Positions 1-64,000 of a stretch of 64,000 nt of DNA are shown in pieces. The notes below the pieces were generated by a model. It was not told the DNA's origin. It made no database searches and saw only the letters and a program-made list of their open reading frames with translations. Source of the DNA: Deltaproteobacteria bacterium (GTDB lineage Bacteria; UBA10199; GCA-002796325; JACPFF01). Within the stretch, counting starts at the first letter, position 1; each line of letters opens with the position of its first letter. The position numbers and the translations under genes are program-made. Location: positions 124,001-188,000 of the forward strand of contig JACPFF010000006.1 of assembly GCA_016183065.1 (NCBI GenBank), read 5' to 3'.

Positions 1-27
1 GAATTTATTTCACCGCCGAGCATGTGA
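1..27 (+). CDS. C-terminal end of an upstream gene (possible mlaE permease), partial
   Basis: Frame 1 is open from the window edge and ends at TGA 25-27 with the residues EFISPPSM. The stop overlaps the ATG at 27 as TGATG, the usual arrangement for translational coupling. In Mla operons the gene before mlaF encodes the MlaE permease, so this is the expected neighbour, but eight residues cannot identify the family and the frame choice rests on the overlap alone. Confidence 0.35.
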   Translation, partial: EFISPPSM

Positions 28-794
28 TGATCGAACTGGCAGAGGTCCATAAATCGTTTGGCCGGCAACATGTGTTGCGCGGGGTCACTCTGACCATTCC
101 GCCGGGAAAGATCACCGTCATTATCGGGCCGAGCGGGACCGGCAAATCGGTCACCTTGCGTCATATGATCGGGCTGACGCAGCCCGATCGTGGACGGGTG
201 CTCGTGGACGGCATCAATGTCGCCACCCTCGATCGTCGTGGCCTGACGCAATTCCGCCGCCGGTTTGGCATGGTCTTTCAACATGCGGCACTCTTTGATT
301 CCATGACGGTCTATGAGAACCTCGCGTTTCCACTCCGGGAAGATGGGGGGCATACCGAAGCCGCCATTCGCACGCGCGTCCGCGAGCGGTTACAGGCGGT
401 GGGACTCTCCGGCATCGAGGAGAAAATGCCGTCGGAACTCTCCGGTGGCATGCGCAAACGGGTTGGCATTGCGCGCGCCCTGGTGTTGCAACCCGCCATC
501 CTCTTATATGATGAGCCGACCACGGGTCTCGATCCACTCATGACCGATGCTATTGACAAGTTGATCATGGCCATGCAGCATGAGCGCCCGATCACATCGG
601 TGGTGATCAGTCACGATGTGGAATCGACCTTTCGTATTGCCGATCAGATTGCGATGTTGAGCGGGGGGCGCATTGTGGAGGCCGGCGCGCCGGAGACTTT
701 TCGGCGGTCGGGCCATCCGATCGTCCGCCGGTTTTTGGAAGGCCGGAGCGAGGGGACGCCCGGCGATCCCGCGATTGATGAAACCATGAGATAG
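27..794 (+). CDS. mlaF: MlaF-type ABC transporter ATP-binding protein (phospholipid transport)
   Basis: This is a 255-aa cytoplasmic ATPase that would power lipid transport between inner and outer membranes with an MlaE permease and the MCE protein encoded next. All ABC motifs are present: Walker A GPSGTGKS at residues 34-41, signature LSGGM at 138-142, Walker B ILLYDEP at 158-164 and the H-loop histidine near 196. The LSGGM signature followed by RKRVGIARAL is typical of the Mla/Ttg2A/MkL group. An in-frame GTG lies at 24, but I chose ATG 27 because it overlaps the preceding stop as TGATG. Only 15 bp separate it from the MCE gene, so the two form an operon. Confidence 0.93.
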   Translation: MIELAEVHKSFGRQHVLRGVTLTIPPGKITVIIGPSGTGKSVTLRHMIGLTQPDRGRVLVDGINVATLDRRGLTQFRRRFGMVFQHAALFDSMTVYENLAFPLREDGGHTEAAIRTRVRERLQAVGLSGIEEKMPSELSGGMRKRVGIARALVLQPAILLYDEPTTGLDPLMTDAIDKLIMAMQHERPITSVVISHDVESTFRIADQIAMLSGGRIVEAGAPETFRRSGHPIVRRFLEGRSEGTPGDPAIDETMR

Positions 795-809
795 TGCTAC
801 GAGGGGCGC

Positions 810-2183
810 ATGCGGCATTGGCAGATTGAGGCAAAAGTCGGACTCTTTGCGGCAATTATCCTCATCATTGTGGCATTCTCGACCATTCGGATCAGTGAGG
901 GGCCACTCTTTTTTGGCGGGGGCTATACCGTCTCCGTGGTGGTGGAGAGTGCGTTGGGGATCGACAACAAGACGAAGGTCGAGATTGCCGGAATCCGCGT
1001 CGGCCAAATCGAGGGTGTCCGTCTGGCCGAGGATGGCCGTCGCGCAATCGTCACCATCCATATCGATCGCAGTGACCTCCGGTTGCCCGAGGGGACCAAG
1101 GCGGTCGTACGTGCCAAGGGATTTCTTGGCGATACCTTTGTCGAGTTGGTGCCGGGGGACTCTGCCGACCATATTGCCCCGGGCGGGACCCTTGCATTTG
1201 GGGGTGTCGGTGGCGATGTCAACATGATGATCAGCCGGTTTAACGAGATTGCCGACGATATGAAGGTCGTGAGTGGGGTCATTCGCGAGATGATCGAGGC
1301 CGAAGATGCCCCCATTCGGAGTACCGTCGCCAACATGGAACAGTTCACCAAAACCATGAAGGATCTGGTGGAACGGAACGAGCGGAATATCAACCGGATC
1401 ACGGAAAACTTTGCGGTCTTGAGCGAACAATTGCGCTCCACGGTGGCCGAAGCGCGGCGCGATGCGGTGGAGTCCTTCTCCAATGTGGCGAGCATTACGC
1501 GCAAGATTGACGAGGGCGAAGGGACCGTCGGTCGATTGATCAACGACGAATCGACGGTCAACAAGGTCAACGACACGCTCGACTCGGTCAATGAGGCCAT
1601 AGGGGGTTTTCGCACGCTGGAGACGGAACTCGGCTATCACTCGGAGTTTCTCGGTTCGACGAAAGATTTCAAACACTACATCCACTTCGATCTCTGGCCG
1701 CGCCCTGACCAGGCCTTTCTCTTCGAGTTTGTGGAAGATCGGTCCCCCTCCGCCAATCGCGTGACGCGGACCACGACCGTGACGTCCGGGGCGGCGACAT
1801 CCACCGTGACCGCCGATACCGAGACCGTTGAGCGGAACCGCTTTCGTGTGTCCGCGCAGCTCGCCAAGAAGTTGTACGACTTTACGCTGCGCGGCGGGAT
1901 CATCGAATCCCGCGGCGGCGTGGGGCTCGATTATGACAAGGGTCCGGTGCGACTCTCCGCGAGTGCCTTTGATTTCAATACGCAGCAGGGGAACAAGCCG
2001 CACCTGAAGTTGGCCGGGACGGTCCGGGTGACGCCTGCCATCTACCTCACGGGCGGTGCCGATGACCCGCTCAATCCCAATCAAAAGACCGATTGGTTTG
2101 TCGGCGCCGGGTTGCGTCTCCGTGACGACGATATCAAGTCACTCCTGAGCGCTGGGGGACTGGGAGCGGCCTTGCGACGATGA
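810..2183 (+). CDS. mlaD: MlaD-like MCE-domain protein with C-terminal beta-barrel-like region
   Basis: The 457-aa product has an N-terminal membrane anchor (about residues 9-27) and one MCE domain (about 38-118, with the family-like stretch GIRVGQIEGV), which makes it the periplasmic lipid-binding partner of the ATPase upstream. After the MCE domain comes a long, polar, probably helical stretch (about 130-260). The last 180 residues alternate polar and hydrophobic residues in short strands, as in an outer-membrane barrel. E. coli MlaD is under 200 aa and lacks such a tail. GAGGGG lies just before ATG 810. The stop overlaps the purH ATG as ATGA, so lipid transport and purine synthesis genes are translationally coupled. 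Confidence 0.88.
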   Translation: MRHWQIEAKVGLFAAIILIIVAFSTIRISEGPLFFGGGYTVSVVVESALGIDNKTKVEIAGIRVGQIEGVRLAEDGRRAIVTIHIDRSDLRLPEGTKAVVRAKGFLGDTFVELVPGDSADHIAPGGTLAFGGVGGDVNMMISRFNEIADDMKVVSGVIREMIEAEDAPIRSTVANMEQFTKTMKDLVERNERNINRITENFAVLSEQLRSTVAEARRDAVESFSNVASITRKIDEGEGTVGRLINDESTVNKVNDTLDSVNEAIGGFRTLETELGYHSEFLGSTKDFKHYIHFDLWPRPDQAFLFEFVEDRSPSANRVTRTTTVTSGAATSTVTADTETVERNRFRVSAQLAKKLYDFTLRGGIIESRGGVGLDYDKGPVRLSASAFDFNTQQGNKPHLKLAGTVRVTPAIYLTGGADDPLNPNQKTDWFVGAGLRLRDDDIKSLLSAGGLGAALRR

Positions 2184-3730
2184 TTTCCATCCGACGTGCA
2201 CTCCTCAGTGTCTCTGACAAAACCGGACTGGGGGAACTGGGGCAGGGCCTCTCGGGCTTCGGCGTCGAACTCCTGGCGAGTGGGGGGACCGCGAGAACCT
2301 TACGCGATGCGGGATGTGCGGTCACCGAGGTGAGTGCATACACCGGGGCCTCCGAGATGCTGGGGGGACGCGTCAAGACCCTCCATCCGAAGATTCATGG
2401 CGGTATTCTGGCGCGACGGCATGAGCCGGCAGACATGGCCGATCTTGCCGCCCACCAGATGGCACCGATCGATCTGGTCGTTGTCAACCTCTATCCATTT
2501 GAAGCCACCGTGGCGCGGGCTGGGACGACCCTTGAAGAGGCGATTGAGCAGATTGATATCGGCGGTCCGACACTTTTGCGGGCAGCGGCAAAAAATTTTC
2601 ACGATGTCGTGGTACTCTCTGATTCTGCAGACTATGCGGAGTTGCTTGTCCAACTCCGCAACAACCGGGGGAGCATCGACCGACAGACGAGTCGTCGTCT
2701 GGCAGAGAAGGTTTTTGTGCGTGTCACCGCCTACGATGCCGCCATCAGTCATTATCTCGAACAGACGAGCGCCGGCCCGTTTCCGCAAGTCATGAGCGCG
2801 CAGTATCAGAAAGTCCTCGATCTGCGGTATGGAGAGAACCCCCATCAACAGGCGGCATGGTATCAGGTGGCAGGTGAGCCGCTCACCATCGGAGCGGCCA
2901 TCCAGGGAAAACCACTCTCCTATAATAACCTCCTCGACATCGATGCCGCCATGGGTCTTGCACTCGACCTTCGTCCCCATCCTTTTGCCGCAGTCATTGT
3001 GAAACATGGGAATCCGTGCGGTGTCGGGGTGTCGACATCCTCCCTGCGCGAGGCCTTTCTCAAGGCGCGGGCCGGGGACCCGGTATCGGCGTTTGGCGGC
3101 ATTTTCGCCACATCGCAGCCGATCGATGGAGAGACCGCGGAGAGGATCGGGGAGACTTTCTTCGAGGTGGTGGTGGCTCCGGCGTTTTGTGATGAAGCGC
3201 GCACGATCTTTGCGAAGAAACAGAACCTTCGAGTGATTCCCATGCAGCCTGATGTGCAAGAGGTCATGCGTGTGCGGAGTGTGTGCGGGGGGCGTCTGGT
3301 GCAAACGGGGGATCGCGAATCGACAATGCCGGATCGCTGGACGGTCGTGACCGCGCGCACACCGACGGCCGAGGAGATGGCCGCCCTTCGGTTTGCGTGG
3401 ATCGTGGGAAAGCACACGCATTCGAATGCCATTGTTTTTGCCACTACCGATCGGACCCTCGGTGTCGGTGCCGGCCAGATGTCGCGGATCGATTCGGTGA
3501 AGATTGCCGAGATGAAAATGCGTGAGCATGGACATCGGGAGAGACGGCCATGCGTAGCCGCGTCCGACGCTTTTTTCCCGTTTCGCGATGGGATCGATGC
3601 GATTGCCGCTGCTGGCGTTACGGCGATTATCCAGCCCGGGGGCTCCGTGCGCGATGCCGAGGTCGTCGCAGCGGCAAACGAGGCGGGTGTCGCGATGGTC
3701 GTCACGGGGGTGCGGCATTTCAGGCATTAA
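2180..3730 (+). CDS. purH: Bifunctional AICAR transformylase / IMP cyclohydrolase
   Basis: This 516-aa cytoplasmic enzyme carries out the last two steps of IMP synthesis: formylation of AICAR with 10-formyl-THF, then ring closure. The N-terminal MGS-like cyclohydrolase domain begins IRRALLSVSDKTGLGELG and holds the GGRVKTLHPKIHGGIL block. The transformylase domain has the catalytic Lys-His in VKHGNPCGVG near residue 274. The length matches the family. The start overlaps the stop of the MCE gene by 4 bp. Formyl-THF for this enzyme would come from the one-carbon pathway that includes folD and gcvT elsewhere in the window; purD and purE are in a separate operon at 7902-9702. Confidence 0.97.
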   Translation: MISIRRALLSVSDKTGLGELGQGLSGFGVELLASGGTARTLRDAGCAVTEVSAYTGASEMLGGRVKTLHPKIHGGILARRHEPADMADLAAHQMAPIDLVVVNLYPFEATVARAGTTLEEAIEQIDIGGPTLLRAAAKNFHDVVVLSDSADYAELLVQLRNNRGSIDRQTSRRLAEKVFVRVTAYDAAISHYLEQTSAGPFPQVMSAQYQKVLDLRYGENPHQQAAWYQVAGEPLTIGAAIQGKPLSYNNLLDIDAAMGLALDLRPHPFAAVIVKHGNPCGVGVSTSSLREAFLKARAGDPVSAFGGIFATSQPIDGETAERIGETFFEVVVAPAFCDEARTIFAKKQNLRVIPMQPDVQEVMRVRSVCGGRLVQTGDRESTMPDRWTVVTARTPTAEEMAALRFAWIVGKHTHSNAIVFATTDRTLGVGAGQMSRIDSVKIAEMKMREHGHRERRPCVAASDAFFPFRDGIDAIAAAGVTAIIQPGGSVRDAEVVAAANEAGVAMVVTGVRHFRH

Positions 3731-3751
3731 CCGCATCACAGGAGATGACCC

Positions 3752-4090
3752 ATGAAACGACGAAAGCGACCGCCTTCCTCCCTGACCGCCGTGGGAACGT
3801 TGCTTGAGCAGGTGCTGGGAGGGAAACCACGGACGGCGCAAAAGATTCGGCAGCACGCGTTGTGGCCCATCTGGGAACAAGTGGTTGGTTCACAGATTGC
3901 CGCCCATGCACAGCCCGTCCGGATGCAGGGGACGGTCCTCATCCTTGCGGTGTCCAGCCCCTCCTGGGTCCAGGAATTGACCATGATGCGGAGAGAGCTT
4001 TTGGCAAAGATCCATGAGCAGATCGATCCGCTCTTGATGACCGATATCCGCTGCGAATTGCGGTGGAGCACGAAGCCGATCGGTCCGTGA
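3752..4090 (+). CDS. DUF721 / DciA-like protein
   Basis: This 112-aa protein belongs to the DUF721 family, whose best-known member DciA loads replicative helicase DnaB in bacteria that lack DnaC. The family core is visible: a basic N-terminus, then LWPIWEQVVGSQIAAHAQPV, a strand segment LILAVSSPSWVQEL and a C-terminal helix. It has a good ribosome site (AGGAGATGACCC before the ATG) and starts 22 bp after purH, so it is probably the last gene of this operon. Family assignment is fairly secure. A role in helicase loading is inference, because short DUF721 proteins have not all been tested. Confidence 0.75.
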   Translation: MKRRKRPPSSLTAVGTLLEQVLGGKPRTAQKIRQHALWPIWEQVVGSQIAAHAQPVRMQGTVLILAVSSPSWVQELTMMRRELLAKIHEQIDPLLMTDIRCELRWSTKPIGP

Positions 4091-4154
4091 ATTGAAGTCT
4101 CACAGGGAATGGACGGTAAAGTATACTGTGAGGGCTATAAAAAGAGTCCTACAA

Positions 4155-4189
4155 GGCATTGAAAATGAATGGCATTTTTTTTCATTGCC
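4155..4189. repeat. AT-rich imperfect inverted repeat between operons
   Basis: Arms of 11-12 nt (4155-4165 and 4178-4189) pair with one mismatch around a short loop, and the second arm includes a run of eight T on the + strand. It lies 65 nt after the DUF721 gene and 100 nt before the large secreted protein. It could be a weak terminator of the upstream operon, although the stem is A/T-rich. No -35/-10 pair for the downstream gene stands out here. Confidence 0.35.
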
Positions 4190-4290
4190 CCTGGAGTCCT
4201 TCTTCGCATATTTCCTTGGCTGTCAACGCAACTCTTGAACGGATTTGACGATAACTCGGCAACAGATGATGCACGATGAAAGGATGTCCC

Positions 4291-7263
4291 ATGAAACGTA
4301 CGCTCCTCTTGTGGTTCCTCGGTGTTGTCCCGATCCTGTTCACTCCTCTCATGGCCACTGCCACAACCATTTCCGTCACCGCTGGACAGGAAGTGCCACC
4401 GCAGACCAACGGCAACTGTGCCCTGAACGAGGCCTTTCTGGCGGCCAACGATGATGTAGCCGTGGATGCGTGTCCTGCCGGATCCGGTGCCGACATCATC
4501 CAGCTCCAAGCTGGAACCACGTACACCTTGGCGAAACCGAATGGATGGACGCAACCCGGGCTCCCAATGGTGACGGCGCCCCTGACTGTTGAGGGGAATG
4601 GTGCCACGATTGTCCGAGAGTCCGAGACGAAATTTCAGCTCCTGCGGATCTATACTGATGGGGTGACACTGAAGGGACTGACGTTGCGGAGTGGGCAAGC
4701 TATTCCAGGGTGGGGTGGTGCCATCCTCTTTGGCTCGCAAGGCCTCCTGACCCTGGTTGACGTGACGGTCGCCGATTCCTGGGCGGATCGCGGCGGGGCC
4801 ATCTTTGCGCAGGGCGATCTCTCATTGACGCGCACGACGCTGACCGCAAACAAGGCGAACGTACGCGGTGGGGCGATTCATCATCAAGGGACTTTGGTGA
4901 TGAGTGACAGTACGATCGAGAGCAATGAGGTGGTTGGTTCAGATTTTGGCGGTGGCGGGGTGTATAGCGAGAATACAGTCATCATCACCGGTTCGATACT
5001 TGCCGGAAACAGTTCCGGAGGGACGGGTGGTGCCCTGACGTTCTGGCCGATCGCCCCGGGGAAGTCCTGCACGGTCACCGGAAGTTCCGTGGTGGAGAAT
5101 TTTGGCCAATCGGGTGGCGGCCTCTACCTGCGGCCGGGCGGGGGAACGGTGACGATCACGGAGAGCGATATCAGTGGCAATATTGTGCAGGGGGGTGGCG
5201 GAGGGATCAAGCTCTATGCACCGAGTCTTGCCGAAAATAATACCGTGACCATTGCAAATAGCACGATTGCTGGGAACGTCGCTGCCGTTACCCAGACTGG
5301 TGGTGGGATCTTTAACGCGGGAGTGGCCGTGACGCTCATCAACGCCACGGTCACACAAAACCAGGCCGAGCTGGGTGCCGGTCTCTATCAGTCGGAGACG
5401 GAGGTCGCAAAATTCCACAATGTGCTCCTCCTGAACAATGTATTGTATACCGGGGTGAACGGTGATTGTTTCCAGGGTGGAGGGGGTGGCATCTTTTCGC
5501 TGGGACATAATCTCGTCGGGACCACATGTCAGGGATTCACTCCTGAGGCGTCCGACCAGGTCCCTGAGGATCCCTCGCTCGCCGGTGTCGGAAATTATTT
5601 CCCGAGTCCCGAGGCCGGAAAGGGGCATTGTCTCTTGGGGGATGCCAGCCTGGCGCTCAATGCCGGCGACACAACGCGCTGCACTGATGCTGGCGATCTG
5701 CAATTGTCGCACGACCAGATCGGGCAGGCACGCAATGGCGCGTGCGATATCGGTGCGATTGAGGCCGTGTGTGGCGATGAAATCCTCCATGTGTCGCTCG
5801 GCGAGGTCTGCGACGATGGCAATGCCGTTGGCGGTGATGGGTGCAGCGGGGATTGCTCGAAATTCGAGGTCTGCGGCGATGACACGCTCGATGGCGGAGA
5901 GGCCTGCGATGACGGAAATACGGCTGGAGGCGATGGCTGCAGCGCCGACTGCCTCAAAATCGAAATTTGCGGCGACGCGTTCCCTGACACGGGAGAGATC
6001 TGCGATGATGGCAATACCATCAGTGGCGATGGGTGCCGTGCCGATTGTGCAAAGCTGGAAATCTGCGGCGATGCAGTGCTCGATGCGGGCGAGGCCTGCG
6101 ACGACGGCAATCAAAAACTCGGCGATGGATGCAACAAACAATGCCAGTTGGAAATCTGTGGCGATGGAAAAATCGATCGCGGCGAAAAATGCGATGACGG
6201 GAATACTGTGGGCGGGGATGGCTGTAGCGCCAATTGCAAGAAGATCGAGCTCTGCGGCGATAGCGTGATCGACATGGGCGAGGCGTGCGACGATGGCAAT
6301 CAGGTCAATACCGATGCCTGTCCCAATAGTTGCCAATCGCCACAGTGTGGGGATGGCATTGTCCAACAAAATGGGATCGAGGCGTGTGATGATGGCAATC
6401 AGGTCAATACCGATGCCTGCCTCAATAATTGTATCCTGGCCGCCTGTGGCGACGGGGTGTTGCAGTCAGGCGTGGAAACGTGCGACGACGGGAATACGGT
6501 CAGTGGCGATGGCTGCCGCGCCGATTGCCTCAAGACGGAAGTATGTGGTGATGGCCTTCAGGACGCGGGTGAGGCGTGTGATGACGGCAATAGCGTCCAG
6601 GCGGATGCCTGCCTCAATAATTGTATCCTGGCCGCCTGTGGCGACGGCATCGTCCGTGCGGGCATTGAACAGTGTGATGATGCCAACCCCGACAACACTG
6701 ATCCATGCATCGACACTTGCAAAACGGCCGCCTGCGGGGATGGGTTCATTCAAAAGGGCGTGGAGTCGTGCGACGACGGCAATGCCGACGATGGCGACGC
6801 CTGCCCGGGGAATTGTCTCCTTGACCAATGCGGTGACGGCGTCATCAGTGTGGGTGAGGCCTGCGACGACGGCAATGCCGCGCAGACCGATGCCTGTCTG
6901 AACAGTTGCGTGGCAGCGACCTGTGGCGATGGTGTGCTCCAAACCGGCGTGGAGAGCTGTGATGACGGGAACGTCGTGGGTGGCGATGGGTGTTCCAGTG
7001 CGTGTGTCACAGAAGGGGGAGCACCGACTCAGGAAGATGAGAACGGTACGGCAGGTGACGCGAGCACGGAGAATGGGGACGTCTCCGCCGGTGCCGATGA
7101 AACCGCAGGCGAAGCAGGTGCGGCAGCAAATGGAGACGGCACGACCGATGGTGAGACGGGCGGCGCGCCGACTGACGAAACCGGTACCACCACCACGCCT
7201 TCAGAGACATCGAGTAGCAGTGAAGGTGGGAGCGGCGGCGGTTGCAGCCTGATGGTGCGCTAG
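4291..7263 (+). CDS. Secreted beta-helix protein with 13 myxobacterial-type cysteine-rich repeats
   Basis: The 990-aa exported protein starts at ATG 4291, placed 6 nt after AAAGGA; an in-frame ATG at 4276 lacks such a site. A signal peptide ([19 protein letters not shown], cleavage after ATA) precedes a CSLREA-like segment ([12 protein letters not shown]) and a right-handed beta-helix region to about residue 490. Then follow 13 tandem repeats of about 30 residues with the pattern CGDG..G.E.CDDGN...DGC...C (about 495-910), the DUF4215/myxo disulfide repeat. A Thr/Ser/Gly-rich linker ends in GGGCSLMVR. The protein is probably on the cell surface; its ligand is unknown. It converges on tsaC with a 4-bp overlap. 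Confidence 0.85.
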
Positions 7264-7898
7264 CCCTGCTGGAAGCACTTGATGACATCATCCGAGGGGA
7301 CCGCGCCCTCCCGGATAATCGCCATGGTTTCGTCCGCAATATCGATGACCGTCGAGCCGCGGCTCGCAATGCATTCGCCCCCGTCGACAATGCAATCAAT
7401 CCGGTCCTGAAAATAGCGACGGACATGCCGGACCTCGAGTGATGGCGGATAGCCGGACAAGTTGGCCGAGGTCGTCGTCATCGGTCGTCCGAATTGGCGC
7501 ACCATCGCCGTGGCAATGGGATGCGACGAGATCCGGATACCGATTTTCCCGGTGTTCGTGGTCAGGCTCCGCGAGATCGTTTCCGCCGCGGAAAAACAGA
7601 TCGTGAGGGGCCCGGGCCAGAATCGGCGCATCATCAGGCGGGCAGGGTCGGGAATGGCCGTCACGCAGTGTGCAAGCATCGGCATGTCCGCCACCAGGAG
7701 CGCAATCGGCAGGCCCTGATCGCGCCGCTTCAATTCATAGAGTCGCTTGATGGCCCGCTCATTGCTAAAATCGACACCCAGGCCGTAAAACGTCTCCGTC
7801 GGATACGCCACGACGTGGCCGTTGCGCAAAAAATCGACAGCCTGTTCAATGAGGTCCTCTTCTGGGGCACGCGGATGGATATGCAAGATCTCTGTCAT
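7260..7898 (-). CDS. tsaC: Threonylcarbamoyl-AMP synthase (Sua5/YciO/TsaC family)
   Basis: This 212-aa cytoplasmic enzyme makes threonylcarbamoyl-AMP from threonine, bicarbonate and ATP for the t6A37 tRNA modification. Family motifs are [23 protein letters not shown] (the nucleotide-binding lysines), WPGPLTICF and [11 protein letters not shown]. It has the YrdC domain only and lacks the extra Sua5 domain. It is the third gene of the purD-purE-tsaC run, starting 3 bp after the purE stop, so it is cotranscribed with them. Its stop overlaps that of the convergent secreted-protein gene. YciO paralogues share the fold, so the t6A role is probable rather than proven. Confidence 0.88.
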
Positions 7899-7901
7899 CG
7901 A

Positions 7902-8393
7902 TTATGCTCGGAGGGTACGATCTTTTTTTTCGATCTCTTCGACCAGTGATTGCCGATAGCGCCGCAGCCGTTCCGCCAATGCCGCATCGGAGAGCGCGAG
8001 GATCTGCGCCGCAAGATAGGCCGCATTTTTTGCCCCCGCCGTCCCGATGGTGACCGCAGCCACCGGGATGCCGGCAGGCATTTGGCTGATCGCCAGGAGG
8101 GCATCGAGCCCCTGCAATGACGACGTGTCGAGTGGAACGCCAATCACCGGGAGAATCGTCTGCGCGGCCAAGGCCCCACCAAGGTGTGCGGCATACCCGG
8201 CGCCCGCGATAATGACCGCAATGCCGCGTGCATGCGCATCCCGTGCATAGGCCGCGGTTTTGTCCGGTGATCGGTGTGCCGAGGCAATGACGAATTCATA
8301 CGGGATGCCGAGGGTGTGCAGGACCTCTCCCCCGGCGCGCATGATGTCGAGATCGGAATCCGATCCCATGACGATGCCAACACGTGCCTGCAT
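7902..8393 (-). CDS. purE: N5-carboxyaminoimidazole ribonucleotide mutase
   Basis: This 163-aa enzyme moves the carboxyl group of N5-CAIR to give CAIR in purine synthesis. The class I PurE signature is clear: VGIVMGSDSDLDIM at the N-terminus, then SAHRSPDKTAAYA and GAGYAAHLGGALAAQT. I chose ATG 8393 because GGGAGGAAG lies just upstream. The frame stays open further upstream, but that extension has no family similarity. It sits 43 bp after purD and is followed directly by tsaC. Confidence 0.96.
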   Translation of the reverse strand: MQARVGIVMGSDSDLDIMRAGGEVLHTLGIPYEFVIASAHRSPDKTAAYARDAHARGIAVIIAGAGYAAHLGGALAAQTILPVIGVPLDTSSLQGLDALLAISQMPAGIPVAAVTIGTAGAKNAAYLAAQILALSDAALAERLRRYRQSLVEEIEKKDRTLRA

Positions 8394-8436
8394 GGTCTTC
8401 CTCCCTTTCGACAATCTGTCGGGGTCGCACGGTCCC

Positions 8437-9702
8437 CTACAACTCCCGCCGACCAATATCGGTGCGGTAGTACGCGCCCTTCCACGTAATGTCGCGGAGC
8501 GCCGCATAGGCCCGCTGCTGGGCGTCGAGAAGGTCGCTCCCGAGTGCCGTCACACCGAGCACGCGACCGCCCTGCGTGACAAGGTGGCCCTCGCACAATG
8601 TGGTCCCGGCATGAAACACCATGACATCCGCATGGGATCCGGCGTTCTCCACCCCATGAATCACATCGCCCATCCGCGGGTTGTCCGGATATCCCGCGGC
8701 GGCCATGACCACACAACAACTACTCCGGGCATCCCAGACAAGTTCCTGTGCCCCCAGTTTTCCATCCGCGGCCGCACGGACGATCGGTGCCAGATCGCTC
8801 CGCAGTCGGAAGAGGAGCGCCTGGGCCTCGGGATCTCCGAGACGGACATTAAATTCCAAGACATACGGCTTGCCGGCAATGATCATAAGGCCGGCGTAGA
8901 GGAATCCGGTGAACTGCCGTCCCTCGCGTCGCAGGCCGTCAATGGTCGGTTCCATGATCTCGCGCCGGATCCGTCCCTCAAGCTCCGGCGTCCAGAGGCG
9001 CGAAGGCGTGTATGCCCCCATCCCTCCCGTGTTCGGCCCAAGGTCCCCATCTCCGAGTGCCTTATGATCACGGGCACCCTCCAGCAACAGATACCGCTCG
9101 CCGTCAACCATGGCGATGCAGGAGATTTCCTCGCCCTGGAGAAATTCCTCGATGACGATGCGACGGCCTGCATCGCCATAGGCCTGGCCGCCCAACATGG
9201 CATTGATGGTGGATTCGGCCTCTGCACGGGTGTGGGCGATGACGACGCCCTTACCGGCTGCGAGCCCATCGGCCTTGATGACGATCGGGTACGTCTCGCG
9301 GGCCAGAAAGGCGTGGGCGTCGCGAGCGGCGGTAAAAATACCGTAGTGGGCCGTGGGAATGCCGTGTTGTTGCAGGAAGGTCTTGGCAAAGGCCTTACTC
9401 GACTCCAGTTCGGCGGCGCGCTGCGAGGGGCCAAAGATCCGGCATCCTTCGCGATGAAAGAGGTCGACAATACCGGCAGCAAGCGGGGCCTCGGGACCCA
9501 CCACGGTCAAATCAATTGCTTCCCGTTGCGCCAGTGCGAGCAGGCCGGTCAGATCCGTGGCGCTCACCGCGTGACATCGCGCACAACGTGCCATGCCCGG
9601 ATTGCCTGGGGCACAATGGACCTCGGTCACCAGAGGGCTTTTGCCGAGCTTCCATGCCAGGGCGTGTTCACGACCACCACTCCCAATGACGAGAATTTTC
9701 AT
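8437..9702 (-). CDS. purD: Phosphoribosylamine-glycine ligase
   Basis: The 421-aa ATP-grasp enzyme joins glycine to phosphoribosylamine, the second step of purine synthesis. The start KILVIGSGGREHALAWKL is the family's dinucleotide-like N-terminal motif. GFLYAGLMI and LEFNVRLGDPEAQ mark the ATP-grasp and Mg-binding regions. The first in-frame codons are GTG (9705) and ATG (9702); I chose ATG. It heads the purD-purE-tsaC operon. The 75-bp spacer to the divergent dksA-like gene must hold both promoters. Confidence 0.97.
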   Translation of the reverse strand: MKILVIGSGGREHALAWKLGKSPLVTEVHCAPGNPGMARCARCHAVSATDLTGLLALAQREAIDLTVVGPEAPLAAGIVDLFHREGCRIFGPSQRAAELESSKAFAKTFLQQHGIPTAHYGIFTAARDAHAFLARETYPIVIKADGLAAGKGVVIAHTRAEAESTINAMLGGQAYGDAGRRIVIEEFLQGEEISCIAMVDGERYLLLEGARDHKALGDGDLGPNTGGMGAYTPSRLWTPELEGRIRREIMEPTIDGLRREGRQFTGFLYAGLMIIAGKPYVLEFNVRLGDPEAQALLFRLRSDLAPIVRAAADGKLGAQELVWDARSSCCVVMAAAGYPDNPRMGDVIHGVENAGSHADVMVFHAGTTLCEGHLVTQGGRVLGVTALGSDLLDAQQRAYAALRDITWKGAYYRTDIGRREL

Positions 9703-9740
9703 CACAAATTCTCATAATCGGCCCTTCTGGAAAAAGTCAA

Positions 9741-9769
9741 TTGACAACTCGGAGGGGATGGAAAACAAT
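9741..9769 (+). promoter_or_regulatory. Candidate promoter of the dksA/traR-like gene
   Basis: TTGACA at 9741-9746 matches the -35 consensus exactly. A 17-bp spacer leads to AACAAT at 9764-9769, which matches four of six -10 positions. The ATG is 8 nt beyond the -10, so the mRNA would begin at or next to the start codon. The -35 also forms part of the palindrome GTCAATTGAC, which may be an operator. Confidence 0.45.
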
Positions 9770-9777
9770 AAAGGGCT

Positions 9778-10143
9778 ATGAATAAAAAGGATCTAAAACG
9801 ATTCGAAAAAATTTTGCAGGAGCGGAAGTCGCAACTGATGCAGGCGGCGGACAACACGCGTGAAGAGGGCCTCGGCGTGGATCAGGACGAATTGCACGAT
9901 GAAGTCGATCAGGCCTCAACCGAGTCGGGCCAGCAATTACGACTCCGATTGCGCGATCGCGAAAGCGTGTTGCTGCGGAAAATCGAGAAGGCCCTGCAAA
10001 AGATCACGGCGGGTGAATATGGGGTGTGCGAAATCTGCGAGGAAGAGATCGGGATCAAGCGCCTGGAGGCCCGTCCGGTGACCGAACTCTGCATCCGGTG
10101 CAAAGAGGAACAGGAACAACAGGAACGCGGTTACGCCACGTAA
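9778..10143 (+). CDS. DksA/TraR-type zinc-finger regulator
   Basis: The 121-aa protein has a long coiled-coil N-terminal half and a C-terminal C4 zinc finger, CEICEEEIG then CIRCKEE, as in DksA/TraR proteins. These bind in the RNA polymerase secondary channel and modulate initiation, often with ppGpp. The acidic DELHDEVDQAS stretch before the coiled coil corresponds to the region with the catalytic-tip aspartates, but I cannot tell whether it is a true DksA. No Shine-Dalgarno lies at a usual distance from the ATG. The 3' end overlaps glnE on the other strand by 13 bp. Confidence 0.85.
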   Translation: MNKKDLKRFEKILQERKSQLMQAADNTREEGLGVDQDELHDEVDQASTESGQQLRLRLRDRESVLLRKIEKALQKITAGEYGVCEICEEEIGIKRLEARPVTELCIRCKEEQEQQERGYAT

Positions 10144-12464
10144 GTGCCGTACACGGTCCGTATCTGTCGGCGGACCGCATGAATCCGAGCAATGGCCTCT
10201 GCGGTCGATCCCAGCGACAACGCACGCACAACTTGCGCGAAGGTCTCCCCGGTCACATCAATCCGGGTCGTCGTGGCGTTGCTCGCCACGCGATAATGGG
10301 CCAGCAGCCGCTTCAACCACGCATAGGCATCGGACAATTGTTGCGCAGTCTCGTGCGGGAGTATCCTCAGCGCTCCCAAGTGTTGCAAGGCACTCCAGGT
10401 ATTCCCGACGCGCAGTGGCCGATGGGTCTCTCCATGGCGGAGTTGGAGCATCTGCACCAGACATTCGATGTCGGCATAGCCGCCGGGCCCGAATTTCACA
10501 TCGACACTCTCGGGAGATTCCTCTCCCCGTTCCTGTGCCATCCGTTCTCGCAGTCGCCGAATTTCCGCGGTCCCTTCCGTCGGGAACGGCACGGCAAATG
10601 GCAGTTCTGGCAATACCGTGGCCAGGCTCGTGAGAAAGGCACTCTCTCCCGCGATCGGGCGCGCGCGTAAAAAAGCCTGACGCTCCCAGAGGGCCGCATC
10701 ATCCCGATGGTATCGGCAAAAGGCCTCGTATGGTGTGACCAACACACCGCACTCCCCGGACGGGCGGAGCGTGGTATCGACGGCATAGAGGCGGCCATAC
10801 CGATGTCGTATGGTCAGCAACGAGAGGATTTTCTGGGCCAGCCGGGAAAAAAACTCGGCAGCGGGCACCACGTGTGCGCCATCCGTTTCCCCGGCGTCCC
10901 GGTAGAGAAAGAGGAGATCCAGATCCGATCCATAATCCATTTCAAAGGCCCCGCAACTTCCCAGCGCAATAATGGCAAAGGGGATTTCTTCCCCCCGCGG
11001 TGTGCGTGGCACGCCATAGCGGGCCTGGCACATGATGGTCGTCATCTGCAGGACGGCTTCGACACACGCCTCGGCCAAGAGTGTCAGTCGCTGTGTCACC
11101 TCCGGAAACGGGAGTGTCTCTTCCAGATCGGCGGTCAAAATCTGTGTGACGACACTCCGTTTGCTCCAGGTGAGTCCGTCGATTTTCTCTTCAAGGGTGT
11201 TGCAGGTATGGAGATTGGTATCGAGGATTTCTGTCACGGCAATTTTTTCATAGGGGAGCGCAAACATCATCCGAAACACGCCGTGAATGTGCGCCATGTG
11301 TCGTGTCAGCAGATCGGTGACCTCCCCAACCGGATCGTCGGTGCCGGGCGCCATCGCGGTGGCAAGATGTTCCATGGTCGGGCGATCGGCAGGGAGCGTA
11401 TGTGTCTGCTGCTCCCGGATGAGCTGCAGACGGTTCTCGAGATGGCGGAGATACGCATAGCCTTCGAGTAGTCCGGTGCCGTGGGTGCGTGGAAGGAGGC
11501 GTGCAGCGACGAGGTGACGGAGGGCATCGAATGTCGAATGGGTCTGCACGGCGGGATGTTTTCCGCCGTGCAGGACGAGGAGGGCATGGGTGATAAATTC
11601 CACCTCCCGAATGCCACCTTGACCGAATTTGAGATGCAGGGCCGTCGGTTGATAGGCTGCCGAGATCTCCTGTTTCATGGAGTGCAGTGCATCCACGATG
11701 CTGCTGCTGGTGTACCGGGGATAGATGAAGGCGTGCAGCGTCTTGAGCAGTGCGTGGCCGATGGCCAGATTGCCGGCGATCGGTCGTGCGCGGATCAGCA
11801 TGACGCGTTCCCAATCGCTCCCGCGTGCTTCATAGTATTGCATGGCGGCAGCAGTGGAGATGCCGGGCGGGCCACCGGCCCCTTCGGGACGGAGGTCCCA
11901 GTCAACACGGAAGACAAACCCGTCGGCAGTCTGCTGTTGCAGGAGTCGCGTGAAGTCTCTGACGAGGGGTGGCATATGTGACGCAAGTCGTTCCGTCACG
12001 CTCTCATCGAAACAGAGCATGAGATCGATATCGGAGCTGATATTGAGTTCCGTGGCCCCCAGTTTTCCCAGTGCAAGGAGAACGACATGCTGGTGGAGCG
12101 GCTCGCCGAAGTGAAGCGTGTGCGTCAGCGTGTGGCAGACCTGGTGGAATGCGTGGGCAATGGCCACTTCTGCGACCAGTGTCCAATCCGCCAGGAGCGG
12201 TTCGACGGCCGTCTCTGCGTTGAGATCGCGCCAGGCAATGCGGATCAGTTCGTAATATTTAAACCACCGCAGACCTTGCGCCAGATCCTGCGCGTGGTGG
12301 CACCAGCCGGCACATTCCCGTTCCAGCTGTTCGCGCGGTTTTGCTGACGTAGTGTACGGGTCGTTCTCAAGCGTCTGCATCCATTCCGGATGCACCTGCA
12401 GGCGACTGCCAAGCAACGGGCTATAGTCTATAAGCCGCTGGAGCGGTTCGTGCGGCGCCGGCAT
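10131..12464 (-). CDS. glnE: Bifunctional glutamine synthetase adenylyltransferase/deadenylylase
   Basis: The 777-aa protein adds and removes AMP on glutamine synthetase according to nitrogen status. Both nucleotidyltransferase domains are visible with their DxD motifs: LGKLGATELNISSDIDLM in the N-terminal half (deadenylylase side) and YGSDLDLLFLYRDA in the C-terminal half (adenylylase side). E. coli GlnE is about 946 aa, so this one is short, mostly through a reduced N-terminus. ATG 12464 follows GGAG at a proper distance; the frame extends to 12536 but overlaps the csp terminator. No other nitrogen-regulation gene is in the window. Confidence 0.94.
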   Translation of the reverse strand: MPAPHEPLQRLIDYSPLLGSRLQVHPEWMQTLENDPYTTSAKPREQLERECAGWCHHAQDLAQGLRWFKYYELIRIAWRDLNAETAVEPLLADWTLVAEVAIAHAFHQVCHTLTHTLHFGEPLHQHVVLLALGKLGATELNISSDIDLMLCFDESVTERLASHMPPLVRDFTRLLQQQTADGFVFRVDWDLRPEGAGGPPGISTAAAMQYYEARGSDWERVMLIRARPIAGNLAIGHALLKTLHAFIYPRYTSSSIVDALHSMKQEISAAYQPTALHLKFGQGGIREVEFITHALLVLHGGKHPAVQTHSTFDALRHLVAARLLPRTHGTGLLEGYAYLRHLENRLQLIREQQTHTLPADRPTMEHLATAMAPGTDDPVGEVTDLLTRHMAHIHGVFRMMFALPYEKIAVTEILDTNLHTCNTLEEKIDGLTWSKRSVVTQILTADLEETLPFPEVTQRLTLLAEACVEAVLQMTTIMCQARYGVPRTPRGEEIPFAIIALGSCGAFEMDYGSDLDLLFLYRDAGETDGAHVVPAAEFFSRLAQKILSLLTIRHRYGRLYAVDTTLRPSGECGVLVTPYEAFCRYHRDDAALWERQAFLRARPIAGESAFLTSLATVLPELPFAVPFPTEGTAEIRRLRERMAQERGEESPESVDVKFGPGGYADIECLVQMLQLRHGETHRPLRVGNTWSALQHLGALRILPHETAQQLSDAYAWLKRLLAHYRVASNATTTRIDVTGETFAQVVRALSLGSTAEAIARIHAVRRQIRTVYGTYVA

Positions 12465-12500
12465 GCTCCGAGTATAGCGTAGTGTGCATCGGAGTGGGAG

Positions 12501-12531
12501 AAAAAACCCCCGTTGGGCAGACCAACGGGGG
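12501..12531 (-). terminator. Rho-independent terminator of the cold-shock gene
   Basis: On the - strand a perfect 10-bp G/C-rich stem (CCCCCGTTGG with CCAACGGGGG, 5-nt loop) is followed by six T (12506-12501). It lies about 33 nt after the csp stop and ends before glnE begins, separating the two genes. Confidence 0.93.
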
Positions 12532-12563
12532 TGCATATTGACAGGCGATGTGGTGTGGTCTCC

Positions 12564-12848
12564 TTATCCCTTCATGACATTCTGCGCCTGGGGACCTTTT
12601 GTGCCATCGACCAAGTCGAAGGTCACGGTCTCTCCTTCGGTCAGGGTCTTGTAGCCTTCCCCCTGAATGGCGGAGTAATGGACGAAGACATCAGGGCCTT
12701 CCTCACGTTCAATAAACCCATAGCCTTTATGGTCGTTGAACCATTTGACCCGCCCCTGATGTTGTCCGGTCGGCGCCGTCGCCATGTTCTGGCCACTGGC
12801 TGGTGCCTCCGTGAGGCATTCCTCTCCTTCGTGAACGACTTGTGTCAC
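12564..12848 (-). CDS. Cold-shock domain protein
   Basis: The single CSD contains RNP1 (KGYGFIE) and RNP2-like VFVHYSAI motifs, so the protein binds single-stranded RNA or DNA, usually as an RNA chaperone. I chose GTG 12848 because AAGGAGG lies 6 nt upstream. This gives 94 aa, with 20-odd residues before the conserved [15 protein letters not shown] later ATG at 12785 would give the usual 70-residue size but has no ribosome site. A strong terminator follows. Confidence 0.92.
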
Positions 12849-13069
12849 AAAAACCCTCCTTACCATGGTGCCCTTGCTCTACGCACCTGCACCTCCGAGG
12901 GGGCTCCAGAGCAAACGGTGCACCGTTCATTTCACGGCAGATCCTCGGAGTGTGCGGACCGTAGTATGGGGCCTTGCAGGGTGTCAATCTGGATATCGGC
13001 ACGTGGAGATCGCATCGTCTCGGCGGTCCCGATCTCACCCGCCGGTCTCACGCGATGAGGCATCCATCC

Positions 13070-14554
13070 TCAACCCTTGAGCTGATGCCATGTAAGAATC
13101 GGTGAGCGCGCCGCCATGACTTCATCGAGTCGCCGTCGAAACGTATGGTGCGGGGCCTCGGTCAGCGTCGCCGGGGTATGCTGCGCCTCTTTGGCAATGG
13201 CCCGCATGGCCGCAATGAACTGGTCGCAGCTCTCTTTGCTTTCTGTCTCGGTCGGTTCGATCATCATGGCCCCGGCGACGAGCAGGGGAAAGTAGATCGT
13301 CGGGGGATGAAAGCCGTAATCCATGAGCCGTTTGGCAATATCGAGCGTTTTGACGCCTCCCGGTTGTTGCCATTTGTCGGTCAGGACACATTCATGGAGG
13401 GCTGGCGTTGCATACGGAAGATGATACGAGGCGGTGAGCTGTGCCCGGATATAATTGGCATTGAGTACGGCGTATTCACTGGCATGTCGGAGGCCGGGTG
13501 CACCCATTTCGCGAATGTACGTATAGGCGCGGACCAGCATGCCGAAGTTGCCGTAAAAGGCCTTGATACGGCCAATCGATTTGGGGGCCGATGCATCCCA
13601 CCCATAGCCCGCCGCGGTTTTAACCACGCGGGGAATGGGGAGATAGGGGGCGAGCGGTTGGCGGACACCAATGGGACCCGCTCCGGGTCCGCCGCCACCA
13701 TGCGGCGTGGTAAAAGTCTTGTGGAGATTGAAGTGCATGACATCGACTCCCATCTCCCCGATCTGTGCAATGCCCATGAGGGCGTTGAGGTTGGCCCCGT
13801 CGCAATAGACAAGGCCCCCGCGTGCATGCACAATATCGCAAATTTCGCGGATGTTCCGTTCAAAGATGCCAAGGGTGTTCGGATTGGTCACCATGATCGC
13901 GGCCACATCGTCGGACATGGCGTTCGCCACAGTACTCGGTTCCAGCAGGCCGTCAGGCCCGGAGGGAATCTGTGTCACGCGATATCCGCAAATGGCCGCA
14001 GAGGCCGGATTGGTGCCATGGGCGCTGTCGGGAATCAACACGCGCGACCGCGGATCGCCCCGGTCCTGCAAATAGGCACGGATGACCATGAGTCCTGTCA
14101 GTTCCCCATGCGATCCGGCGGCCGGACAGGTCGAGATGGCCTCCATGCCACTGATGGCCTTCAGCGCCTCTTCGAGGGCGGCAATGAGCGCCAGTGCCCC
14201 CTGCGCCGTGCCGGAATCCTGGTACGGATGGAGGTACGCAAAGCCGGGAAGGGCGGCCACGGCCTCGTTTGTCCGGGGATTGTGTTTCATCGTGCAGGAG
14301 CCGAGGGGAAAAAATCCGGCATCCTTGCAGTAATTCCAGCTCGAGAGGCGGGTGAAATGCCGTACCAGATCGGCCTCGGAGATCTCCGGCAAGGCTGCCG
14401 GCGTCTGGCGGAGTAGCGCTGCCGGCAACGTGGCTTCCGGAGCGCGTGTCGGGACATCGTTGGCGTGCGGGAGCGAACAACTCTGCCGCCCGGGCCGGCT
14501 CAACTCACAGAGCAACGGTTCTTCCAGGACGAGCCCCGTGCTTCCGGGCGTCAT
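13070..14554 (-). CDS. gcvPB: Glycine dehydrogenase (decarboxylating) subunit 2
   Basis: This is the 494-aa PLP-binding half of the split P-protein of the glycine cleavage system. The PLP lysine sits in FNLHKTFTTPHGGGGPG, and the N-terminal family block ELSRPGRQ...FPLGSCTMKHNP is present. The frame is open upstream to 14716, but that part is translated from a dispersed repeat. ATG 14554, just after AGAGGTG and in line with other GcvPB N-termini, is the likely start. It is the last gene of folD-gcvT-gcvH-gcvPA-gcvPB, and copy A of the palindromic repeat separates it from gcvPA. Confidence 0.95.
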   Translation of the reverse strand: MTPGSTGLVLEEPLLCELSRPGRQSCSLPHANDVPTRAPEATLPAALLRQTPAALPEISEADLVRHFTRLSSWNYCKDAGFFPLGSCTMKHNPRTNEAVAALPGFAYLHPYQDSGTAQGALALIAALEEALKAISGMEAISTCPAAGSHGELTGLMVIRAYLQDRGDPRSRVLIPDSAHGTNPASAAICGYRVTQIPSGPDGLLEPSTVANAMSDDVAAIMVTNPNTLGIFERNIREICDIVHARGGLVYCDGANLNALMGIAQIGEMGVDVMHFNLHKTFTTPHGGGGPGAGPIGVRQPLAPYLPIPRVVKTAAGYGWDASAPKSIGRIKAFYGNFGMLVRAYTYIREMGAPGLRHASEYAVLNANYIRAQLTASYHLPYATPALHECVLTDKWQQPGGVKTLDIAKRLMDYGFHPPTIYFPLLVAGAMMIEPTETESKESCDQFIAAMRAIAKEAQHTPATLTEAPHHTFRRRLDEVMAARSPILTWHQLKG

Positions 14555-14592
14555 GGGCACCTCTGGGGGATGCTTCGTCACAGGTTTCTCCG

Positions 14593-14680
14593 CTATTGGA
14601 GGGGCTCGCGTCGCCCCCTCCAGCGGCAAAGCCGCTGGAGCCTCCCCCTCAACGCCGCGGTGCGGCTGGGTCGTGGGGCT
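14593..14680 (+). repeat. Mosaic palindromic repeat, copy A
   Basis: This copy reads (+) ctattggaggggctcgcgtc, then a perfect 10-bp hairpin (14618-14640, CTCCAGCGGC / GCCGCTGGAG around AAA), then a GC-rich tail ending gtcgtggggc. It is nearly identical to copies B and G. It lies inside an operon, between gcvPA and gcvPB, in antisense orientation to them. Confidence 0.93.
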
Positions 14681-14712
14681 CACCCTCTGGGGCACTGGTT
14701 GACCCATCATCG

Positions 14713-16068
14713 TCATCCTCTGATATGCCGCTCCACGGCGGCCACAAACCGGTCGATCTCCTCGCGGGTATTCTCTTCGGTGACGCAGACGAGCAAGGCA
14801 TTGGGGAGGTCATCGTACCAGCGGGAGAGCGCAATACCCCCGAATATCCGGTCTTCCTGCAATGCCGCAAGCAGTGATGCGGCCGGGCATGGCAGGGTGA
14901 TGACACACTCATGAAAGGTCGGTGCCGAAAACGTCGCGCGGACGCCGGCAAGACGTGTCAGTTCCTCGCGTGCGTACTCGGCCTTCTCCCAGTTGATCCG
15001 AGCCAGTCGGCGGAATCCCTCCTTGCCAAGCCACGCGGTGTAGATCGTTGTGGCCAAGGCGCAGAGTTGCTGGTTGGTGCAGAGGTTCGATGTCGCCCGC
15101 TCCCGCCGGATATGTTGTTCACGGGTGGTCAACGTTAACACAAAACTGCGACGCCCGAGGACGTCGCTCGTGACACCGGTCAGACGACCCGGCATCTGCC
15201 GGACATAGGCTGTGCGTGTCGCGAAGATGCCGACATAGGGGCCGCCATAGCTGGTCGGGTTCCCGAGGGCCTGGCCTTCGGCCACGACAATGTCGGCCCC
15301 CATGGTCCCCGGGGCCTCGATGAGGCCCATGGCAATGGGATCGGGCACAGCCACGATCAGGAGAGCCCCTGCGGCGTGCACGGCATCGGCGATCGGGCGC
15401 AGATCTTCTATTGTCCCGAAGAAACTCGGATATTGCACCACGCATGCGCTGCAGGTCGGTCTCAGTACACACTGTAACGCTGCCAGATCGACGGTCCCTG
15501 CGCGGGTGTATGGTACCAGTGTCGCCTGCGCTGCCGGATTGAGCCCGACGATCGTCCGGGTTACGGCCCGGATCTCCGGATGGACGTTCTGCATCACACA
15601 ATACTCCGAGCGCCGCGTGATCCGCTGTGCCATGAAGACCGCTTCCACGATGCCGGTCGACAGGTCGTAGGTGGACGCATTGGCGATATCGAGTCCAAAC
15701 AGCTCGCACATCATTGATTGATATTCGAAGATCGCTTGCAGTGTTCCCTGACTCAGTTCGGGTTGATACGGCGTATATGGAGTGAGGAATTCACCGCGTG
15801 ACACGAGTTGCCAGACCACGGCCGGGATGAAATGCCGATAACTTCCGCCCCCAAGAAAACTCGCCCATCTCTGTGGCGTGGCGTTCTGTTCCGCCAGTCC
15901 CTGCAGGGCGCGCCACAATTCGGGTTCGCTGCACGCCGGCGGCAGCGCCAACGGCCCTTTCAGCCGCAAGGCGTCGGGGATGCTCTGAAAGAGGGCGTCG
16001 ATCGAGGCGGCGCCGATCGTTCGCAACATGGCATCGATGTCGTCCGGCGTATGCGGGAGATAGCGCAT
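14713..16068 (-). CDS. gcvPA: Glycine dehydrogenase (decarboxylating) subunit 1
   Basis: This is the 451-aa other half of the P-protein, which with GcvPB decarboxylates glycine and loads aminomethyl onto GcvH lipoyl. Recognised stretches are FLGGGSYRHFIPAVV, TPYTPYQPELSQGTLQ, YDLSTGIVEAVFMAQR and GEGQALG-like VVAEGQALGNP. I chose ATG 16068, 10 nt after the gcvH stop; upstream in-frame codons lie inside gcvH. No strong Shine-Dalgarno is seen, so translation may be coupled to gcvH. Confidence 0.95.
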   Translation of the reverse strand: MRYLPHTPDDIDAMLRTIGAASIDALFQSIPDALRLKGPLALPPACSEPELWRALQGLAEQNATPQRWASFLGGGSYRHFIPAVVWQLVSRGEFLTPYTPYQPELSQGTLQAIFEYQSMMCELFGLDIANASTYDLSTGIVEAVFMAQRITRRSEYCVMQNVHPEIRAVTRTIVGLNPAAQATLVPYTRAGTVDLAALQCVLRPTCSACVVQYPSFFGTIEDLRPIADAVHAAGALLIVAVPDPIAMGLIEAPGTMGADIVVAEGQALGNPTSYGGPYVGIFATRTAYVRQMPGRLTGVTSDVLGRRSFVLTLTTREQHIRRERATSNLCTNQQLCALATTIYTAWLGKEGFRRLARINWEKAEYAREELTRLAGVRATFSAPTFHECVITLPCPAASLLAALQEDRIFGGIALSRWYDDLPNALLVCVTEENTREEIDRFVAAVERHIRG

Positions 16069-16078
16069 GCAGGAGGCC

Positions 16079-16468
16079 TTATCCGTGCTCGGCCGCAACA
16101 AAGGTCGCGTAGTCATCGGGAGACATGAGGTCCTCGAGCTCATCGATATTGGACATTTCAATGCGGACCATCCAGCCTTCCCCATAACAATCGGCATTGA
16201 CCTGCTCGGGCTGATCCTTCAAGGGGCTGTTCGCCGCGATGATCTCGCCGCTCACCGGGGCAAAGATGTCACTCACGGCCTTCACCGATTCCACCACCCC
16301 GAGCGATTCGCCCTTGGTGACGGTGTCGCCCTCGTCGGGGAGTTCCACAAAGACCACATCGCCCAACTGCGTCTGCGCATAATCGGTAATGCCGACCGTC
16401 ACGACATTGTCTTCCAAACGGATCCACTCATGTTCTTTGGTGAACTTGCATTCCTTGTCGATCTCCAT
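16079..16468 (-). CDS. gcvH: Glycine cleavage system H protein
   Basis: The 129-aa lipoyl carrier shuttles the aminomethyl group between P and T proteins. The lipoylation lysine is in ESVKAVSDIFAPVSG, and the family block EHEWIRLEDNVVTVGITDYA is at the N-terminus. Length is normal. It lies between gcvT and gcvPA with spacers of 7 and 10 bp. Confidence 0.97.
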   Translation of the reverse strand: MEIDKECKFTKEHEWIRLEDNVVTVGITDYAQTQLGDVVFVELPDEGDTVTKGESLGVVESVKAVSDIFAPVSGEIIAANSPLKDQPEQVNADCYGEGWMVRIEMSNIDELEDLMSPDDYATFVAAEHG

Positions 16469-16475
16469 AGGGCCC

Positions 16476-17561
16476 CTATTGTGTGTGGTAAAAGGGTAAT
16501 TGGACGACCTCTGCTAGGCGTTCGGTTCCACGAATGTCAACGGAAAATTTGGTATGCGGTTGCGCAATGTTTTTCGGAAGAAATCCCAGCCCAATGCCGA
16601 CCCGTAAAGAGGGGGACATCGTGCCGCTCGTGACATAGCCGACCGGTTTGTGATGCGTGATGAGCGGATATCCAGCGCGCGGAATCCCGGGATCGACCAT
16701 GGTGAACCCCACCAGCTGGCGTTCCCATCCCGCGGCCTTTTGCGCAGAGAGCGCGTCACGGCCGATGAAATCCCCCTTGTCGAGTTTCACGACCCAGCTG
16801 AGCCGCGTCTCCCAGGGGGTCGTCTTGATGGTGATTTCATGTCCATGCAATGGGTAGCCCATTTCCAGACGCAACGTGTCGCGCGCGCCCAGCCCGCACG
16901 GGATCAGGCCATGCGGCTTTCCGGCAGCGAGGAGGGTCCGCCAGATCAGCGCGGCATCCTTTGCCGGGATGAACATTTCATAGCCGGGTTCACCGGTATA
17001 TCCCGTGCGTGCGAGCAACATCGGAATGCCGTGCAGGTGTGTCGGCGCAATCCCGAATCGCCGGATGGTCCCCAGCGGCATCGTCGTGAGAGGCTGGAGA
17101 ATGGTATCGGCCTTTGGCCCCTGCAACGCGAGGAGGGCATACTCCTCACTCCGATTGACGAGCTGGGCATCCTCCCGCTGATGCGCCATCAACCAGTGCC
17201 AATCGGTCTCCGCGTTGCCGGCATTCACCACCAGCAGATACTGGTCGACGGCCAGGCAATAGACGATGATGTCATCGATGATGCCGCCATGCTCATTGAG
17301 GAGCAAGGAATACTGTGCGTCGCCGACGGCCAGCGACTCCACGTCATTCACCGTCATTTTCTGGAGAAAGGCCGTGGCGCCAGGACCGGCAATTTCAAAT
17401 TCACCCATGTGGCTGACATCGAAGAGACCGGCGGCGGTCCGGACGGTCGCATGTTCGACCAACGTCCCGGTTGGGTATTGCACCGGCATGGCCCAGTGGG
17501 CGAATTCCACGATGCGCGCATCGTGCTCCGTATGTTCATGGAACAAGGGGGTCTGTTTCAT
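16476..17561 (-). CDS. gcvT: Glycine cleavage system aminomethyltransferase (T protein)
   Basis: The 361-aa enzyme transfers the methylene group from GcvH to tetrahydrofolate, releasing ammonia. FDVSHMGEFEIAG, the catalytic-region MTVNDVESLAVGDAQYS and GLGARDTLRLEMGYPLHGHE are family motifs. The ATG overlaps the folD stop by 4 bp, and the product (5,10-methylene-THF) is the folD substrate, so coupling is metabolic as well as genetic. Confidence 0.97.
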   Translation of the reverse strand: MKQTPLFHEHTEHDARIVEFAHWAMPVQYPTGTLVEHATVRTAAGLFDVSHMGEFEIAGPGATAFLQKMTVNDVESLAVGDAQYSLLLNEHGGIIDDIIVYCLAVDQYLLVVNAGNAETDWHWLMAHQREDAQLVNRSEEYALLALQGPKADTILQPLTTMPLGTIRRFGIAPTHLHGIPMLLARTGYTGEPGYEMFIPAKDAALIWRTLLAAGKPHGLIPCGLGARDTLRLEMGYPLHGHEITIKTTPWETRLSWVVKLDKGDFIGRDALSAQKAAGWERQLVGFTMVDPGIPRAGYPLITHHKPVGYVTSGTMSPSLRVGIGLGFLPKNIAQPHTKFSVDIRGTERLAEVVQLPFYHTQ

Positions 17562-18403
17562 TGCAGGCGCTGCTTAGCAAGCATGACACAATTTTGCAAC
17601 ACCATGGCGATGGTCATGGGGCCGACGCCGCCGGGGACTGGTGTGATATGCCCGGCATGTGCTGCGGTCGCGCGGTCGACATCCCCGACGATCGTGCCGT
17701 CCGGCTGCCGATTGATCCCCACATCGATGACGATCGCGCCCGGTTTGATCCACGTGCCCTGCACGTATTGCGGTCGGCCAATGGCCGCCACCACAATATC
17801 AGCGGTGCGCACATGGTCCGCGAGAGCCCGGGTCTTGGAGTGGCACATGGTCACGGTGACATCGGCGTTAATCAACAGCTGGGCGATCGGTTTTCCCACA
17901 ATGGCGCTTCGGCCCACCACGGTGGCGGTGGCCCCCGGCAGCGGCACCCCGGTCGTTTCGAGGAGGGCCATGATCCCGAGCGGAGTACACGGACGGGGGC
18001 CGGGGAGGCCGAGCATGAGGCGCCCGACATTGACCGGATGAAAACCATCGACATCTTTGGAGGGATCGATTGCGGCAATCACCTGTTCCGTGCGGATCTG
18101 CGGTGGCAAGGGGAGTTGTACGAGGATGGCGTCGATGGCCTCGCGCTCGTTGAGTTGCGCAATGAGGGTTAACACCGCGCTCTCTGTAGCATCCGACGGG
18201 AGAAGGTGTTGTTCATGACGCACGCCGACCCGCTGGCAGGCGCGGGTTTTATTCCGCACGTAGAGCAGTGATGCGGGATTTTCGCCCACGAGAATGACCG
18301 CCAATGTCGGCGTGTGTCCTCCATGCGTCAATGCGGCAACGCTCGCGGAAAGTCGTGCACACTGTTGGTCCGCACAGGCGTTCCCGTCGATGAGGTGTGC
18401 CAT
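17558..18403 (-). CDS. folD: Methylenetetrahydrofolate dehydrogenase / methenyl-THF cyclohydrolase
   Basis: The 281-aa bifunctional enzyme converts methylene-THF to 10-formyl-THF, feeding purine synthesis. Visible motifs are the catalytic lysine in YVRNKTRACQ, QLPLPPQ, KDVDGFHPVNVG, VVGRSAIVGKP and the C-terminal PVPGGVGPMTIAMV. ATG 18403 gives the family N-terminus; upstream codons run into repeat copy B. It is the first gene of the folD-gcv operon. TATACT at 18424-18429 on the - strand could be its -10, but no convincing -35 is visible. I saw no glycine-riboswitch structure in the short leader. Confidence 0.96.
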   Translation of the reverse strand: MAHLIDGNACADQQCARLSASVAALTHGGHTPTLAVILVGENPASLLYVRNKTRACQRVGVRHEQHLLPSDATESAVLTLIAQLNEREAIDAILVQLPLPPQIRTEQVIAAIDPSKDVDGFHPVNVGRLMLGLPGPRPCTPLGIMALLETTGVPLPGATATVVGRSAIVGKPIAQLLINADVTVTMCHSKTRALADHVRTADIVVAAIGRPQYVQGTWIKPGAIVIDVGINRQPDGTIVGDVDRATAAHAGHITPVPGGVGPMTIAMVLQNCVMLAKQRLQ

Positions 18404-18428
18404 ACGTATATCGCGGCCTGTCAGTATA

Positions 18429-18517
18429 CTATTGGAGGGGCTCACGTCGCCCCCTCCAGCGGCAAAGCCGCTGGAGCCTCCCCTTCAACGCCGCGGTGCG
18501 GATGGGTCGTGGGGCCC
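18429..18517 (+). repeat. Mosaic palindromic repeat, copy B
   Basis: This copy starts ctattggaggggctcacgtc and has the same 10-bp hairpin as copy A (18454-18476), then the tail with cgccgcggtgcgg. It lies in the spacer between rpsI and folD, directly behind the folD start. Two further hairpins follow at 18515-18588 (listed separately). Confidence 0.93.
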
Positions 18518-18588
18518 CGGACGTTAGTCCGGGGTGTGTCGTGCTCCGGCGAAGCCTCCTCCCAGGGTGCCACGGGCGTGAGCCCGTG
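18515..18588. repeat. Two short perfect hairpins next to repeat copy B
   Basis: CCCCGGAC-GTTA-GTCCGGGG (18515-18534) and CACGGGC-GTGA-GCCCGTG (18571-18588) are perfect stem-loops. They are downstream of rpsI on its own strand, so they could help end or stabilise the rplM-rpsI transcript, although no T-run follows. They look like further modules of the mosaic repeat. Confidence 0.7.
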
Positions 18589-18608
18589 GGGCCCCACCAT
18601 CGGAGTGA

Positions 18609-19010
18609 CTATCGCTTGGAGTATTGGAAACTCTTGCGCGCCTTTTTATGGCCGTACTTTTTCCGCTCTTTGGCCCGCGGATCGCGCGTGAGATAGCCCG
18701 CGCCTTTGAGTCCCTTCCGGAATTCGGGATTCACCAAGAGGAGTGCCCGCGCAATACCGTGACGAATCGCCTCGGCCTGTCCCGATGGGCCACCACCAGA
18801 GACCTTCACGGCCGCATCAAATTGTTTTTCGGTCTGTGTCACCCCAAACGGCTGCTGAACGACAATGGGGAGCGTGGCCCGTCCAAAATATTCTTCCAGC
18901 GCCTTGTGATTGACGACAATCGCGCCGCTCCCTTTCCGGAGTCGCACGCGCGCAATGGCGGTCTTCCGTTTTCCTGTGGCAGCAAACTCTTCCTGTCCCT
19001 TCTGTGCCAT
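18609..19010 (-). CDS. rpsI: 30S ribosomal protein S9
   Basis: The 133-aa protein has the S9 core [13 protein letters not shown] and the C-terminal [12 protein letters not shown], whose final basic residues reach the P-site tRNA. I chose ATG 19010; longer in-frame starts lie in the spacer after rplM. It follows rplM by 28 bp, the usual L13-S9 operon. Confidence 0.97.
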
Positions 19011-19038
19011 ACGACGTGGTGTCCCTTCTTGCCGTTCG

Positions 19039-19473
19039 TTATACCGCGGCGATCGGTTGCTGCGCCTGATGCGGATGCTCTTGACCCGCATAGATCTTCA
19101 GTTTGGTGATCAAGAGATCCGAGAGCCGGTTCTTCGGCAGCATCCCTGCAACCGCCTTCCGCAAGATTCTCTCCGGATGCTTTGCCCGCATCTCTTTGGC
19201 CGAGATCCCCTTAATACCGCCTGGATATCCGGAATGGGACCAGTAGATCTTTTGGCGCCATTTGTCCCCGGTCAACGTGATCTTTTCCACGTTGATGGCG
19301 ATGACAAAATCGCCGGTGTCTTGATGCGGGGTAAAACTCGGCCGATGTTTCCCCCGGAGGATGTCCGCAATACGGGTGGCAAGCCGGCCCACGGGTTGAT
19401 CCGTGCAATCGACCAGGAGCCACTCCTTTTTCGTCGCCTTTTCGAGATTCATGGGAGTGCTTTTTGTCGCCAT
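19039..19473 (-). CDS. rplM: 50S ribosomal protein L13
   Basis: The 144-aa protein has the L13 blocks [31 protein letters not shown] and RMLPKN-like [11 protein letters not shown]. Several in-frame ATGs (19494, 19473, 19452) are possible and none has a clear ribosome site. ATG 19473 matches the usual length best. It is the first gene of rplM-rpsI; its promoter must lie in the 108-bp spacer to the divergent gene. Confidence 0.95.
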
Positions 19474-19581
19474 AGGGTGCTTGCGACTAGTCATGGAGAG
19501 CTGGAAAGTCAACGGAAAACAGGGGATTTGCGGATTCCACTTTTCGACCATAGGGGAGGTGTGATACTATTATACGCCATT

Positions 19582-20172
19582 ATGGGCCGTTCACCGAGGG
19601 AAGAAGTTGGGGAGAAAGACCGCGGAAGGCGCTCGTCGGGGTCGAATCCGTCCGCGCAGACGGATGAATCGGCACGTTCTGAGCCGTCTTTTCACTCTGT
19701 TGAAATCATCGATTTTTTTCGTGATGCGCACGGCAAAGAGACCCTTCTTGACGGGTGTCATCGCTTTCTCCGACGCTCTTTTCGGACGATTATCATTTTT
19801 GCGGTGACCCCCCAAGGACTCCGTTGGCTGGCCGGAGCAGGTCCCAACATGAAACCGCCCCAGAAGCGGGTCATTCCGTGGCGGCATAGCCCCCTGCTGC
19901 GGCGCGTGGCCCACCAACGACACCCCTACGTGGGACCGATCCCCGCAGATCCGGATGAGCGCGGCATCTTGATCCACCATCTCCATGCCCGTCCGGAGCG
20001 GTGTTGGCTCTATCCCGCCGCAGTCGGGGAACAGGTCGATTGTCTCATCTATGCAGATACCCCTCTCTTTGCGCCCGATCTCGCCGCTCGGCATCTCGAT
20101 TTTGTGACACGCCGCATGATCTTGGCCCTTCGGCGTTCCCTGATCGAGCGATTACTCCTGACGTCCCGGTAG
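19582..20172 (+). CDS. Uncharacterised protein with a possible GAF-like domain
   Basis: The 196-aa protein has a polar N-terminal third (about 1-45) and then a compact domain running from LDGCHRFLRRSFRTIIIFAV to the end. The order of elements (strand FRTIIIFAVTPQGLRWLAG, a loop with SPLLRRVAHQRHPYVGPIP, strand ERCWLYPAAVGEQVDCLIYAD, C-terminal helix) resembles the GAF-like sensory domains common in deltaproteobacterial regulators. I recognise this only by pattern. It is divergent from rplM and convergent with nifS. No catalytic motif is visible. Confidence 0.6.
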   Translation: MGRSPREEVGEKDRGRRSSGSNPSAQTDESARSEPSFHSVEIIDFFRDAHGKETLLDGCHRFLRRSFRTIIIFAVTPQGLRWLAGAGPNMKPPQKRVIPWRHSPLLRRVAHQRHPYVGPIPADPDERGILIHHLHARPERCWLYPAAVGEQVDCLIYADTPLFAPDLAARHLDFVTRRMILALRRSLIERLLLTSR

Positions 20173-20204
20173 CAGGCCATTGTGATCGCCCTCCGACGAC
20201 GTCT

Positions 20205-21365
20205 CTACGAACGCCGCGGTGGGGCGAGTCGGCGGCGTGTGGCGACGATGGCGGGGAGTTGTTCGAGGAGCGCATCGATGTCGGAATTCGTGGTGTAGCG
20301 ACTGATGCTCAAACGGAGCGTCCCGCGGATCTCGGCGTTGGAGAACCCCATGGCCCGCAGGACATGCGAGGGCTCGATCGAACCGGCGGCACAGGCCGAG
20401 CCGGTCGATGCGGCAATGCCTCCCTCACTGAGGGCCAGGATCATCCCTTCCCCATCGACGCCTTCCATCCGGACACTCGTCGTATTGGCCACGCGCAGCG
20501 TCCGGTGCCCGTTGATCGCCATGTCGGGGATCCGTGTCAGCAGGGCATGCTCCATCCGATCGCGCAGCGCACGGACCGCGGTGTCTACGGTCGACAGATG
20601 CGTCCGCGCCAGTGTGGCCGCCACGCCCAGGCCGACGATCTGCGCAACGTTCTCCGTCCCCGCGCGCCGACCCTGTTCCTGCCCGCCGCCCCGAAACATC
20701 GGTCGGAAGGGCGTCCCCGGTCGGAGGTAGAGGGCACCGACTCCCTTTGGTGCATGGAACTTGTGCCCAGAAAGGGAGAGGGCCGCAATCGGGTGGCGAC
20801 ATAAGTCAATCGAAACTTTCCCAATGGCCTGGACTGCGTCGCAGTGGAACGGAACTCCCCGCTCTTCACAGATGGCCGCGATCTGCTCGATGGGGAAGAG
20901 GACCCCGGTCTCATTGTTGGCCCACATCAGTGACACACAGGCGGTCTCCGGCGTGCAGACGTCCGCGACCTGCTGCGGATCGAGCGTCCCGTCGGCAGCG
21001 ACCGGGAGGCGGGTGATCGTGTAGCCTTGCTCTTCGAGGAGGGCGCAATAATTGCGGACCGCCGCGTGTTCGACCGTGCTGGTGACCAGATGCCGTTTCG
21101 TCGGTTGGGCGGCACAGAGTCCGAAGAGGGCGAGGTTATCGGCCTCGGTCCCGGAACTCGTAAAGATCACGCTACTCGCTCGTGGGGCGCCGATCAACGT
21201 GGCCACGGCCTGACGGGCCGCATCGAGATCGGTCGCGACTTCGCGCCCAAACTGGTGCAGGCTGGAGGGATTTCCCCAGCGTGTGGCATAGGAGGGTTGC
21301 ATGGCCTCGACGACTTCCGGCGCGGGCTGTGTGGTGGCATTGTTGTCGAAATAGTGGAGGGGCAT
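20205..21365 (-). CDS. nifS: Cysteine desulfurase (NifS/IscS family)
   Basis: The 386-aa PLP enzyme strips sulfur from cysteine for Fe-S clusters and thio-modifications. Motifs are YFDNNATTQPAPEVVEAM, the PLP lysine in SLSGHKFHAPKGVGALY and the active-site cysteine in STGSACAAGSIEPSHVLRAMG. The short loop around that cysteine places it in the NifS/IscS class rather than SufS. No scaffold gene (iscU/nifU) is adjacent, so its partner is elsewhere. Confidence 0.93.
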   Translation of the reverse strand: MPLHYFDNNATTQPAPEVVEAMQPSYATRWGNPSSLHQFGREVATDLDAARQAVATLIGAPRASSVIFTSSGTEADNLALFGLCAAQPTKRHLVTSTVEHAAVRNYCALLEEQGYTITRLPVAADGTLDPQQVADVCTPETACVSLMWANNETGVLFPIEQIAAICEERGVPFHCDAVQAIGKVSIDLCRHPIAALSLSGHKFHAPKGVGALYLRPGTPFRPMFRGGGQEQGRRAGTENVAQIVGLGVAATLARTHLSTVDTAVRALRDRMEHALLTRIPDMAINGHRTLRVANTTSVRMEGVDGEGMILALSEGGIAASTGSACAAGSIEPSHVLRAMGFSNAEIRGTLRLSISRYTTNSDIDALLEQLPAIVATRRRLAPPRRS

Positions 21366-21517
21366 CTTTCGGTGGTCATAATGAATGTGCCCGGAGACGG
21401 AAAGGGGGAAATGCCCCCATCTCTTCCCCCGAGCTCCCCGAGCGGCTTGACATCTGGTCGGAATTTGTTATCCCGACACGCCCTGAAGCAGACGGATTGT
21501 GAAGGGGAGGAGGCTGT

Positions 21518-21733
21518 ATGGCACGAGTGACTGTCGAAGACTGTTTGGAAGAGGCCGATAACCGCTTTGTCTTGGTCCATTTGGCCGCCAAGCGCGCCAA
21601 GGAATTGCTCAAGGGGGCACCGGCGGTACATCGGTGCAAGAATCGCGAGGTCGTCACCGCGTTGCGCGAAATTGCCGATCTCAAGGTCCACCCCGTCATC
21701 CCAGACACAGTCGCGCCAGACGCCAAACAGTAG
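21518..21733 (+). CDS. rpoZ: RNA polymerase omega subunit
   Basis: The 71-aa protein matches omega: [20 protein letters not shown], then the helix [11 protein letters not shown] and REIADLKV. Omega helps assemble RNA polymerase and binds ppGpp in proteobacteria. GGGGAGGAGG lies just before the ATG. It ends only 8 bp before a tRNA-Leu gene, so the two are probably cotranscribed. Confidence 0.93.
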
Positions 21734-21741
21734 GCTGGTTT

Positions 21742-21825
21742 GCCGGGATGGCGGAACTGGCAGACGCGCCAGACTCAAAATCTGGTGGAGGCAACTCCGT
21801 GGGGGTTCGACCCCCCCTCCCGGCA
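21742..21825 (+). tRNA. tRNA-Leu (anticodon CAA)
   Basis: An 84-nt class II tRNA. The acceptor stem GCCGGGA pairs with TCCCGGC, followed by discriminator A. The anticodon arm is CCAGA-CTCAAAA-TCTGG, giving CAA, which reads UUG leucine codons. There is a long variable arm (GGAGGCAACTCC) and a T arm GGGGG-TTCGACC-CCCCC. The 3' CCA is not encoded. Confidence 0.97.
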
Positions 21826-21872
21826 CAACAGGCGGTCCTGCAGGCCTGTCTGTTCGAATTGTACATTACATG

Positions 21873-22142
21873 TTAGCCGTTCTTCCGGCGCGGTTTTTTC
21901 CAGGTGGTATATTTGCCGGAAGAGATCTCTTTTTCGGTCCTGCGCAGCTTGGCCAAAATTTCGGGCTCCGTTTCCAAAATGTCGAGTGTCTCGAGGAGCG
22001 CCTCATATTCCTCAAACGGGAGCAAAGCGCTCACCGGTTCTCCATCTTTGAGAATGATGAACGATTCGCCAAGTTCCTGATTGCGACGTGCCAACTCAAG
22101 AAACTTTTGCTTTGCCTTTGTGATCGGTAATAATTGGGCCAT
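21873..22142 (-). CDS. Phd/YefM-like antitoxin
   Basis: The 89-aa protein has a Phd/YefM-like N-terminal DNA-binding part (LLPITKAKQKFLELARR, FIILKDGEPVSALLPFEEYEALLETL) and a charged C-terminal tail that would wrap the toxin. It starts 5 bp after the toxin stop. It should neutralise the RelE-like toxin and repress the shared promoter. Confidence 0.85.
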   Translation of the reverse strand: MAQLLPITKAKQKFLELARRNQELGESFIILKDGEPVSALLPFEEYEALLETLDILETEPEILAKLRRTEKEISSGKYTTWKKPRRKNG

Positions 22143-22147
22143 AGTGG

Positions 22148-22411
22148 TTACCTCCGGAATTTTTCATAGACTTCCTTACGATGGTGAATGCGCAGGACCT
22201 CGACAATGATCTCCTGCCGCCGGATCACGTAGATGATCCGATACACGCCAACACGATATGACCAGTAGCCGCGCAATTCGCCCCGCAACGATTTGCCGAG
22301 ATGCGGGTTTTCCACCAAGCGATCCAGCCCATGTGCCATCTGTATCTGGTGTTTCCCGCTCAGCGAGGAGTAAAAACGTTGCGCCTGTTCCGATAATCGT
22401 AACGTCCACAT
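22148..22411 (-). CDS. RelE/ParE-superfamily toxin
   Basis: The 87-aa basic protein has the RelE/ParE fold signature: AQRFYSSLSGKHQIQMAHGL, NPHLGKSLRGELRGYWSYRVGVYRIIYVI and a C-terminal IHHRKEVYEKFRR with His and Arg residues typical of mRNA interferases. It precedes the antitoxin, the reverse of the usual relBE order. The ATG lies 8 nt after a perfect -10 box, with no Shine-Dalgarno, so the message should be leaderless. ParE-type gyrase inhibition cannot be excluded from sequence. Confidence 0.87.
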   Translation of the reverse strand: MWTLRLSEQAQRFYSSLSGKHQIQMAHGLDRLVENPHLGKSLRGELRGYWSYRVGVYRIIYVIRRQEIIVEVLRIHHRKEVYEKFRR

Positions 22412-22419
22412 CTATGGAC

Positions 22420-22448
22420 ATTATAATGGACTTATATAATGCTGTCAA
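22420..22448 (-). promoter_or_regulatory. Consensus sigma70 promoter and operator of the toxin-antitoxin pair
   Basis: On the - strand TTGACA (22448-22443) and TATAAT (22425-22420) are both perfect and exactly 17 bp apart. The -10 is flanked by direct repeats (GTCCAT-TATAAT-GTCCAT) and lies within the palindrome CATTATAATG, likely the binding site of the antitoxin or complex. Confidence 0.9.
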
Positions 22449-22558
22449 CATATGGCGCCAGCAACGGATGCATGACCTGCCCGATACGCAGTATGTCGGT
22501 GCCCGATTGTTAGGACTTCATGGTTGTCATGGTGAGTGGAAAGGGTTAAAGAGCAGGT

Positions 22559-22927
22559 ATGCCCGAAAATGCCCAGGAAAAATCCCAACGTGTGGCCGGT
22601 CAGATAGCTGCGATTGCTGCGCAGGTGAAGGCGGAAGAGATCCGGATCCTCGATCTCCGCGGTCTCACGAGTTTTACCGACTTTTTTGTCATCTGCACCG
22701 GCCGCTCGAATCGCCAGGTGCAGGCGATTGCCGATGCGATGTATCGTGACATCCGCGCCAAGGGGACGACGCCGTTGGGGATGGAGGGTTATGACACGGC
22801 CCAGTGGATATTGATCGACTTGGGTGATGTGGTCGCGCACATCTTCTATCCCGAGGCCCGCGTCTACTATCAAATTGAAAAGATGTGGGCCGATGCCCCG
22901 GAAATTCCGTACGCCGAAGCCTCGTAA
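22559..22927 (+). CDS. rsfS: Ribosomal silencing factor RsfS (Iojap family)
   Basis: The 122-aa protein binds L14 on the 50S subunit and blocks subunit joining in starvation. Family blocks are IRILDLRGLTSFTDFFVICT, GRSNRQVQAIADAM, and the C-terminal WILIDLGDVVAHIFYPEARVYY. AGAGCAGG precedes the ATG. It stands 39 bp before gpmI; nadD and proA, its usual partners, are absent. Confidence 0.95.
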   Translation: MPENAQEKSQRVAGQIAAIAAQVKAEEIRILDLRGLTSFTDFFVICTGRSNRQVQAIADAMYRDIRAKGTTPLGMEGYDTAQWILIDLGDVVAHIFYPEARVYYQIEKMWADAPEIPYAEAS

Positions 22928-22966
22928 TCCTTGTACAGATTGGTGTGCGGAGGGAGGGGAGTGCCG

Positions 22967-24523
22967 ATGAAACCGGTCGCATTGATCATTCTCGATGGAT
23001 GGGGATGGCGCGAGGCCCGCGAGGCCAATACCGTGCGCCTTGCGCAGACCCCGAATTTTGACCGGTATTGGGCCACATTTCCACAGACACTCCTGACGAC
23101 CTCGGGTGCGGCCGTGGGGCTCCCCGACGGCGTCATGGGGAATTCCGAGGTCGGCCATCTCAACATCGGCGCGGGGCGGATCGTCTATCAAGATCTGACG
23201 CGCATCCATCGGGCGATTGCGTCGGGGGAGTTAAGAGATTCACCACGATTGCAGACGTTTTTTCAACAGGTCATGCAATCGAAGGGGACGTTGCACGTCA
23301 TGGGGCTTCTCTCCGATGGTGGCGTTCATAGTCACATCGATCACCTCTTGGCCTTGCTCGACTATGCAAAGGCCGCAGGGGTGCAGCGCGTGGTCCTCCA
23401 TCCTTTTCTCGATGGTCGCGACACCTCGCCAACGGGTGGGGTCGAGTATCTGCGCACGCTCCAAACCGCGTGCGATCGCCTCGGCAATGCCCGGATCGGG
23501 ACGCTCAGCGGGCGGTATTATGCCATGGACCGCGATCGTCGTTGGGACCGCACGGAGCGCGCCTACCGGGCCATTGCCGAGGGGATAGGGCCGAGAGTCA
23601 CTGATCCGCACGGAGCCATGACACAATCGTATACCGGGCAGGTGACCGACGAATTCATCCCACCCATGGTCGTTGCGGTCGATGGAAAGCCGGTCGGACG
23701 TCTGACCGCCAAAGACTTCATCCTTTTCTTTAACTTTCGTGGCGACCGTGCCCGCCAGATTATTCGGGCAGTTGCTGATGCAGAGTTCAACGAATTTCCA
23801 CGCTCGGTCGTCCTCCCGACCGGGCAGGTCCTCTGCATGCGAAGCTACCACGATGACTTCACCTTTCCGATCCTTTTTCCCCCAGTGCTTTTGCACGATA
23901 TTTTCGGTGAAGTCGTCAGTCGCGCCGGCATGCGGCAACTCCGTATTGCCGAGACCGAGAAATATGCCCACGTGACGTTCTTTTTCAATGGCGGTCGCGA
24001 TCACGTGTCAGACGGGGAAGATCATTGCCTCATCCAATCGCCCAAGGAGGTGGCCACCTATGATCTGAAACCCGAGATGAGTGCCGTGGAAGTGACCGAC
24101 GTCGTGCTCGGTTGTATCGAGCGCGATGACTACGATGTCATCATTCTCAATTTTGCCAATCCCGATATGGTGGGACACACCGGTGTCATCGACGCCGCTA
24201 TCAGGGCCGTGGAGACCACCGACGCCTGCATGGGGCGTGTGGTGGAGGCCATTGTGGCGCGCGGCGGATGCGTGCTCGTCACGGCCGACCACGGCAATTG
24301 CGAGGAAATGCGTACGGCCGAGGGGAAACCCCATACGGCGCACACGACGAATCCCGTCCCCTGTATGCTGATCGGCGCACATGTTGAGAGATATCGGCTG
24401 CGCGACGGCGGGATCCTGGCCGACCTTGCGCCGACGCTCCTCACGTTGATGGGACTGGGTCAACCGGCGGCGATGACGGGCCGATCTCTCTTGGTCGATC
24501 AAGAATCGGAGTGCGATGCGTGA
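22967..24523 (+). CDS. gpmI: 2,3-bisphosphoglycerate-independent phosphoglycerate mutase
   Basis: The 518-aa Mn-dependent enzyme interconverts 3- and 2-phosphoglycerate. The alkaline-phosphatase-like metal sites are visible: ALIILDGWGWRE at the start, the serine loop in MGNSEVGHLNIGAGR, and VTADHGNCEEMR near the C-terminus. The insertion domain carries GRYYAMDRDRRWDRTERAY. I chose ATG 22967 after GGAGGGAGGGG; a GTG at 22961 is also in frame. The stop overlaps the comF start as GTGA. Confidence 0.96.
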   Translation: MKPVALIILDGWGWREAREANTVRLAQTPNFDRYWATFPQTLLTTSGAAVGLPDGVMGNSEVGHLNIGAGRIVYQDLTRIHRAIASGELRDSPRLQTFFQQVMQSKGTLHVMGLLSDGGVHSHIDHLLALLDYAKAAGVQRVVLHPFLDGRDTSPTGGVEYLRTLQTACDRLGNARIGTLSGRYYAMDRDRRWDRTERAYRAIAEGIGPRVTDPHGAMTQSYTGQVTDEFIPPMVVAVDGKPVGRLTAKDFILFFNFRGDRARQIIRAVADAEFNEFPRSVVLPTGQVLCMRSYHDDFTFPILFPPVLLHDIFGEVVSRAGMRQLRIAETEKYAHVTFFFNGGRDHVSDGEDHCLIQSPKEVATYDLKPEMSAVEVTDVVLGCIERDDYDVIILNFANPDMVGHTGVIDAAIRAVETTDACMGRVVEAIVARGGCVLVTADHGNCEEMRTAEGKPHTAHTTNPVPCMLIGAHVERYRLRDGGILADLAPTLLTLMGLGQPAAMTGRSLLVDQESECDA

Positions 24524-25212
24524 AACGTTTTCCACGCAGGTGGCGACAATGGTGGCGTGTGGCGCAGACCTGGTGTGCGGACCTCTGCTATCCACGGCGG
24601 TGTTGTTGTTGTGATCAGGTCCTTGCAGCCGACCCGCTAGCCGTGCTCTGTTCATCGTGTTGCGCGGGGATTCAGTGGATCAATGGTCGCGTCACACGCG
24701 CGGCGTTTCCCGCGCCGAAATGGGAACGCCTGCTGGCGGTGAGTCGTTTCGATGGTCCGATCGTCGATGCCCTCCATCGGTTGAAATATGAACGTCGCCT
24801 CGATCTGGCGCCCTCGCTGGCCCGCCTGATGATGCCACTGGTGTCGGCCCGCGGGGAGATCGATCTGATCGTCCCCGTGCCGCTTTCTGCCGAGCGGTTA
24901 CGACAGCGCGGATATAATCAGGCACAACAGATCGCGCAGACTATCGGCGAGACGTGGCACTCTCCGGTCCGTACCGGCCTGCTGGTGCGCCGGCGGGCGA
25001 CGCCGCCGCAGGTTGGGCTCTCATCGACCGCGCGGTTGGAGAATGTCCGCAATGCCTTTGCCCTCACGCCGCGCGGCATCACCGTGGTGCCGAAGCAGCA
25101 AGTGCTCCTCCTCGACGATGTCATGACGACCGGCGCCACGTTGCACGAATGCGCGACCGTGCTCGTGCGGCACGGTGCGGTTGTGACGGCCATGGCCGTT
25201 GCCGTGGCATAG
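24520..25212 (+). CDS. comF: ComF-family phosphoribosyltransferase-like protein
   Basis: The 230-aa protein has an N-terminal cysteine cluster (CYPRRCCCCDQV, CSSCC) that binds zinc and a C-terminal phosphoribosyltransferase domain with LLLDDVMTTGAT as the PRPP loop. ComF proteins act in DNA uptake and recombination, though many have no proven role. GTG 24520 overlaps the gpmI stop by 4 bp and follows GGAG at 8 nt; a GTG at 24511 is the alternative. Repeat copy C begins 3 bp after its stop. Confidence 0.88.
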   Translation: MKRFPRRWRQWWRVAQTWCADLCYPRRCCCCDQVLAADPLAVLCSSCCAGIQWINGRVTRAAFPAPKWERLLAVSRFDGPIVDALHRLKYERRLDLAPSLARLMMPLVSARGEIDLIVPVPLSAERLRQRGYNQAQQIAQTIGETWHSPVRTGLLVRRRATPPQVGLSSTARLENVRNAFALTPRGITVVPKQQVLLLDDVMTTGATLHECATVLVRHGAVVTAMAVAVA

Positions 25213-25215
25213 TGA

Positions 25216-25485
25216 CTATTGGAGGGGCTCACGTCGCCCCCCCAACGGGCAAAGCCCGTTGGGTCCCCCCCTCTCGCGCGCGGTGCGCGCTGGGGAACGG
25301 CTCCCACGGGGCTCACGGTCCCCGGACTCGGTCGTCGCCACTGCCCCCCCAACGGGCAAAGCCGGGTCAAGGCCCAGCTTTGCTGGGCCGCGAAGCAGAG
25401 TCGAAGACTTTGCGGAGTGTAATAGGTCCCCCCCCCTCTCGCGCGCGGTGCGGCTGGGTGGTAGGGCCCCACGTCCCAGGGACTG
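25216..25485 (+). repeat. Mosaic palindromic repeat, copy C (long composite form)
   Basis: This 270-bp copy starts with the family head ctattggaggggctcacgtc, then the second hairpin type (CCCAACGGGC-AAA-GCCCGTTGGG, 25241-25263). It continues with a GCGCGC-rich tail, the module ccggactcggtcgtcgcca, a second partial unit, and another hairpin (GGCCCAGC-TTT-GCTGGGCC, 25371-25389). It then has gtcgaagactttgcggagtg and a third tail. Parts recur in copies D, E and F. It separates comF from the convergent Rieske gene. Confidence 0.9.
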
Positions 25486-25497
25486 TCAGCATCGCGA

Positions 25498-25809
25498 TCA
25501 GTCATCGAGATGGATCCACACGCGGTCGTCTTCCACGGTCACGCGGAAGGTGCGGATGCGGCATGACGTGTCGCCGCGGAGGCATTGGCCGGTGCGGAGA
25601 TCAAACATCCAACTATGGCCAGGGCACACGACCTGTTCTCCCTCCACGCGGCCACGACTGAAGGCATCGCCCGCATGGGGGCATCGATCCTTCACGGCAA
25701 AGAACGCTGTGCCGTGCCGAAACAGCGCGATGCGTACCTGCCGATAGTGGTGCACGGAGATGCTGTTGGTTGAAAAATCCCCCACGCGACCGACGCACAT
25801 TTTTGTCAT
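25498..25809 (-). CDS. Rieske-type [2Fe-2S] ferredoxin
   Basis: The 103-aa soluble protein carries both Rieske ligand pairs: C43-x-H45 in DRCPHAGDAF and C62-x2-H65 in VCPGHSWMFD. It has the flow of NirD-like small ferredoxins, which pass electrons to oxygenases or reductases; no partner oxygenase is nearby. The start ATG overlaps the upstream gene's stop (ATGA), so it is the last gene of a mazG-membrane protein-Rieske run. Confidence 0.87.
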   Translation of the reverse strand: MTKMCVGRVGDFSTNSISVHHYRQVRIALFRHGTAFFAVKDRCPHAGDAFSRGRVEGEQVVCPGHSWMFDLRTGQCLRGDTSCRIRTFRVTVEDDRVWIHLDD

Positions 25810-26162
25810 CCGCGACTCGATGCGCGTTCCTTTCGTCGGAGGAGATCGAGACAGGCCCCGCCCCACAGTACGAGGAGAGCAAGGCCGCCGATGAAGATCG
25901 ATGTCCGATGCATGTTCCACGCCGTGCGCAATCCCGCCCATATGATGCCCGAGGTGGGCGCCATCGTTGAGAACATCACGTCCATGCTCTGGCGGAGCGT
26001 GCGCGTGAATTGCGCCAGGGGATAGAGAAACGCCACGGTCGTGAGGGCCGCAATCAGACCGCCGAGTTGACGATGCCCGAGATGCCAGTGCCCCAGTCCA
26101 GGAAAGACGAGCAGCGTCAAGAGGAGTGCCGCGCGTCGTGAGCCTGATTTACGCGTTTTCAC
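25806..26162 (-). CDS. Small two-span membrane protein
   Basis: The 118-aa protein has a basic N-terminus, a hydrophobic segment with LLVFPGLGHWHLGHRQLGG and a second span near FIGGLALLVLWGGACLDLL. The PGLGHWHLG motif resembles small TM2/DUF-type proteins with PGLGxxYLG. GTG 26162, preceded by GGAGGCGAAGG, is the likely start and overlaps mazG by 14 bp; longer in-frame starts lie wholly within mazG. Its function is unknown. Confidence 0.7.
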   Translation of the reverse strand: MKTRKSGSRRAALLLTLLVFPGLGHWHLGHRQLGGLIAALTTVAFLYPLAQFTRTLRQSMDVMFSTMAPTSGIIWAGLRTAWNMHRTSIFIGGLALLVLWGGACLDLLRRKERASSRG

Positions 26163-26937
26163 CGGCCTTCGCCTCCTCCCAGAGGGTGTTCCATTCATCA
26201 GCAGAGAGGGATGCCGGTTCTCGCTGCATCGCCTGCAGGCGTTGTTCCATGGCCTGAAACCGCGTGGTAAAGCGGGTGTTCGCACGGCGGAGCGCCCCTT
26301 CCGGGTCGAGGTCCATCCAGCGGGCGACCTGGGCCAGTGCAAAAAGGAGATCGCCCAATTCGTCTTCACAGGCCGACGAGTTGCCCGTTCCCTGCGATTG
26401 CCGAAGCTCCGTCACCTCTTCGATCACCTTGTCGAGCACGCCGTCGATCGTTCCCCAATCGAATTGTACGCGGCTCGCCTTTTGTCCCAAACGAAAGGCA
26501 CGCAACAACGACGGAAGCTGCCGCGGAATCCCCTCCAGCATCGAGCGTCGCTCCGGCTTCTCCTCCCGCTTGATCGTTTCCCAGTGTGCAAGGACTTCGG
26601 CACTATCTTTGACCACGGTCTCATCAAAGACGTGCGGGTGGCGGCGGATCAGCTTCTCCGAGATTGCTTCGACGACATCGGTGATGGTAAACGCGGCCGT
26701 CGTGTCGGCGACCAGTTGCGTCTGGAAGAGGACTTGGAGGAGGAGATCCCCCAGTTCCTCACAGACCGTGTGCGGCTCGGCATGATCGATGGCCTCTGCG
26801 GCCTCAAAGGCCTCTTCAAGGAGGTAGGGAAGTGCCGAGTGTGGGGTTTGTTCACGATCCCATGGACACCCCCCGGGGGCGCGGAGGCGCGCGACGATCT
26901 CTACGAGTCGGGTAAAGGCCTCTGCCGGGGTTGACAT
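26149..26937 (-). CDS. mazG: Nucleoside triphosphate pyrophosphohydrolase MazG
   Basis: The 262-aa protein has two tandem MazG domains, each with the EExxE...ExxD metal motif: LLEEAFEAAEAID then ELGDLLLQVLF, and VIEEVTELRQ then DELGDLLFALAQ. It hydrolyses (d)NTPs to monophosphates and can lower ppGpp or remove oxidised nucleotides. GGCPWDREQTPHSALPYLL near the start is diagnostic. ATG 26937 gives the family N-terminus; no strong ribosome site is seen at any candidate start. Confidence 0.95.
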   Translation of the reverse strand: MSTPAEAFTRLVEIVARLRAPGGCPWDREQTPHSALPYLLEEAFEAAEAIDHAEPHTVCEELGDLLLQVLFQTQLVADTTAAFTITDVVEAISEKLIRRHPHVFDETVVKDSAEVLAHWETIKREEKPERRSMLEGIPRQLPSLLRAFRLGQKASRVQFDWGTIDGVLDKVIEEVTELRQSQGTGNSSACEDELGDLLFALAQVARWMDLDPEGALRRANTRFTTRFQAMEQRLQAMQREPASLSADEWNTLWEEAKAGENA

Positions 26938-26991
26938 GGCGAGGGCCATAATCAACAGGGGCGGATCTGTCAATGGAACCGCCTCGGTGCG

Positions 26992-29298
26992 CTACAGGAT
27001 GAGGCTGCAGCCACCGCCATTTGCGGTCGGGGCGGCGGGTGGATCCGGTATTGGCTCCGGCTCCGTACCCGGATCGATGGGTCCCTCCGGCGTTTGGGGG
27101 GTCGTGGGGTCGGGTGCCGTGAACGACGGCGCGTCGGCGATTGGATCAGCGCTGGTGAGGCCACCCTCCGGCTCGTCCGCTGCCAAGAGTAGCTCTTGCG
27201 CCGTCACCACGGGGTCATTGCCGACGTCTTCTTCCTCTCCAGGGACCCCGTCCTTCGGATAGGTATTGGTGATGATGTTCTCCAAGTTCGGAAAAATCGG
27301 TGCGGTGAACGACGGCACTTCGCCCGCCCGTTGATAGGAGAGTATGACGGCGGCGAAAGGCTCCGGGCCTCCGCCTCCTAGTGTCCAGATGTCACAAGAA
27401 ATTTTGTCGGACTGGTACTCACAGGACGTCATCAGAGGGAAAAATTTTTGCTCAGGCCCATCGGTTCGACCATACGACTGGAGACGCTCATGATCATTAT
27501 CATCCAGATTCGTCCCCGTGGGGCGCGGCACACTGAAGACGAGATCTGCCCTTGTTATCTTTCCCGACTCTCCCGAGACTTTCTGGGACACTGTTGGTGA
27601 AAACCCTCCCATGTCAATAGCCGGAGAACGTGCTATTCCCCCCCCCTTTGCGATCAGGGACGAGCCATGCTTTGACTCTGACGTGATCTGGTCGGCACGG
27701 AAGGTCAATCGACTGAAGACGGAGCTTATGTTTGACGTTCCGAATTGAGGCGGCGGCGCAAAAAACAGAATCCCCCCCTTGGCGTTCCCACCGACATAGA
27801 TCTCCCCCTTGGGGTCCCAAGGATCGGCCGTCTGCGACCCCACCACATGAAACCCGTCGGCCCCTCCTGACACGTAGATACCGTAGCCGGTGTTGTCGAT
27901 GGCCGCACCACTCACCGCCACATTCTCTCCCGTGACGAGCATGCCATGGCCCACGGTCTTCGTCGTCCCGTTCTGGCTGGTGTGTAGATAGCGGAGTGCA
28001 ACATTCGACCCGCTGACACAGAGACCGGTGGTGGGAAAGCTGTGGACCATGAGGCCTTCAATCGTCGTGTGATCCTGTGCAATCTCCACGGCACATTGAT
28101 GATTGTCGGAATAATCTGCCGCGGGTCGCACGATGAGCCGCCGAATGCTGTCTCCCTGTTCGGGCAGGTCGATCGACAAGGCGGCGGCGTTTTTGCTCTC
28201 AATGCGCAGTGGGTGATGTAGCTCGACGACGATCGGGGCGTTCGCACTCTCTAGAGGAGTGAGAGACTGGGCGGTCACAAACTGCAAGACCGCGGCGTCC
28301 GCACAGGTCTTCAGGACGAGTTCAAGCTCCCATTGATCGATCTGCAACGTGTCTCCAACTTGAACCACAGTGACCCTGCAGGCGTGCTCGTCGTCAATAT
28401 TCACCCGTGGAATCATTTTTTTCGCTGTCGCATTCCAATGACAATAATAATACTCGGCCGTGCCAAGGTCCTTATCCTCATCCTCAAATGGGAGCGAACA
28501 TAACTGGGATTTCGTGACGAAGTCCCTCACACACGCCTTGAATCCGCCATCGCACAAGCCACTGACAACGGGCTGACACTCTTTGTTTGTGAGGTCCCAT
28601 CCGTCGTTAGAGCGAACATAGCATTTCGCCTTCTGGGTCCTCTGACAAACAATGCCGATCGAATCGACGCGCTCCCCCGCGTGTCCGTAGACGCCTGTCA
28701 TCACACTGCCAGATGGGCACTCTATACTGCTATCAGAAAGGTACGTAGGACCATCAGCGTCACACTCTGATTTTCCGACGCTCTTCTTCGGAAATTCTAT
28801 CCCATTACCGAAGGGCCATATCTGACCCAGAACCGGCTTCCCATTGCCAGTATAATCACATCGCTTCGCCCCAATACCGGTGAAAAACTTCACACCCGTG
28901 TCGCTCGTAAGTGAGTATTTTTCTCCACCCTCCCCGCCCGTATCGCCGGGACCCGTGACGGGATACTCATACAGTATTTGAACTCCCAGTGGGTTGAGCG
29001 GACTGCAATAGATACTGTCGATGCGATCAATATTATCGCCGGCGTGTACCGCTAACCCCGCGACCGCCATCGGCATACCTTGGGGGCCGATCGGACACTT
29101 TCTGAAAAAGAGGGTCGGATCGCCGCCATCCGACCCGATGAGACACTCGGTGAAGGATCCCTTACAGGGGAATCCATCAAGTATAGGAAAGACCTGCTCA
29201 CCTAACACCTGATAGGCGTGACCTGCCGTTCCCCACAGGACCATAACCAGCCAACAGGCTATTGCTGTGCCCCGCCGTGTTATCGAAGCCGTCTTCAT
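26992..29298 (-). CDS. Secreted beta-helix protein ending in GGGCSLIL
   Basis: The 768-aa protein has a signal peptide (hydrophobic WLVMVLWGTAGHA) and a start at ATG 29298 after GGAGGAGG. The N-terminal half (to about 250) has scattered cysteines and repeated motifs such as SIYCSPLNP and SIECPSGSVMTGVYGHAGE, like a lectin or jacalin-type region. A right-handed beta-helix follows (around 380-520, HTTIEGLMVHSFPTTGLCVSG). The last 50 residues are a Pro/Glu/Asp-rich linker ending NGGGCSLIL. It is probably a surface protein of unknown ligand. Its tail matches that of the 4291-7263 protein. Confidence 0.75.
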   Translation of the reverse strand: MKTASITRRGTAIACWLVMVLWGTAGHAYQVLGEQVFPILDGFPCKGSFTECLIGSDGGDPTLFFRKCPIGPQGMPMAVAGLAVHAGDNIDRIDSIYCSPLNPLGVQILYEYPVTGPGDTGGEGGEKYSLTSDTGVKFFTGIGAKRCDYTGNGKPVLGQIWPFGNGIEFPKKSVGKSECDADGPTYLSDSSIECPSGSVMTGVYGHAGERVDSIGIVCQRTQKAKCYVRSNDGWDLTNKECQPVVSGLCDGGFKACVRDFVTKSQLCSLPFEDEDKDLGTAEYYYCHWNATAKKMIPRVNIDDEHACRVTVVQVGDTLQIDQWELELVLKTCADAAVLQFVTAQSLTPLESANAPIVVELHHPLRIESKNAAALSIDLPEQGDSIRRLIVRPAADYSDNHQCAVEIAQDHTTIEGLMVHSFPTTGLCVSGSNVALRYLHTSQNGTTKTVGHGMLVTGENVAVSGAAIDNTGYGIYVSGGADGFHVVGSQTADPWDPKGEIYVGGNAKGGILFFAPPPQFGTSNISSVFSRLTFRADQITSESKHGSSLIAKGGGIARSPAIDMGGFSPTVSQKVSGESGKITRADLVFSVPRPTGTNLDDNDHERLQSYGRTDGPEQKFFPLMTSCEYQSDKISCDIWTLGGGGPEPFAAVILSYQRAGEVPSFTAPIFPNLENIITNTYPKDGVPGEEEDVGNDPVVTAQELLLAADEPEGGLTSADPIADAPSFTAPDPTTPQTPEGPIDPGTEPEPIPDPPAAPTANGGGCSLIL

Positions 29299-29817
29299 CA
29301 CAACCTCCTCCATAGGCTCACGTGCCCCATGGCGTCATAAAAATCAGCAAATCCTATGCCAAGAGAAACAGACGCCGGATCGACACGTTATACGAACTCA
29401 ATGGCCAGGCATGGGATATACGGACGCCAATGGCGGGAACTCAGGACCTCAGCCGGGATGTGGTGTGTCCACATAGGGAATGCAGGACTATCGAGCTATC
29501 GGGCGAACTATCGGGGACGTTTCTCCCCATCTCAAGGAACTACAATCACTATGGTTTCTGATGGTGCTGACGATTTTCATCTGTTGCAAACCCGGTCGCA
29601 TGGGGCAAGCAGATCGAGGAGTGCATGGGGGGAGAACCGTCTTCGAGAACACTCGGCAACTTTTTTGCCACTTTTGCCCATCTCCTTGCTAAGAGCCTCC
29701 CGTGATCGATTTCCTTGCACTGAAACCGTTGGCGGGAGGGGTGAGCCTCTTGTCGGAGTGTTTGCGATCGCCGCCACTGTCCCCCAACGGGCACCGCTGG
29801 TGGGGCCCCAAAATCCG
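29299..29817. other. Spacer with no convincing gene
   Basis: Open frames here are short, mutually overlapping and without family resemblance or ribosome sites. Codon use does not look like that of neighbours. A fragment of the mosaic repeat lies near its right end (29769-29811). Divergent or run-through promoter elements for the secreted protein at 29298 should be here, but I cannot pick them. Confidence 0.6.
29769..29811 (+). repeat. Fragment of the mosaic palindromic repeat (copy H)
   Basis: The stretch cgccgccactgtcccccaac and the following gggcaccgctggtggggcc match the junction module of copy C (cgccactg...ccccaacgggcaaagccg) with small changes. The hairpin is incomplete. It lies just after the 3' end of the unknown gene at 29818. 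Confidence 0.6.
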
Positions 29818-31326
29818 CTACGTCGTGACTTCCCGATAGAGGCCCTCAGCGGCGTTTCTCCATAACCACTGCTCGACTTGCCGCACGAAGGGGGACACGC
29901 GCAACTCCCATCGTTCGCACAACACACCGAGCCCACAGGTCATGAGGAGCGTGCGTTGTTGCTCCTGGCCCGGAGACAAAGTGAATAGCATACCCCGCTG
30001 CTTCGCTTGGTAGACGAACTCAAACCAGGCCGTCGCCCCCCAGCCGGCGTCGACTTCCGCCATCCACTCGAGCGTGGGGATCATCGTGCTGACGCAGTCG
30101 TAGTACGCCCTCTTGGCATATTGATACAACTCGTCGGGGACCTGCAGGACAGCCATCGTCTTGATGATTTTGGGCAACAGGTCTTGCTTCGACATCCCCT
30201 TTTGGATCAGTAGTTCCACCCGATCCTCCGGTTGAGGAATGGCCCATGGGAGAGCCCAACCGAGCTTTTTGAGTATAGTAGGGGTGGCATAGCTCATGGT
30301 GGTGGGTTGCACTATGGCGGAATCGTCGTGCAAACGAAAGGTCACCTGTCCCAGGTATTCCGGCCGCAGGAGGTGATTGGCCAGCGAGGGAGCAATCAAC
30401 CATGTGGCGCGAACCACTGCATGGACATCCTCAGCCGATCGCACATCTCCGGTCAACAGCCGTTGAATGCGTTGCGCCTCGTTTTCGGATACGAGGGCGA
30501 GTCGCCGTTTATGTGCATACATTCCCTGCGCCCAACGCCGAAAACGATCCACTTGCCGGTCGAATACCGTGATGGGCAAACCGGGACGCCGTCCTCGATC
30601 AGGGGGGCTCCACGGAGGCACCTCGGCGACAACATCAACAAATTGAGGCGCCTGCTTGCGGAAGGCACGACCGACGGCCTGCAGATCGTCCATTTTCATG
30701 AACGCGGAATATTGGGCCGCAACACCGGCCAATCCCTCGGTGCGCAAGAGATGGAAGAGGGCCAACTCCGTTGGGGTCAGCCGAAACAGATCCTGCATCT
30801 CGACCTGATCCATCTCCAACGCCACTTGAAAGAGAAAGGAGGCCCCGAACGCCGATTGCCAGGCAAACCGTTGCCACAAGGCGGCCTCCACGGCATTCGC
30901 CGATGGCAGCATCTGTATCGGCGGAAGTTCGACTCCCGTCGGCAGGGGGACCCACGGGGCAATGACACGCAGCAGGTCGGCAAGGTAGACGCCCAGGGCC
31001 ACACCGTCCGGAAGCACCAAGTACCTGCCGCCCGGACCATGGAAAAATTGCGGGGATGCCGCAGGTGTTCCGAATTGTATCGGAATCTGTTCTTCGGTGG
31101 CCCCTAACAAACGGGACACCACGGGGCACAGCATGGGGAGAAAGTCGCGCGCCGCAGCGAACGCCTCGATGATGTGTGCGGCAGTAGGGCCTTGGCGACC
31201 GACATTGCCCAAAAAAAGGTCTCTGCAAGTCTTCTCCGGCACGGGAGGGAGGTGCAGCGGGTCATAGTGTCCGTACCACCAATTGCGCGCTACCGCGTTG
31301 CCGACGACCATAGCATCTTTTCCCAT
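29818..31326 (-). CDS. Uncharacterised 502-aa protein
   Basis: I do not recognise this family. The protein has no signal peptide and no clear transmembrane span. It is rich in Trp, Gln and Leu helices and seems to be an all-alpha or alpha/beta soluble protein. Notable blocks are NWWYGHYDPLHLPP at the start, FFHGPGGRYLVLPDGVALGV, VALEMDQVEMQDLFRLTPTE and QRIQRLLTGDVRSAEDVHAV. The open frame is long for a GC-rich shadow and no long frame opposes it on the other strand with better character. The start has no Shine-Dalgarno. It is flanked by accessory genes and a repeat fragment, so it may be horizontally acquired. Confidence 0.65.
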   Translation of the reverse strand: MGKDAMVVGNAVARNWWYGHYDPLHLPPVPEKTCRDLFLGNVGRQGPTAAHIIEAFAAARDFLPMLCPVVSRLLGATEEQIPIQFGTPAASPQFFHGPGGRYLVLPDGVALGVYLADLLRVIAPWVPLPTGVELPPIQMLPSANAVEAALWQRFAWQSAFGASFLFQVALEMDQVEMQDLFRLTPTELALFHLLRTEGLAGVAAQYSAFMKMDDLQAVGRAFRKQAPQFVDVVAEVPPWSPPDRGRRPGLPITVFDRQVDRFRRWAQGMYAHKRRLALVSENEAQRIQRLLTGDVRSAEDVHAVVRATWLIAPSLANHLLRPEYLGQVTFRLHDDSAIVQPTTMSYATPTILKKLGWALPWAIPQPEDRVELLIQKGMSKQDLLPKIIKTMAVLQVPDELYQYAKRAYYDCVSTMIPTLEWMAEVDAGWGATAWFEFVYQAKQRGMLFTLSPGQEQQRTLLMTCGLGVLCERWELRVSPFVRQVEQWLWRNAAEGLYREVTT

Positions 31327-31378
31327 GCGTCAATGTGAGGGCGAAAGATCCCAACAATTGACTCTGCTGTAAATCTTG

Positions 31379-31416
31379 CACCGACCGAGACGACGACGAC
31401 CACCGACCGAGACGAC
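31379..31416. repeat. Pair of 16-bp direct repeats in a divergent spacer
   Basis: caccgaccgagacgac occurs at 31379-31394 and again at 31401-31416, exactly 22 bp (two helical turns) apart. The spacing suggests a double operator for one protein between the divergent genes at 31326 (-) and 31576 (+). Confidence 0.6.
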
Positions 31417-31440
31417 ATAGTGAAACAATCTCGGAGCGCA

Positions 31441-31455
31441 TTGACAACTTGTCAA
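31441..31455. repeat. Palindrome TTGACA-ACT-TGTCAA
   Basis: A perfect 6-bp inverted repeat with a 3-bp centre lies in the same divergent spacer. Each arm is also a -35 consensus, one per strand, so it may combine promoter and operator functions. A third TTGACG follows at 31464. Confidence 0.5.
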
Positions 31456-31559
31456 CAATATTATTGACGCAACGCTTTCTTGCAACCATCGATGTCGTCT
31501 TGGCAGGAGGGCCGTAGTGAGGAGGGGCGATTTTTTTCGTGCAGAGCGGGGGATAGAGT

Positions 31560-31568
31560 TGCTACACT
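31560..31568 (+). promoter_or_regulatory. Extended -10 of the lipoprotein gene
   Basis: TGcTACACT is an extended -10 element (TGn plus TACACT). The GTG start is 7 nt downstream, so transcription would begin at the start codon. No good -35 lies at 17-18 bp, as is usual for extended -10 promoters. Confidence 0.5.
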
Positions 31569-31575
31569 GACAGTT

Positions 31576-32145
31576 GTGCGAAAGCGGCGGGTGCGCGCGG
31601 GCGGTCTCTTCTGGTTGGTACTCGTGGGGTTGGTCGGCTGTAAGGGGCCGTCACTCACCTTGGAAGAGGCCGGACTGACGGGACCGACGCAGGTTTCTGT
31701 CGGCCAAAAAGCGGAGTATCAGTTCATCGTCAAACCGTCGGGGGAGTCTTTCTGCGCCTATTCGACGTTGTTGTATGTCTACGAAGATCACCCCCCATGT
31801 CCACCCGCTCCCCTCTCGAACGCCACCGGAGGGGATTTTTCCACCAATTTTACGCACCAAGTAGCACTCTCCGCCAAACCGGCAGGGAGTACGGCGGTGG
31901 TCGCGTCGCAATTTGTTGAAGCGTACGACGAGTCGACGAACGCCGGCACCTTGCAAATCACATTCGCGTTCACACCGGACGTGCCGGGGACCTACACGTT
32001 CACCATCACGGCCGGAGGCACCCTGGACGATGACGGTCAAACCATCCAAGCCACACTGACAAAACAACTGACCGTGGTTGCAACGGCCGCTGCCCCATCG
32101 TCATATAGTATTTCAACGTTTAATGAGTACAAATGTGCTCATTAA
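31576..32145 (+). CDS. Putative lipoprotein
   Basis: The 189-aa protein has a basic start (MRKRRVRAGG), a hydrophobic stretch and the lipobox LVGC with Cys22, so it should be lipid-anchored. The mature part reads like an Ig-like or cadherin-type beta domain (VSVGQKAEYQFIVKPSG, PDVPGTYTFTITAGG). I chose GTG 31576 because it puts the basic n-region directly before the hydrophobic core and follows an extended -10. The last 13 or so codons are inside a long AT-rich hairpin, so the natural C-terminus may have been altered by an insertion. Confidence 0.7.
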   Translation: MRKRRVRAGGLFWLVLVGLVGCKGPSLTLEEAGLTGPTQVSVGQKAEYQFIVKPSGESFCAYSTLLYVYEDHPPCPPAPLSNATGGDFSTNFTHQVALSAKPAGSTAVVASQFVEAYDESTNAGTLQITFAFTPDVPGTYTFTITAGGTLDDDGQTIQATLTKQLTVVATAAAPSSYSISTFNEYKCAH

Positions 32146-32159
32146 ACGTTAGAAATACT
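32107..32159. repeat. Long AT-rich inverted repeat (near-perfect 24-bp stem)
   Basis: The left arm 32107-32130 and right arm 32135-32159 pair over about 24 bp with a single bulged base and one G-T pair around the loop AAAT. It is far more AT-rich than the surroundings. It covers the 3' end of the lipoprotein gene. It lacks a T-run, so it is not a classical terminator; a tiny insertion element (MITE-like) is possible. Confidence 0.85.
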
Positions 32160-33087
32160 TATGGTACCGTAAGACGCATGTGCTCAGGAAAAGTTAACGC
32201 ACCATAAAGCCCCTGAAAGCGCTTTCCGTGGACCTCACCGCTCGTCAGTGTCCGACGGATGGTGTAAAGTGTTTGCCTCACGCAACTTCTGCCGTTGTCT
32301 GCCGACAAGGTGTGGGAGAGAAACCATGCACGGAAAACGACCAGACGCCCATCACCGCATACGACATTGCGTTTGCGCGCCACGCAACCGCTCCCGGTGC
32401 TCATACGACAGATGGCCCCGGTGACAACCTCTGCGGGACGCTATTCACTCGCTGTAGAGCGCGTTGCCCGCGCTGGTGTTGGGGTAGCAATGCCCCGAAA
32501 GTCCACCGACGCCGGTGCAAGATCTGGGAAATGATGAATGCGAAAGCCGCGGCGCGGTCGACGAATCTCACCGAGCACCTCTGGGGACGCTCCACGAAAG
32601 ACGATCCGCAAATCAGGGATCATATCATGTCCCGTCCCCGATCGGGACAACACATCAACCACGGCCAATTCGCCTTGCGCGCCTTGCCGCATCTCTCGGA
32701 GACAATCGCATCGAAGACATGGGACTGCCCGGTCCGCCACGCGCGGCGCAACACTTCTTCGGACACGGTCCTACGTGGGGTATCGATACCCCAACCACAT
32801 TTGATGACTATTCGCGCCTTCCAAAGGGGGCGAGCAAGCCGCACCCCCCGCCCGGACTCGGTCGTCGCCACCCCCCTCCAGCGGCAAAGCCGGGTCAAGG
32901 ACCAGTTGTGCTGGGCCGCGAAGCACAGTCGAAGACTTTGAGGAGTGTAATAGAACCTCCCCCTTGAGCGCCTCGGTGCGGCTGGGGCGTGCGGGCCCTG
33001 GATGACGCGGGGTTTACAACTAGGATATCACACTGTCGTGGCGTTTGCCTCGCGACATGTAGTTGCGAGTGTCCCGCTTTTTCTCGA
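32160..33087. other. About 0.9 kb without a recognisable gene
   Basis: Frames on both strands are up to 230 codons but overlap each other, carry no recognisable motif and have no ribosome sites. The segment ends with repeat copy E (32850-33000). It could be a decayed gene or mobile element; I cannot identify it. Confidence 0.55.
32850..33000 (+). repeat. Mosaic palindromic repeat, copy E
   Basis: This copy lacks the ctattggagg head. It starts at the module cccggactcggtcgtcgcca and continues with the first arm of the CTCCAGCGGC hairpin. Then come gccgggtcaagg, an imperfect GGACCAG...CTGGGCC hairpin, gtcgaagactttgaggagtg and the tail with cggtgcggctgggg. The order matches the inner part of copy C. 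Confidence 0.85.
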
Positions 33088-33116
33088 TTGTCACACCCTA
33101 TGATCTACGCTATGTT
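33088..33116 (+). promoter_or_regulatory. Candidate promoter of the yjbQ-like gene
   Basis: TTGTCA (33088-33093) and TATGTT (33111-33116) are separated by 17 bp. The start codon is 9 nt beyond the -10, again implying a leaderless or near-leaderless message. Matches to consensus are five and four of six. Confidence 0.45.
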
Positions 33117-33125
33117 TTCATCTTT

Positions 33126-33581
33126 ATGATATTTCAGAAGAAATATTATATTGATACCACGGAGGGGGTCGACTGTGTTGCCGTGACCCACGAGGTCCAC
33201 TATGCCATCCGTGATGCGGTGGCAGATCTCGGGATGGTCACGGTCCTCATCCCCCATGCGGGTGCCGGAGTCCTGACAGGGGAATCCCTCCCGGAAGTCC
33301 TGGCGGCACTGCGACAGGTGGTGGCACAGTGGTCTGCTGGCGGTGAGGCCGAGGTCCGCGATGCCAAACAACGATCCGTCACCGTGGCCGCAAGTCTCGC
33401 CGGAATGCTGATTGGACGGAGCTGCACCATCCCCTTTGCCCAAGGGCGTCTCCTCTTGGATCCCTACAGCGATCTCCTGGTCTGCGACTTCACGTCGAAG
33501 GCCCAGCGGCGGGAATTCGTGGTCCATGTGCAGAGTGTCCCGCCGCCAGCGGCCAAAACACCGCCACCCGAGGAACCATGA
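33126..33581 (+). CDS. YjbQ/UPF0047-like protein
   Basis: The 151-aa protein follows the UPF0047 plan: IDTTEGVDCVAVTHEVHYAI, a strand MVTVLIPHAGAGVLTGES, and a C-terminal half GRSCTIPFAQGRLLLDPYSDLLVCDF. The usual conserved His of the SAHI motif is not seen (VTVAASLAG instead), so any activity like the weak thiamine-phosphate synthase reported for YjbQ may be lost. ATG 33126 is the likely start. The stop overlaps the pgpH-like ATG (ATGA). Confidence 0.7.
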   Translation: MIFQKKYYIDTTEGVDCVAVTHEVHYAIRDAVADLGMVTVLIPHAGAGVLTGESLPEVLAALRQVVAQWSAGGEAEVRDAKQRSVTVAASLAGMLIGRSCTIPFAQGRLLLDPYSDLLVCDFTSKAQRREFVVHVQSVPPPAAKTPPPEEP

Positions 33582-35947
33582 GACACGTCTCCTCCCTTCA
33601 GATTCGCGTGAGAGAATGGGCGCACCGGCTGGGGGTCCTCCGCGCGGTGCATTGGTGGCCCATGGTGGTGTCCGTTCTCGGTTTGACGTGGTTGATCGGT
33701 TTTTCCATTGGAGAGATCCCGGACGAAATTGCCGTTGGGATGGTGGCCCCGTACGATATCCGTGCCGACCGGCAATATGCTGTTGTCGATGAGGCGGCCA
33801 CAGAAGAACGCCGGATTGAGGCCCTCCAGCAGGCCCGACCCGTGTATGACTACGATACGGAAGCCGCGGTGATGCAGATCACCCATCTCTCCGAGGCCTT
33901 CACCAATGCGAGGTTGGCATGGGCGGGGGCGCAGGCGAGTGCGGGGGGAGAGGAGAGCACGGAATGGCTTGCCAACCTCCGGCGTCGTTTTGAAGAACAA
34001 CTCGGACAACGGGTCTCCGATGCCCAGTGGGAGGCCTTTGTGGCCCTCCAGTGGGGATATGAAGTGGAGCGGGCCATCACGGCGGTCATCGAGCAGCTGA
34101 CAGCGGGACCCGTGGTGGCCAATGTGGAACCCTTGCAGCAGGAGCGCGAGCACGGCATCCTCCTGCGCACGGTGACCGTGGTCGACGGCAAGCGGCAGAT
34201 GGCGGAAGAGACCATTCAGGGTGCGGCGCTCGATCGTTTCACAGGAGTCGATCCACTCCGAACAGAGATGAAGATGGAGGGACTCGGTCGGCAGTCAAAA
34301 CCGATCCGGGAATTTGTCGCCTCCCTCTTGCAGCCCAACTGTTCCATCAATTTGTTGGAGACCGAGGCCCGCCGGAGCAAGATTGTCCAATCCATCTCCC
34401 TCGTGACGGAAACGGTGAAGGCCGGCGAGATGATCGTCCGACGCTACGAACCCTACACCGAACATCAGGTCCACCTCCTCCGTTCCATTCAGGCCCAAAA
34501 GGAGGCGGGCCGATGGCCCATACGGTCGATGGGACATCTCCTCTATATCGCGCTCGTTCTTTTGTTACTCCATCATTTTGGGAGCTTGCACCTTCATGCC
34601 TATCGACCCGTGCGCCGCGATCTCGTGTTTCTCGGGGCCTTCTTGCTCGTCGCGGTCCTGATCCTCCGCGCGGGAGGCTTGCTGAGCGAGGCCTTGGCCA
34701 CCGGGCTTCCGCTCGCCATTCCCCGCGGGGCCTATTACTACCTCATCCCGCTCGCCACAGGGGGGATGATGGTCCGGTTTCTCCTCAATGCGGAGATCGC
34801 CGTGATGGTGTCGCTTGCCATTGCGGCCTTTGCCGGCATCCTGTTTTCGCATGATTCCAGTTTTACGGCCTATGTCTTCCTGGTCAATATCGCGGGCGCC
34901 GCCACCATGGGGCATGTGGACAAGCGCTCATCGATGATTCGGGCCGGAGGGATGACGGGAGCGGTGGCCATTGTGGCGGTCGCGGCCATCCATCTCATGC
35001 GCGCAGGGACCCTCGGTGAGCCGCTCTCGGTGCACACGCTGGTCTGGCACATGGTCTTGGCCTTTGGCGGGGCGGTCTTTTCCGCGTTTGTGGTCATGGC
35101 ATTGACCCCCGCGGCGGAGACGCTCTTTGACTACACGAGCGATATCAAATTACTGGAGCTCGCCAATCTCAATCATCCCCTCTTGCGTGAGCTCGTGATC
35201 CGGGCGCCGGGGACCTATCATCATTCACATTTGGTCGGCATTTTGGCGGAGGCCGGGGCGGCGGTGATTGGAGCGCATGCGCTCCTCGCGCGGGTCAGTG
35301 CCTATTACCATGATATAGGAAAAATCCGGAAGTCGATGTACTTTACCGAAAACCAGAAGGGGATATCGCCGCACGATCGACTCAGTCCGCATATGTCGGC
35401 ATTGATTATTGCATCACATGTCAAAGAGGGGATCGAGTTGGCCAGGACGTACAAACTGCCCCGCGTCATTATCGACATGATTCCGCAGCACCATGGGACG
35501 AAACGGATCGGCTATTTCTATGAGCGTGCCAAGGAATTGGCCGATCCGGCGTTGGAAATCATTGATGAAAAGGCCTTCCGGTATGCGGGCCCAAAACCCC
35601 AGACCCGTGAGGCGGGTTTATTGCTTCTGGCCGACGGGATTGAGGGGGCGGTGCGGGCATTGAAAGAAAAGACGCCGATTCGTATCCAGCAGACGGTACA
35701 GAGTATGCTCAATAAGAGTTTTGCGGAAGGCCAGCTCGACGAATGCGAACTGACACTCCAGAATCTCCACGACATCGGCAAGTCATTTTCCCGCATTCTG
35801 CTGGGGATCTATCATCAGCGGGTCGAATATCCACGGGAAGTGATGCAACTCAAGGACACAGATATTTCGGTGGTCGATCCGCAGGAGTCTGATGAAACCC
35901 TTGAAGATCCAAATCCACCCCGCGCTCCACATGCGCGCTCCACGTAA
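33578..35947 (+). CDS. 7TM-HD membrane phosphodiesterase (PgpH/YqfF family)
   Basis: The 789-aa protein has an N-terminal membrane anchor (about 28-50), an extracytoplasmic 7TMR-HDED domain (about 50-300), seven membrane spans (about 310-510) and a cytoplasmic HD domain (about 520-710). HHSHLVG near 547 and AYYHDIGK near 575 hold the metal ligands. Family members such as PgpH hydrolyse c-di-AMP. The ybeY gene downstream is its common neighbour. It is translationally coupled to the gene before it. Confidence 0.93.
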   Translation: MRHVSSLQIRVREWAHRLGVLRAVHWWPMVVSVLGLTWLIGFSIGEIPDEIAVGMVAPYDIRADRQYAVVDEAATEERRIEALQQARPVYDYDTEAAVMQITHLSEAFTNARLAWAGAQASAGGEESTEWLANLRRRFEEQLGQRVSDAQWEAFVALQWGYEVERAITAVIEQLTAGPVVANVEPLQQEREHGILLRTVTVVDGKRQMAEETIQGAALDRFTGVDPLRTEMKMEGLGRQSKPIREFVASLLQPNCSINLLETEARRSKIVQSISLVTETVKAGEMIVRRYEPYTEHQVHLLRSIQAQKEAGRWPIRSMGHLLYIALVLLLLHHFGSLHLHAYRPVRRDLVFLGAFLLVAVLILRAGGLLSEALATGLPLAIPRGAYYYLIPLATGGMMVRFLLNAEIAVMVSLAIAAFAGILFSHDSSFTAYVFLVNIAGAATMGHVDKRSSMIRAGGMTGAVAIVAVAAIHLMRAGTLGEPLSVHTLVWHMVLAFGGAVFSAFVVMALTPAAETLFDYTSDIKLLELANLNHPLLRELVIRAPGTYHHSHLVGILAEAGAAVIGAHALLARVSAYYHDIGKIRKSMYFTENQKGISPHDRLSPHMSALIIASHVKEGIELARTYKLPRVIIDMIPQHHGTKRIGYFYERAKELADPALEIIDEKAFRYAGPKPQTREAGLLLLADGIEGAVRALKEKTPIRIQQTVQSMLNKSFAEGQLDECELTLQNLHDIGKSFSRILLGIYHQRVEYPREVMQLKDTDISVVDPQESDETLEDPNPPRAPHARST

Positions 35948-36347
35948 GCTGTCGTGGCAACTCCAGCGGGCATGGCGCTCGCTCGATGGCCGTGCCGTGG
36001 ATCTCACGCTCCGGTTGACGACGGATGAGGAGATGACGGTGCTGAACGGCCGATTCCGCCACCAATGGCGCGTGACCGATGTGCTGACATTTCCCTATAG
36101 CACAGTGGGAGTCCTCTGCGCTGGCGATATCGTGATTGCCGTCCGTCGGGCAGGGCGCCAGGCCAGAGAGCGGAAGACCCCACTGGCCACGGAGCTCCTC
36201 CGGTTGGCGGTCCACGGACTGGCCCATCTGGCGGGACATGACCATCATACCGCAAAGACCTTTGTGGCGATGCGTCAGGGAGAATGCCGGGCGTTGCTTG
36301 CGGCCTTGATGACGGAGGCTCGAAAAAAGTGCCTCGCCAGCTCCTGA
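35892..36347 (+). CDS. ybeY: Endoribonuclease YbeY
   Basis: The 151-aa metalloprotein acts in 16S rRNA maturation and ribosome quality control. The zinc site HGLAHLAGHDHH and the block VTDVLTFPYS are present. ATG 35892 overlaps the pgpH-like gene by 56 bp and has GGAG just upstream; ATG 35931 is an alternative that shortens the overlap. The sequence around the active site is slightly atypical (HLAGHDHH for HLLGYDH). Confidence 0.92.
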   Translation: MKPLKIQIHPALHMRAPRKLSWQLQRAWRSLDGRAVDLTLRLTTDEEMTVLNGRFRHQWRVTDVLTFPYSTVGVLCAGDIVIAVRRAGRQARERKTPLATELLRLAVHGLAHLAGHDHHTAKTFVAMRQGECRALLAALMTEARKKCLASS

Positions 36348-36353
36348 AGTAAA

Positions 36354-36381
36354 TTGACATTTCTGTTTCCCTCAATAGAAT
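36354..36381 (+). promoter_or_regulatory. Candidate promoter of the OmpA-family gene
   Basis: TTGACA (36354-36359) and TAGAAT (36376-36381) are separated by 16 bp, giving a 5' leader of about 45 nt before ATG 36432. A second TTGACA lies in the leader at 36397. Confidence 0.6.
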
Positions 36382-36431
36382 GCCCACCAGCATTCAATTG
36401 ACATGACAGCGACAACGGCGAAGGGGGCGGT

Positions 36432-37754
36432 ATGCGCGGATTACACGGCGGGTGGAAATGGGTTGCAGCGGTGGTGATGTCGGCCATCGGGATCTCGGCT
36501 GCGCATGCGCTGGATAAACGGCCGGATATGTCGCTCCTCGATCCCACCACCGACGGGGGTCGATACATGAGCGTGCACGACGCCGAGACCTTTTTACAGG
36601 GTCGTTGGAGCGTCGGTTTTTATCTCGATTATGCCCGCAAGCCGCTCGAACTGCGCAATCTGACCACCAATCAGCGGTTCGATATCGTCCGCGACGCCCT
36701 GAACGTTCATTTCACCGGTGCCTATGGCATTACCGACTGGGTGAGTGTCGGGGCCGCGGTCCCGGTGACCCTGTGGCAGGTCTTTTTTGATCCGAACCAG
36801 CAGCGCATTACGCTCGGCAATGCCCCGAAACAGCAAAAGGCGGGGCTGGGGGATATTCGTCTGGAGTCGAAGTTCCGACTCCTCGATATTGAACGATACA
36901 ACATTGGCGTGGCGGTCATTCCGCACATGATCTTTCCTTCGGGGCGCAAGGGGACATTCATCAGCGGGGAACGGTGGACCCCTGGCGTGAAGTTCGCCGT
37001 GGAAGGGAATGTCCGGGATAAATTTTTTGTTGGCGGGAATATTGGCTATCAATATGTGAACAAGTCGAACCAGTTTTTTGCCGGGAATCCCAATGCGATC
37101 ATCAACGATCTCATTACCCTCGGACTCGGCGCGCGCGTCCAGGTGACCGATGAGTGGGCGATTCTCGGAGAGGTCCTCTCGGAAACCCTGGCGAAGAGTT
37201 TCTATAAGCACGCCACACAGAGCCCCACGGAAATCCTCGGTGGTGTCCAATATGCGCCGCAACGTGGGGCCGCGCGCGGACTGGCCATGACCCTGATGGG
37301 TGGTGGCGGTATCACCCGTGGTGTGGGCGCGCCCCAGGCCCACGTCATTCTCGGCGTGACCTATCCGACGCCGAAGATTGTCAAGGAGTATGAACCAAAG
37401 GTGCAGGTGCAAGAGAAGATCGTGATTACGCAGAAGATCCACTTTGCCTTTGACTCGGCAGTCATTCGACCGATTTCGTATCCCATTCTGGACGATGTGG
37501 CACAGATTCTCCGGACAAATGCCCACATTGCCCATGTCCAGGTTGAGGGACATACCGACTTTATCGGAGGCGACGAATACAATCTGTCGCTGTCGCGACG
37601 GCGGGCGGCGTCGGTCGTCGACTATCTGGTCAAGGCCGGCATTGAGCGGCACCGGTTGGAACCCGTCGGTTATGGCGAGTCTCGTCCCATCGCTGATAAT
37701 CGGACCGATGAAGGTCGGGCAAGAAATCGGCGGACGGAATTCACCATCCAGTAG
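36432..37754 (+). CDS. OmpA-family outer-membrane protein
   Basis: The 440-aa protein has a signal peptide ending AAHA (about residue 26), a beta-rich region (about 50-320, many alternating strands such as VSVGAAVPVTLWQVFF) and a C-terminal OmpA domain (about 330-440) that binds peptidoglycan. HFAFDSAVIRP, VEGHTDFIGGDEYNLSLSRRRA and the NRRTEF end are the OmpA signature. GAAGGGGGCGG precedes the ATG. It is followed 13 bp later by recG. Confidence 0.9.
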   Translation: MRGLHGGWKWVAAVVMSAIGISAAHALDKRPDMSLLDPTTDGGRYMSVHDAETFLQGRWSVGFYLDYARKPLELRNLTTNQRFDIVRDALNVHFTGAYGITDWVSVGAAVPVTLWQVFFDPNQQRITLGNAPKQQKAGLGDIRLESKFRLLDIERYNIGVAVIPHMIFPSGRKGTFISGERWTPGVKFAVEGNVRDKFFVGGNIGYQYVNKSNQFFAGNPNAIINDLITLGLGARVQVTDEWAILGEVLSETLAKSFYKHATQSPTEILGGVQYAPQRGAARGLAMTLMGGGGITRGVGAPQAHVILGVTYPTPKIVKEYEPKVQVQEKIVITQKIHFAFDSAVIRPISYPILDDVAQILRTNAHIAHVQVEGHTDFIGGDEYNLSLSRRRAASVVDYLVKAGIERHRLEPVGYGESRPIADNRTDEGRARNRRTEFTIQ

Positions 37755-37767
37755 TACAGCGACGATT

Positions 37768-39827
37768 ATGCCACCAGCCGTTGCGGCATCACCTGAAGAG
37801 ACGCTCGTTCAATATGTCAAGGGGGTCGGTCCGCGACTTGGCAATCTGCTCAAAAAATTGGGCATTGTCACGGTTGCCGATCTCCTCTGGCATCTGCCAG
37901 CCCGGTATCTCGATTTTCGTGCCATCAGCCGTACCGGGATGCTCAGGCCAGGACAACATCAGATCGTCATCGGGACCATTGTCACCGGGGGGATCGGCGT
38001 TCTGGGACGTCGCCGGCGGCGCATCTTCGAGATGATCGTGGATGATGGTTCGGGTCCGATCGCGGCAAAATGGTTTCATTTTCATCAGGCCTATCTCAAG
38101 GCCTTCTGTGTGCCGGGGAGCACGGTCATGTTGAGCGGCGATGTCTCCGAGTTTGCGGGCGTGCCGCAATTTGTCCATCCAGAGATCGAGGTGTGGGATG
38201 AAGAACGTGCGCCGACCTCGGCTGCACGCTTGGTCGCGCTCTATCCCGCGACCGAAGGGGTGACACAACGGACGCTGCGTCGCGTGATGCATAACGCGCT
38301 GGCGCAATATGGTGCCGCGTTGGCGACCATTCTCCCCGCGGCGCTGTTGCACGCGCATCAACTCCTTCCCCGCGCAGCAGCGGTACAGATCGTGCATGAT
38401 CCACCGCCGGAGACCGATCTGGAGGCCCTCCAGGCGCGGCGCAGTGCCGCCCATCGGACGCTCATTTTTGAAGAGGTCTTTCTCCTCGAATTGGGGCTCG
38501 CCGTGCGGCGGGCCATGACCGCGCGCGAGCTGGGCATTGCGTTTGCGCACGATCACGGAGCGGTTGTCCGTTTGCGCGCGGCACTCCCCTTTGCCCTGAC
38601 TGAGGCGCAGGATCGGGTCGTGTGCGATGTCATTCGTGACATGGCGCGTCCGACACCGATGCGGCGGATGGTCCAGGGCGATGTGGGGAGCGGGAAGACA
38701 GTCATTGCCGCCATGGCGGCTGCACAGGCGATCATGGCCGGGTATCAAGTGGCCGTGATGGCGCCTACGGAGATCCTGGCCGAGCAACATTTTGCCACGA
38801 TGACGCCCTGGTTTTCCGCCCTCGGCATCCCGTTGGGATTCCTCAGTGGTGGCGTGCGTAGCGCAGACCGTCGCACGATGCTTCGACAACTCGCACAGGG
38901 AGAATTGCCGCTGGTGGTGGGTACCCATGCCCTGCTTGAAGCCGATGTCCACTTTCGACAATTGGGACTGGTGGTCGTCGATGAACAGCACCGCTTTGGG
39001 GTCGAACAACGGTTGGCATTACGCCATAAAGGGACGGAGTGCCCGGATATGTTGATTTTGACCGCAACTCCCATTCCACGCACACTGGCCATGACGGCGT
39101 ATGGGGATCTCGATCTCTCGGTCATTGATATGATGCCACCCGGTCGGAAACCGGTCGTGACCAAGCACTACCGCGAATCGCAACGAGACCAGTTGTATGC
39201 CGGGATGCGGAAAGAACTCTCGCGGGGGCACCAGATCTATGGCGTCTATCCCCTCGTGGCCGAGAGTGAAAAAGTGGATCTGAAGAATGCGACGGATATG
39301 GCGTGCCATCTGGCGGGCGTCTTTGGTCCCACCTATCCGGTAGCCCTCCTCCATGGTCAGATGCCGGGACGCGAGAAAGAGGCCATCATGCGACGGTTTG
39401 TCACGGGCGACGTAAAAATTCTGGTGACCACGTCGGTCGTGGAAGTCGGGGTCGATGTGCCGAACGCCTCCGTCATGGTGATCGAACATGCCGATCGTTT
39501 CGGGCTGGCACAATTGCATCAATTACGCGGACGGGTGGGGCGGGGCTGCAGCGTATCCGGCTCATGACCGAGACCCACGACGGATTTCGCCTGGCCGAGG
39601 AAGACCTCAAGATGCGCGGTCCCGGCGAGTTCATGGGGACGCGACAGTCCGGGCTGCCGGAGCTCCGCATCGCGCGTCTGGGCGAAGATGCCCCGATCAT
39701 TGCCGAGGCCCGTCAGGCGGCCTTTGCCCTCATTGACGAAGATGCCCGTCTGACCCGTCATCCAGCCCTTCGGCAAGCGGTGCTGGCGCGGTGGGGGCAC
39801 AAGTTGCAACTGTCGCTCATTGGGTGA
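37768..39827 (+). pseudogene. recG: ATP-dependent DNA helicase RecG, reading frame broken near the 3' end
   Basis: RecG remodels stalled forks and branched DNA. The wedge (OB) region, Walker A GDVGSGKT near residue 305, the DEQHRFG box near 403 and motif VI QLHQLRGRVGRG are intact. Directly after GRVGRG the frame hits TGA 39565-39567 (599 codons). The rest of RecG resumes in another frame with LQRIRLMTETHDGFRLAEED and runs to 39827 (RGPGEFMGTRQSG). Compared with other RecG proteins about 18-20 residues between these blocks are missing, so a deletion not divisible by three is the simplest explanation. An assembly error in GC-rich DNA is an alternative. Confidence 0.85.
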
Positions 39828-39877
39828 AGGTTCTCCGCCGCAACAGCGGGGCAATGCGATGTCGATAATAGATTGAG

Positions 39878-40021
39878 CGGGGGACGTGGGCCCCACGTCC
39901 CAGCCGCACCGCGGCGTTGAGGGCGACGACCGAGTCCGGGCACCCAGCGCGCCCCGCGCGCGAGAGGGGGGGACCCAACGGGCTTTGCCCGTTGGGGGGG
40001 CGACGTGAGCCCCTCCAATAG
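39878..40021 (-). repeat. Mosaic palindromic repeat, copy D (inverted)
   Basis: Read on the - strand it starts ctattggaggggctcacgtc and has the second hairpin type (39974-39996, CCCAACGGGC / GCCCGTTGGG). It then has a GCGCGC-rich tail, the ccggactcggtcgtcgcc module and the cgccgcggtgcggctggg tail. It lies between recG and the next gene in the only copy with inverted orientation. Confidence 0.93.
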
Positions 40022-40057
40022 TGTCGCTACATGATGACACCACGTGAGGCATCTGGT

Positions 40058-40639
40058 ATGCTGAAATATGTGAAGACATGGACACGCATCTCCCTGATTG
40101 TTCTGCTTGGCTGGTCCGCTGGGGCCCATTCGGTCCATGCCACTTCGCTCCTCCCGGCACCCGCTGATCGCCTGGTCCGCGACGCTGACATCATCCTGAT
40201 TGGCGAGTGCGCCAAGGTCACGAGCGTCCCCTATACCTCACCATTGGGATTTTCGCGGCAGATCGATACCTGGACCTTTCATCTGCAGGACGTCTTGAAA
40301 GGGGATCTCACCCCCGGCGATTTTTCCTGGAAGCAGATGGGCGATCGCTACGAGATCGGCAAGAGCTATCTCCTCTTTCTCTCACGGCTGCACGATGTCC
40401 ACGACCTGATGTCGCCGGTGGGGAAGATGCAGGGGAGTTTTGAAGTCCGGGCCGACGGATCTGTCGTGAATCGGCTCGGCAACCAATTTTTACTCCAGGG
40501 CATTGAAGAACGGGTGCCACCAGCGCAGGCCGGGGTGGCCAAAGGGATCCGCGTGGAAATGGATCAGCGCCAGGGGGCGATCTCACTTGAGAGCATGAAG
40601 GCACTGATCCGTTCGCTGAAGGATCGTGTGACACCATGA
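40058..40639 (+). CDS. Exported protein, partner of the matrixin-like protease
   Basis: The 193-aa protein has a signal peptide (ISLIVLLGWSAGAHSVHA) and then a beta-rich domain starting ADRLVRDADIILIGECAKV and continuing IDTWTFHLQDVLKGDLTPGDF. This resembles small secreted proteins that assess a VLKGD-type strand, but I cannot name the family. An earlier ATG pair at 40031 is in frame but adds residues before the signal peptide. The stop overlaps the protease ATG (ATGA), so the two are coupled and probably work together. Confidence 0.7.
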   Translation: MLKYVKTWTRISLIVLLGWSAGAHSVHATSLLPAPADRLVRDADIILIGECAKVTSVPYTSPLGFSRQIDTWTFHLQDVLKGDLTPGDFSWKQMGDRYEIGKSYLLFLSRLHDVHDLMSPVGKMQGSFEVRADGSVVNRLGNQFLLQGIEERVPPAQAGVAKGIRVEMDQRQGAISLESMKALIRSLKDRVTP

Positions 40640-41946
40640 GACATCTTGTGCGGATGACAATGCTCGGGTGCGTGTGTGGATGTTTCCTACTCCTCCCGCG
40701 CCTTCTCCACGCCGGTGGGCCGTGGTTTGTCGATGAAAAGGGGAGTGGTGTGCCGTACACATGGGCCGGAGGGACCATCATCTGGTATGCGGATGCGGGT
40801 GGGCTTGGGGCCTTTTCTGGTGCGGAGATTATTGATCAGGTCAAGAAGGCCTTCGATGTCTGGATGAACGCGGGTCTCCATCTTCCAGGCATGGTGAAGG
40901 TGAATACCGTCCAGGTGAGTGCGGTCCTCGGGGGGATATTGAAAGAGAAGCTGACCCCCGAGAATCTGATGAAACACCTGAACAAGACCCTGATTATCTA
41001 CGATGAAGACGGGTCGATTCTCACAGGAGAGGGGGTCAACCCTCAGGATGTTGCCGCGGTCACATTTTTGGGGGCGAAGATGGATCCGACAACGCTCCAT
41101 CATTTGGCGGGCGTCACGGTATTGAACGGCCTTTTTTTACAGGACGTCGATCCGGCGAATCCGGGTGGCAGCAAGTATGCCCGGTTCTTGGCCACCTTGG
41201 TCCATGAGTTTGGCCATCTCTTTAATCTCGATCACTCGGCCCTCAATTGGGAAAATATCAACGAGATCGTCTCCGATATCGGGGCCTTTGGAAAGGCCCT
41301 GCCGACAATGTATCCGGTCATTGTCGAAGGGGGCGGGCAGGAGACGCTCCATGTCGATGATGTCGTCGCGATTTCCACCCTCTATCCCCGCGCAGATTTT
41401 ACCAGCAAGTTTTGCGCGTTTGCCGGGGTATTGGTCGGGAGCGACAGCCTCGGATTCCAGGGGGCGCATGTGGTGGCCCGGCCGGTCAAAGACCCGATGA
41501 CGTTTGCCATTTCGGCGGTCTCTGGCAATGCCTTGCCGCAGGGGGCCGCGGATGGAAGCTACATCGTGCGCGGCATTCTCCCGGGCGAAAAATACACCCT
41601 CTCATATGGAAAAATTAATCCGGCCTTTGTCATGGAGTCATCGTTGCAACCGTATGGCGATGAAGAGGGAGAAACACCGCGCAGCGGATTCGAGAACGCC
41701 CCGATTACGGCCGGGAATGGGAAGGCCACAACGGTCTTGTGCAATGCGCCTGGAGAGACGGTGATGATGGATACCATTCAACTGGAAATCCCGAGCGGTG
41801 GAACATTTCAGGCGAAAAATCCCCTTGTTTCCGCCAGCACGCCGATGGCGCCTCCGGCCACGGCAACCGGCGGATCGCCAGGCGGTGACCCCGAGACCAA
41901 GGCGGGTGCAAAAAAGACCTTTGGCTGCACGTTCGTGCTTCCGTGA
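40636..41946 (+). CDS. Secreted matrixin-like zinc metalloprotease
   Basis: The 436-aa exported protein has a signal peptide (LGCVCGCFLLLPRLLHA) and the metzincin motif HEFGHLFNLDH near residue 190, followed by a serine as in matrixins (M10). WADAGGLGAF-like early strands fit the family N-terminus. The second half may be a beta domain (DFTSKFCAFAGVLVGSD onwards). The end is AGAKKTFGCTFVLP after a Pro/Ala/Gly-rich linker, with a Cys near the C-terminus as in the two GGGCSL proteins. Its substrate is unknown. Confidence 0.82.
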   Translation: MRHLVRMTMLGCVCGCFLLLPRLLHAGGPWFVDEKGSGVPYTWAGGTIIWYADAGGLGAFSGAEIIDQVKKAFDVWMNAGLHLPGMVKVNTVQVSAVLGGILKEKLTPENLMKHLNKTLIIYDEDGSILTGEGVNPQDVAAVTFLGAKMDPTTLHHLAGVTVLNGLFLQDVDPANPGGSKYARFLATLVHEFGHLFNLDHSALNWENINEIVSDIGAFGKALPTMYPVIVEGGGQETLHVDDVVAISTLYPRADFTSKFCAFAGVLVGSDSLGFQGAHVVARPVKDPMTFAISAVSGNALPQGAADGSYIVRGILPGEKYTLSYGKINPAFVMESSLQPYGDEEGETPRSGFENAPITAGNGKATTVLCNAPGETVMMDTIQLEIPSGGTFQAKNPLVSASTPMAPPATATGGSPGGDPETKAGAKKTFGCTFVLP

Positions 41947-41988
41947 TCAGCTTGTTTTCACCAGCGAGATCTGCTAGAGCTGCGGACC

Positions 41989-43443
41989 ATGAATCGGCAA
42001 TCCTGGTGGGTCGGTGTGTTGCTCGGTGTGGTGGGGTGTGCATTGCTGCGAGGGGGGATCTCCGCCGAGGAGACCGCCACCCAGAAGACGCCGCCCCGTG
42101 TGGTCTACACGCTCACCATTGCCGATGAGATCATCACTCCGACCATTGCCGAATATATTGCGCACGGTCTTGCCGAGGCGCATGCGCATCATGCGGAAGC
42201 GGTGATCCTCATCCTCGATACGCCGGGAGGCCTGCTCGAGTCGACACAACGGATCGTCCGTGATCTGATGAATGCCGAACTCCCGGTGGTGGTCTATGTG
42301 GCGCCCTCTGGCGGGCGGGCCGCCTCTGCCGGAATGTTCATCACGCTGGCGGCCCACGTGGCCGCCATGGCCCCATCGACGCGTATTGGCGCAGCCCATC
42401 CGGTGACGATCGGTGGGGCATCGCCAGGCGGGGAGCGTCCATCAGAGATGGCACCATCCCCTCCAACGTCCGCCGCAGAGAAAAAACGCCGTGGTACGAA
42501 GAAAAAGTCCGACCGGTCTCAGCACGATTCGACTTCCGCACCCGATCTGCATGCCGCCGCAGATCCCATGGGGGATAAAATCATGCAGGATACCGTGGCC
42601 TGGGTGAAGGGCATTGCCACGGGGCGCGGCCGCAATGTGCCGTGGGCCATATCCGCGGTGACCGAAAGTCGTTCCGCCACCACAGACGAGGCGAAACGGT
42701 TGGGAGTGATCGATCTCGTGGCGACCTCTGTGGAGGATCTGCTGCAGCAGCTCCATGGTCGCAACGTCGCGGTGGGGTCCACGACGCAGACCTTGCAGAC
42801 CGACGGGGCAACAGTGATGGCCATTGCCATGACCGTGCGTCAGCAGCTCCTGCAGGTGATTTCGAATCCCAATATCGCCTACATCCTGATGATGCTCGGT
42901 TTCTACGGTCTCCTCTTTGAGATCACCCATCCGGGAGGATGGATCCCGGGGATCGCCGGGACGATCTGTCTCCTCCTCGCCTTTTATGCCCTGCACACAT
43001 TACCGACCAATTATGCGGGGATCGCCTTTATTGTCCTGGGGGTGCTCCTCTTTTTGGTGGAGCTGAAAGTGACGTCGTACGGGTTTTTGACGGCGGCCGG
43101 GATCGGCTGTCTCGCTTTTGGGTCGATGATCCTGATCGATTCACCCGCGGAGTTTCTCCAAATCTCGCTTTCCGTGATTATCCCCGTGGTGGTGGCCACG
43201 GCCATGGTGGCGCTCCTGCTCGGTTATCTCGTGATCCGGGCGCAACGTGGCCACGTGGCCGTGGGGATCGAAGGGATGACCGGCCGGATCGCCGTGGTCG
43301 ACCGGCCGTTCACCCCGCGGGGCAAAGTCACGATCGATGGCGAAATCTGGGATGCCGAGGGAGAAACCTCTGCCCAGGTGGGTGAAGAGGTCGATGTCGT
43401 GCGTGTCGAAGGGATGCGTCTGATCGTGCGTCGGCGGACATAA
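41989..43443 (+). CDS. NfeD-type membrane serine protease (long form, ClpP-class)
   Basis: The 484-aa protein has a signal peptide, a ClpP/S49-like protease domain (about 35-260) with catalytic serine in [12 protein letters not shown] and a lysine in [11 protein letters not shown], four or five membrane spans (about 280-400) and a C-terminal OB-fold NfeD domain. A charged insert ([16 protein letters not shown]) interrupts the protease domain near residue 165. It is next to a slipin gene, the standard pairing for membrane-microdomain quality control. Confidence 0.9.
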
Positions 43444-43484
43444 TCGATGCACCAACACATGAGGAAAGCACAAGGGAGGGGAAT

Positions 43485-44243
43485 ATGCCATTACCATTGT
43501 CACCCATCGGGATACTAATCGTCATGGTGGCGTTTTATCTGCTCAGTTGTATCAAGGTTTTGCGGGAGTATGAACGTGGGGTCATTTTTCGGCTCGGCCG
43601 TGCCCTGCGCCGTTGCAAGGGACCGGGGATTATTTTTGTCTTCTATCCGATCGATCGAATGATCCGCGTCTCCCTCCGGACCGTGGTCCTCGATGTCCCT
43701 CCGCAGGATGTCATTACGCGGGACAACGTCTCGGTGAAAGTGAACGCCGTAACCTATTTTCGCGTGCTCGATCCGAATCGCGCGATTTTGCAGGTCGAAA
43801 ATTATCTCTATGCCTCGTCGCAAGTCTGTCAGACGACACTGCGGAGTGTCCTCGGGGAAGTGGAGCTCGATGAATTGTTGTCGGAGCGGGAAAAAATCAA
43901 TCATCGACTGCAGGAGATCATTGATCGGCAGACCGATCCCTGGGGGATCAAAGTGAGCATGGTGGAGGTCAAGCATGTCGATCTGCCGGTCGAGATGCAA
44001 CGGGCCATGGCGCGACAGGCCGAGGCAGAACGTGAACGACGGGCCAAGGTCATTGCGGCGGAAGGAGAATTCCAGGCCGCAGCCCGGTTGCTGGAAGCCG
44101 CCCAGCTGATGGGCCAGCACCCGGTGACCCTGCAGCTCCGCTATTTGCAAACGTTGGTCGAGATTGCGGGTGACAAGAATTCCACCACGGTCTTTCCGCT
44201 GCCGATCGATTTGCTCCGTGCATTCCTTCCCGCTAAAACGTGA
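43485..44243 (+). CDS. Slipin (stomatin/prohibitin family)
   Basis: The 252-aa protein has one N-terminal membrane hairpin ([17 protein letters not shown]) followed by a band-7/SPFH domain: [30 protein letters not shown] and [18 protein letters not shown]. Slipins oligomerise at the inner membrane and are cut by NfeD proteases, which is encoded just upstream. The 3' end overlaps the convergent outer-membrane protein gene by 11 bp. Confidence 0.93.
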
Positions 44244-44967
44244 CCGTGCCGCCGGCAAAGGCGCCCCAGTCGTTGGCGTCTTTGGTGATCCCGACCTCGC
44301 CACCGAGGTCGAGCGTGAAGCGTTTTCCGAGGAGGAGTTCGATGCCGCCCAGACCGCTGACGACTTCATTTTTGCCGTTCTTCTGGAAATCGGTGTACCC
44401 GAGAATTTCGGAAAAGGCGCCGAACCGTTCCCAGACGTATTGAAAACCGGCACCGTATCGCATCATCTCATCGCCATGCGTTTGAATCACGCTGCCGGCA
44501 TTGAGCGTGAATGTCGAGTGTTCAGTCGCCTGCGTCAGGAGGAGATTATTCGTGAATTGATAATTGTCTTTTCCCACGCGGCTCTCGGGAGAGGTCGGCA
44601 ATCGAACCGTCGTAAACCCTCCGACGAGTGTTCGGCCATTGTGCGATGCGGTGAGGGCCCCGACCTTGTGAAGGATCACGACGTCGCCGAAACCGGCATG
44701 ATTTCCACCCGTCTGTTGGACGCGCCATGGCACGACCAGGTCGACCTGCTGGTTCCCGGCAACTCCTTGGGTCAGCGTAAGCTGTTGGCGATTTTCTTTC
44801 AGCCCGCTCGTCGGTTGCTGGAACTGGTGGCCAAACTCGACCATGAGATGATTCGGCGGTGTGACCGCGGCCGATTCGATGCGCGGGGCGCGCAATGCCC
44901 ACACCGTCTGGCTCGCACAGAGGAGGGCGATGCTACAGAAGAGGCCGGAAACGAGACGGATTTTCAT
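44233..44967 (-). CDS. Outer-membrane beta-barrel protein (MetA/phenol-pathway-like)
   Basis: The 244-aa protein starts at ATG 44967 with a signal peptide ([19 protein letters not shown]). The mature part alternates in short strands ([49 protein letters not shown]) and ends AFAGGTVTF, the terminal aromatic typical of barrels inserted by BAM. This fits the outer-membrane transporter family typified by phenol-degradation MetA; no substrate can be inferred. Confidence 0.7.
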
Positions 44968-45030
44968 CGGGGGTATAGTGGCTCCCTGCTGGTGAGATGT
45001 CAAGCCTCGATCCATGGGCTCGATCCATCA

Positions 45031-45060
45031 TTGATAAGAGATCTGTTATCGTGATACACT
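45031..45060 (+). promoter_or_regulatory. Candidate promoter of the small exported protein
   Basis: TTGATA (45031-45036) and TACACT (45055-45060) are 18 bp apart. The start at 45094/45097 is about 30 nt beyond the expected transcription start and has a Shine-Dalgarno, unlike the leaderless cases. Confidence 0.5.
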
Positions 45061-45096
45061 CTACGGATGCAATCTCGGGGGAGAGACGGAGGAATG

Positions 45097-45525
45097 ATGC
45101 ATCGGATCTGCACATGGAGCTGTATCGGAGTGCTTTGTAGTATAGGATTGTGGAGTCTGGCGGGGAGTGCCGGTACACCACAGGCTGGTCTGCAACAGGG
45201 GAGCAGGGCGGCGGCTGGGCAAACGCGTACGCCGGGAAGTCTGAGCCTTTTTTCTGCGGTGGCGCCGTGCCCCTGTCCCGGCGGGGTATTGGACACCTCG
45301 TGTATGCGGCGGGCGGCGGAGACGATCCAGGTCGGGCAGGGACTCCTCCAGACGTCGGCGTCCGGTGGCGCTGGTACGCTGACCGTGGTGGTCTCAGGCC
45401 AATCCCGTCAGGGACGTGCCTTATGTACAAAGAAGGTCGAGGAGATCCTCCGCAAAGCCGGAGTGACCTATTTCCAGACCAAGGAAATCGCAGGGCCGTG
45501 GCAGGTCCGATTCGGGGGGGAATAG
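45097..45525 (+). CDS. Small exported protein of unknown function
   Basis: The 142-aa protein has a signal peptide (CIGVLCSIGLWSLAGSAG). The mature part has a CPCPGG motif, and a C-terminal half (LTVVVSGQSRQGRALCTKKVEEILRK) that may form a small alpha/beta domain. GGAGGA precedes ATG 45094 and 45097; I chose the second for spacing. An in-frame ATG at 45067 coincides with the expected transcription start, so an alternative longer form is possible. No family is recognised. Confidence 0.6.
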   Translation: MHRICTWSCIGVLCSIGLWSLAGSAGTPQAGLQQGSRAAAGQTRTPGSLSLFSAVAPCPCPGGVLDTSCMRRAAETIQVGQGLLQTSASGGAGTLTVVVSGQSRQGRALCTKKVEEILRKAGVTYFQTKEIAGPWQVRFGGE

Positions 45526-45748
45526 GATCTGACGAGGGAAGAATCCGTCGCCCATAGCCGTGATGTGGCCAACAGTTGACCCTGCCAATAGTACTTGCCT
45601 TCCCTATTTCAATCGTGTTAGCCGTCCCGGCGAACTTCGCACACTCGCTTTTCCTTTTGGTCCAGCGAAGATAATGAGTGATTACGCTGGTTTGGGTTGC
45701 CGTGTGGTGCCCCATTGCGAGTGGAGGCCAACCGAAAGGAGTTTCGTC

Positions 45749-46707
45749 ATGGCGGAAGTCACACTCCAGTCTCTTCTGGAGGCCGGTGTCCATTTTGGGC
45801 ATCAGGTCTCCCGATGGAATCCGAAAATGAAGCCGTATCTTTTTACGGCACGCAACGGGATTCATATCATCGATCTCGAAAAGACGCTCCCGATGCTGCA
45901 TCGGGCCTATCATTTTGTGCTCGATCAAGTCGCGCATGGCGGCATGGTCCTCTTCGTCGGCACGAAACCTCAGGCCCAGCCGGTGATCGAGGAGGAGGCG
46001 AAGCGGTGCGAGATGCACTATGTCAATCATCGGTGGCTTGGCGGCATGTTGACCAATTTCCGCACCATCAAGCAGAGTATCGACCGATTAACGTCCTACT
46101 ACGACCGAAAAGAGCAGGGAGAGTTGGCGAATCTGCGCAAGAAGGAGCAGCTGTTGATGGCGCGTGAGGCCGCGAAAATGGAACGTTCGCTCGGCGGCAT
46201 TCGGACCATGGAGCAGCTCCCGGCAGTGGTGATCACGGTCGATCCCAATCGCGAACGGATTGTGTTGCGTGAGGCCAATCGTCTCCGTATTCCGGTCGTG
46301 GCATTGGCCGATTCGAATTGTGATCCGGAGGGGATCGATTTTCTCCTCCCCGGAAACGATGATGCCATGCGCTCGATTCGCCTGGTGATACAGCATCTGG
46401 CCGATGGCTGTCTTGCGGGCCTTGCCAAGCGACGGGAAGTCATTGAACGGGAGATGGCTGCCAAGACAGAAGCCGACCAGAAAAAACGCCCGATCAAGGC
46501 TGCGGAGGAACGGAAGATCGGTGGCCGCGGTCGGGCCTATGTGTCAAAAGATCGCAACGACCCCACGGATAAACCGGGGCGACGCGAGGGGAAATCCTCG
46601 ACGGCTGTGCCACAGGGAAAAGGGGGCGCGGTCACCGTGCCGGACGCCACGGGGAAGGCGCCCGAGACCGTTGTGGAATCCAAGCACGTCGGGGGAGGGA
46701 GTGCCAC

Positions 46708-46711
<4 letters not shown>
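45749..46711 (+). CDS. rpsB: 30S ribosomal protein S2 with a C-terminal extension
   Basis: The 320-aa protein has the S2 core (LLEAGVHFGHQVSRWNPKMK, FVGTKPQAQPVIEEEAKRC, VNHRWLGGMLTNFRTI, PGNDDAMRSIRLV). AAAGGAG precedes ATG 45749. E. coli S2 is 241 aa; here about 75 further residues, rich in Lys, Gly and Pro, follow the core (from EADQKKRPIKAAEERKIGG). The stop overlaps tsf (ATGA). The 223-bp spacer upstream should hold the promoter and any S2-leader regulation, but I see no firm boxes. Confidence 0.95.
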
Positions 46712-48287
<1,576 letters not shown>

Positions 48288-48306
48288 GCGGTGGTGAGGA
48301 GGGCGT

Positions 48307-48864
48307 ATGATCGAGGCCATCGGGCAAGAGGCACAAACGGAGATGGAAAAGGGGCTCAAGAATCTCGGCCATGAATTGAGCAAGGTGCGGACGGGACGGG
48401 CATCGCTCACCCTGTTGGACGATATCCGTGTGGAAGCCTACGGACAGATGATGCCGCTGACCCATGTGGCGACGCTCAATATCCCCGAGCCACGAACAAT
48501 CACGATTCAGCCATGGGATGCGAGCGTGATTCCGCACATTGAGCGCGCGATTCAGGCCGCACAATTGGGCCTCTCTCCGGCGAATGACGGCAAGATCATC
48601 CGCCTCTCGATTCCGGCGCTGACCGAGGAACGCCGGAAGGAATTGGTGAAGGTCGTCCATCGACTCGCCGAAGAGGCCCGGATTGCCATACGCAAGGTGC
48701 GGCGGGAGGCGAATGAGACGATCAAGAAATCGGAAAAAGAGGCCCACCTCTCTGAAGACGAGATCAAGCGCATCCAACAGGAGATCCAGAAATTGACGGA
48801 CCAGCATATTGCAAAAGTGGACGAATCGGTCGTGCACAAAGAAAAAGAAGTGATGACGGTCTAG
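48307..48864 (+). CDS. frr: Ribosome recycling factor
   Basis: The 185-aa protein splits post-termination ribosomes with EF-G. KVRTGRASLTLLDDIRVE and EERRKELVKVVHRLAEEARIAIR are the family helices. GAGGAGG precedes the ATG. It closes the rpsB-tsf-pyrH-frr group; repeat copy F follows. Confidence 0.97.
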   Translation: MIEAIGQEAQTEMEKGLKNLGHELSKVRTGRASLTLLDDIRVEAYGQMMPLTHVATLNIPEPRTITIQPWDASVIPHIERAIQAAQLGLSPANDGKIIRLSIPALTEERRKELVKVVHRLAEEARIAIRKVRREANETIKKSEKEAHLSEDEIKRIQQEIQKLTDQHIAKVDESVVHKEKEVMTV

Positions 48865-48876
48865 GGCCCGCCACCA

Positions 48877-49004
48877 TTACAGGGGCTCACGTACCCTCCG
48901 GCTCCGCCTGCGGGTACTTCCTCGTCCACCCGCTTCGCGGGTCCCCGGACTCGGTCGTCGCCACGTCCCTCAACGCCGCGGTGCGGCTGGGTCGTGGGGC
49001 CTCA
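48877..49004 (+). repeat. Mosaic palindromic repeat, copy F (divergent hairpins)
   Basis: It starts ttacaggggctcacgtaccc, replacing the usual hairpin with two others: GTACCC...GGGTAC (48891-48916) and ACCCGC-TTC-GCGGGT (48928-48942). It then carries the common modules ccggactcggtcgtcgccac and cgccgcggtgcggctgggtc. It lies between frr and uppS within a + strand gene run. Confidence 0.85.
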
Positions 49005-49030
49005 CTGAACCGTATGGAGCACGTGGTGAC

Positions 49031-49720
49031 ATGAATCCGCCGCCGCAACATATCGCCATCATCATGGATGGCAACGGACGTTGGGCGCAACACAAGGGCC
49101 TTCCGCGCATTGTCGGGCATCAACATGGCGTGGAGGCAGCGGATGCCATTGTGACGACCGCACGGGAGTTTGGGATCCCCTATCTGACGCTCTTTGCCTT
49201 TTCGGACGAGAATTGGGGACGGCCGCGGGAGGAAGTCGAACAGCTCATGCAGCTGCTCGCGGATTTTCTCCGGACCAAACGCGACAAGATGATCGCCAAT
49301 GGTGTCCGCCTGGCCACCATTGGCGAGACAGACCGCTTGCCGGTCACGGTCCAACACTCATTGGCGGAGACGATCGAAGCCACCGCAGCCGGGACATCGC
49401 TCACCCTGATTTTGGCACTCAGTTATGGCGCACGCGCCGAAATCTGTCGGGCGGTCAGGCGCGCCATGACAGCGGGCATCAGCGAGATCACGCCAGACCA
49501 GTTGTCCGCTGCCCTCGATACCGCGGCGTATCCCGATCCGGATCTCCTCATTCGCACGAGCGGCGAATATCGCATCAGCAATTACTTGTTGTGGCAATTG
49601 GCCTATACAGAACTCTATTTTACAGACATCTTGTGGCCCGATTTTTCGCCGGAGCACCTTCGGGAGGCCATTGCGGCCTATCAACGGCGTGAGCGTCGGT
49701 TTGGACGGGTGACGGCCTGA
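49031..49720 (+). CDS. uppS: Undecaprenyl diphosphate synthase
   Basis: The 229-aa cis-prenyltransferase makes the C55 carrier for cell-wall synthesis. IIMDGNGRWAQ with catalytic Asp13, the block HQHGVEAADAIV, TLFAFSDENWGRP and DLLIRTSGEYRISNYLLWQ are present. The gene is translationally coupled to cdsA (TGATG). Confidence 0.97.
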   Translation: MNPPPQHIAIIMDGNGRWAQHKGLPRIVGHQHGVEAADAIVTTAREFGIPYLTLFAFSDENWGRPREEVEQLMQLLADFLRTKRDKMIANGVRLATIGETDRLPVTVQHSLAETIEATAAGTSLTLILALSYGARAEICRAVRRAMTAGISEITPDQLSAALDTAAYPDPDLLIRTSGEYRISNYLLWQLAYTELYFTDILWPDFSPEHLREAIAAYQRRERRFGRVTA

Positions 49721-50517
49721 TGTTTCGACAGCGTGTGGCAACCGCGATAGTCCTCATTGCCGTGATTGGTGCCACGGTCTTTTTCGCGCGTCCCGTCGTG
49801 TTTCAAGGGTTGGTTCTCCTTGCCGTCCTTTTTGCCTTGGCCGAATATAATCGCCTGGCGCTGTCGCACCTGCGATTCTATCGTCTCACGGCTTTGCTGT
49901 CAGGGATGCTTGTGGGCACGGTGCAGACGTGGCCGGTGCCATGGATGCCGATCGATCTCCTCCTCATTCTCCTCACGTTTCTGGTCGCCGTCCTCTATTT
50001 GTGGCGGACCACCATTATGGAAGGCTATGTCGAACGTCTTGCGTTGGCCATGTTCGGGTCACTCTATATTGCGCTCAGCCTTCCCTATTTGGGACGAATG
50101 CGACTCTTGCCCCATGGCCAGGCGATGATCGTCATGACGCTCACCATGGTGGCACTATCCGATACGGCTGCGTATGTCGTGGGGAAGACGTTGGGGCGAC
50201 GAAAGTTCGCGTCGATGGCGAGTCCGAACAAGACCATGGAAGGGTTTTATGCGAGTTTTGTGGGGAGTATGATCGCGGTCCTGCTCACGCGCTGGTTCTT
50301 ATGGCGGGATATGCCGATCTGGCCTGCATTGGGGCTTGGGGTGGTCATCGGGATGGTGGGGCCCTTCGGGGATTTGATCGAATCCGCGATCAAACGCGGG
50401 GCCCATGTGAAGGATTCTGGCTCGATCCTCCCCGGACATGGGGGGGTACTCGATCGCAGCGATGCCTATCTTTTCAGTGCCCCGGTGGTCTATTACGCGG
50501 TGCAATGGTTTTTTTAG
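49720..50517 (+). CDS. cdsA: Phosphatidate cytidylyltransferase
   Basis: The 265-aa multi-span membrane enzyme makes CDP-diacylglycerol for phospholipid synthesis. The C-terminal signature GPFGDLIESAIKRGAHVKD...LPGHGGVLDRSD is intact, and at least six hydrophobic segments precede it. The ATG shares a base with the uppS stop. Confidence 0.96.
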   Translation: MFRQRVATAIVLIAVIGATVFFARPVVFQGLVLLAVLFALAEYNRLALSHLRFYRLTALLSGMLVGTVQTWPVPWMPIDLLLILLTFLVAVLYLWRTTIMEGYVERLALAMFGSLYIALSLPYLGRMRLLPHGQAMIVMTLTMVALSDTAAYVVGKTLGRRKFASMASPNKTMEGFYASFVGSMIAVLLTRWFLWRDMPIWPALGLGVVIGMVGPFGDLIESAIKRGAHVKDSGSILPGHGGVLDRSDAYLFSAPVVYYAVQWFF

Positions 50518-50557
50518 CGGGAGCATTCTCCGCGGCGTGTCCCGGAGAGATGTATCA

Positions 50558-51766
50558 ATGGACGTCATGAAAGAACGGTTTCTCGCCATTTTGGGTTCGA
50601 CCGGATCGATCGGGGAGTCGACGCTTGATGTGGTGTCGCGCCATCCGGAGCATCTGCATGTGGTGGCGCTGGCCGCTGGAGGCGGGCAGATTGACCGGCT
50701 TGCCGCACAGGTGCGCCACTATCGACCGCGGTATGTGGCCGTGGCGAATGTGGAGTCCGCGCGACACTTGCGCGACCAGCTGGGGCCGACCGATGTCGCC
50801 ATCCTGATGGGTGAGGAGGGGGTCATTACCACCGCCACATTACCCGATGTCGACACGGTGGTGGCCGCCATTGTCGGGGCGGCTGGATTACGGTCCACGC
50901 TGGCGGCCGTGTCGGCGGGCAAGCGTGTGGCGCTCGCCAATAAAGAGTCGATGGTCATTGCAGGACCTCTGGTCCGCCGGTGTATGACGGAGAGTGGCGC
51001 GGAGTTACTCCCCGTGGATAGTGAACATAGTGCCGTCTTTCAAACACTGGCCGCCAACCGACGCGAGACCGTGCGGTCGATCACGTTGACCGCCAGCGGC
51101 GGCCCGTTTCGGGACCGCCCTTTTACCGAGTTCCCGCACATCAGGGTCGAAGAGGCGCTGGTCCATCCGAATTGGTCGATGGGTGCCAAGGTGACCATCG
51201 ACTCGGCAACGCTCATGAATAAAGGATTGGAGCTGATTGAGGCACGATGGCTTTTTGATATAGCGCCCGAGCAGCTGCGTGCCGTGATTCATCGGGAGAG
51301 CATCGTCCATGCGTTGGTGACCTTTGTCGATGGGGCGGTGATGGCCCAGCTGGCCCACCCGGATATGCGTGCCCCCATTGCCTATGCCTTGGCGTATCCG
51401 ACACGGATCGAGAGTGGCATCCCGGCATTGGATCTCGCGACCTGTGGCCCGCTCAGTTTTTCCGCACCGGATACCGGCCGTTTTCCCTGTCTTACATTGG
51501 CGCAGGAGGCGAATCGCGTGGGCGGGAGTGCCCCGGCCGTGCTCAATGCGGCAAATGAAGTGGCGGTCACGGCCTTTTTGTCGCGTCAATTGCCGTTTCT
51601 CGGGATTGCGCCAGTCATCGAGGAGGTTCTGACACAGATGCCGAGCGTGTCGTGGTCTACGGTGGAGGAATTGCTGGCGATTGATGGGGATGCACGGCGT
51701 TATGCCATGGCCGCCGTGCATGACCGGGGGAACCATCATGCCGTGCGATGCAAGGCGGTCTCATGA
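50558..51766 (+). CDS. dxr: 1-deoxy-D-xylulose 5-phosphate reductoisomerase
   Basis: The 402-aa NADPH enzyme commits DXP to the MEP isoprenoid pathway, which feeds uppS. FLAILGSTGSIGESTLDVV is the nucleotide motif; VALANKESMV, PVDSEHSA, SGGPFRDRP and HPNWSMGAKVTIDSATLMNK are active-site blocks. ATG 50558 follows GGAGAG at 8 nt. The stop overlaps rseP (ATGA). Confidence 0.97.
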   Translation: MDVMKERFLAILGSTGSIGESTLDVVSRHPEHLHVVALAAGGGQIDRLAAQVRHYRPRYVAVANVESARHLRDQLGPTDVAILMGEEGVITTATLPDVDTVVAAIVGAAGLRSTLAAVSAGKRVALANKESMVIAGPLVRRCMTESGAELLPVDSEHSAVFQTLAANRRETVRSITLTASGGPFRDRPFTEFPHIRVEEALVHPNWSMGAKVTIDSATLMNKGLELIEARWLFDIAPEQLRAVIHRESIVHALVTFVDGAVMAQLAHPDMRAPIAYALAYPTRIESGIPALDLATCGPLSFSAPDTGRFPCLTLAQEANRVGGSAPAVLNAANEVAVTAFLSRQLPFLGIAPVIEEVLTQMPSVSWSTVEELLAIDGDARRYAMAAVHDRGNHHAVRCKAVS

Positions 51767-53193
51767 CTCTGGTCTATGTCGTCGTCGCGTTAGTGCTGGG
51801 ACTTGGTCTGCTGGTGCTTGTCCACGAATGGGGCCATTTTGTCATGGCGCGGGCGGCCGGCGTTCGCGTCGAGACCTTCTCCATCGGTTTCGGGCGCACG
51901 GTCGTATCGAGGGAGCGCGGAGCGACGACCTACAAGATCGGATGGCTCCCCCTGGGGGGCTATGTCAAAATGGCGGGTGAAGATCCGGCGGAACCTGCTG
52001 CGGCAAACGACCCCGGGGCGTATGCCAGCAAGCCGGTGCGTAAACGGCTCCTCATCGTGCTGGCGGGCCCAATCATGAATATCCTCCTCGCCGCGGTGAT
52101 TATGCCGGTCACGTTCCTGATCGGGCGCGAGCGCCCGGCCTATGAAGTGGTACCGCCGGTGATCGAAGAGGTCCGTCCGGCCTCGTCAGCGGAGAGGAGT
52201 GGCATCCTTCCTGGCGATCGCATTCTTGCCGTTGAGGGTCGAGCAGTGGCCACGTGGGAAGATGTGCAGGAGCAACTCGTCTTGAGTGGCCGCGATGCCA
52301 CGCTCACGCTCACCGTGGAACGCGAGGGGACACCAAAAACCGTGAAGCTCCGGCCGAGCCCATGGGGGCTCGGATTTCATCCGGCCACATTTCTTGGCAA
52401 TCAACCGATCGTCGATGAGGTGACGGCTGCGGGGCCGGCCGCACGTGCTGGCGTGATGGCGGGTGATCGCGTGGTGACCGTTGCCGGACAACCGATCCGC
52501 TACTGGGATCAGTTGACCCTTGCGGTGATGAAGGGACGGAGTCTCTGGTTCTGGCTGTGGGCGGGGCGGATGTGGCAGGGCGATTTTGGCGTGACCGCGG
52601 ACTATGTCCGGGGCGGTCCCTTGCCGATCACCATTCAGCGCGGCGGAGCCCGGCTCCAGTTTCTGCTCGAACCCGCCTATGACGAAGGCTATGAACGACA
52701 GGTCATTGGCGTGCGACACGATCCCGAGGCGGCCTATGCGGCCATGCCCAAGGTCATGCGTCGATACCCGCTCATGGAATCGATCGTCCGCGGCGAAGCG
52801 GAGTTGTGGCGGCTCTTTCGGCTCACGGCGGAGTTTCTCTATCGGCTCGTCAATGCCCCCGAACAGCATTATGAATCGTTGGGAGGGCCGATCCGGATCA
52901 TCAGCATGTTTGCAAAAATTGCCCAGGAGGGTCTGTCGCCATTTCTCTATTTTCTCGCGTTTTTCAGTCTGCAACTCGGCTTCCTCAATCTCCTTCCGGT
53001 TCCAGTGCTTGACGGAGGCCACGTTGTTTTTCTGACGATCGAGGCCCTCCGGGGGAGGCCGCTCGCACTGCGCGTGCAATCTATTGCCCAGCACGTGGGA
53101 TTGGCGATGCTGCTTACCCTCTTTGCCATTGTGACATACAACGATCTGGACCATTTCGAATTGGTCCGGCGTCTGTTCGCAAAGTTGTTTTAG
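51763..53193 (+). CDS. rseP: Site-2 intramembrane protease RseP
   Basis: The 476-aa membrane metalloprotease cuts anti-sigma factors and signal-peptide remnants. HEWGH at residues 21-25 and LPVPVLDGGHV in the C-terminal part form the zinc site. Two PDZ domains lie between (about 120-310, with AERSGILPGDRIL and ARAGVMAGDRVV). The length is close to E. coli RseP. It is coupled to dxr. Confidence 0.96.
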   Translation: MTLVYVVVALVLGLGLLVLVHEWGHFVMARAAGVRVETFSIGFGRTVVSRERGATTYKIGWLPLGGYVKMAGEDPAEPAAANDPGAYASKPVRKRLLIVLAGPIMNILLAAVIMPVTFLIGRERPAYEVVPPVIEEVRPASSAERSGILPGDRILAVEGRAVATWEDVQEQLVLSGRDATLTLTVEREGTPKTVKLRPSPWGLGFHPATFLGNQPIVDEVTAAGPAARAGVMAGDRVVTVAGQPIRYWDQLTLAVMKGRSLWFWLWAGRMWQGDFGVTADYVRGGPLPITIQRGGARLQFLLEPAYDEGYERQVIGVRHDPEAAYAAMPKVMRRYPLMESIVRGEAELWRLFRLTAEFLYRLVNAPEQHYESLGGPIRIISMFAKIAQEGLSPFLYFLAFFSLQLGFLNLLPVPVLDGGHVVFLTIEALRGRPLALRVQSIAQHVGLAMLLTLFAIVTYNDLDHFELVRRLFAKLF

Positions 53194-53209
53194 GGCATCG
53201 CCGGATGCT

Positions 53210-53238
53210 TTGCACTTTCGTGAGAAAATCCCTATAAT
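53210..53238 (+). promoter_or_regulatory. Near-consensus promoter of the ChaN-like gene
   Basis: TTGCAC (53210-53215) and perfect TATAAT (53233-53238) are 17 bp apart. The ATG at 53245 is 6 nt after the -10, so transcription should start at the start codon. Confidence 0.8.
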
Positions 53239-53244
53239 GATGTC

Positions 53245-54861
53245 ATGGTTCTTTCTCCGCGCGAGGAACTCGTCCGGCTGCAGAAGAAAATCTATCGGGC
53301 CAATCGTGCCATCATTGAACAATCGGTTGTGGTGCAAGAACCGGATTTCGACAACTATGCGCGGCGCTACCGTCATGCCGTGGCGCATTTCCAGCGGGCA
53401 GTGTCTCACGAAACGATGCTCAAGGCCGTGCAGCGGGCCGATATTGTCTATGTCGGTGACTATCACACCTGTCCGCAATCGCAGCGATCATTTCTCCGCA
53501 TCCTGAAGGCCATCCGTCCGCGCCAGTCGCGGCCGCTCCTGCTCGGTCTCGAACTCTTTCATCGCCGGCATCAGCCCACCGTCGATGCCTTCCTGGCCGG
53601 TTCGCTCTCCGAACAGTCGTTTTTGCAGACCGTGGGATTGCGGCAGCATTGGGTGTTTGATCTCTGGGACCACTTTCGCCCCATTTTTGATTTTGCCAGA
53701 TATCATCGCATTCCCATTCTTGGCATCGATGCGGCCGCCCGCAAGGCCTCCCTGATGGAACGCGATCAACAAACCGGTGCGTGGATCGCGACGCTCGCAG
53801 AGCGCTATCCTGCCCACCAGCTCTTCATCCTGATTGGGGACCTCCATCTCGCCCCCCAGCATCTTCCCCTGGAAACCGAGAAGGTCTTGAAGGCGCGGCA
53901 TCTCGAACGGGCCGATCTCATCCTCTATCAAAACAGCGAGCCGATCTACTGGTCACTGGCCCGCCGCGGGCGCGAGCAGCGTGTGGGAGTCGTCCAGATC
54001 GATCGCCGGACCTATTGTCGCATGCATACGCCACCCATCATCTGTCAGCAGTCCTACCTCAATTGGCTCGATCATGAGGAGGGAGCGATCGATTATGCGG
54101 ATGCCAAGGAGCAATTTTTGCATCTCGTGCAGCAGATGGCCCATTTTCTCCGGATTCCCCTGGGACAGGAGATGGAGAATATTACCGTCTACACCTGCGG
54201 AGATCTCAGTTTCCTCCATGAACTGAGACGACGCAGGCGTTTTTCGCCTCGAGAGCTCAAAACGATCCGGCGCCACGTTCTTGCCGCGGAAAGTTATTGT
54301 CTTCCGCAGGAGCGGATGGTCTATCTGGCGAATCTGTCGGTCAATCATGCCGCGGAGGAAGCGAGCCATTATCTCAAATTTCTCTGCTCAGGCCCGGAAC
54401 ATCCACGTCCCCTGATCGATGCGTTTTACGCAAACCTGTTGCATGAGGCGCTCGGGTTTTTTGGATCGAAATTGATCAATCATCATCGGAAATGTTTTCA
54501 CGACGCCGATTTTTTCCGGCGCCTGGCCTATTTTCGGCGACACGGCATTCCACCGGGGCGCGAGGGAGAATTCGAGACCGCGCAGCTCGTGGTGACCTAT
54601 CGTCGGTACGAGCGACGGGGAAAACCGCTCCAGTATAAGGCGATCTTTCAGCAATCTGCCGACCGGTTTTTTTCCGTGACCCATGCCCTCGGATACATGC
54701 TCGGCGACCGCATGTTTTATGGTGTCATGGGTCGAAAAATCCCGCGGGCCCTTGTTCGGAGGCTCTTCACGGAACAGTGGTGGTTCGAGGGACAGGCCTT
54801 CGAGTGGGTCGCAGACCTCCAGGAGCGCCTCCGCACCGTCTCCATTCCCGCCCGCATGTGA
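53245..54861 (+). CDS. ChaN-like (DUF399/Tiki-fold) protein
   Basis: The 538-aa protein contains a ChaN-type domain (about 60-260): DIVYVGDYHTCPQSQRSFL, then LLGLELFHRRHQPTVD and LFILIGDLHLAPQHLP, with histidines that bind heme or metal in this family. The second half (about 290-538) is an unknown helical domain rich in His, Arg and Phe (FRRHGIPPGREGEF). There is no signal peptide, although ChaN proteins are usually lipoproteins, so this one may be cytoplasmic. No Shine-Dalgarno is seen. Confidence 0.8.
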   Translation: MVLSPREELVRLQKKIYRANRAIIEQSVVVQEPDFDNYARRYRHAVAHFQRAVSHETMLKAVQRADIVYVGDYHTCPQSQRSFLRILKAIRPRQSRPLLLGLELFHRRHQPTVDAFLAGSLSEQSFLQTVGLRQHWVFDLWDHFRPIFDFARYHRIPILGIDAAARKASLMERDQQTGAWIATLAERYPAHQLFILIGDLHLAPQHLPLETEKVLKARHLERADLILYQNSEPIYWSLARRGREQRVGVVQIDRRTYCRMHTPPIICQQSYLNWLDHEEGAIDYADAKEQFLHLVQQMAHFLRIPLGQEMENITVYTCGDLSFLHELRRRRRFSPRELKTIRRHVLAAESYCLPQERMVYLANLSVNHAAEEASHYLKFLCSGPEHPRPLIDAFYANLLHEALGFFGSKLINHHRKCFHDADFFRRLAYFRRHGIPPGREGEFETAQLVVTYRRYERRGKPLQYKAIFQQSADRFFSVTHALGYMLGDRMFYGVMGRKIPRALVRRLFTEQWWFEGQAFEWVADLQERLRTVSIPARM

Positions 54862-54867
54862 TGCGAT

Positions 54868-56184
54868 TTACGCCTGATAGTAATCAATGCCGAGATGGGT
54901 AATCTGGGTCTCGCCCATCATCCAGCGCAGCGTATTCATCAATTTCATCTCTTGATGAAAGAGATTGTGCTCCGGATAGAGTCCCTCTTTGACCATGGGA
55001 GATTTGAGATAGAAGGAGAGCCACTCCTGGATCCCCTTCAGGCCGGCCCGCTTTGCCAGATCGAGAAAGAGTGCGAGGTCGAGCACGATCGGTGCCGCCA
55101 GGATGCTGTCACGGCAGAGGAAGTCGATCTTGATCTGCATGGCGTATCCGAGCCAGCCGAAGATGTCGATGTTGTCCCATCCCTCTTTATTGTCCCCACG
55201 GGGGGGATAATAATTGATGCAGACTTTGTGATAGAGGTCACTGTAGAGCTCCGGATTCAGTTCCGGTTGCAAAATAGTCCCGAGCACCGAGAGCTTGCTC
55301 ACTTCCTTGGTTTTGAACGACTGGGGATCGTCCAAGACCTCGCCATCGCGGTTCCCGAGAATGTTGGTCGAGTACCATCCGCGGATGCCCAGGTGCCGCG
55401 CACGCAGTCCCGGGGCCAAGATCGTCTTCATCAGGGTCTGTCCGGTTTTGAAGTCCTTCCCCGCAATCGGTGCGTGGGTCTGGTTCGCGAGCTCCTGCAT
55501 GGCCGGGATGTCGACGGTCAGATTTGGGGCCCCATTGGCGTACGGGATGCCTCGTGTGAGGGCGGCGTAGGCATAGAGAATGCTCGGGGCGATGGCCTGC
55601 TCATCGTGGTCGAGGGCCTTCTCCAAGGCGGCCAGCGAGGCGTGATGCGGACCGGATTGGGTAAAGACCTCGGTGCTCCCGCACCAAATCATGACCGCAC
55701 GGCTGGCCCCGGTTTTTTTCAGGAACGCATCGATGTCATTCCCGATTTGCTCCGCCAATGCCCGGCGCGTCCCGCGTTTGCAGTGGGTCCCATGCAATTT
55801 TTGCACAAACTTTTGATCGAACGCCGCAGTCCACGGCTGGATTGCCTCGAGTTTTGACCGGAGTTTCTCGATGAGGGTCGGTTCCAGCACGCCGGCCTTG
55901 AGCGCCGCCTCGTAGGCATTATCCGGGACACAGTCCCAACTGCCAAACACCAAGTCATCGAGTGATGCGAGCGGGACAAATTCCTTGATCAGGGGGACTT
56001 TCATCTCGGTCCGTTTCCCGAGTCGCACGCGTCCCATCTGGGTTAGCGAGCCGATGGGACGTCCGAGTCCCTGAAGAATGGCCTCAATGCCGGCAATGAA
56101 TGTCGTGCTGACGGCCCCAAGGCCGGGAAGGAGGATGGCGAGTTTGCCGGAAGCCGGTGCAATGGAGGGTGGTGCTTGTGTCAT
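54868..56184 (-). CDS. ino1: Inositol-3-phosphate synthase
   Basis: The 438-aa NAD-dependent enzyme converts glucose 6-phosphate to myo-inositol 3-phosphate. The nucleotide region AILLPGLGAVSTTFIAGIEA, the block GKDFKTGQT (active-site lysine), RGWYSTNILGNRDGEVL and CINYYPPRGDNKEGWDNID are clear. ATG 56184 follows a GTGAG-type site. Inositol derivatives serve as lipid heads or compatible solutes; no further inositol gene is in the window. Confidence 0.93.
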   Translation of the reverse strand: MTQAPPSIAPASGKLAILLPGLGAVSTTFIAGIEAILQGLGRPIGSLTQMGRVRLGKRTEMKVPLIKEFVPLASLDDLVFGSWDCVPDNAYEAALKAGVLEPTLIEKLRSKLEAIQPWTAAFDQKFVQKLHGTHCKRGTRRALAEQIGNDIDAFLKKTGASRAVMIWCGSTEVFTQSGPHHASLAALEKALDHDEQAIAPSILYAYAALTRGIPYANGAPNLTVDIPAMQELANQTHAPIAGKDFKTGQTLMKTILAPGLRARHLGIRGWYSTNILGNRDGEVLDDPQSFKTKEVSKLSVLGTILQPELNPELYSDLYHKVCINYYPPRGDNKEGWDNIDIFGWLGYAMQIKIDFLCRDSILAAPIVLDLALFLDLAKRAGLKGIQEWLSFYLKSPMVKEGLYPEHNLFHQEMKLMNTLRWMMGETQITHLGIDYYQA

Positions 56185-56336
56185 CACAGTGCTCACTTTC
56201 AACTGCGGTCTGGATGCCGGTCGATTGATCTGGAAACCTTTGAAATTCCTAACAGTTCCGCCGCAGCTAACATACGATTTTTTTTTGCGCAACTTTTTTG
56301 TCGCAGGGGCGATAGTCTCAATGGTAGGAGTGACGA

Positions 56337-56696
56337 ATGATTATTCGATGGCTGAACACCGTACTTTTCGGGCAACGCCGACCAGAGATATCTGAAAAAC
56401 CTATTGATTCCAATAAGATTGGAAGTCATGAGGCACGTGGTCTCTTGGATGTCATCCATGAGGCGATCAAGTCAGAGGCTGTGGAACTCTCGCAATTGTT
56501 GCGCGTGGGACGACCCTCCGCCCAAAAACGACGCCGAGATGAACGGATTCGGAAAAAAGTGAAACACGCCATTGATCCGCAATTCGATGACGACACGCTG
56601 GTCGAGGAGATCACGGCAAAGATTTCCGATGCGACCGATGTCGATCCCTATTATCAGCATCTCTTCAACAGTCATGAAAAATCAGATCGGGCGTAG
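56337..56696 (+). CDS. Small uncharacterised protein
   Basis: The 119-aa protein is highly charged, with a basic middle (KRRRDERIRKKVKHAID) and an acidic C-terminal part (DDDTLVEEITAKISDATD). GGAG lies 8 nt before the ATG, and codon use is less GC-rich than its neighbours. No family is recognised. It is convergent with the ATP-grasp pair and divergent from ino1. Confidence 0.55.
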   Translation: MIIRWLNTVLFGQRRPEISEKPIDSNKIGSHEARGLLDVIHEAIKSEAVELSQLLRVGRPSAQKRRRDERIRKKVKHAIDPQFDDDTLVEEITAKISDATDVDPYYQHLFNSHEKSDRA

Positions 56697-56735
56697 GTCA
56701 GGCCTTCTTGCATGCTCCATGGGTGGTGGAGCCTG

Positions 56736-57917
56736 TCACGGGACAATCCCCACCGGGCGGGTCCTGTGCGGCATGACGCAGTATCGCGGTCGCTGCCCGT
56801 CATAGGAGTCACCGAGGAGGAGTGCGGAACTGAGCGTTTGCCCGGATTGCGGGCCGACAACAATGTTGTTCGGCAGGTGGAGATATGTGGAGTCATCGAC
56901 ACGGCATGTCCCATGCGGCGGGAGTCGTTGGGCAATGACTTCCCGCCGTTCCGACACCGTGGTCCGACAGGTCGGATCGAGCTCTCCGACCGCCCATTCA
57001 TAGGCCAGATCGAGGCCGGTTGCCATATGCATGGCGGCCAGGGTCGGCCCGGAGCCAAAGCGGGCACTGATTTCCACGAAATAGAGTTTTCCCGACGGTG
57101 TGCACAGATATTCCGCGTGGGTCACTGGCGGGAATGCGAGGTGCTGCAAGAGGAGGCGATGCCGGGTGAGGAGCGTCTGTTCGATCGGTCGCAAGTGATG
57201 TTGTCGCGACAACATCCCGCGCACTTCATAGTGGTGATTGATCATGCCATACTGGTATTCAAAGAGCATATCACAGACGATTGCATTTTTCTGCACGAGG
57301 GTATCGATGCTATATTTTGTGCCACGGATGAAGGCCTCAGCGCGGTATTTGGTGCGGTGTTCGCCGAGGAAATGCCATTGATGCGCGAGCTGTGCCGGCG
57401 TGGAAAGGATGACGCTGGGACGGAGAGGGTCCCATCGGTGCGGCTTCACAATGATCTTGCCATGCGTGGTGAGCAGGTCGCGCACCCCCGCGAATTGGTC
57501 CAGCAAAACCGTCTCCGGCAGATGACATCCGGGCAACCCCAACTGACGGATCATGGCATACATCCGTTCGCGATCCCGATAACCGATGACCTGGTTGGGA
57601 CGCAGGCCCGGAATGTTCAGCTCCTCGCGGAAATAGGCCGCCGCCAACGTCAAGGTATCATCGAAGGTGAAGATGCGATGGATCTGGTAGCGTTCGTTGA
57701 TCTGCTGGAAATGTGCGAACATCGCGGCATGGTTCTGCACCGCACCGACCGCCACGACGTCATCGGCAATCCCGGGACTCACGGACGTTGACCCCGCCGC
57801 CATGAGAACGGCTGCCAGATGGTAACGGTGGGCGGCCACCGTGAGCGCGCGCAAAGGGGCCTCAATGGAGGCATCGGTCGGGCGGTGGAGGATGAGGACC
57901 GCTGGAGTGCGGCTCAT
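56736..57917 (-). CDS. ATP-grasp ligase B
   Basis: The 393-aa protein has an N-terminal alpha/beta part (VLILHRPTDASIEAPLRAL), a central ATP-grasp pair (KIIVKPHRWDPLRPS, AEAFIRGTKYSIDTLV) and the C-terminal metal motif YFVEISARFGSGPT. It would make an acyl-phosphate from a carboxylate and join it to an amine or thiol. Start ATG overlaps the previous gene by 4 bp. It is a diverged paralogue of ligase A; the substrate is unknown. Confidence 0.8.
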   Translation of the reverse strand: MSRTPAVLILHRPTDASIEAPLRALTVAAHRYHLAAVLMAAGSTSVSPGIADDVVAVGAVQNHAAMFAHFQQINERYQIHRIFTFDDTLTLAAAYFREELNIPGLRPNQVIGYRDRERMYAMIRQLGLPGCHLPETVLLDQFAGVRDLLTTHGKIIVKPHRWDPLRPSVILSTPAQLAHQWHFLGEHRTKYRAEAFIRGTKYSIDTLVQKNAIVCDMLFEYQYGMINHHYEVRGMLSRQHHLRPIEQTLLTRHRLLLQHLAFPPVTHAEYLCTPSGKLYFVEISARFGSGPTLAAMHMATGLDLAYEWAVGELDPTCRTTVSERREVIAQRLPPHGTCRVDDSTYLHLPNNIVVGPQSGQTLSSALLLGDSYDGQRPRYCVMPHRTRPVGIVP

Positions 57918-59239
57918 GCGGCTTTCCGGGCTGAGGTTCTGCAGGGGGCCATGGTTACGGAAAAGCTTTGTTGGAGTCCGGCGAAGTCGTCAAGGATTTT
58001 CTTGCGATTTCGGCCTTCGACGAGGGCAAAACCGAGGCCTTCCACGCTGTGCGCCGGGCTGGCGATTTCGTCACCGGCGCATGTCCAGAGGGCCACATGA
58101 CGCGTTGTGCCATGGATCAGGGCCGTGGGATCGGTCATTGCCGTGATCGTGCCGCGCTGCGGCGTGCTGAGCACCAGTGCGCCGACTTCCAATGATGTCC
58201 GCTGTTGCGGCAATCTCGGGATATAGGACGGATCGAGTTGCATCCGGAACCATCCCTCCATCGGGTCGAGTCCGGTGAGTGCGGTGAGCATAGACCGAAT
58301 CGGGCCACCCCCGACACGGGCTCCAACCTCGCCAAAGACGAGCCGGCCACCGACCTCGAAGAATTCGGCATGGGCCGCACCATCCGTGAGCCCAAGGATG
58401 GAGAGGATCTCCTCATTGGCCTGTCGCAACTGCGCACACACCGGATCGGTATCGTGATGCCGGCTGATGGTCCCCGGAGACTCGGTCTGCGCGCGGAATC
58501 CCAGGACGTTGTAGGTATATTGTGAGGGGACGGCGAAGACCGACGTGCCTCCGTGGCGCAAGGTATCCACGTGAAACTGATGGGTCCGTGTGTCAAGAAA
58601 TTCTTCTACACGATAGCTGCGGGGATGTCGGGCAATGGTATCCCAGACCGCACCGATCGCTCCATCGTTGATCGGATAGACCTCGCGACAGCCGCTCCCC
58701 ACGCGCAGTTTGACCACGGCCCGTCCATGGTGGGCATCCACAAAGGCCTGCAGGGTCTGTCGTGAATGAATGCTGTCGAGGGCCTCCGGGAGGACAAAAT
58801 GTTTCGGAGAGGCCCGGCGGAGCGTGGCGTGCATATCCGATTTGTCGCGAAATCGCCTCGCCGTACGCAGAGTAATGCCCGGCACATCGAAATATGCGCG
58901 TGCCCGGGCTGCGGGGATCAAATGACGCTCATAGCTGGCGACGATGGCGACCGGCGGGGTTGTTGGCAGATGCTTGTGCAGGGCCCTGATGACGTCGTGT
59001 CCCGAGGCGAGATCCGCCTCCACAACCGTGACGTTCGGTGCATCAAGGTGGGTCGCGTGGCCGGCGGGAGGTGTCAAAATCAGCGGATGGAGTCGCCGGG
59101 CCCGTGCCACCTCCAAAAAGGTCTGGACGGCGGCGTCACCAAAATATCCACGGTCCTGATGAAAATAGACCGCCGTTCTTCCGTTGGGTCGCGGTCCGAT
59201 CCGATTGTGAGAAATGGGGCTTCGTATGCCGTGTGTCAT
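57914..59239 (-). CDS. ATP-grasp ligase A
   Basis: The 441-aa protein has an N-terminal Rossmann-like part (TAVYFHQDRGYFGDAAVQTF), ATP-binding stretch RAVVKLRVGSGCREVYPIND and VEEFLDTRTHQFHVDTL, and HAEFFEVGGRLVFGEVGARVGG as the metal-binding end. The layout resembles L-amino-acid ligases and carnosine-synthase-like enzymes. It is followed immediately by ligase B, which suggests sequential peptide or amide bond formation. The start has no strong ribosome site, and repeat copy G lies upstream. Confidence 0.82.
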   Translation of the reverse strand: MTHGIRSPISHNRIGPRPNGRTAVYFHQDRGYFGDAAVQTFLEVARARRLHPLILTPPAGHATHLDAPNVTVVEADLASGHDVIRALHKHLPTTPPVAIVASYERHLIPAARARAYFDVPGITLRTARRFRDKSDMHATLRRASPKHFVLPEALDSIHSRQTLQAFVDAHHGRAVVKLRVGSGCREVYPINDGAIGAVWDTIARHPRSYRVEEFLDTRTHQFHVDTLRHGGTSVFAVPSQYTYNVLGFRAQTESPGTISRHHDTDPVCAQLRQANEEILSILGLTDGAAHAEFFEVGGRLVFGEVGARVGGGPIRSMLTALTGLDPMEGWFRMQLDPSYIPRLPQQRTSLEVGALVLSTPQRGTITAMTDPTALIHGTTRHVALWTCAGDEIASPAHSVEGLGFALVEGRNRKKILDDFAGLQQSFSVTMAPCRTSARKAA

Positions 59240-59273
59240 GTACTCTCTCCATGGTGCAAAACTGTTTCGTCAA

Positions 59274-59360
59274 CTATTGTAGGGGCTCACGTCGCCCCCT
59301 CCAGCGGCAAAGCCGCTGGAGCCTCCCCCTCAACGCCGCGGTGCGGCTGGGTCGTGTGGC
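59274..59360 (+). repeat. Mosaic palindromic repeat, copy G
   Basis: It starts ctattgtaggggctcacgtc, has the CTCCAGCGGC/GCCGCTGGAG hairpin (59299-59321) and ends cgccgcggtgcggctgggtc. It matches copies A and B almost base for base and lies upstream of the ATP-grasp pair. Confidence 0.93.
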
Positions 59361-59375
59361 ACCACTCACATGATA

Positions 59376-59417
59376 GGGCAACGGAGGATTGGGGCGGGGC
59401 CCCGCCAACCGTTGCCC
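59376..59417. repeat. 42-bp near-perfect inverted repeat
   Basis: The outer arms GGGCAACGG and CCGTTGCCC enclose a perfect inner palindrome GGCGGGGCCCCGCC. It is just downstream of the trpR-like gene on its strand and 16 bp from repeat copy G. A terminator role is possible but no T-run follows. Confidence 0.8.
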
Positions 59418-59441
59418 ATCGCGAAACAGCGGAGGGAGTGA

Positions 59442-59717
59442 CTACTCATAGAATGACTCGTATTTCTTTTGGAGCGTGCCGCGGCCATATTTCAGGACCC
59501 GCGCGCCACGACTGACCGTGGCAATGGCCACGTGGAGGATGTCGCGAACATCCCGCTGACTGCGGCCTTCCAGGAGCAATTGGACGATCTGCCACCGTTC
59601 AGCGATGGAATCGCGTTCATACGGTGTGAGGAGTTCGTTCAATATTTCTCCCACTTCCTCCGGAGTATTTGCCGAGGCCAGCAGGGTGCAGACATCTTTG
59701 AACCATTGGTGTTGCAT
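59442..59717 (-). CDS. TrpR-family transcriptional repressor
   Basis: The protein carries the TrpR helix-turn-helix core: LTPYERDSIAERWQIVQLLLEG then SQRDVRDILHVAIATVSRGARVLKYG. This is closer to proteobacterial TrpR than to Gram-positive YerC. The start is unsure: ATG 59717 (91 aa) or 59759 (105 aa). The shorter form is favoured because a candidate promoter and a TrpR-like palindrome lie between the two. It stands 116 bp from the divergent pabA. Confidence 0.8.
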   Translation of the reverse strand: MQHQWFKDVCTLLASANTPEEVGEILNELLTPYERDSIAERWQIVQLLLEGRSQRDVRDILHVAIATVSRGARVLKYGRGTLQKKYESFYE

Positions 59718-59725
59718 GTCTATAT

Positions 59726-59735
59726 GTACTAGTAC
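59726..59735. promoter_or_regulatory. TrpR-like operator palindrome
   Basis: GTACTAGTAC is a perfect palindrome with the ACTAGT core known from E. coli TrpR operators (half-site GTACTAGT). It lies 9 nt upstream of ATG 59717 and overlaps the expected -10 (TTGACC at 59755-59750 as -35), so it fits autoregulation. Confidence 0.6.
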
Positions 59736-59796
59736 GATAGAACTTTGCAGGTCAAGCAAAAAAATGGTCCGCGCACTTTTCCCGAGCAGAGAAACC

Positions 59797-59825
59797 TTGC
59801 CAAAGCCCTCTATGTGACTTATATC
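59797..59825 (+). promoter_or_regulatory. Candidate promoter of pabA-pabB
   Basis: TTGCCA (59797-59802) and TATATC (59820-59825) are 17 bp apart. ATG 59834 is 8 nt past the -10 and lacks a Shine-Dalgarno, so the message is probably leaderless. Confidence 0.6.
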
Positions 59826-59833
59826 TCCATAAT

Positions 59834-60403
59834 ATGATTCGTGTTTTTCTCCTCGATAATCTTGATTCGTTTACGTTTAATATTTTCCAACAATTCTCAA
59901 GCCTTGGGGCGATCGTGACGGTCGAGCGGGGAGGCGCGGCATTGTGGCAGCGATTTGCGGAGGCTGATCCGACCCACGTCGTGTTGTCACCGGGACCGCA
60001 CACTCCCGCCGCACATCCGGCCAATGCCTTGCTCATCAGGGCCTGCTGGGGACGACTCCCGCTCCTTGGCATCTGTTTGGGGATGCAGGCCATCAATTGC
60101 GCACTCGGCGGGACCTTACGTCGCGATACGCCCCCCCTGCATGGCAAGACCAGCGATATCCGTCACACCGCAGCAGGGCTCTTTGCCGGACTGCCGGTCC
60201 CGATGACCGTGGCGCGCTACCATTCCCTCAGTGTCGATCGACTCGGCCAGGGTCTCCGTCCCATTGCGTGGACAGCGGATGACCGGATCATGGCGGTTGC
60301 CCATGCATCAGTACCGCTATGGGGGGTGCAATTTCATCCCGAATCATTTTTGACGATCAACGGCCATCAGATGATCAGGAATTTTCTTCATGGAACTGCA
60401 TGA
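59834..60403 (+). CDS. pabA: Glutamine amidotransferase subunit of aminodeoxychorismate synthase
   Basis: The 189-aa class I amidotransferase supplies ammonia for p-aminobenzoate synthesis. Cys81 in LGICLGMQAI, and the HPE of VQFHPESF form the triad. DNLDSFTFNIFQ at the start is typical of PabA/TrpG. The partner downstream is of PabB type (see there), so pabA is preferred to trpG, although the subunit can serve both enzymes. Confidence 0.9.
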   Translation: MIRVFLLDNLDSFTFNIFQQFSSLGAIVTVERGGAALWQRFAEADPTHVVLSPGPHTPAAHPANALLIRACWGRLPLLGICLGMQAINCALGGTLRRDTPPLHGKTSDIRHTAAGLFAGLPVPMTVARYHSLSVDRLGQGLRPIAWTADDRIMAVAHASVPLWGVQFHPESFLTINGHQMIRNFLHGTA

Positions 60404-61676
60404 GTGTCCATATGTCGCGCTGGAGCGATCTCCTCCACCGGTACCCTGCATGGTGCTGAAGACCGCGCGTGTCACGGCGCAGGACCACTGGTCCATGATG
60501 GGCTGGGACCCCTGGTGGAGCTGGGTGCCGCCGGCCAACGGAGATCCCCTGCATGCCATGGATATCGCGATCCATCGGCTACGGCAGTCCGCACCGGTGA
60601 TACCGACAGGACTGCCGTGCCCGGTCCCCATGGTCGCCGGTGCGCTGGCCTATGATCTGGGTCTCCAGCTGGAGCCGGTCCGGGTGCGCAGCATTGACCA
60701 ATGGCATTTTCCGCACATGCTCCTCTATGCCTTTCGCCGGTGGCGTATTGTCAATGAGAGGACGAAACAGAGTTGGGAGATTCGACATGCCCGTCCCGAT
60801 GATCCGGAGGCCCTCGCAGCCACACAGCGGCAACTGGGGAAGATACGGAACGCTCTCCCCCGACCGTTGGCATCCAATTTTTCGCGAGAGGCCTACATGC
60901 GGGAGGTGGCAGCGCTCCAGGACGCCATTGCCGCGGGGGCCTGCTATCAAGTCAATCTCTCGCAACAATTTCAGGGGACCACCGCACAAAGCGCCGCAGA
61001 GCTCTTTCGCCGGGTCGTGACGATGAACCCCGCGCCGATGATGGCATTCCTCGATGCCGGCATCTTTCAAGTGATCTCCTCTTCGCCGGAGCGACTCATC
61101 CAGCGGCGCGGAACACGTATCATCTCGGAGCCGATCAAGGGGACGATCGGTCGCGGGGCAACGCCTGAGGATGATCAACAACGGCGAGTCTCATTATGGC
61201 AGAGTCCAAAAAATCGTGCGGAACTCGCCATGATCATCGATCTGGTGCGCAATGATCTCGGACGGGTCGCCGTGAGCGGTTCGGTGCAGGTCGCCGATCC
61301 CGGTCGGATTGTCTCCTACACTAATGTGCATCACGTGGTGGCGACCGTTACTGCCGAAGTGGCGACGACGGTTGCGTGGGGGGCGCTCCTGCGGGCGGTT
61401 TTTCCGGGGGGGTCGGTCACGGGCTGTCCGAAAATCGAGGCCATGTCGCGCATCGATGCTGCGGAAAAAATCCGTCGCGGATATTATTGTGGGGCACTCG
61501 GTTATATTGACTGGGGAGGCCATGGCGACTGGAATATCGCCATTCGCACGATCACGCAGGTCGGTTCGTCGGTGCTCTTCAATCTTGGCGGTGCGGTGGT
61601 GTATGATTCCACGCCTGCTGCGGAATATGAGGAGACCCTCCAGAAGGGAGAGACCCTCTTTGCCGCCATGCAGTGA
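60390..61676 (+). CDS. pabB: Aminodeoxychorismate synthase component I
   Basis: The 428-aa chorismate-utilising enzyme makes 4-amino-4-deoxychorismate for folate. PIKGTIGRG contains the lysine that distinguishes PabB from TrpE (PIAGT). FQVISSSPERLI, the AELAMIIDLVRNDLGRVA block and VTGCPKIEAM are also present. It overlaps pabA by 14 bp. With folD and gcvT the window carries several folate/one-carbon genes. Confidence 0.92.
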   Translation: MELHECPYVALERSPPPVPCMVLKTARVTAQDHWSMMGWDPWWSWVPPANGDPLHAMDIAIHRLRQSAPVIPTGLPCPVPMVAGALAYDLGLQLEPVRVRSIDQWHFPHMLLYAFRRWRIVNERTKQSWEIRHARPDDPEALAATQRQLGKIRNALPRPLASNFSREAYMREVAALQDAIAAGACYQVNLSQQFQGTTAQSAAELFRRVVTMNPAPMMAFLDAGIFQVISSSPERLIQRRGTRIISEPIKGTIGRGATPEDDQQRRVSLWQSPKNRAELAMIIDLVRNDLGRVAVSGSVQVADPGRIVSYTNVHHVVATVTAEVATTVAWGALLRAVFPGGSVTGCPKIEAMSRIDAAEKIRRGYYCGALGYIDWGGHGDWNIAIRTITQVGSSVLFNLGGAVVYDSTPAAEYEETLQKGETLFAAMQ

Positions 61677-61810
61677 TGCGGGCATAGCCGCCAATAGGAT
61701 ACCGCCGATACTTGCATCCCGCCACGCAGCACGTTATACCACCGGTCACACGCCAGACGTGACTGCTGCGCGGGTGGTGGCAGACCGGAGACACAAGAGA
61801 GGACGACACC

Positions 61811-64000
61811 ATGACGACAGTATCGGACCCTATTGAGACGACCGCGGATTTGGTCCGCCAGGTCTATGGAACGCTCGAACGAAATCTCGCGGTCGTGCGG
61901 AAGCGCCTCGGGCGGCCCATGAGCCTGGCCGAGAAGGTGCTCTACGGCCACCTCTGCGATCCCGTGGCACAAGTACTCATGCCAGGCACCTCGATGTTGG
62001 CGCTCCGTCCCGATCGTCTGGCCATGCAGGATGCCACGGCGCAGATGGCGCTGCTGCAATTCATGCTGGCCGGACGTGAAACGACCGCGTTGCCAACCAC
62101 GGTCCACTGTGACCACCTGATTCGTGCGGAAGTGGGGGCCGAGCGCGATATGGCAATGGCCCGTCAGGAAAATGCGGAGGTCTATCAGTTCCTCGCCTCG
62201 GCCTCGCAACGGTATCGCATCGGGTTCTGGGAGCCCGGTGCGGGGATTATTCACCAGGTGGTCCTCGAGCAGTATGCCTTTCCGGGCGGGATGATGCTAG
62301 GGACCGATTCGCACACGCCCAATGCGGGCGGTTTGGGGATGATCGCGGTCGGCGTCGGCGGGGCCGATGCCGTCGATGTGATGGTCGGGATGCCGTGGAA
62401 TGTCCTCTCTCCGCATGTCATCGGTGTTCGATTAACCGGGCAACTGAATGGCTGGACTGCGCCCAAAGACGTGATTTTGAAAGTCTGTCATCTCCTCACC
62501 ACCAAGGGAGGGACCAACCGGATTATCGAATACTTTGGTCCAGGTGCATCGGCAATCAGTTGCACGGGGAAGGCAACGATCACCAATATGGGGGCAGAAC
62601 TCGGAGCGACCACGTCGATTTTTCCCTATGACGCGCGGATGCGGACCTATCTCGGAGCGACGAATCGGCAGGCCATTGCGGCATTGGCGGATCAATACGC
62701 CTCGCTCCTCTCTGCTGATCCCGAGGTGGAAGCAACACCAGAGCGTTATTTCCAGGAGGTGTTGGAGATCGATCTCTCCACATTGGAACCGCACATCGTC
62801 GGTCCGCATTCTCCAGACGTTGCGCGTCCGATTTCGCAACTCAAAAAGGATGTCCGCGACAAAGGCTATCCCGATCAGGTCAACGTGTTTTTGATCGGGA
62901 GCTGCACGAACTCCTCCTATGAAGACCTCGAGCGTGCCGCCGACGTGGCACGTCAGGCAAAGGCCCTTGGGCTCAGGGCGGCAGGAGAGTTGCTCGTGAC
63001 ACCGGGCTCCGAACAAATCCATCAGACCATTCGTCGCGATGGCCAACTGGCGATGCTCGAGGCCATTGGTGGTGTCGTGCTGGCCAATGCCTGTGGTCCC
63101 TGTATCGGACAGTGGCGCCGGCACGATGTTGCGCTGGGGGAATCCAACAGTATCGTCACGAGCTACAACCGGAATTTTCCGAAACGAAACGATGGGAGTC
63201 CGCAGACGCTCGCCTTTATCGGGAGCCCGGAAGTCGTGACGGCCATGAGCCTTGCGGGTCGTCTCTCCTTTGATCCGCTGCATGATCCCCTCACCGATCC
63301 CTCTGGCCATTCCGTCCGGCTTCAACCACCGGCAAAGGCCCCCGAGATTCCCGCGCGGGGGTTTGTGGAGTCCCGTGCGGGATATTGTTCCCCCCCGGCC
63401 GATGCGGGAAAGACGGAGGTGGTGATCGCGCCGGAGAGCGAGCGACTGCAGCGGCTGACACCGTTTCCGGCGTGGGATGGTCGCGATTTCACCCAACTCC
63501 CGCTCCTGCTCAAGGCCGCCGGCAAATGCACCACGGATCACATTTCGCAGGCGGGGGTGTGGCTGCGCTATCGGGGACACCTGGAACGGATCAGTGACAA
63601 TGCCTTTTTGGGGGCGGTGAATGCCTTTACGGGAGAGAGTGGTACGGGAAAGAATCTCCTGACCGGGGAGACGGCGTCCTTTCCGGAGATTGCCAAGGCC
63701 TATCGGCAACAGGGTCTGCAGTGGGTGGTCGTGGGGGATGAAAATTACGGTGAAGGATCGAGTCGCGAACATGCCGCCATGAGCCCCCGTTTTTTGGGAT
63801 GTGCGGCAGTCCTCACCCGCAGCTTTGCCCGGATTCATGAGACCAATCTCAAGAAGCAGGGGGTCTTGCCACTGACGTTTGCGGATCCCGCCGACTATGA
63901 CAAGGTACGGGAAGGGGATTCGCTCTCGGTCATCGGCTTGCCGATGTTGTCCCCCGGCACGCCGCTCACGGTGAGGCTCCATCATGCCGATGGGAGTGCC
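61811..64000 (+). CDS. acnA: Aconitate hydratase, mitochondrial type (cut by the window edge)
   Basis: The frame is open from ATG 61811 to the right edge (730 codons) and only about 20-25 residues are missing by comparison with mitochondrial aconitases. The three cluster cysteines are in LIGSCTNSS (near 364) and NACGPCIGQW (near 428). Other landmarks are RPLSLAEK-like RPMSLAEKVLYGHL, MLGTDSHTPNAGG, and GDENYGEGSSREHAAMSPR. This is the mitochondrial rather than the AcnA/IRP or AcnB type. AGAGGA precedes the ATG. The symbol is loose because AcnA usually denotes the other class. Confidence 0.95.
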   Translation, partial: MTTVSDPIETTADLVRQVYGTLERNLAVVRKRLGRPMSLAEKVLYGHLCDPVAQVLMPGTSMLALRPDRLAMQDATAQMALLQFMLAGRETTALPTTVHCDHLIRAEVGAERDMAMARQENAEVYQFLASASQRYRIGFWEPGAGIIHQVVLEQYAFPGGMMLGTDSHTPNAGGLGMIAVGVGGADAVDVMVGMPWNVLSPHVIGVRLTGQLNGWTAPKDVILKVCHLLTTKGGTNRIIEYFGPGASAISCTGKATITNMGAELGATTSIFPYDARMRTYLGATNRQAIAALADQYASLLSADPEVEATPERYFQEVLEIDLSTLEPHIVGPHSPDVARPISQLKKDVRDKGYPDQVNVFLIGSCTNSSYEDLERAADVARQAKALGLRAAGELLVTPGSEQIHQTIRRDGQLAMLEAIGGVVLANACGPCIGQWRRHDVALGESNSIVTSYNRNFPKRNDGSPQTLAFIGSPEVVTAMSLAGRLSFDPLHDPLTDPSGHSVRLQPPAKAPEIPARGFVESRAGYCSPPADAGKTEVVIAPESERLQRLTPFPAWDGRDFTQLPLLLKAAGKCTTDHISQAGVWLRYRGHLERISDNAFLGAVNAFTGESGTGKNLLTGETASFPEIAKAYRQQGLQWVVVGDENYGEGSSREHAAMSPRFLGCAAVLTRSFARIHETNLKKQGVLPLTFADPADYDKVREGDSLSVIGLPMLSPGTPLTVRLHHADGSA

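Follow-up and report, generated by a model that had tools for sequence, protein, structure and literature searches.

The palindromic repeats that recur along the 64,000-nucleotide stretch of DNA analysed here (the window, located on contig C15 of the 1.97-Mb genome G000, which comprises 30 contigs) are very probably copies of a non-autonomous mobile element that multiplies within genomes, sometimes reaches unrelated lineages, and inserts both between and inside genes. In the best reading of the data, they represent a new, protein-coding family of palindromic mobile elements that has a wide host range and is mobilised in trans. The original prediction had described a mosaic repeat family in the window, and missed both its in-frame insertions into genes and its spread over several phyla.

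The core of the element is ~79 nt long and is predicted to form three hairpins, with the order 5' (C)TATTRYAGGGGCTYRCGTCGCCCCCTCC, hairpin 1 (hp1), GGAGCCTCCCCCTCA and hairpin 2 (hp2). An alignment of 28 copies, nearly all of them from different genomes or loci of the host's class, gives the core consensus CTATTRTAGGGGCTCGCGTCGCCCCCTCC-ACCGGCAAAGCCGGT-GGAGCCTCCCCCTCA-CGCCGCTTTGCGGCTGG. Analysis of this alignment with RNAalifold reveals an invariant head hairpin, GGGGC(TCGCGTC)GCCCC, and seven covarying pairs in hp1 and hp2 at which pairing is kept through two-sided changes. The 5' edge of the element is sharp, with conservation beginning at a C located seven bases ahead of AGGGG. Optional extra hairpins yield longer forms of roughly 110-200 bp, and some copies have an enlarged hp1. 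Four copies from Nitrospirae JACRHA (L085, L073, L145 and L065) carry a lineage-specific segment of ~90 nt within hp1 (AAGCGAGCATCCGGCTTGGCCGGTGCAAGC...), and window copies C and E carry a different enlarged segment at the same position. The long JACRHA form (L085, L073 and L145) was considered as a candidate autonomous element and rejected, as it merely has a longer hp1 segment that is followed by ordinary genes. Tandem duplications of the element also occur. The one in Syntrophorhabdus (L133) includes 67 bp of flanking DNA, and the one in Syntrophorhabdaceae (L149) precedes an ABC transporter ORF, with which it is in frame.

Within the window, a motif search bore out the positions that had been predicted for the head, the central hairpin and the tail modules, as well as the combination of these modules into mosaics. 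The proposal that all eight segments form one family holds for copies A, B, C, D and G, which share the ~79-nt core, while E, F and H are relatives of it in headless, variant or fragmentary form. The head of copy F is of a second type, GGGGCTCACGTACCC, which occurs in 22 distinct contexts among the retrieved stretches of this genome, and the tail module occurs in 43; the DNA examined for these counts comprises the stretches around copies. Copy B matches other copies in the genome with 91-97% identity over up to 113 bp. On the evidence of ORFs and Pfam matches, the claim that copies always lie between genes looks true for the window, but it is wrong for the genome as a whole, where some copies reside in frame inside genes. 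Elsewhere in the window, an ORF of 995 residues (4276-7263) contains seven DUF4215 repeats.

Table 1. Copies of the repeat in the window. The head motif was found with 0-1 mismatch and the CCGGACTCGGTCGTCGCCA module exactly, unless noted; E values are from covariance model R1.
Copy	Position	Strand	Composition	Head motif	CCGGACTCGGTCGTCGCCA module	CGCCGCGGTGCGGCTGGG module	Evidence	Gene context
A	14593..14680	+	complete core: head hairpin, hp1, hp2	14593		14653	R1 E 1.1e-21	between gcvPA (ends 14713) and gcvPB, both - strand (Pfam)
B	18429..18597 (end approximate)	+	core and long tail with hairpins GGCCCCGGACGTTAGTCCGGGG and CCACGGGCGTGAGCCCGTGG, tail read from sequence	18429		18489	R1 E 3.4e-20	upstream of folD (- strand)
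C	25216..25485	+	core, then second mosaic unit with CCGGACTCGGTCGTCGCCA module and enlarged hp1	25216	25322	25441 (3 mismatches)	R1 E 2.1e-14	starts 3 nt past stop of phosphoribosyltransferase-like gene; Rieske gene convergent (Pfam)
H (fragment)	29769..29811	+	hp1-like hairpin alone; membership doubtful				sequence; no R1 report	
E	32850..33000	+	headless mosaic: tail module, hp1 (enlarged loop segment terminating in GTGTAATAG), then hp2		32852	32969	exact module matches; no R1 report	
D	39878..40021	-	core, CCGGACTCGGTCGTCGCC module and second hp2	40002-40021	39921 (1 mismatch)	39899	R1 E 2.1e-14 (39942-40021); motifs	
F	48874..49004	+	second head type (AGGGGCTCACGTACCC...), tail module, hp2	48874 (4 mismatches)	48945	48974	motifs; no R1 report	between frr (stop 48864) and uppS (start 49031) (Pfam RRF, Prenyltransf)
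G	59274..59360	+	complete core	59274		59334	R1 E 7.1e-22	

The same covariance model, applied to the whole genome, recovered the five core-bearing window copies with E values from 7e-22 to 2e-14 among at least 112 copies in 1.97 Mb, a count for which not every first-look candidate was scored. The core is present in 23 of the 46 genomes of the same class, with copy numbers that range from one weak copy to 71 (G024), besides the 101-112 copies of the window's genome. Large numbers are also encountered elsewhere, up to 125, 71, 54 and 46 copies in MAGs of Nitrospirae, Syntrophorhabdus and Syntrophus, of which 125 belong to one Nitrospirae MAG, 54 to Syntrophorhabdus and 46 to Syntrophus. An exact 22-nt core pattern matches more than 105 stretches in GTDB genomes whose record titles name Nitrospirae, Nitrospiria, Troglogloeales, Syntrophus, Syntrophorhabdus, Deltaproteobacteria and Bdellovibrionales; several of the records labelled Deltaproteobacteria or Nitrospira we take to be genomes of the host's own class. 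A further match lies in a 5-kb contig titled Acidobacteria, for which a binning error is possible. The nearest neighbour of a copy resides in the same genome in 69% of cases, versus 16% when labels are shuffled, which argues for amplification within genomes. Exchange between lineages now and then is the likely source of the common core. A search for vehicles gave no match among 2.9 million viral contigs (IMG/VR), 72,556 plasmids and 50,697 phage records.

Perhaps the most consequential copies are those that interrupt proteins. We scanned 161 copies for reading frames that run through the element and followed this with NCBIfam and Pfam scans. A codon-usage test on 107 copies of the window's genome places 11 of them (about 1 in 10) in frame, and many in-frame copies exist in other genomes too. 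In the interrupted conserved proteins, family models match on both sides of the insert, although the second side is partial for RimP and CinA. The proteins with in-frame inserts include TypA/BipA in G031 (881.7 bits), MurF in the window's genome (with the model on both sides), Mfd and crotonyl-CoA reductase in G033, PBP1A and RimP in G019, PriA in G024, ArsS in G021, hydrogenase-4 subunit F in G010, and a fused MFS/spermidine synthase in Nitrospirae. The window's genome adds RlmN, HpnD, AcpS, NrdJ and an alpha/beta hydrolase. The affected core functions include cell-wall synthesis, ribosome maintenance and DNA replication. CinA has been struck independently, at different places, in G000 and G019 (L003 and L213). 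The B12-dependent ribonucleotide reductase NrdJ (G000 contig C3) contains an intein and two elements (L177 and L303), one of which lies in the C-terminal linker and the other within the intein.

These inserts of ~25-60 residues are probably translated, judging from their open frames and the intact domains on their flanks. They derive from both orientations and several frames of the element, giving peptides such as REGEAPxALPxEGATRAP, GAHVAPSSGKAAGASPS, RGSRRPLQRQS, GGGSGGFADGGGDASP and GLASPPP. Because several frames and both orientations are used, the conserved entity is the nucleic acid and not the peptide. We found no sign of selection for open frames in the element, whose six frames are no more open, and whose stops are no more depleted, than composition predicts. 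Survival inside genes therefore reflects GC-richness and selection.

We infer that the element moves from comparisons of MAGs. For three copies of G019, located in cinA, rimP and pbp1A, the orthologous site is empty in the congener G007. The cinA site reads GGT-KEK-PVGT in G007 versus GGT-(27 residues)-RPVGT in G019, and the rimP site reads PI-DG-RH versus PI-(27 residues)-RH. Both insertions keep the frame and replace two host codons. Three intergenic copies likewise differ in presence between related Nitrospirae MAGs (L120/L097, L097/L120 and L063/L095).

The proposal that the repeats form a REP- or MITE-like mobile hairpin family is upheld by their copy number, empty orthologous sites, covarying hairpins and mosaic units, but neither a link to RAYT transposases nor the usual form of a MITE is supported. 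A role for the host might be suspected instead, in which a structured RNA or transcription-end signal is kept at gene ends for host benefit, with occasional stray copies. The covarying hairpins, the strongly conserved core and the many copies that lie directly behind stop codons would fit such a role. Nevertheless, half of the class does without the element, congeners differ in its abundance (seven copies in G019 versus one weak copy in G007), copies occur in either orientation and in frame inside coding genes, and no Rfam family matches, so we regard this explanation as highly improbable. It is unlikely that the repeats form a REP/REPIN family whose movement depends on a RAYT or another transposase of the IS200 type (Y1 HUH) able to recognise the hairpin together with the four bases preceding it. 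The repeats are hairpin-rich, high in copy number and mostly intergenic, Y1 genes are present in many carriers, and the four bases ahead of the head hairpin are often GTAG, ATAG, ACAG or GGAG. This tag, often of the form RYAG, varies, however. In the window's genome (n = 74) GGAG, a known REP tag, precedes 40 copies and ACAG 21. Among 154 copies from other genomes, the counts are 54 for ATAG, 24 for GTAG, another known REP tag (PMC3116915, PMC3733652), and 18 for ACAG. Moreover, Y1 transposases (PF01797) are equally frequent with and without the element (in the class, 19 of the 23 carriers and the same number of the 23 non-carriers), and none was detected in four carriers. Neither of the two Y1 genes in the window's genome has copies on both sides: the first is separated from the nearest copy by ~1.1 kb that contain another ORF, and the second is the remnant of an IS200-type TnpA (L189:3285-3704, G000 contig C8), truncated beside a mosaic cluster of elements near parA. 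Clustering of ORFs over 8-kb loci gave apparently ordinary, mostly distant families and no recurrent neighbour gene, and neither an enzyme nor an autonomous copy was found among the loci examined. An HUH enzyme acting in trans is possible.

The size, the copy number, and the mosaic and nested copies would fit a classic MITE, derived from a DDE insertion sequence and marked by terminal inverted repeats and a target duplication of fixed length. The murF copy of the window's genome, flanked by an 11-13 bp direct repeat, is the single clear case in its favour. Against it, terminal inverted repeats were not seen when sequences were read by eye, no parent insertion sequence was found, and no target duplication is visible at the cinA, rimP and pbp1A sites of G019 when compared with G007. 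Flanking repeats of at least 9 nt accompany 15 of 206 copies versus 3.1 expected, and the majority of copies are without any. We consider a MITE of this kind very unlikely. A first search had hinted at long target-site duplications, which were rejected because the repeats proved to be gene and tRNA ends, present at few copies and recoded at three. These three cases, rplL (L082) and mraZ (L125) in G019 and a ferritin-like gene in G001 (L040), have the element between two copies of the gene end, comprising the last 14-20 codons including the stop, that differ synonymously at 21 codons and non-synonymously at one. In all three, an open frame of the element continues in phase with the displaced gene end, with one internal stop in the ferritin-like frame. 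Repeated tRNA ends surround L103, L131 and L036, and an 18-bp gene end including the stop is repeated around L022. In these arrangements, the left repeat stops at the 5' boundary of the element or only a few bases away from it. The pattern at the three genes suggests either an earlier in-frame insertion whose native end was restored from a diverged homologue, or a homology-anchored import. As a general explanation, such import would have the element recombine at a conserved gene together with the neighbouring gene or tRNA end, with no dedicated enzyme. The recoded codons and the repeated tRNA and gene ends speak for it, but the pattern occurs in about 7 of the roughly 140-150 copies examined, and it does not explain the over 100 copies scattered through a single genome. 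Import as the general route is decidedly unlikely.

No known family had been recognised in the original prediction, and our literature search found no description of the present repeat and no described family that covers it. The closest known kinds are the Rickettsia palindromic elements (RPEs), which are not known to have a transposase, and the CGTC-tagged REPs. RPEs and their Wolbachia counterparts (Ogata and colleagues 2000, 2002 and 2005, cited in PMC10969869 and PMC3733652) are likewise small palindromic repeats that occupy intergenic sites and also interrupt unrelated housekeeping genes in frame, but they are known from Rickettsiales only, whereas the present family spans several phyla. 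The present repeat also has a different, GC-rich sequence with several hairpins, its likeness to RPEs in sequence having been tested via family models only; the insert peptides gave no meaningful match to Pfam or to NCBIfam models, those for RPEs included. CGTC-tagged REPs (Di Nocera 2013, PMC3733652) are palindromic, extend over several phyla, have no dedicated transposase, and reside mostly downstream of genes with some intragenic, all of which is shared with the present family. The published definition describes a single stem of 8-9 bp that has AT pairs at its base and a loop of 4-5, with CGTC at the terminus and a tail of CCA (PMC3733652). In contrast, our alignment and consensus structure place CGTC in a loop closed by a GC stem of 5 bp, with a 3-nt AAA loop in hp1 and at least three hairpins, and membership was rejected because stem, loop, tag and tail all depart from that definition. 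Scattered through G007, G019 and G024 are GGTCCATGGTCCATAG tracts and a CGTC-type REP (CGTCACCCCGGCGGAAGCCGGGGTCCAG) distinct from the present family.

Two other groups deserve comparison. GTAG REPs and REPINs with their RAYTs (PMC3116915, PMC3733652) are also high-copy hairpin repeats with mosaic clusters, but the present family has no RAYT association, a variable RYAG-like tag in place of a fixed GTAG, and a far longer unit. PARCEL (Roske 2010, PMC2996958) is similarly a palindromic coding repeat with a patchy distribution among distant microbes, but it forms tandem arrays of 25 residues in ORFs without assigned function that are often membrane-targeted, whereas the present repeat usually occurs singly and in diverse enzymes. 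Since the repeat departs from the definition of CGTC-tagged REPs, and matches RPEs in behaviour but not in host range, we assign it to the protein-coding palindromic kind of element as a member of neither family.

In our preferred reading of a mobile palindromic element, copies would multiply inside a genome and now and then cross to unrelated lineages. An enzyme acting in trans may recognise the conserved hairpin stretch on single-stranded DNA. Copies would land between genes, just behind stops, or within genes, and most would be selfish or neutral. An insertion into an essential gene would survive if it is of a length that preserves the frame and brings no stop into it, adding a translated insert of ~25-60 residues. 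A bolder version of this reading is unlikely, namely that one near-invariant palindrome circulates among phyla without visible plasmid or phage carriers, increases in number within each host, and time and again adds new translated segments to essential proteins, while some copies move together with the 3' end of a neighbouring gene and replace it by homology-anchored import. If true, such replacement of gene ends would add a new mode of movement for small repeats.

For twenty years, 'selfish' palindromes that insert in frame have been a curiosity of Rickettsia and Wolbachia, alongside REPs found inside genes of scattered species. As late as 2024, a review called similar protein evolution in other prokaryotes 'conceivable' (PMC10969869). 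The present family extends in-frame palindromes, in large numbers, to several phyla of groundwater and sediment bacteria, and the empty alleles are available in a congeneric genome. There is also a warning for annotation, in that insert peptides such as REGEAPAALPVEGATRAP should be read as repeat-derived and not as domains. With this family, two old questions become testable, namely by what means such elements move when no transposase is in sight, and how frequently new protein segments originate from mobile DNA.
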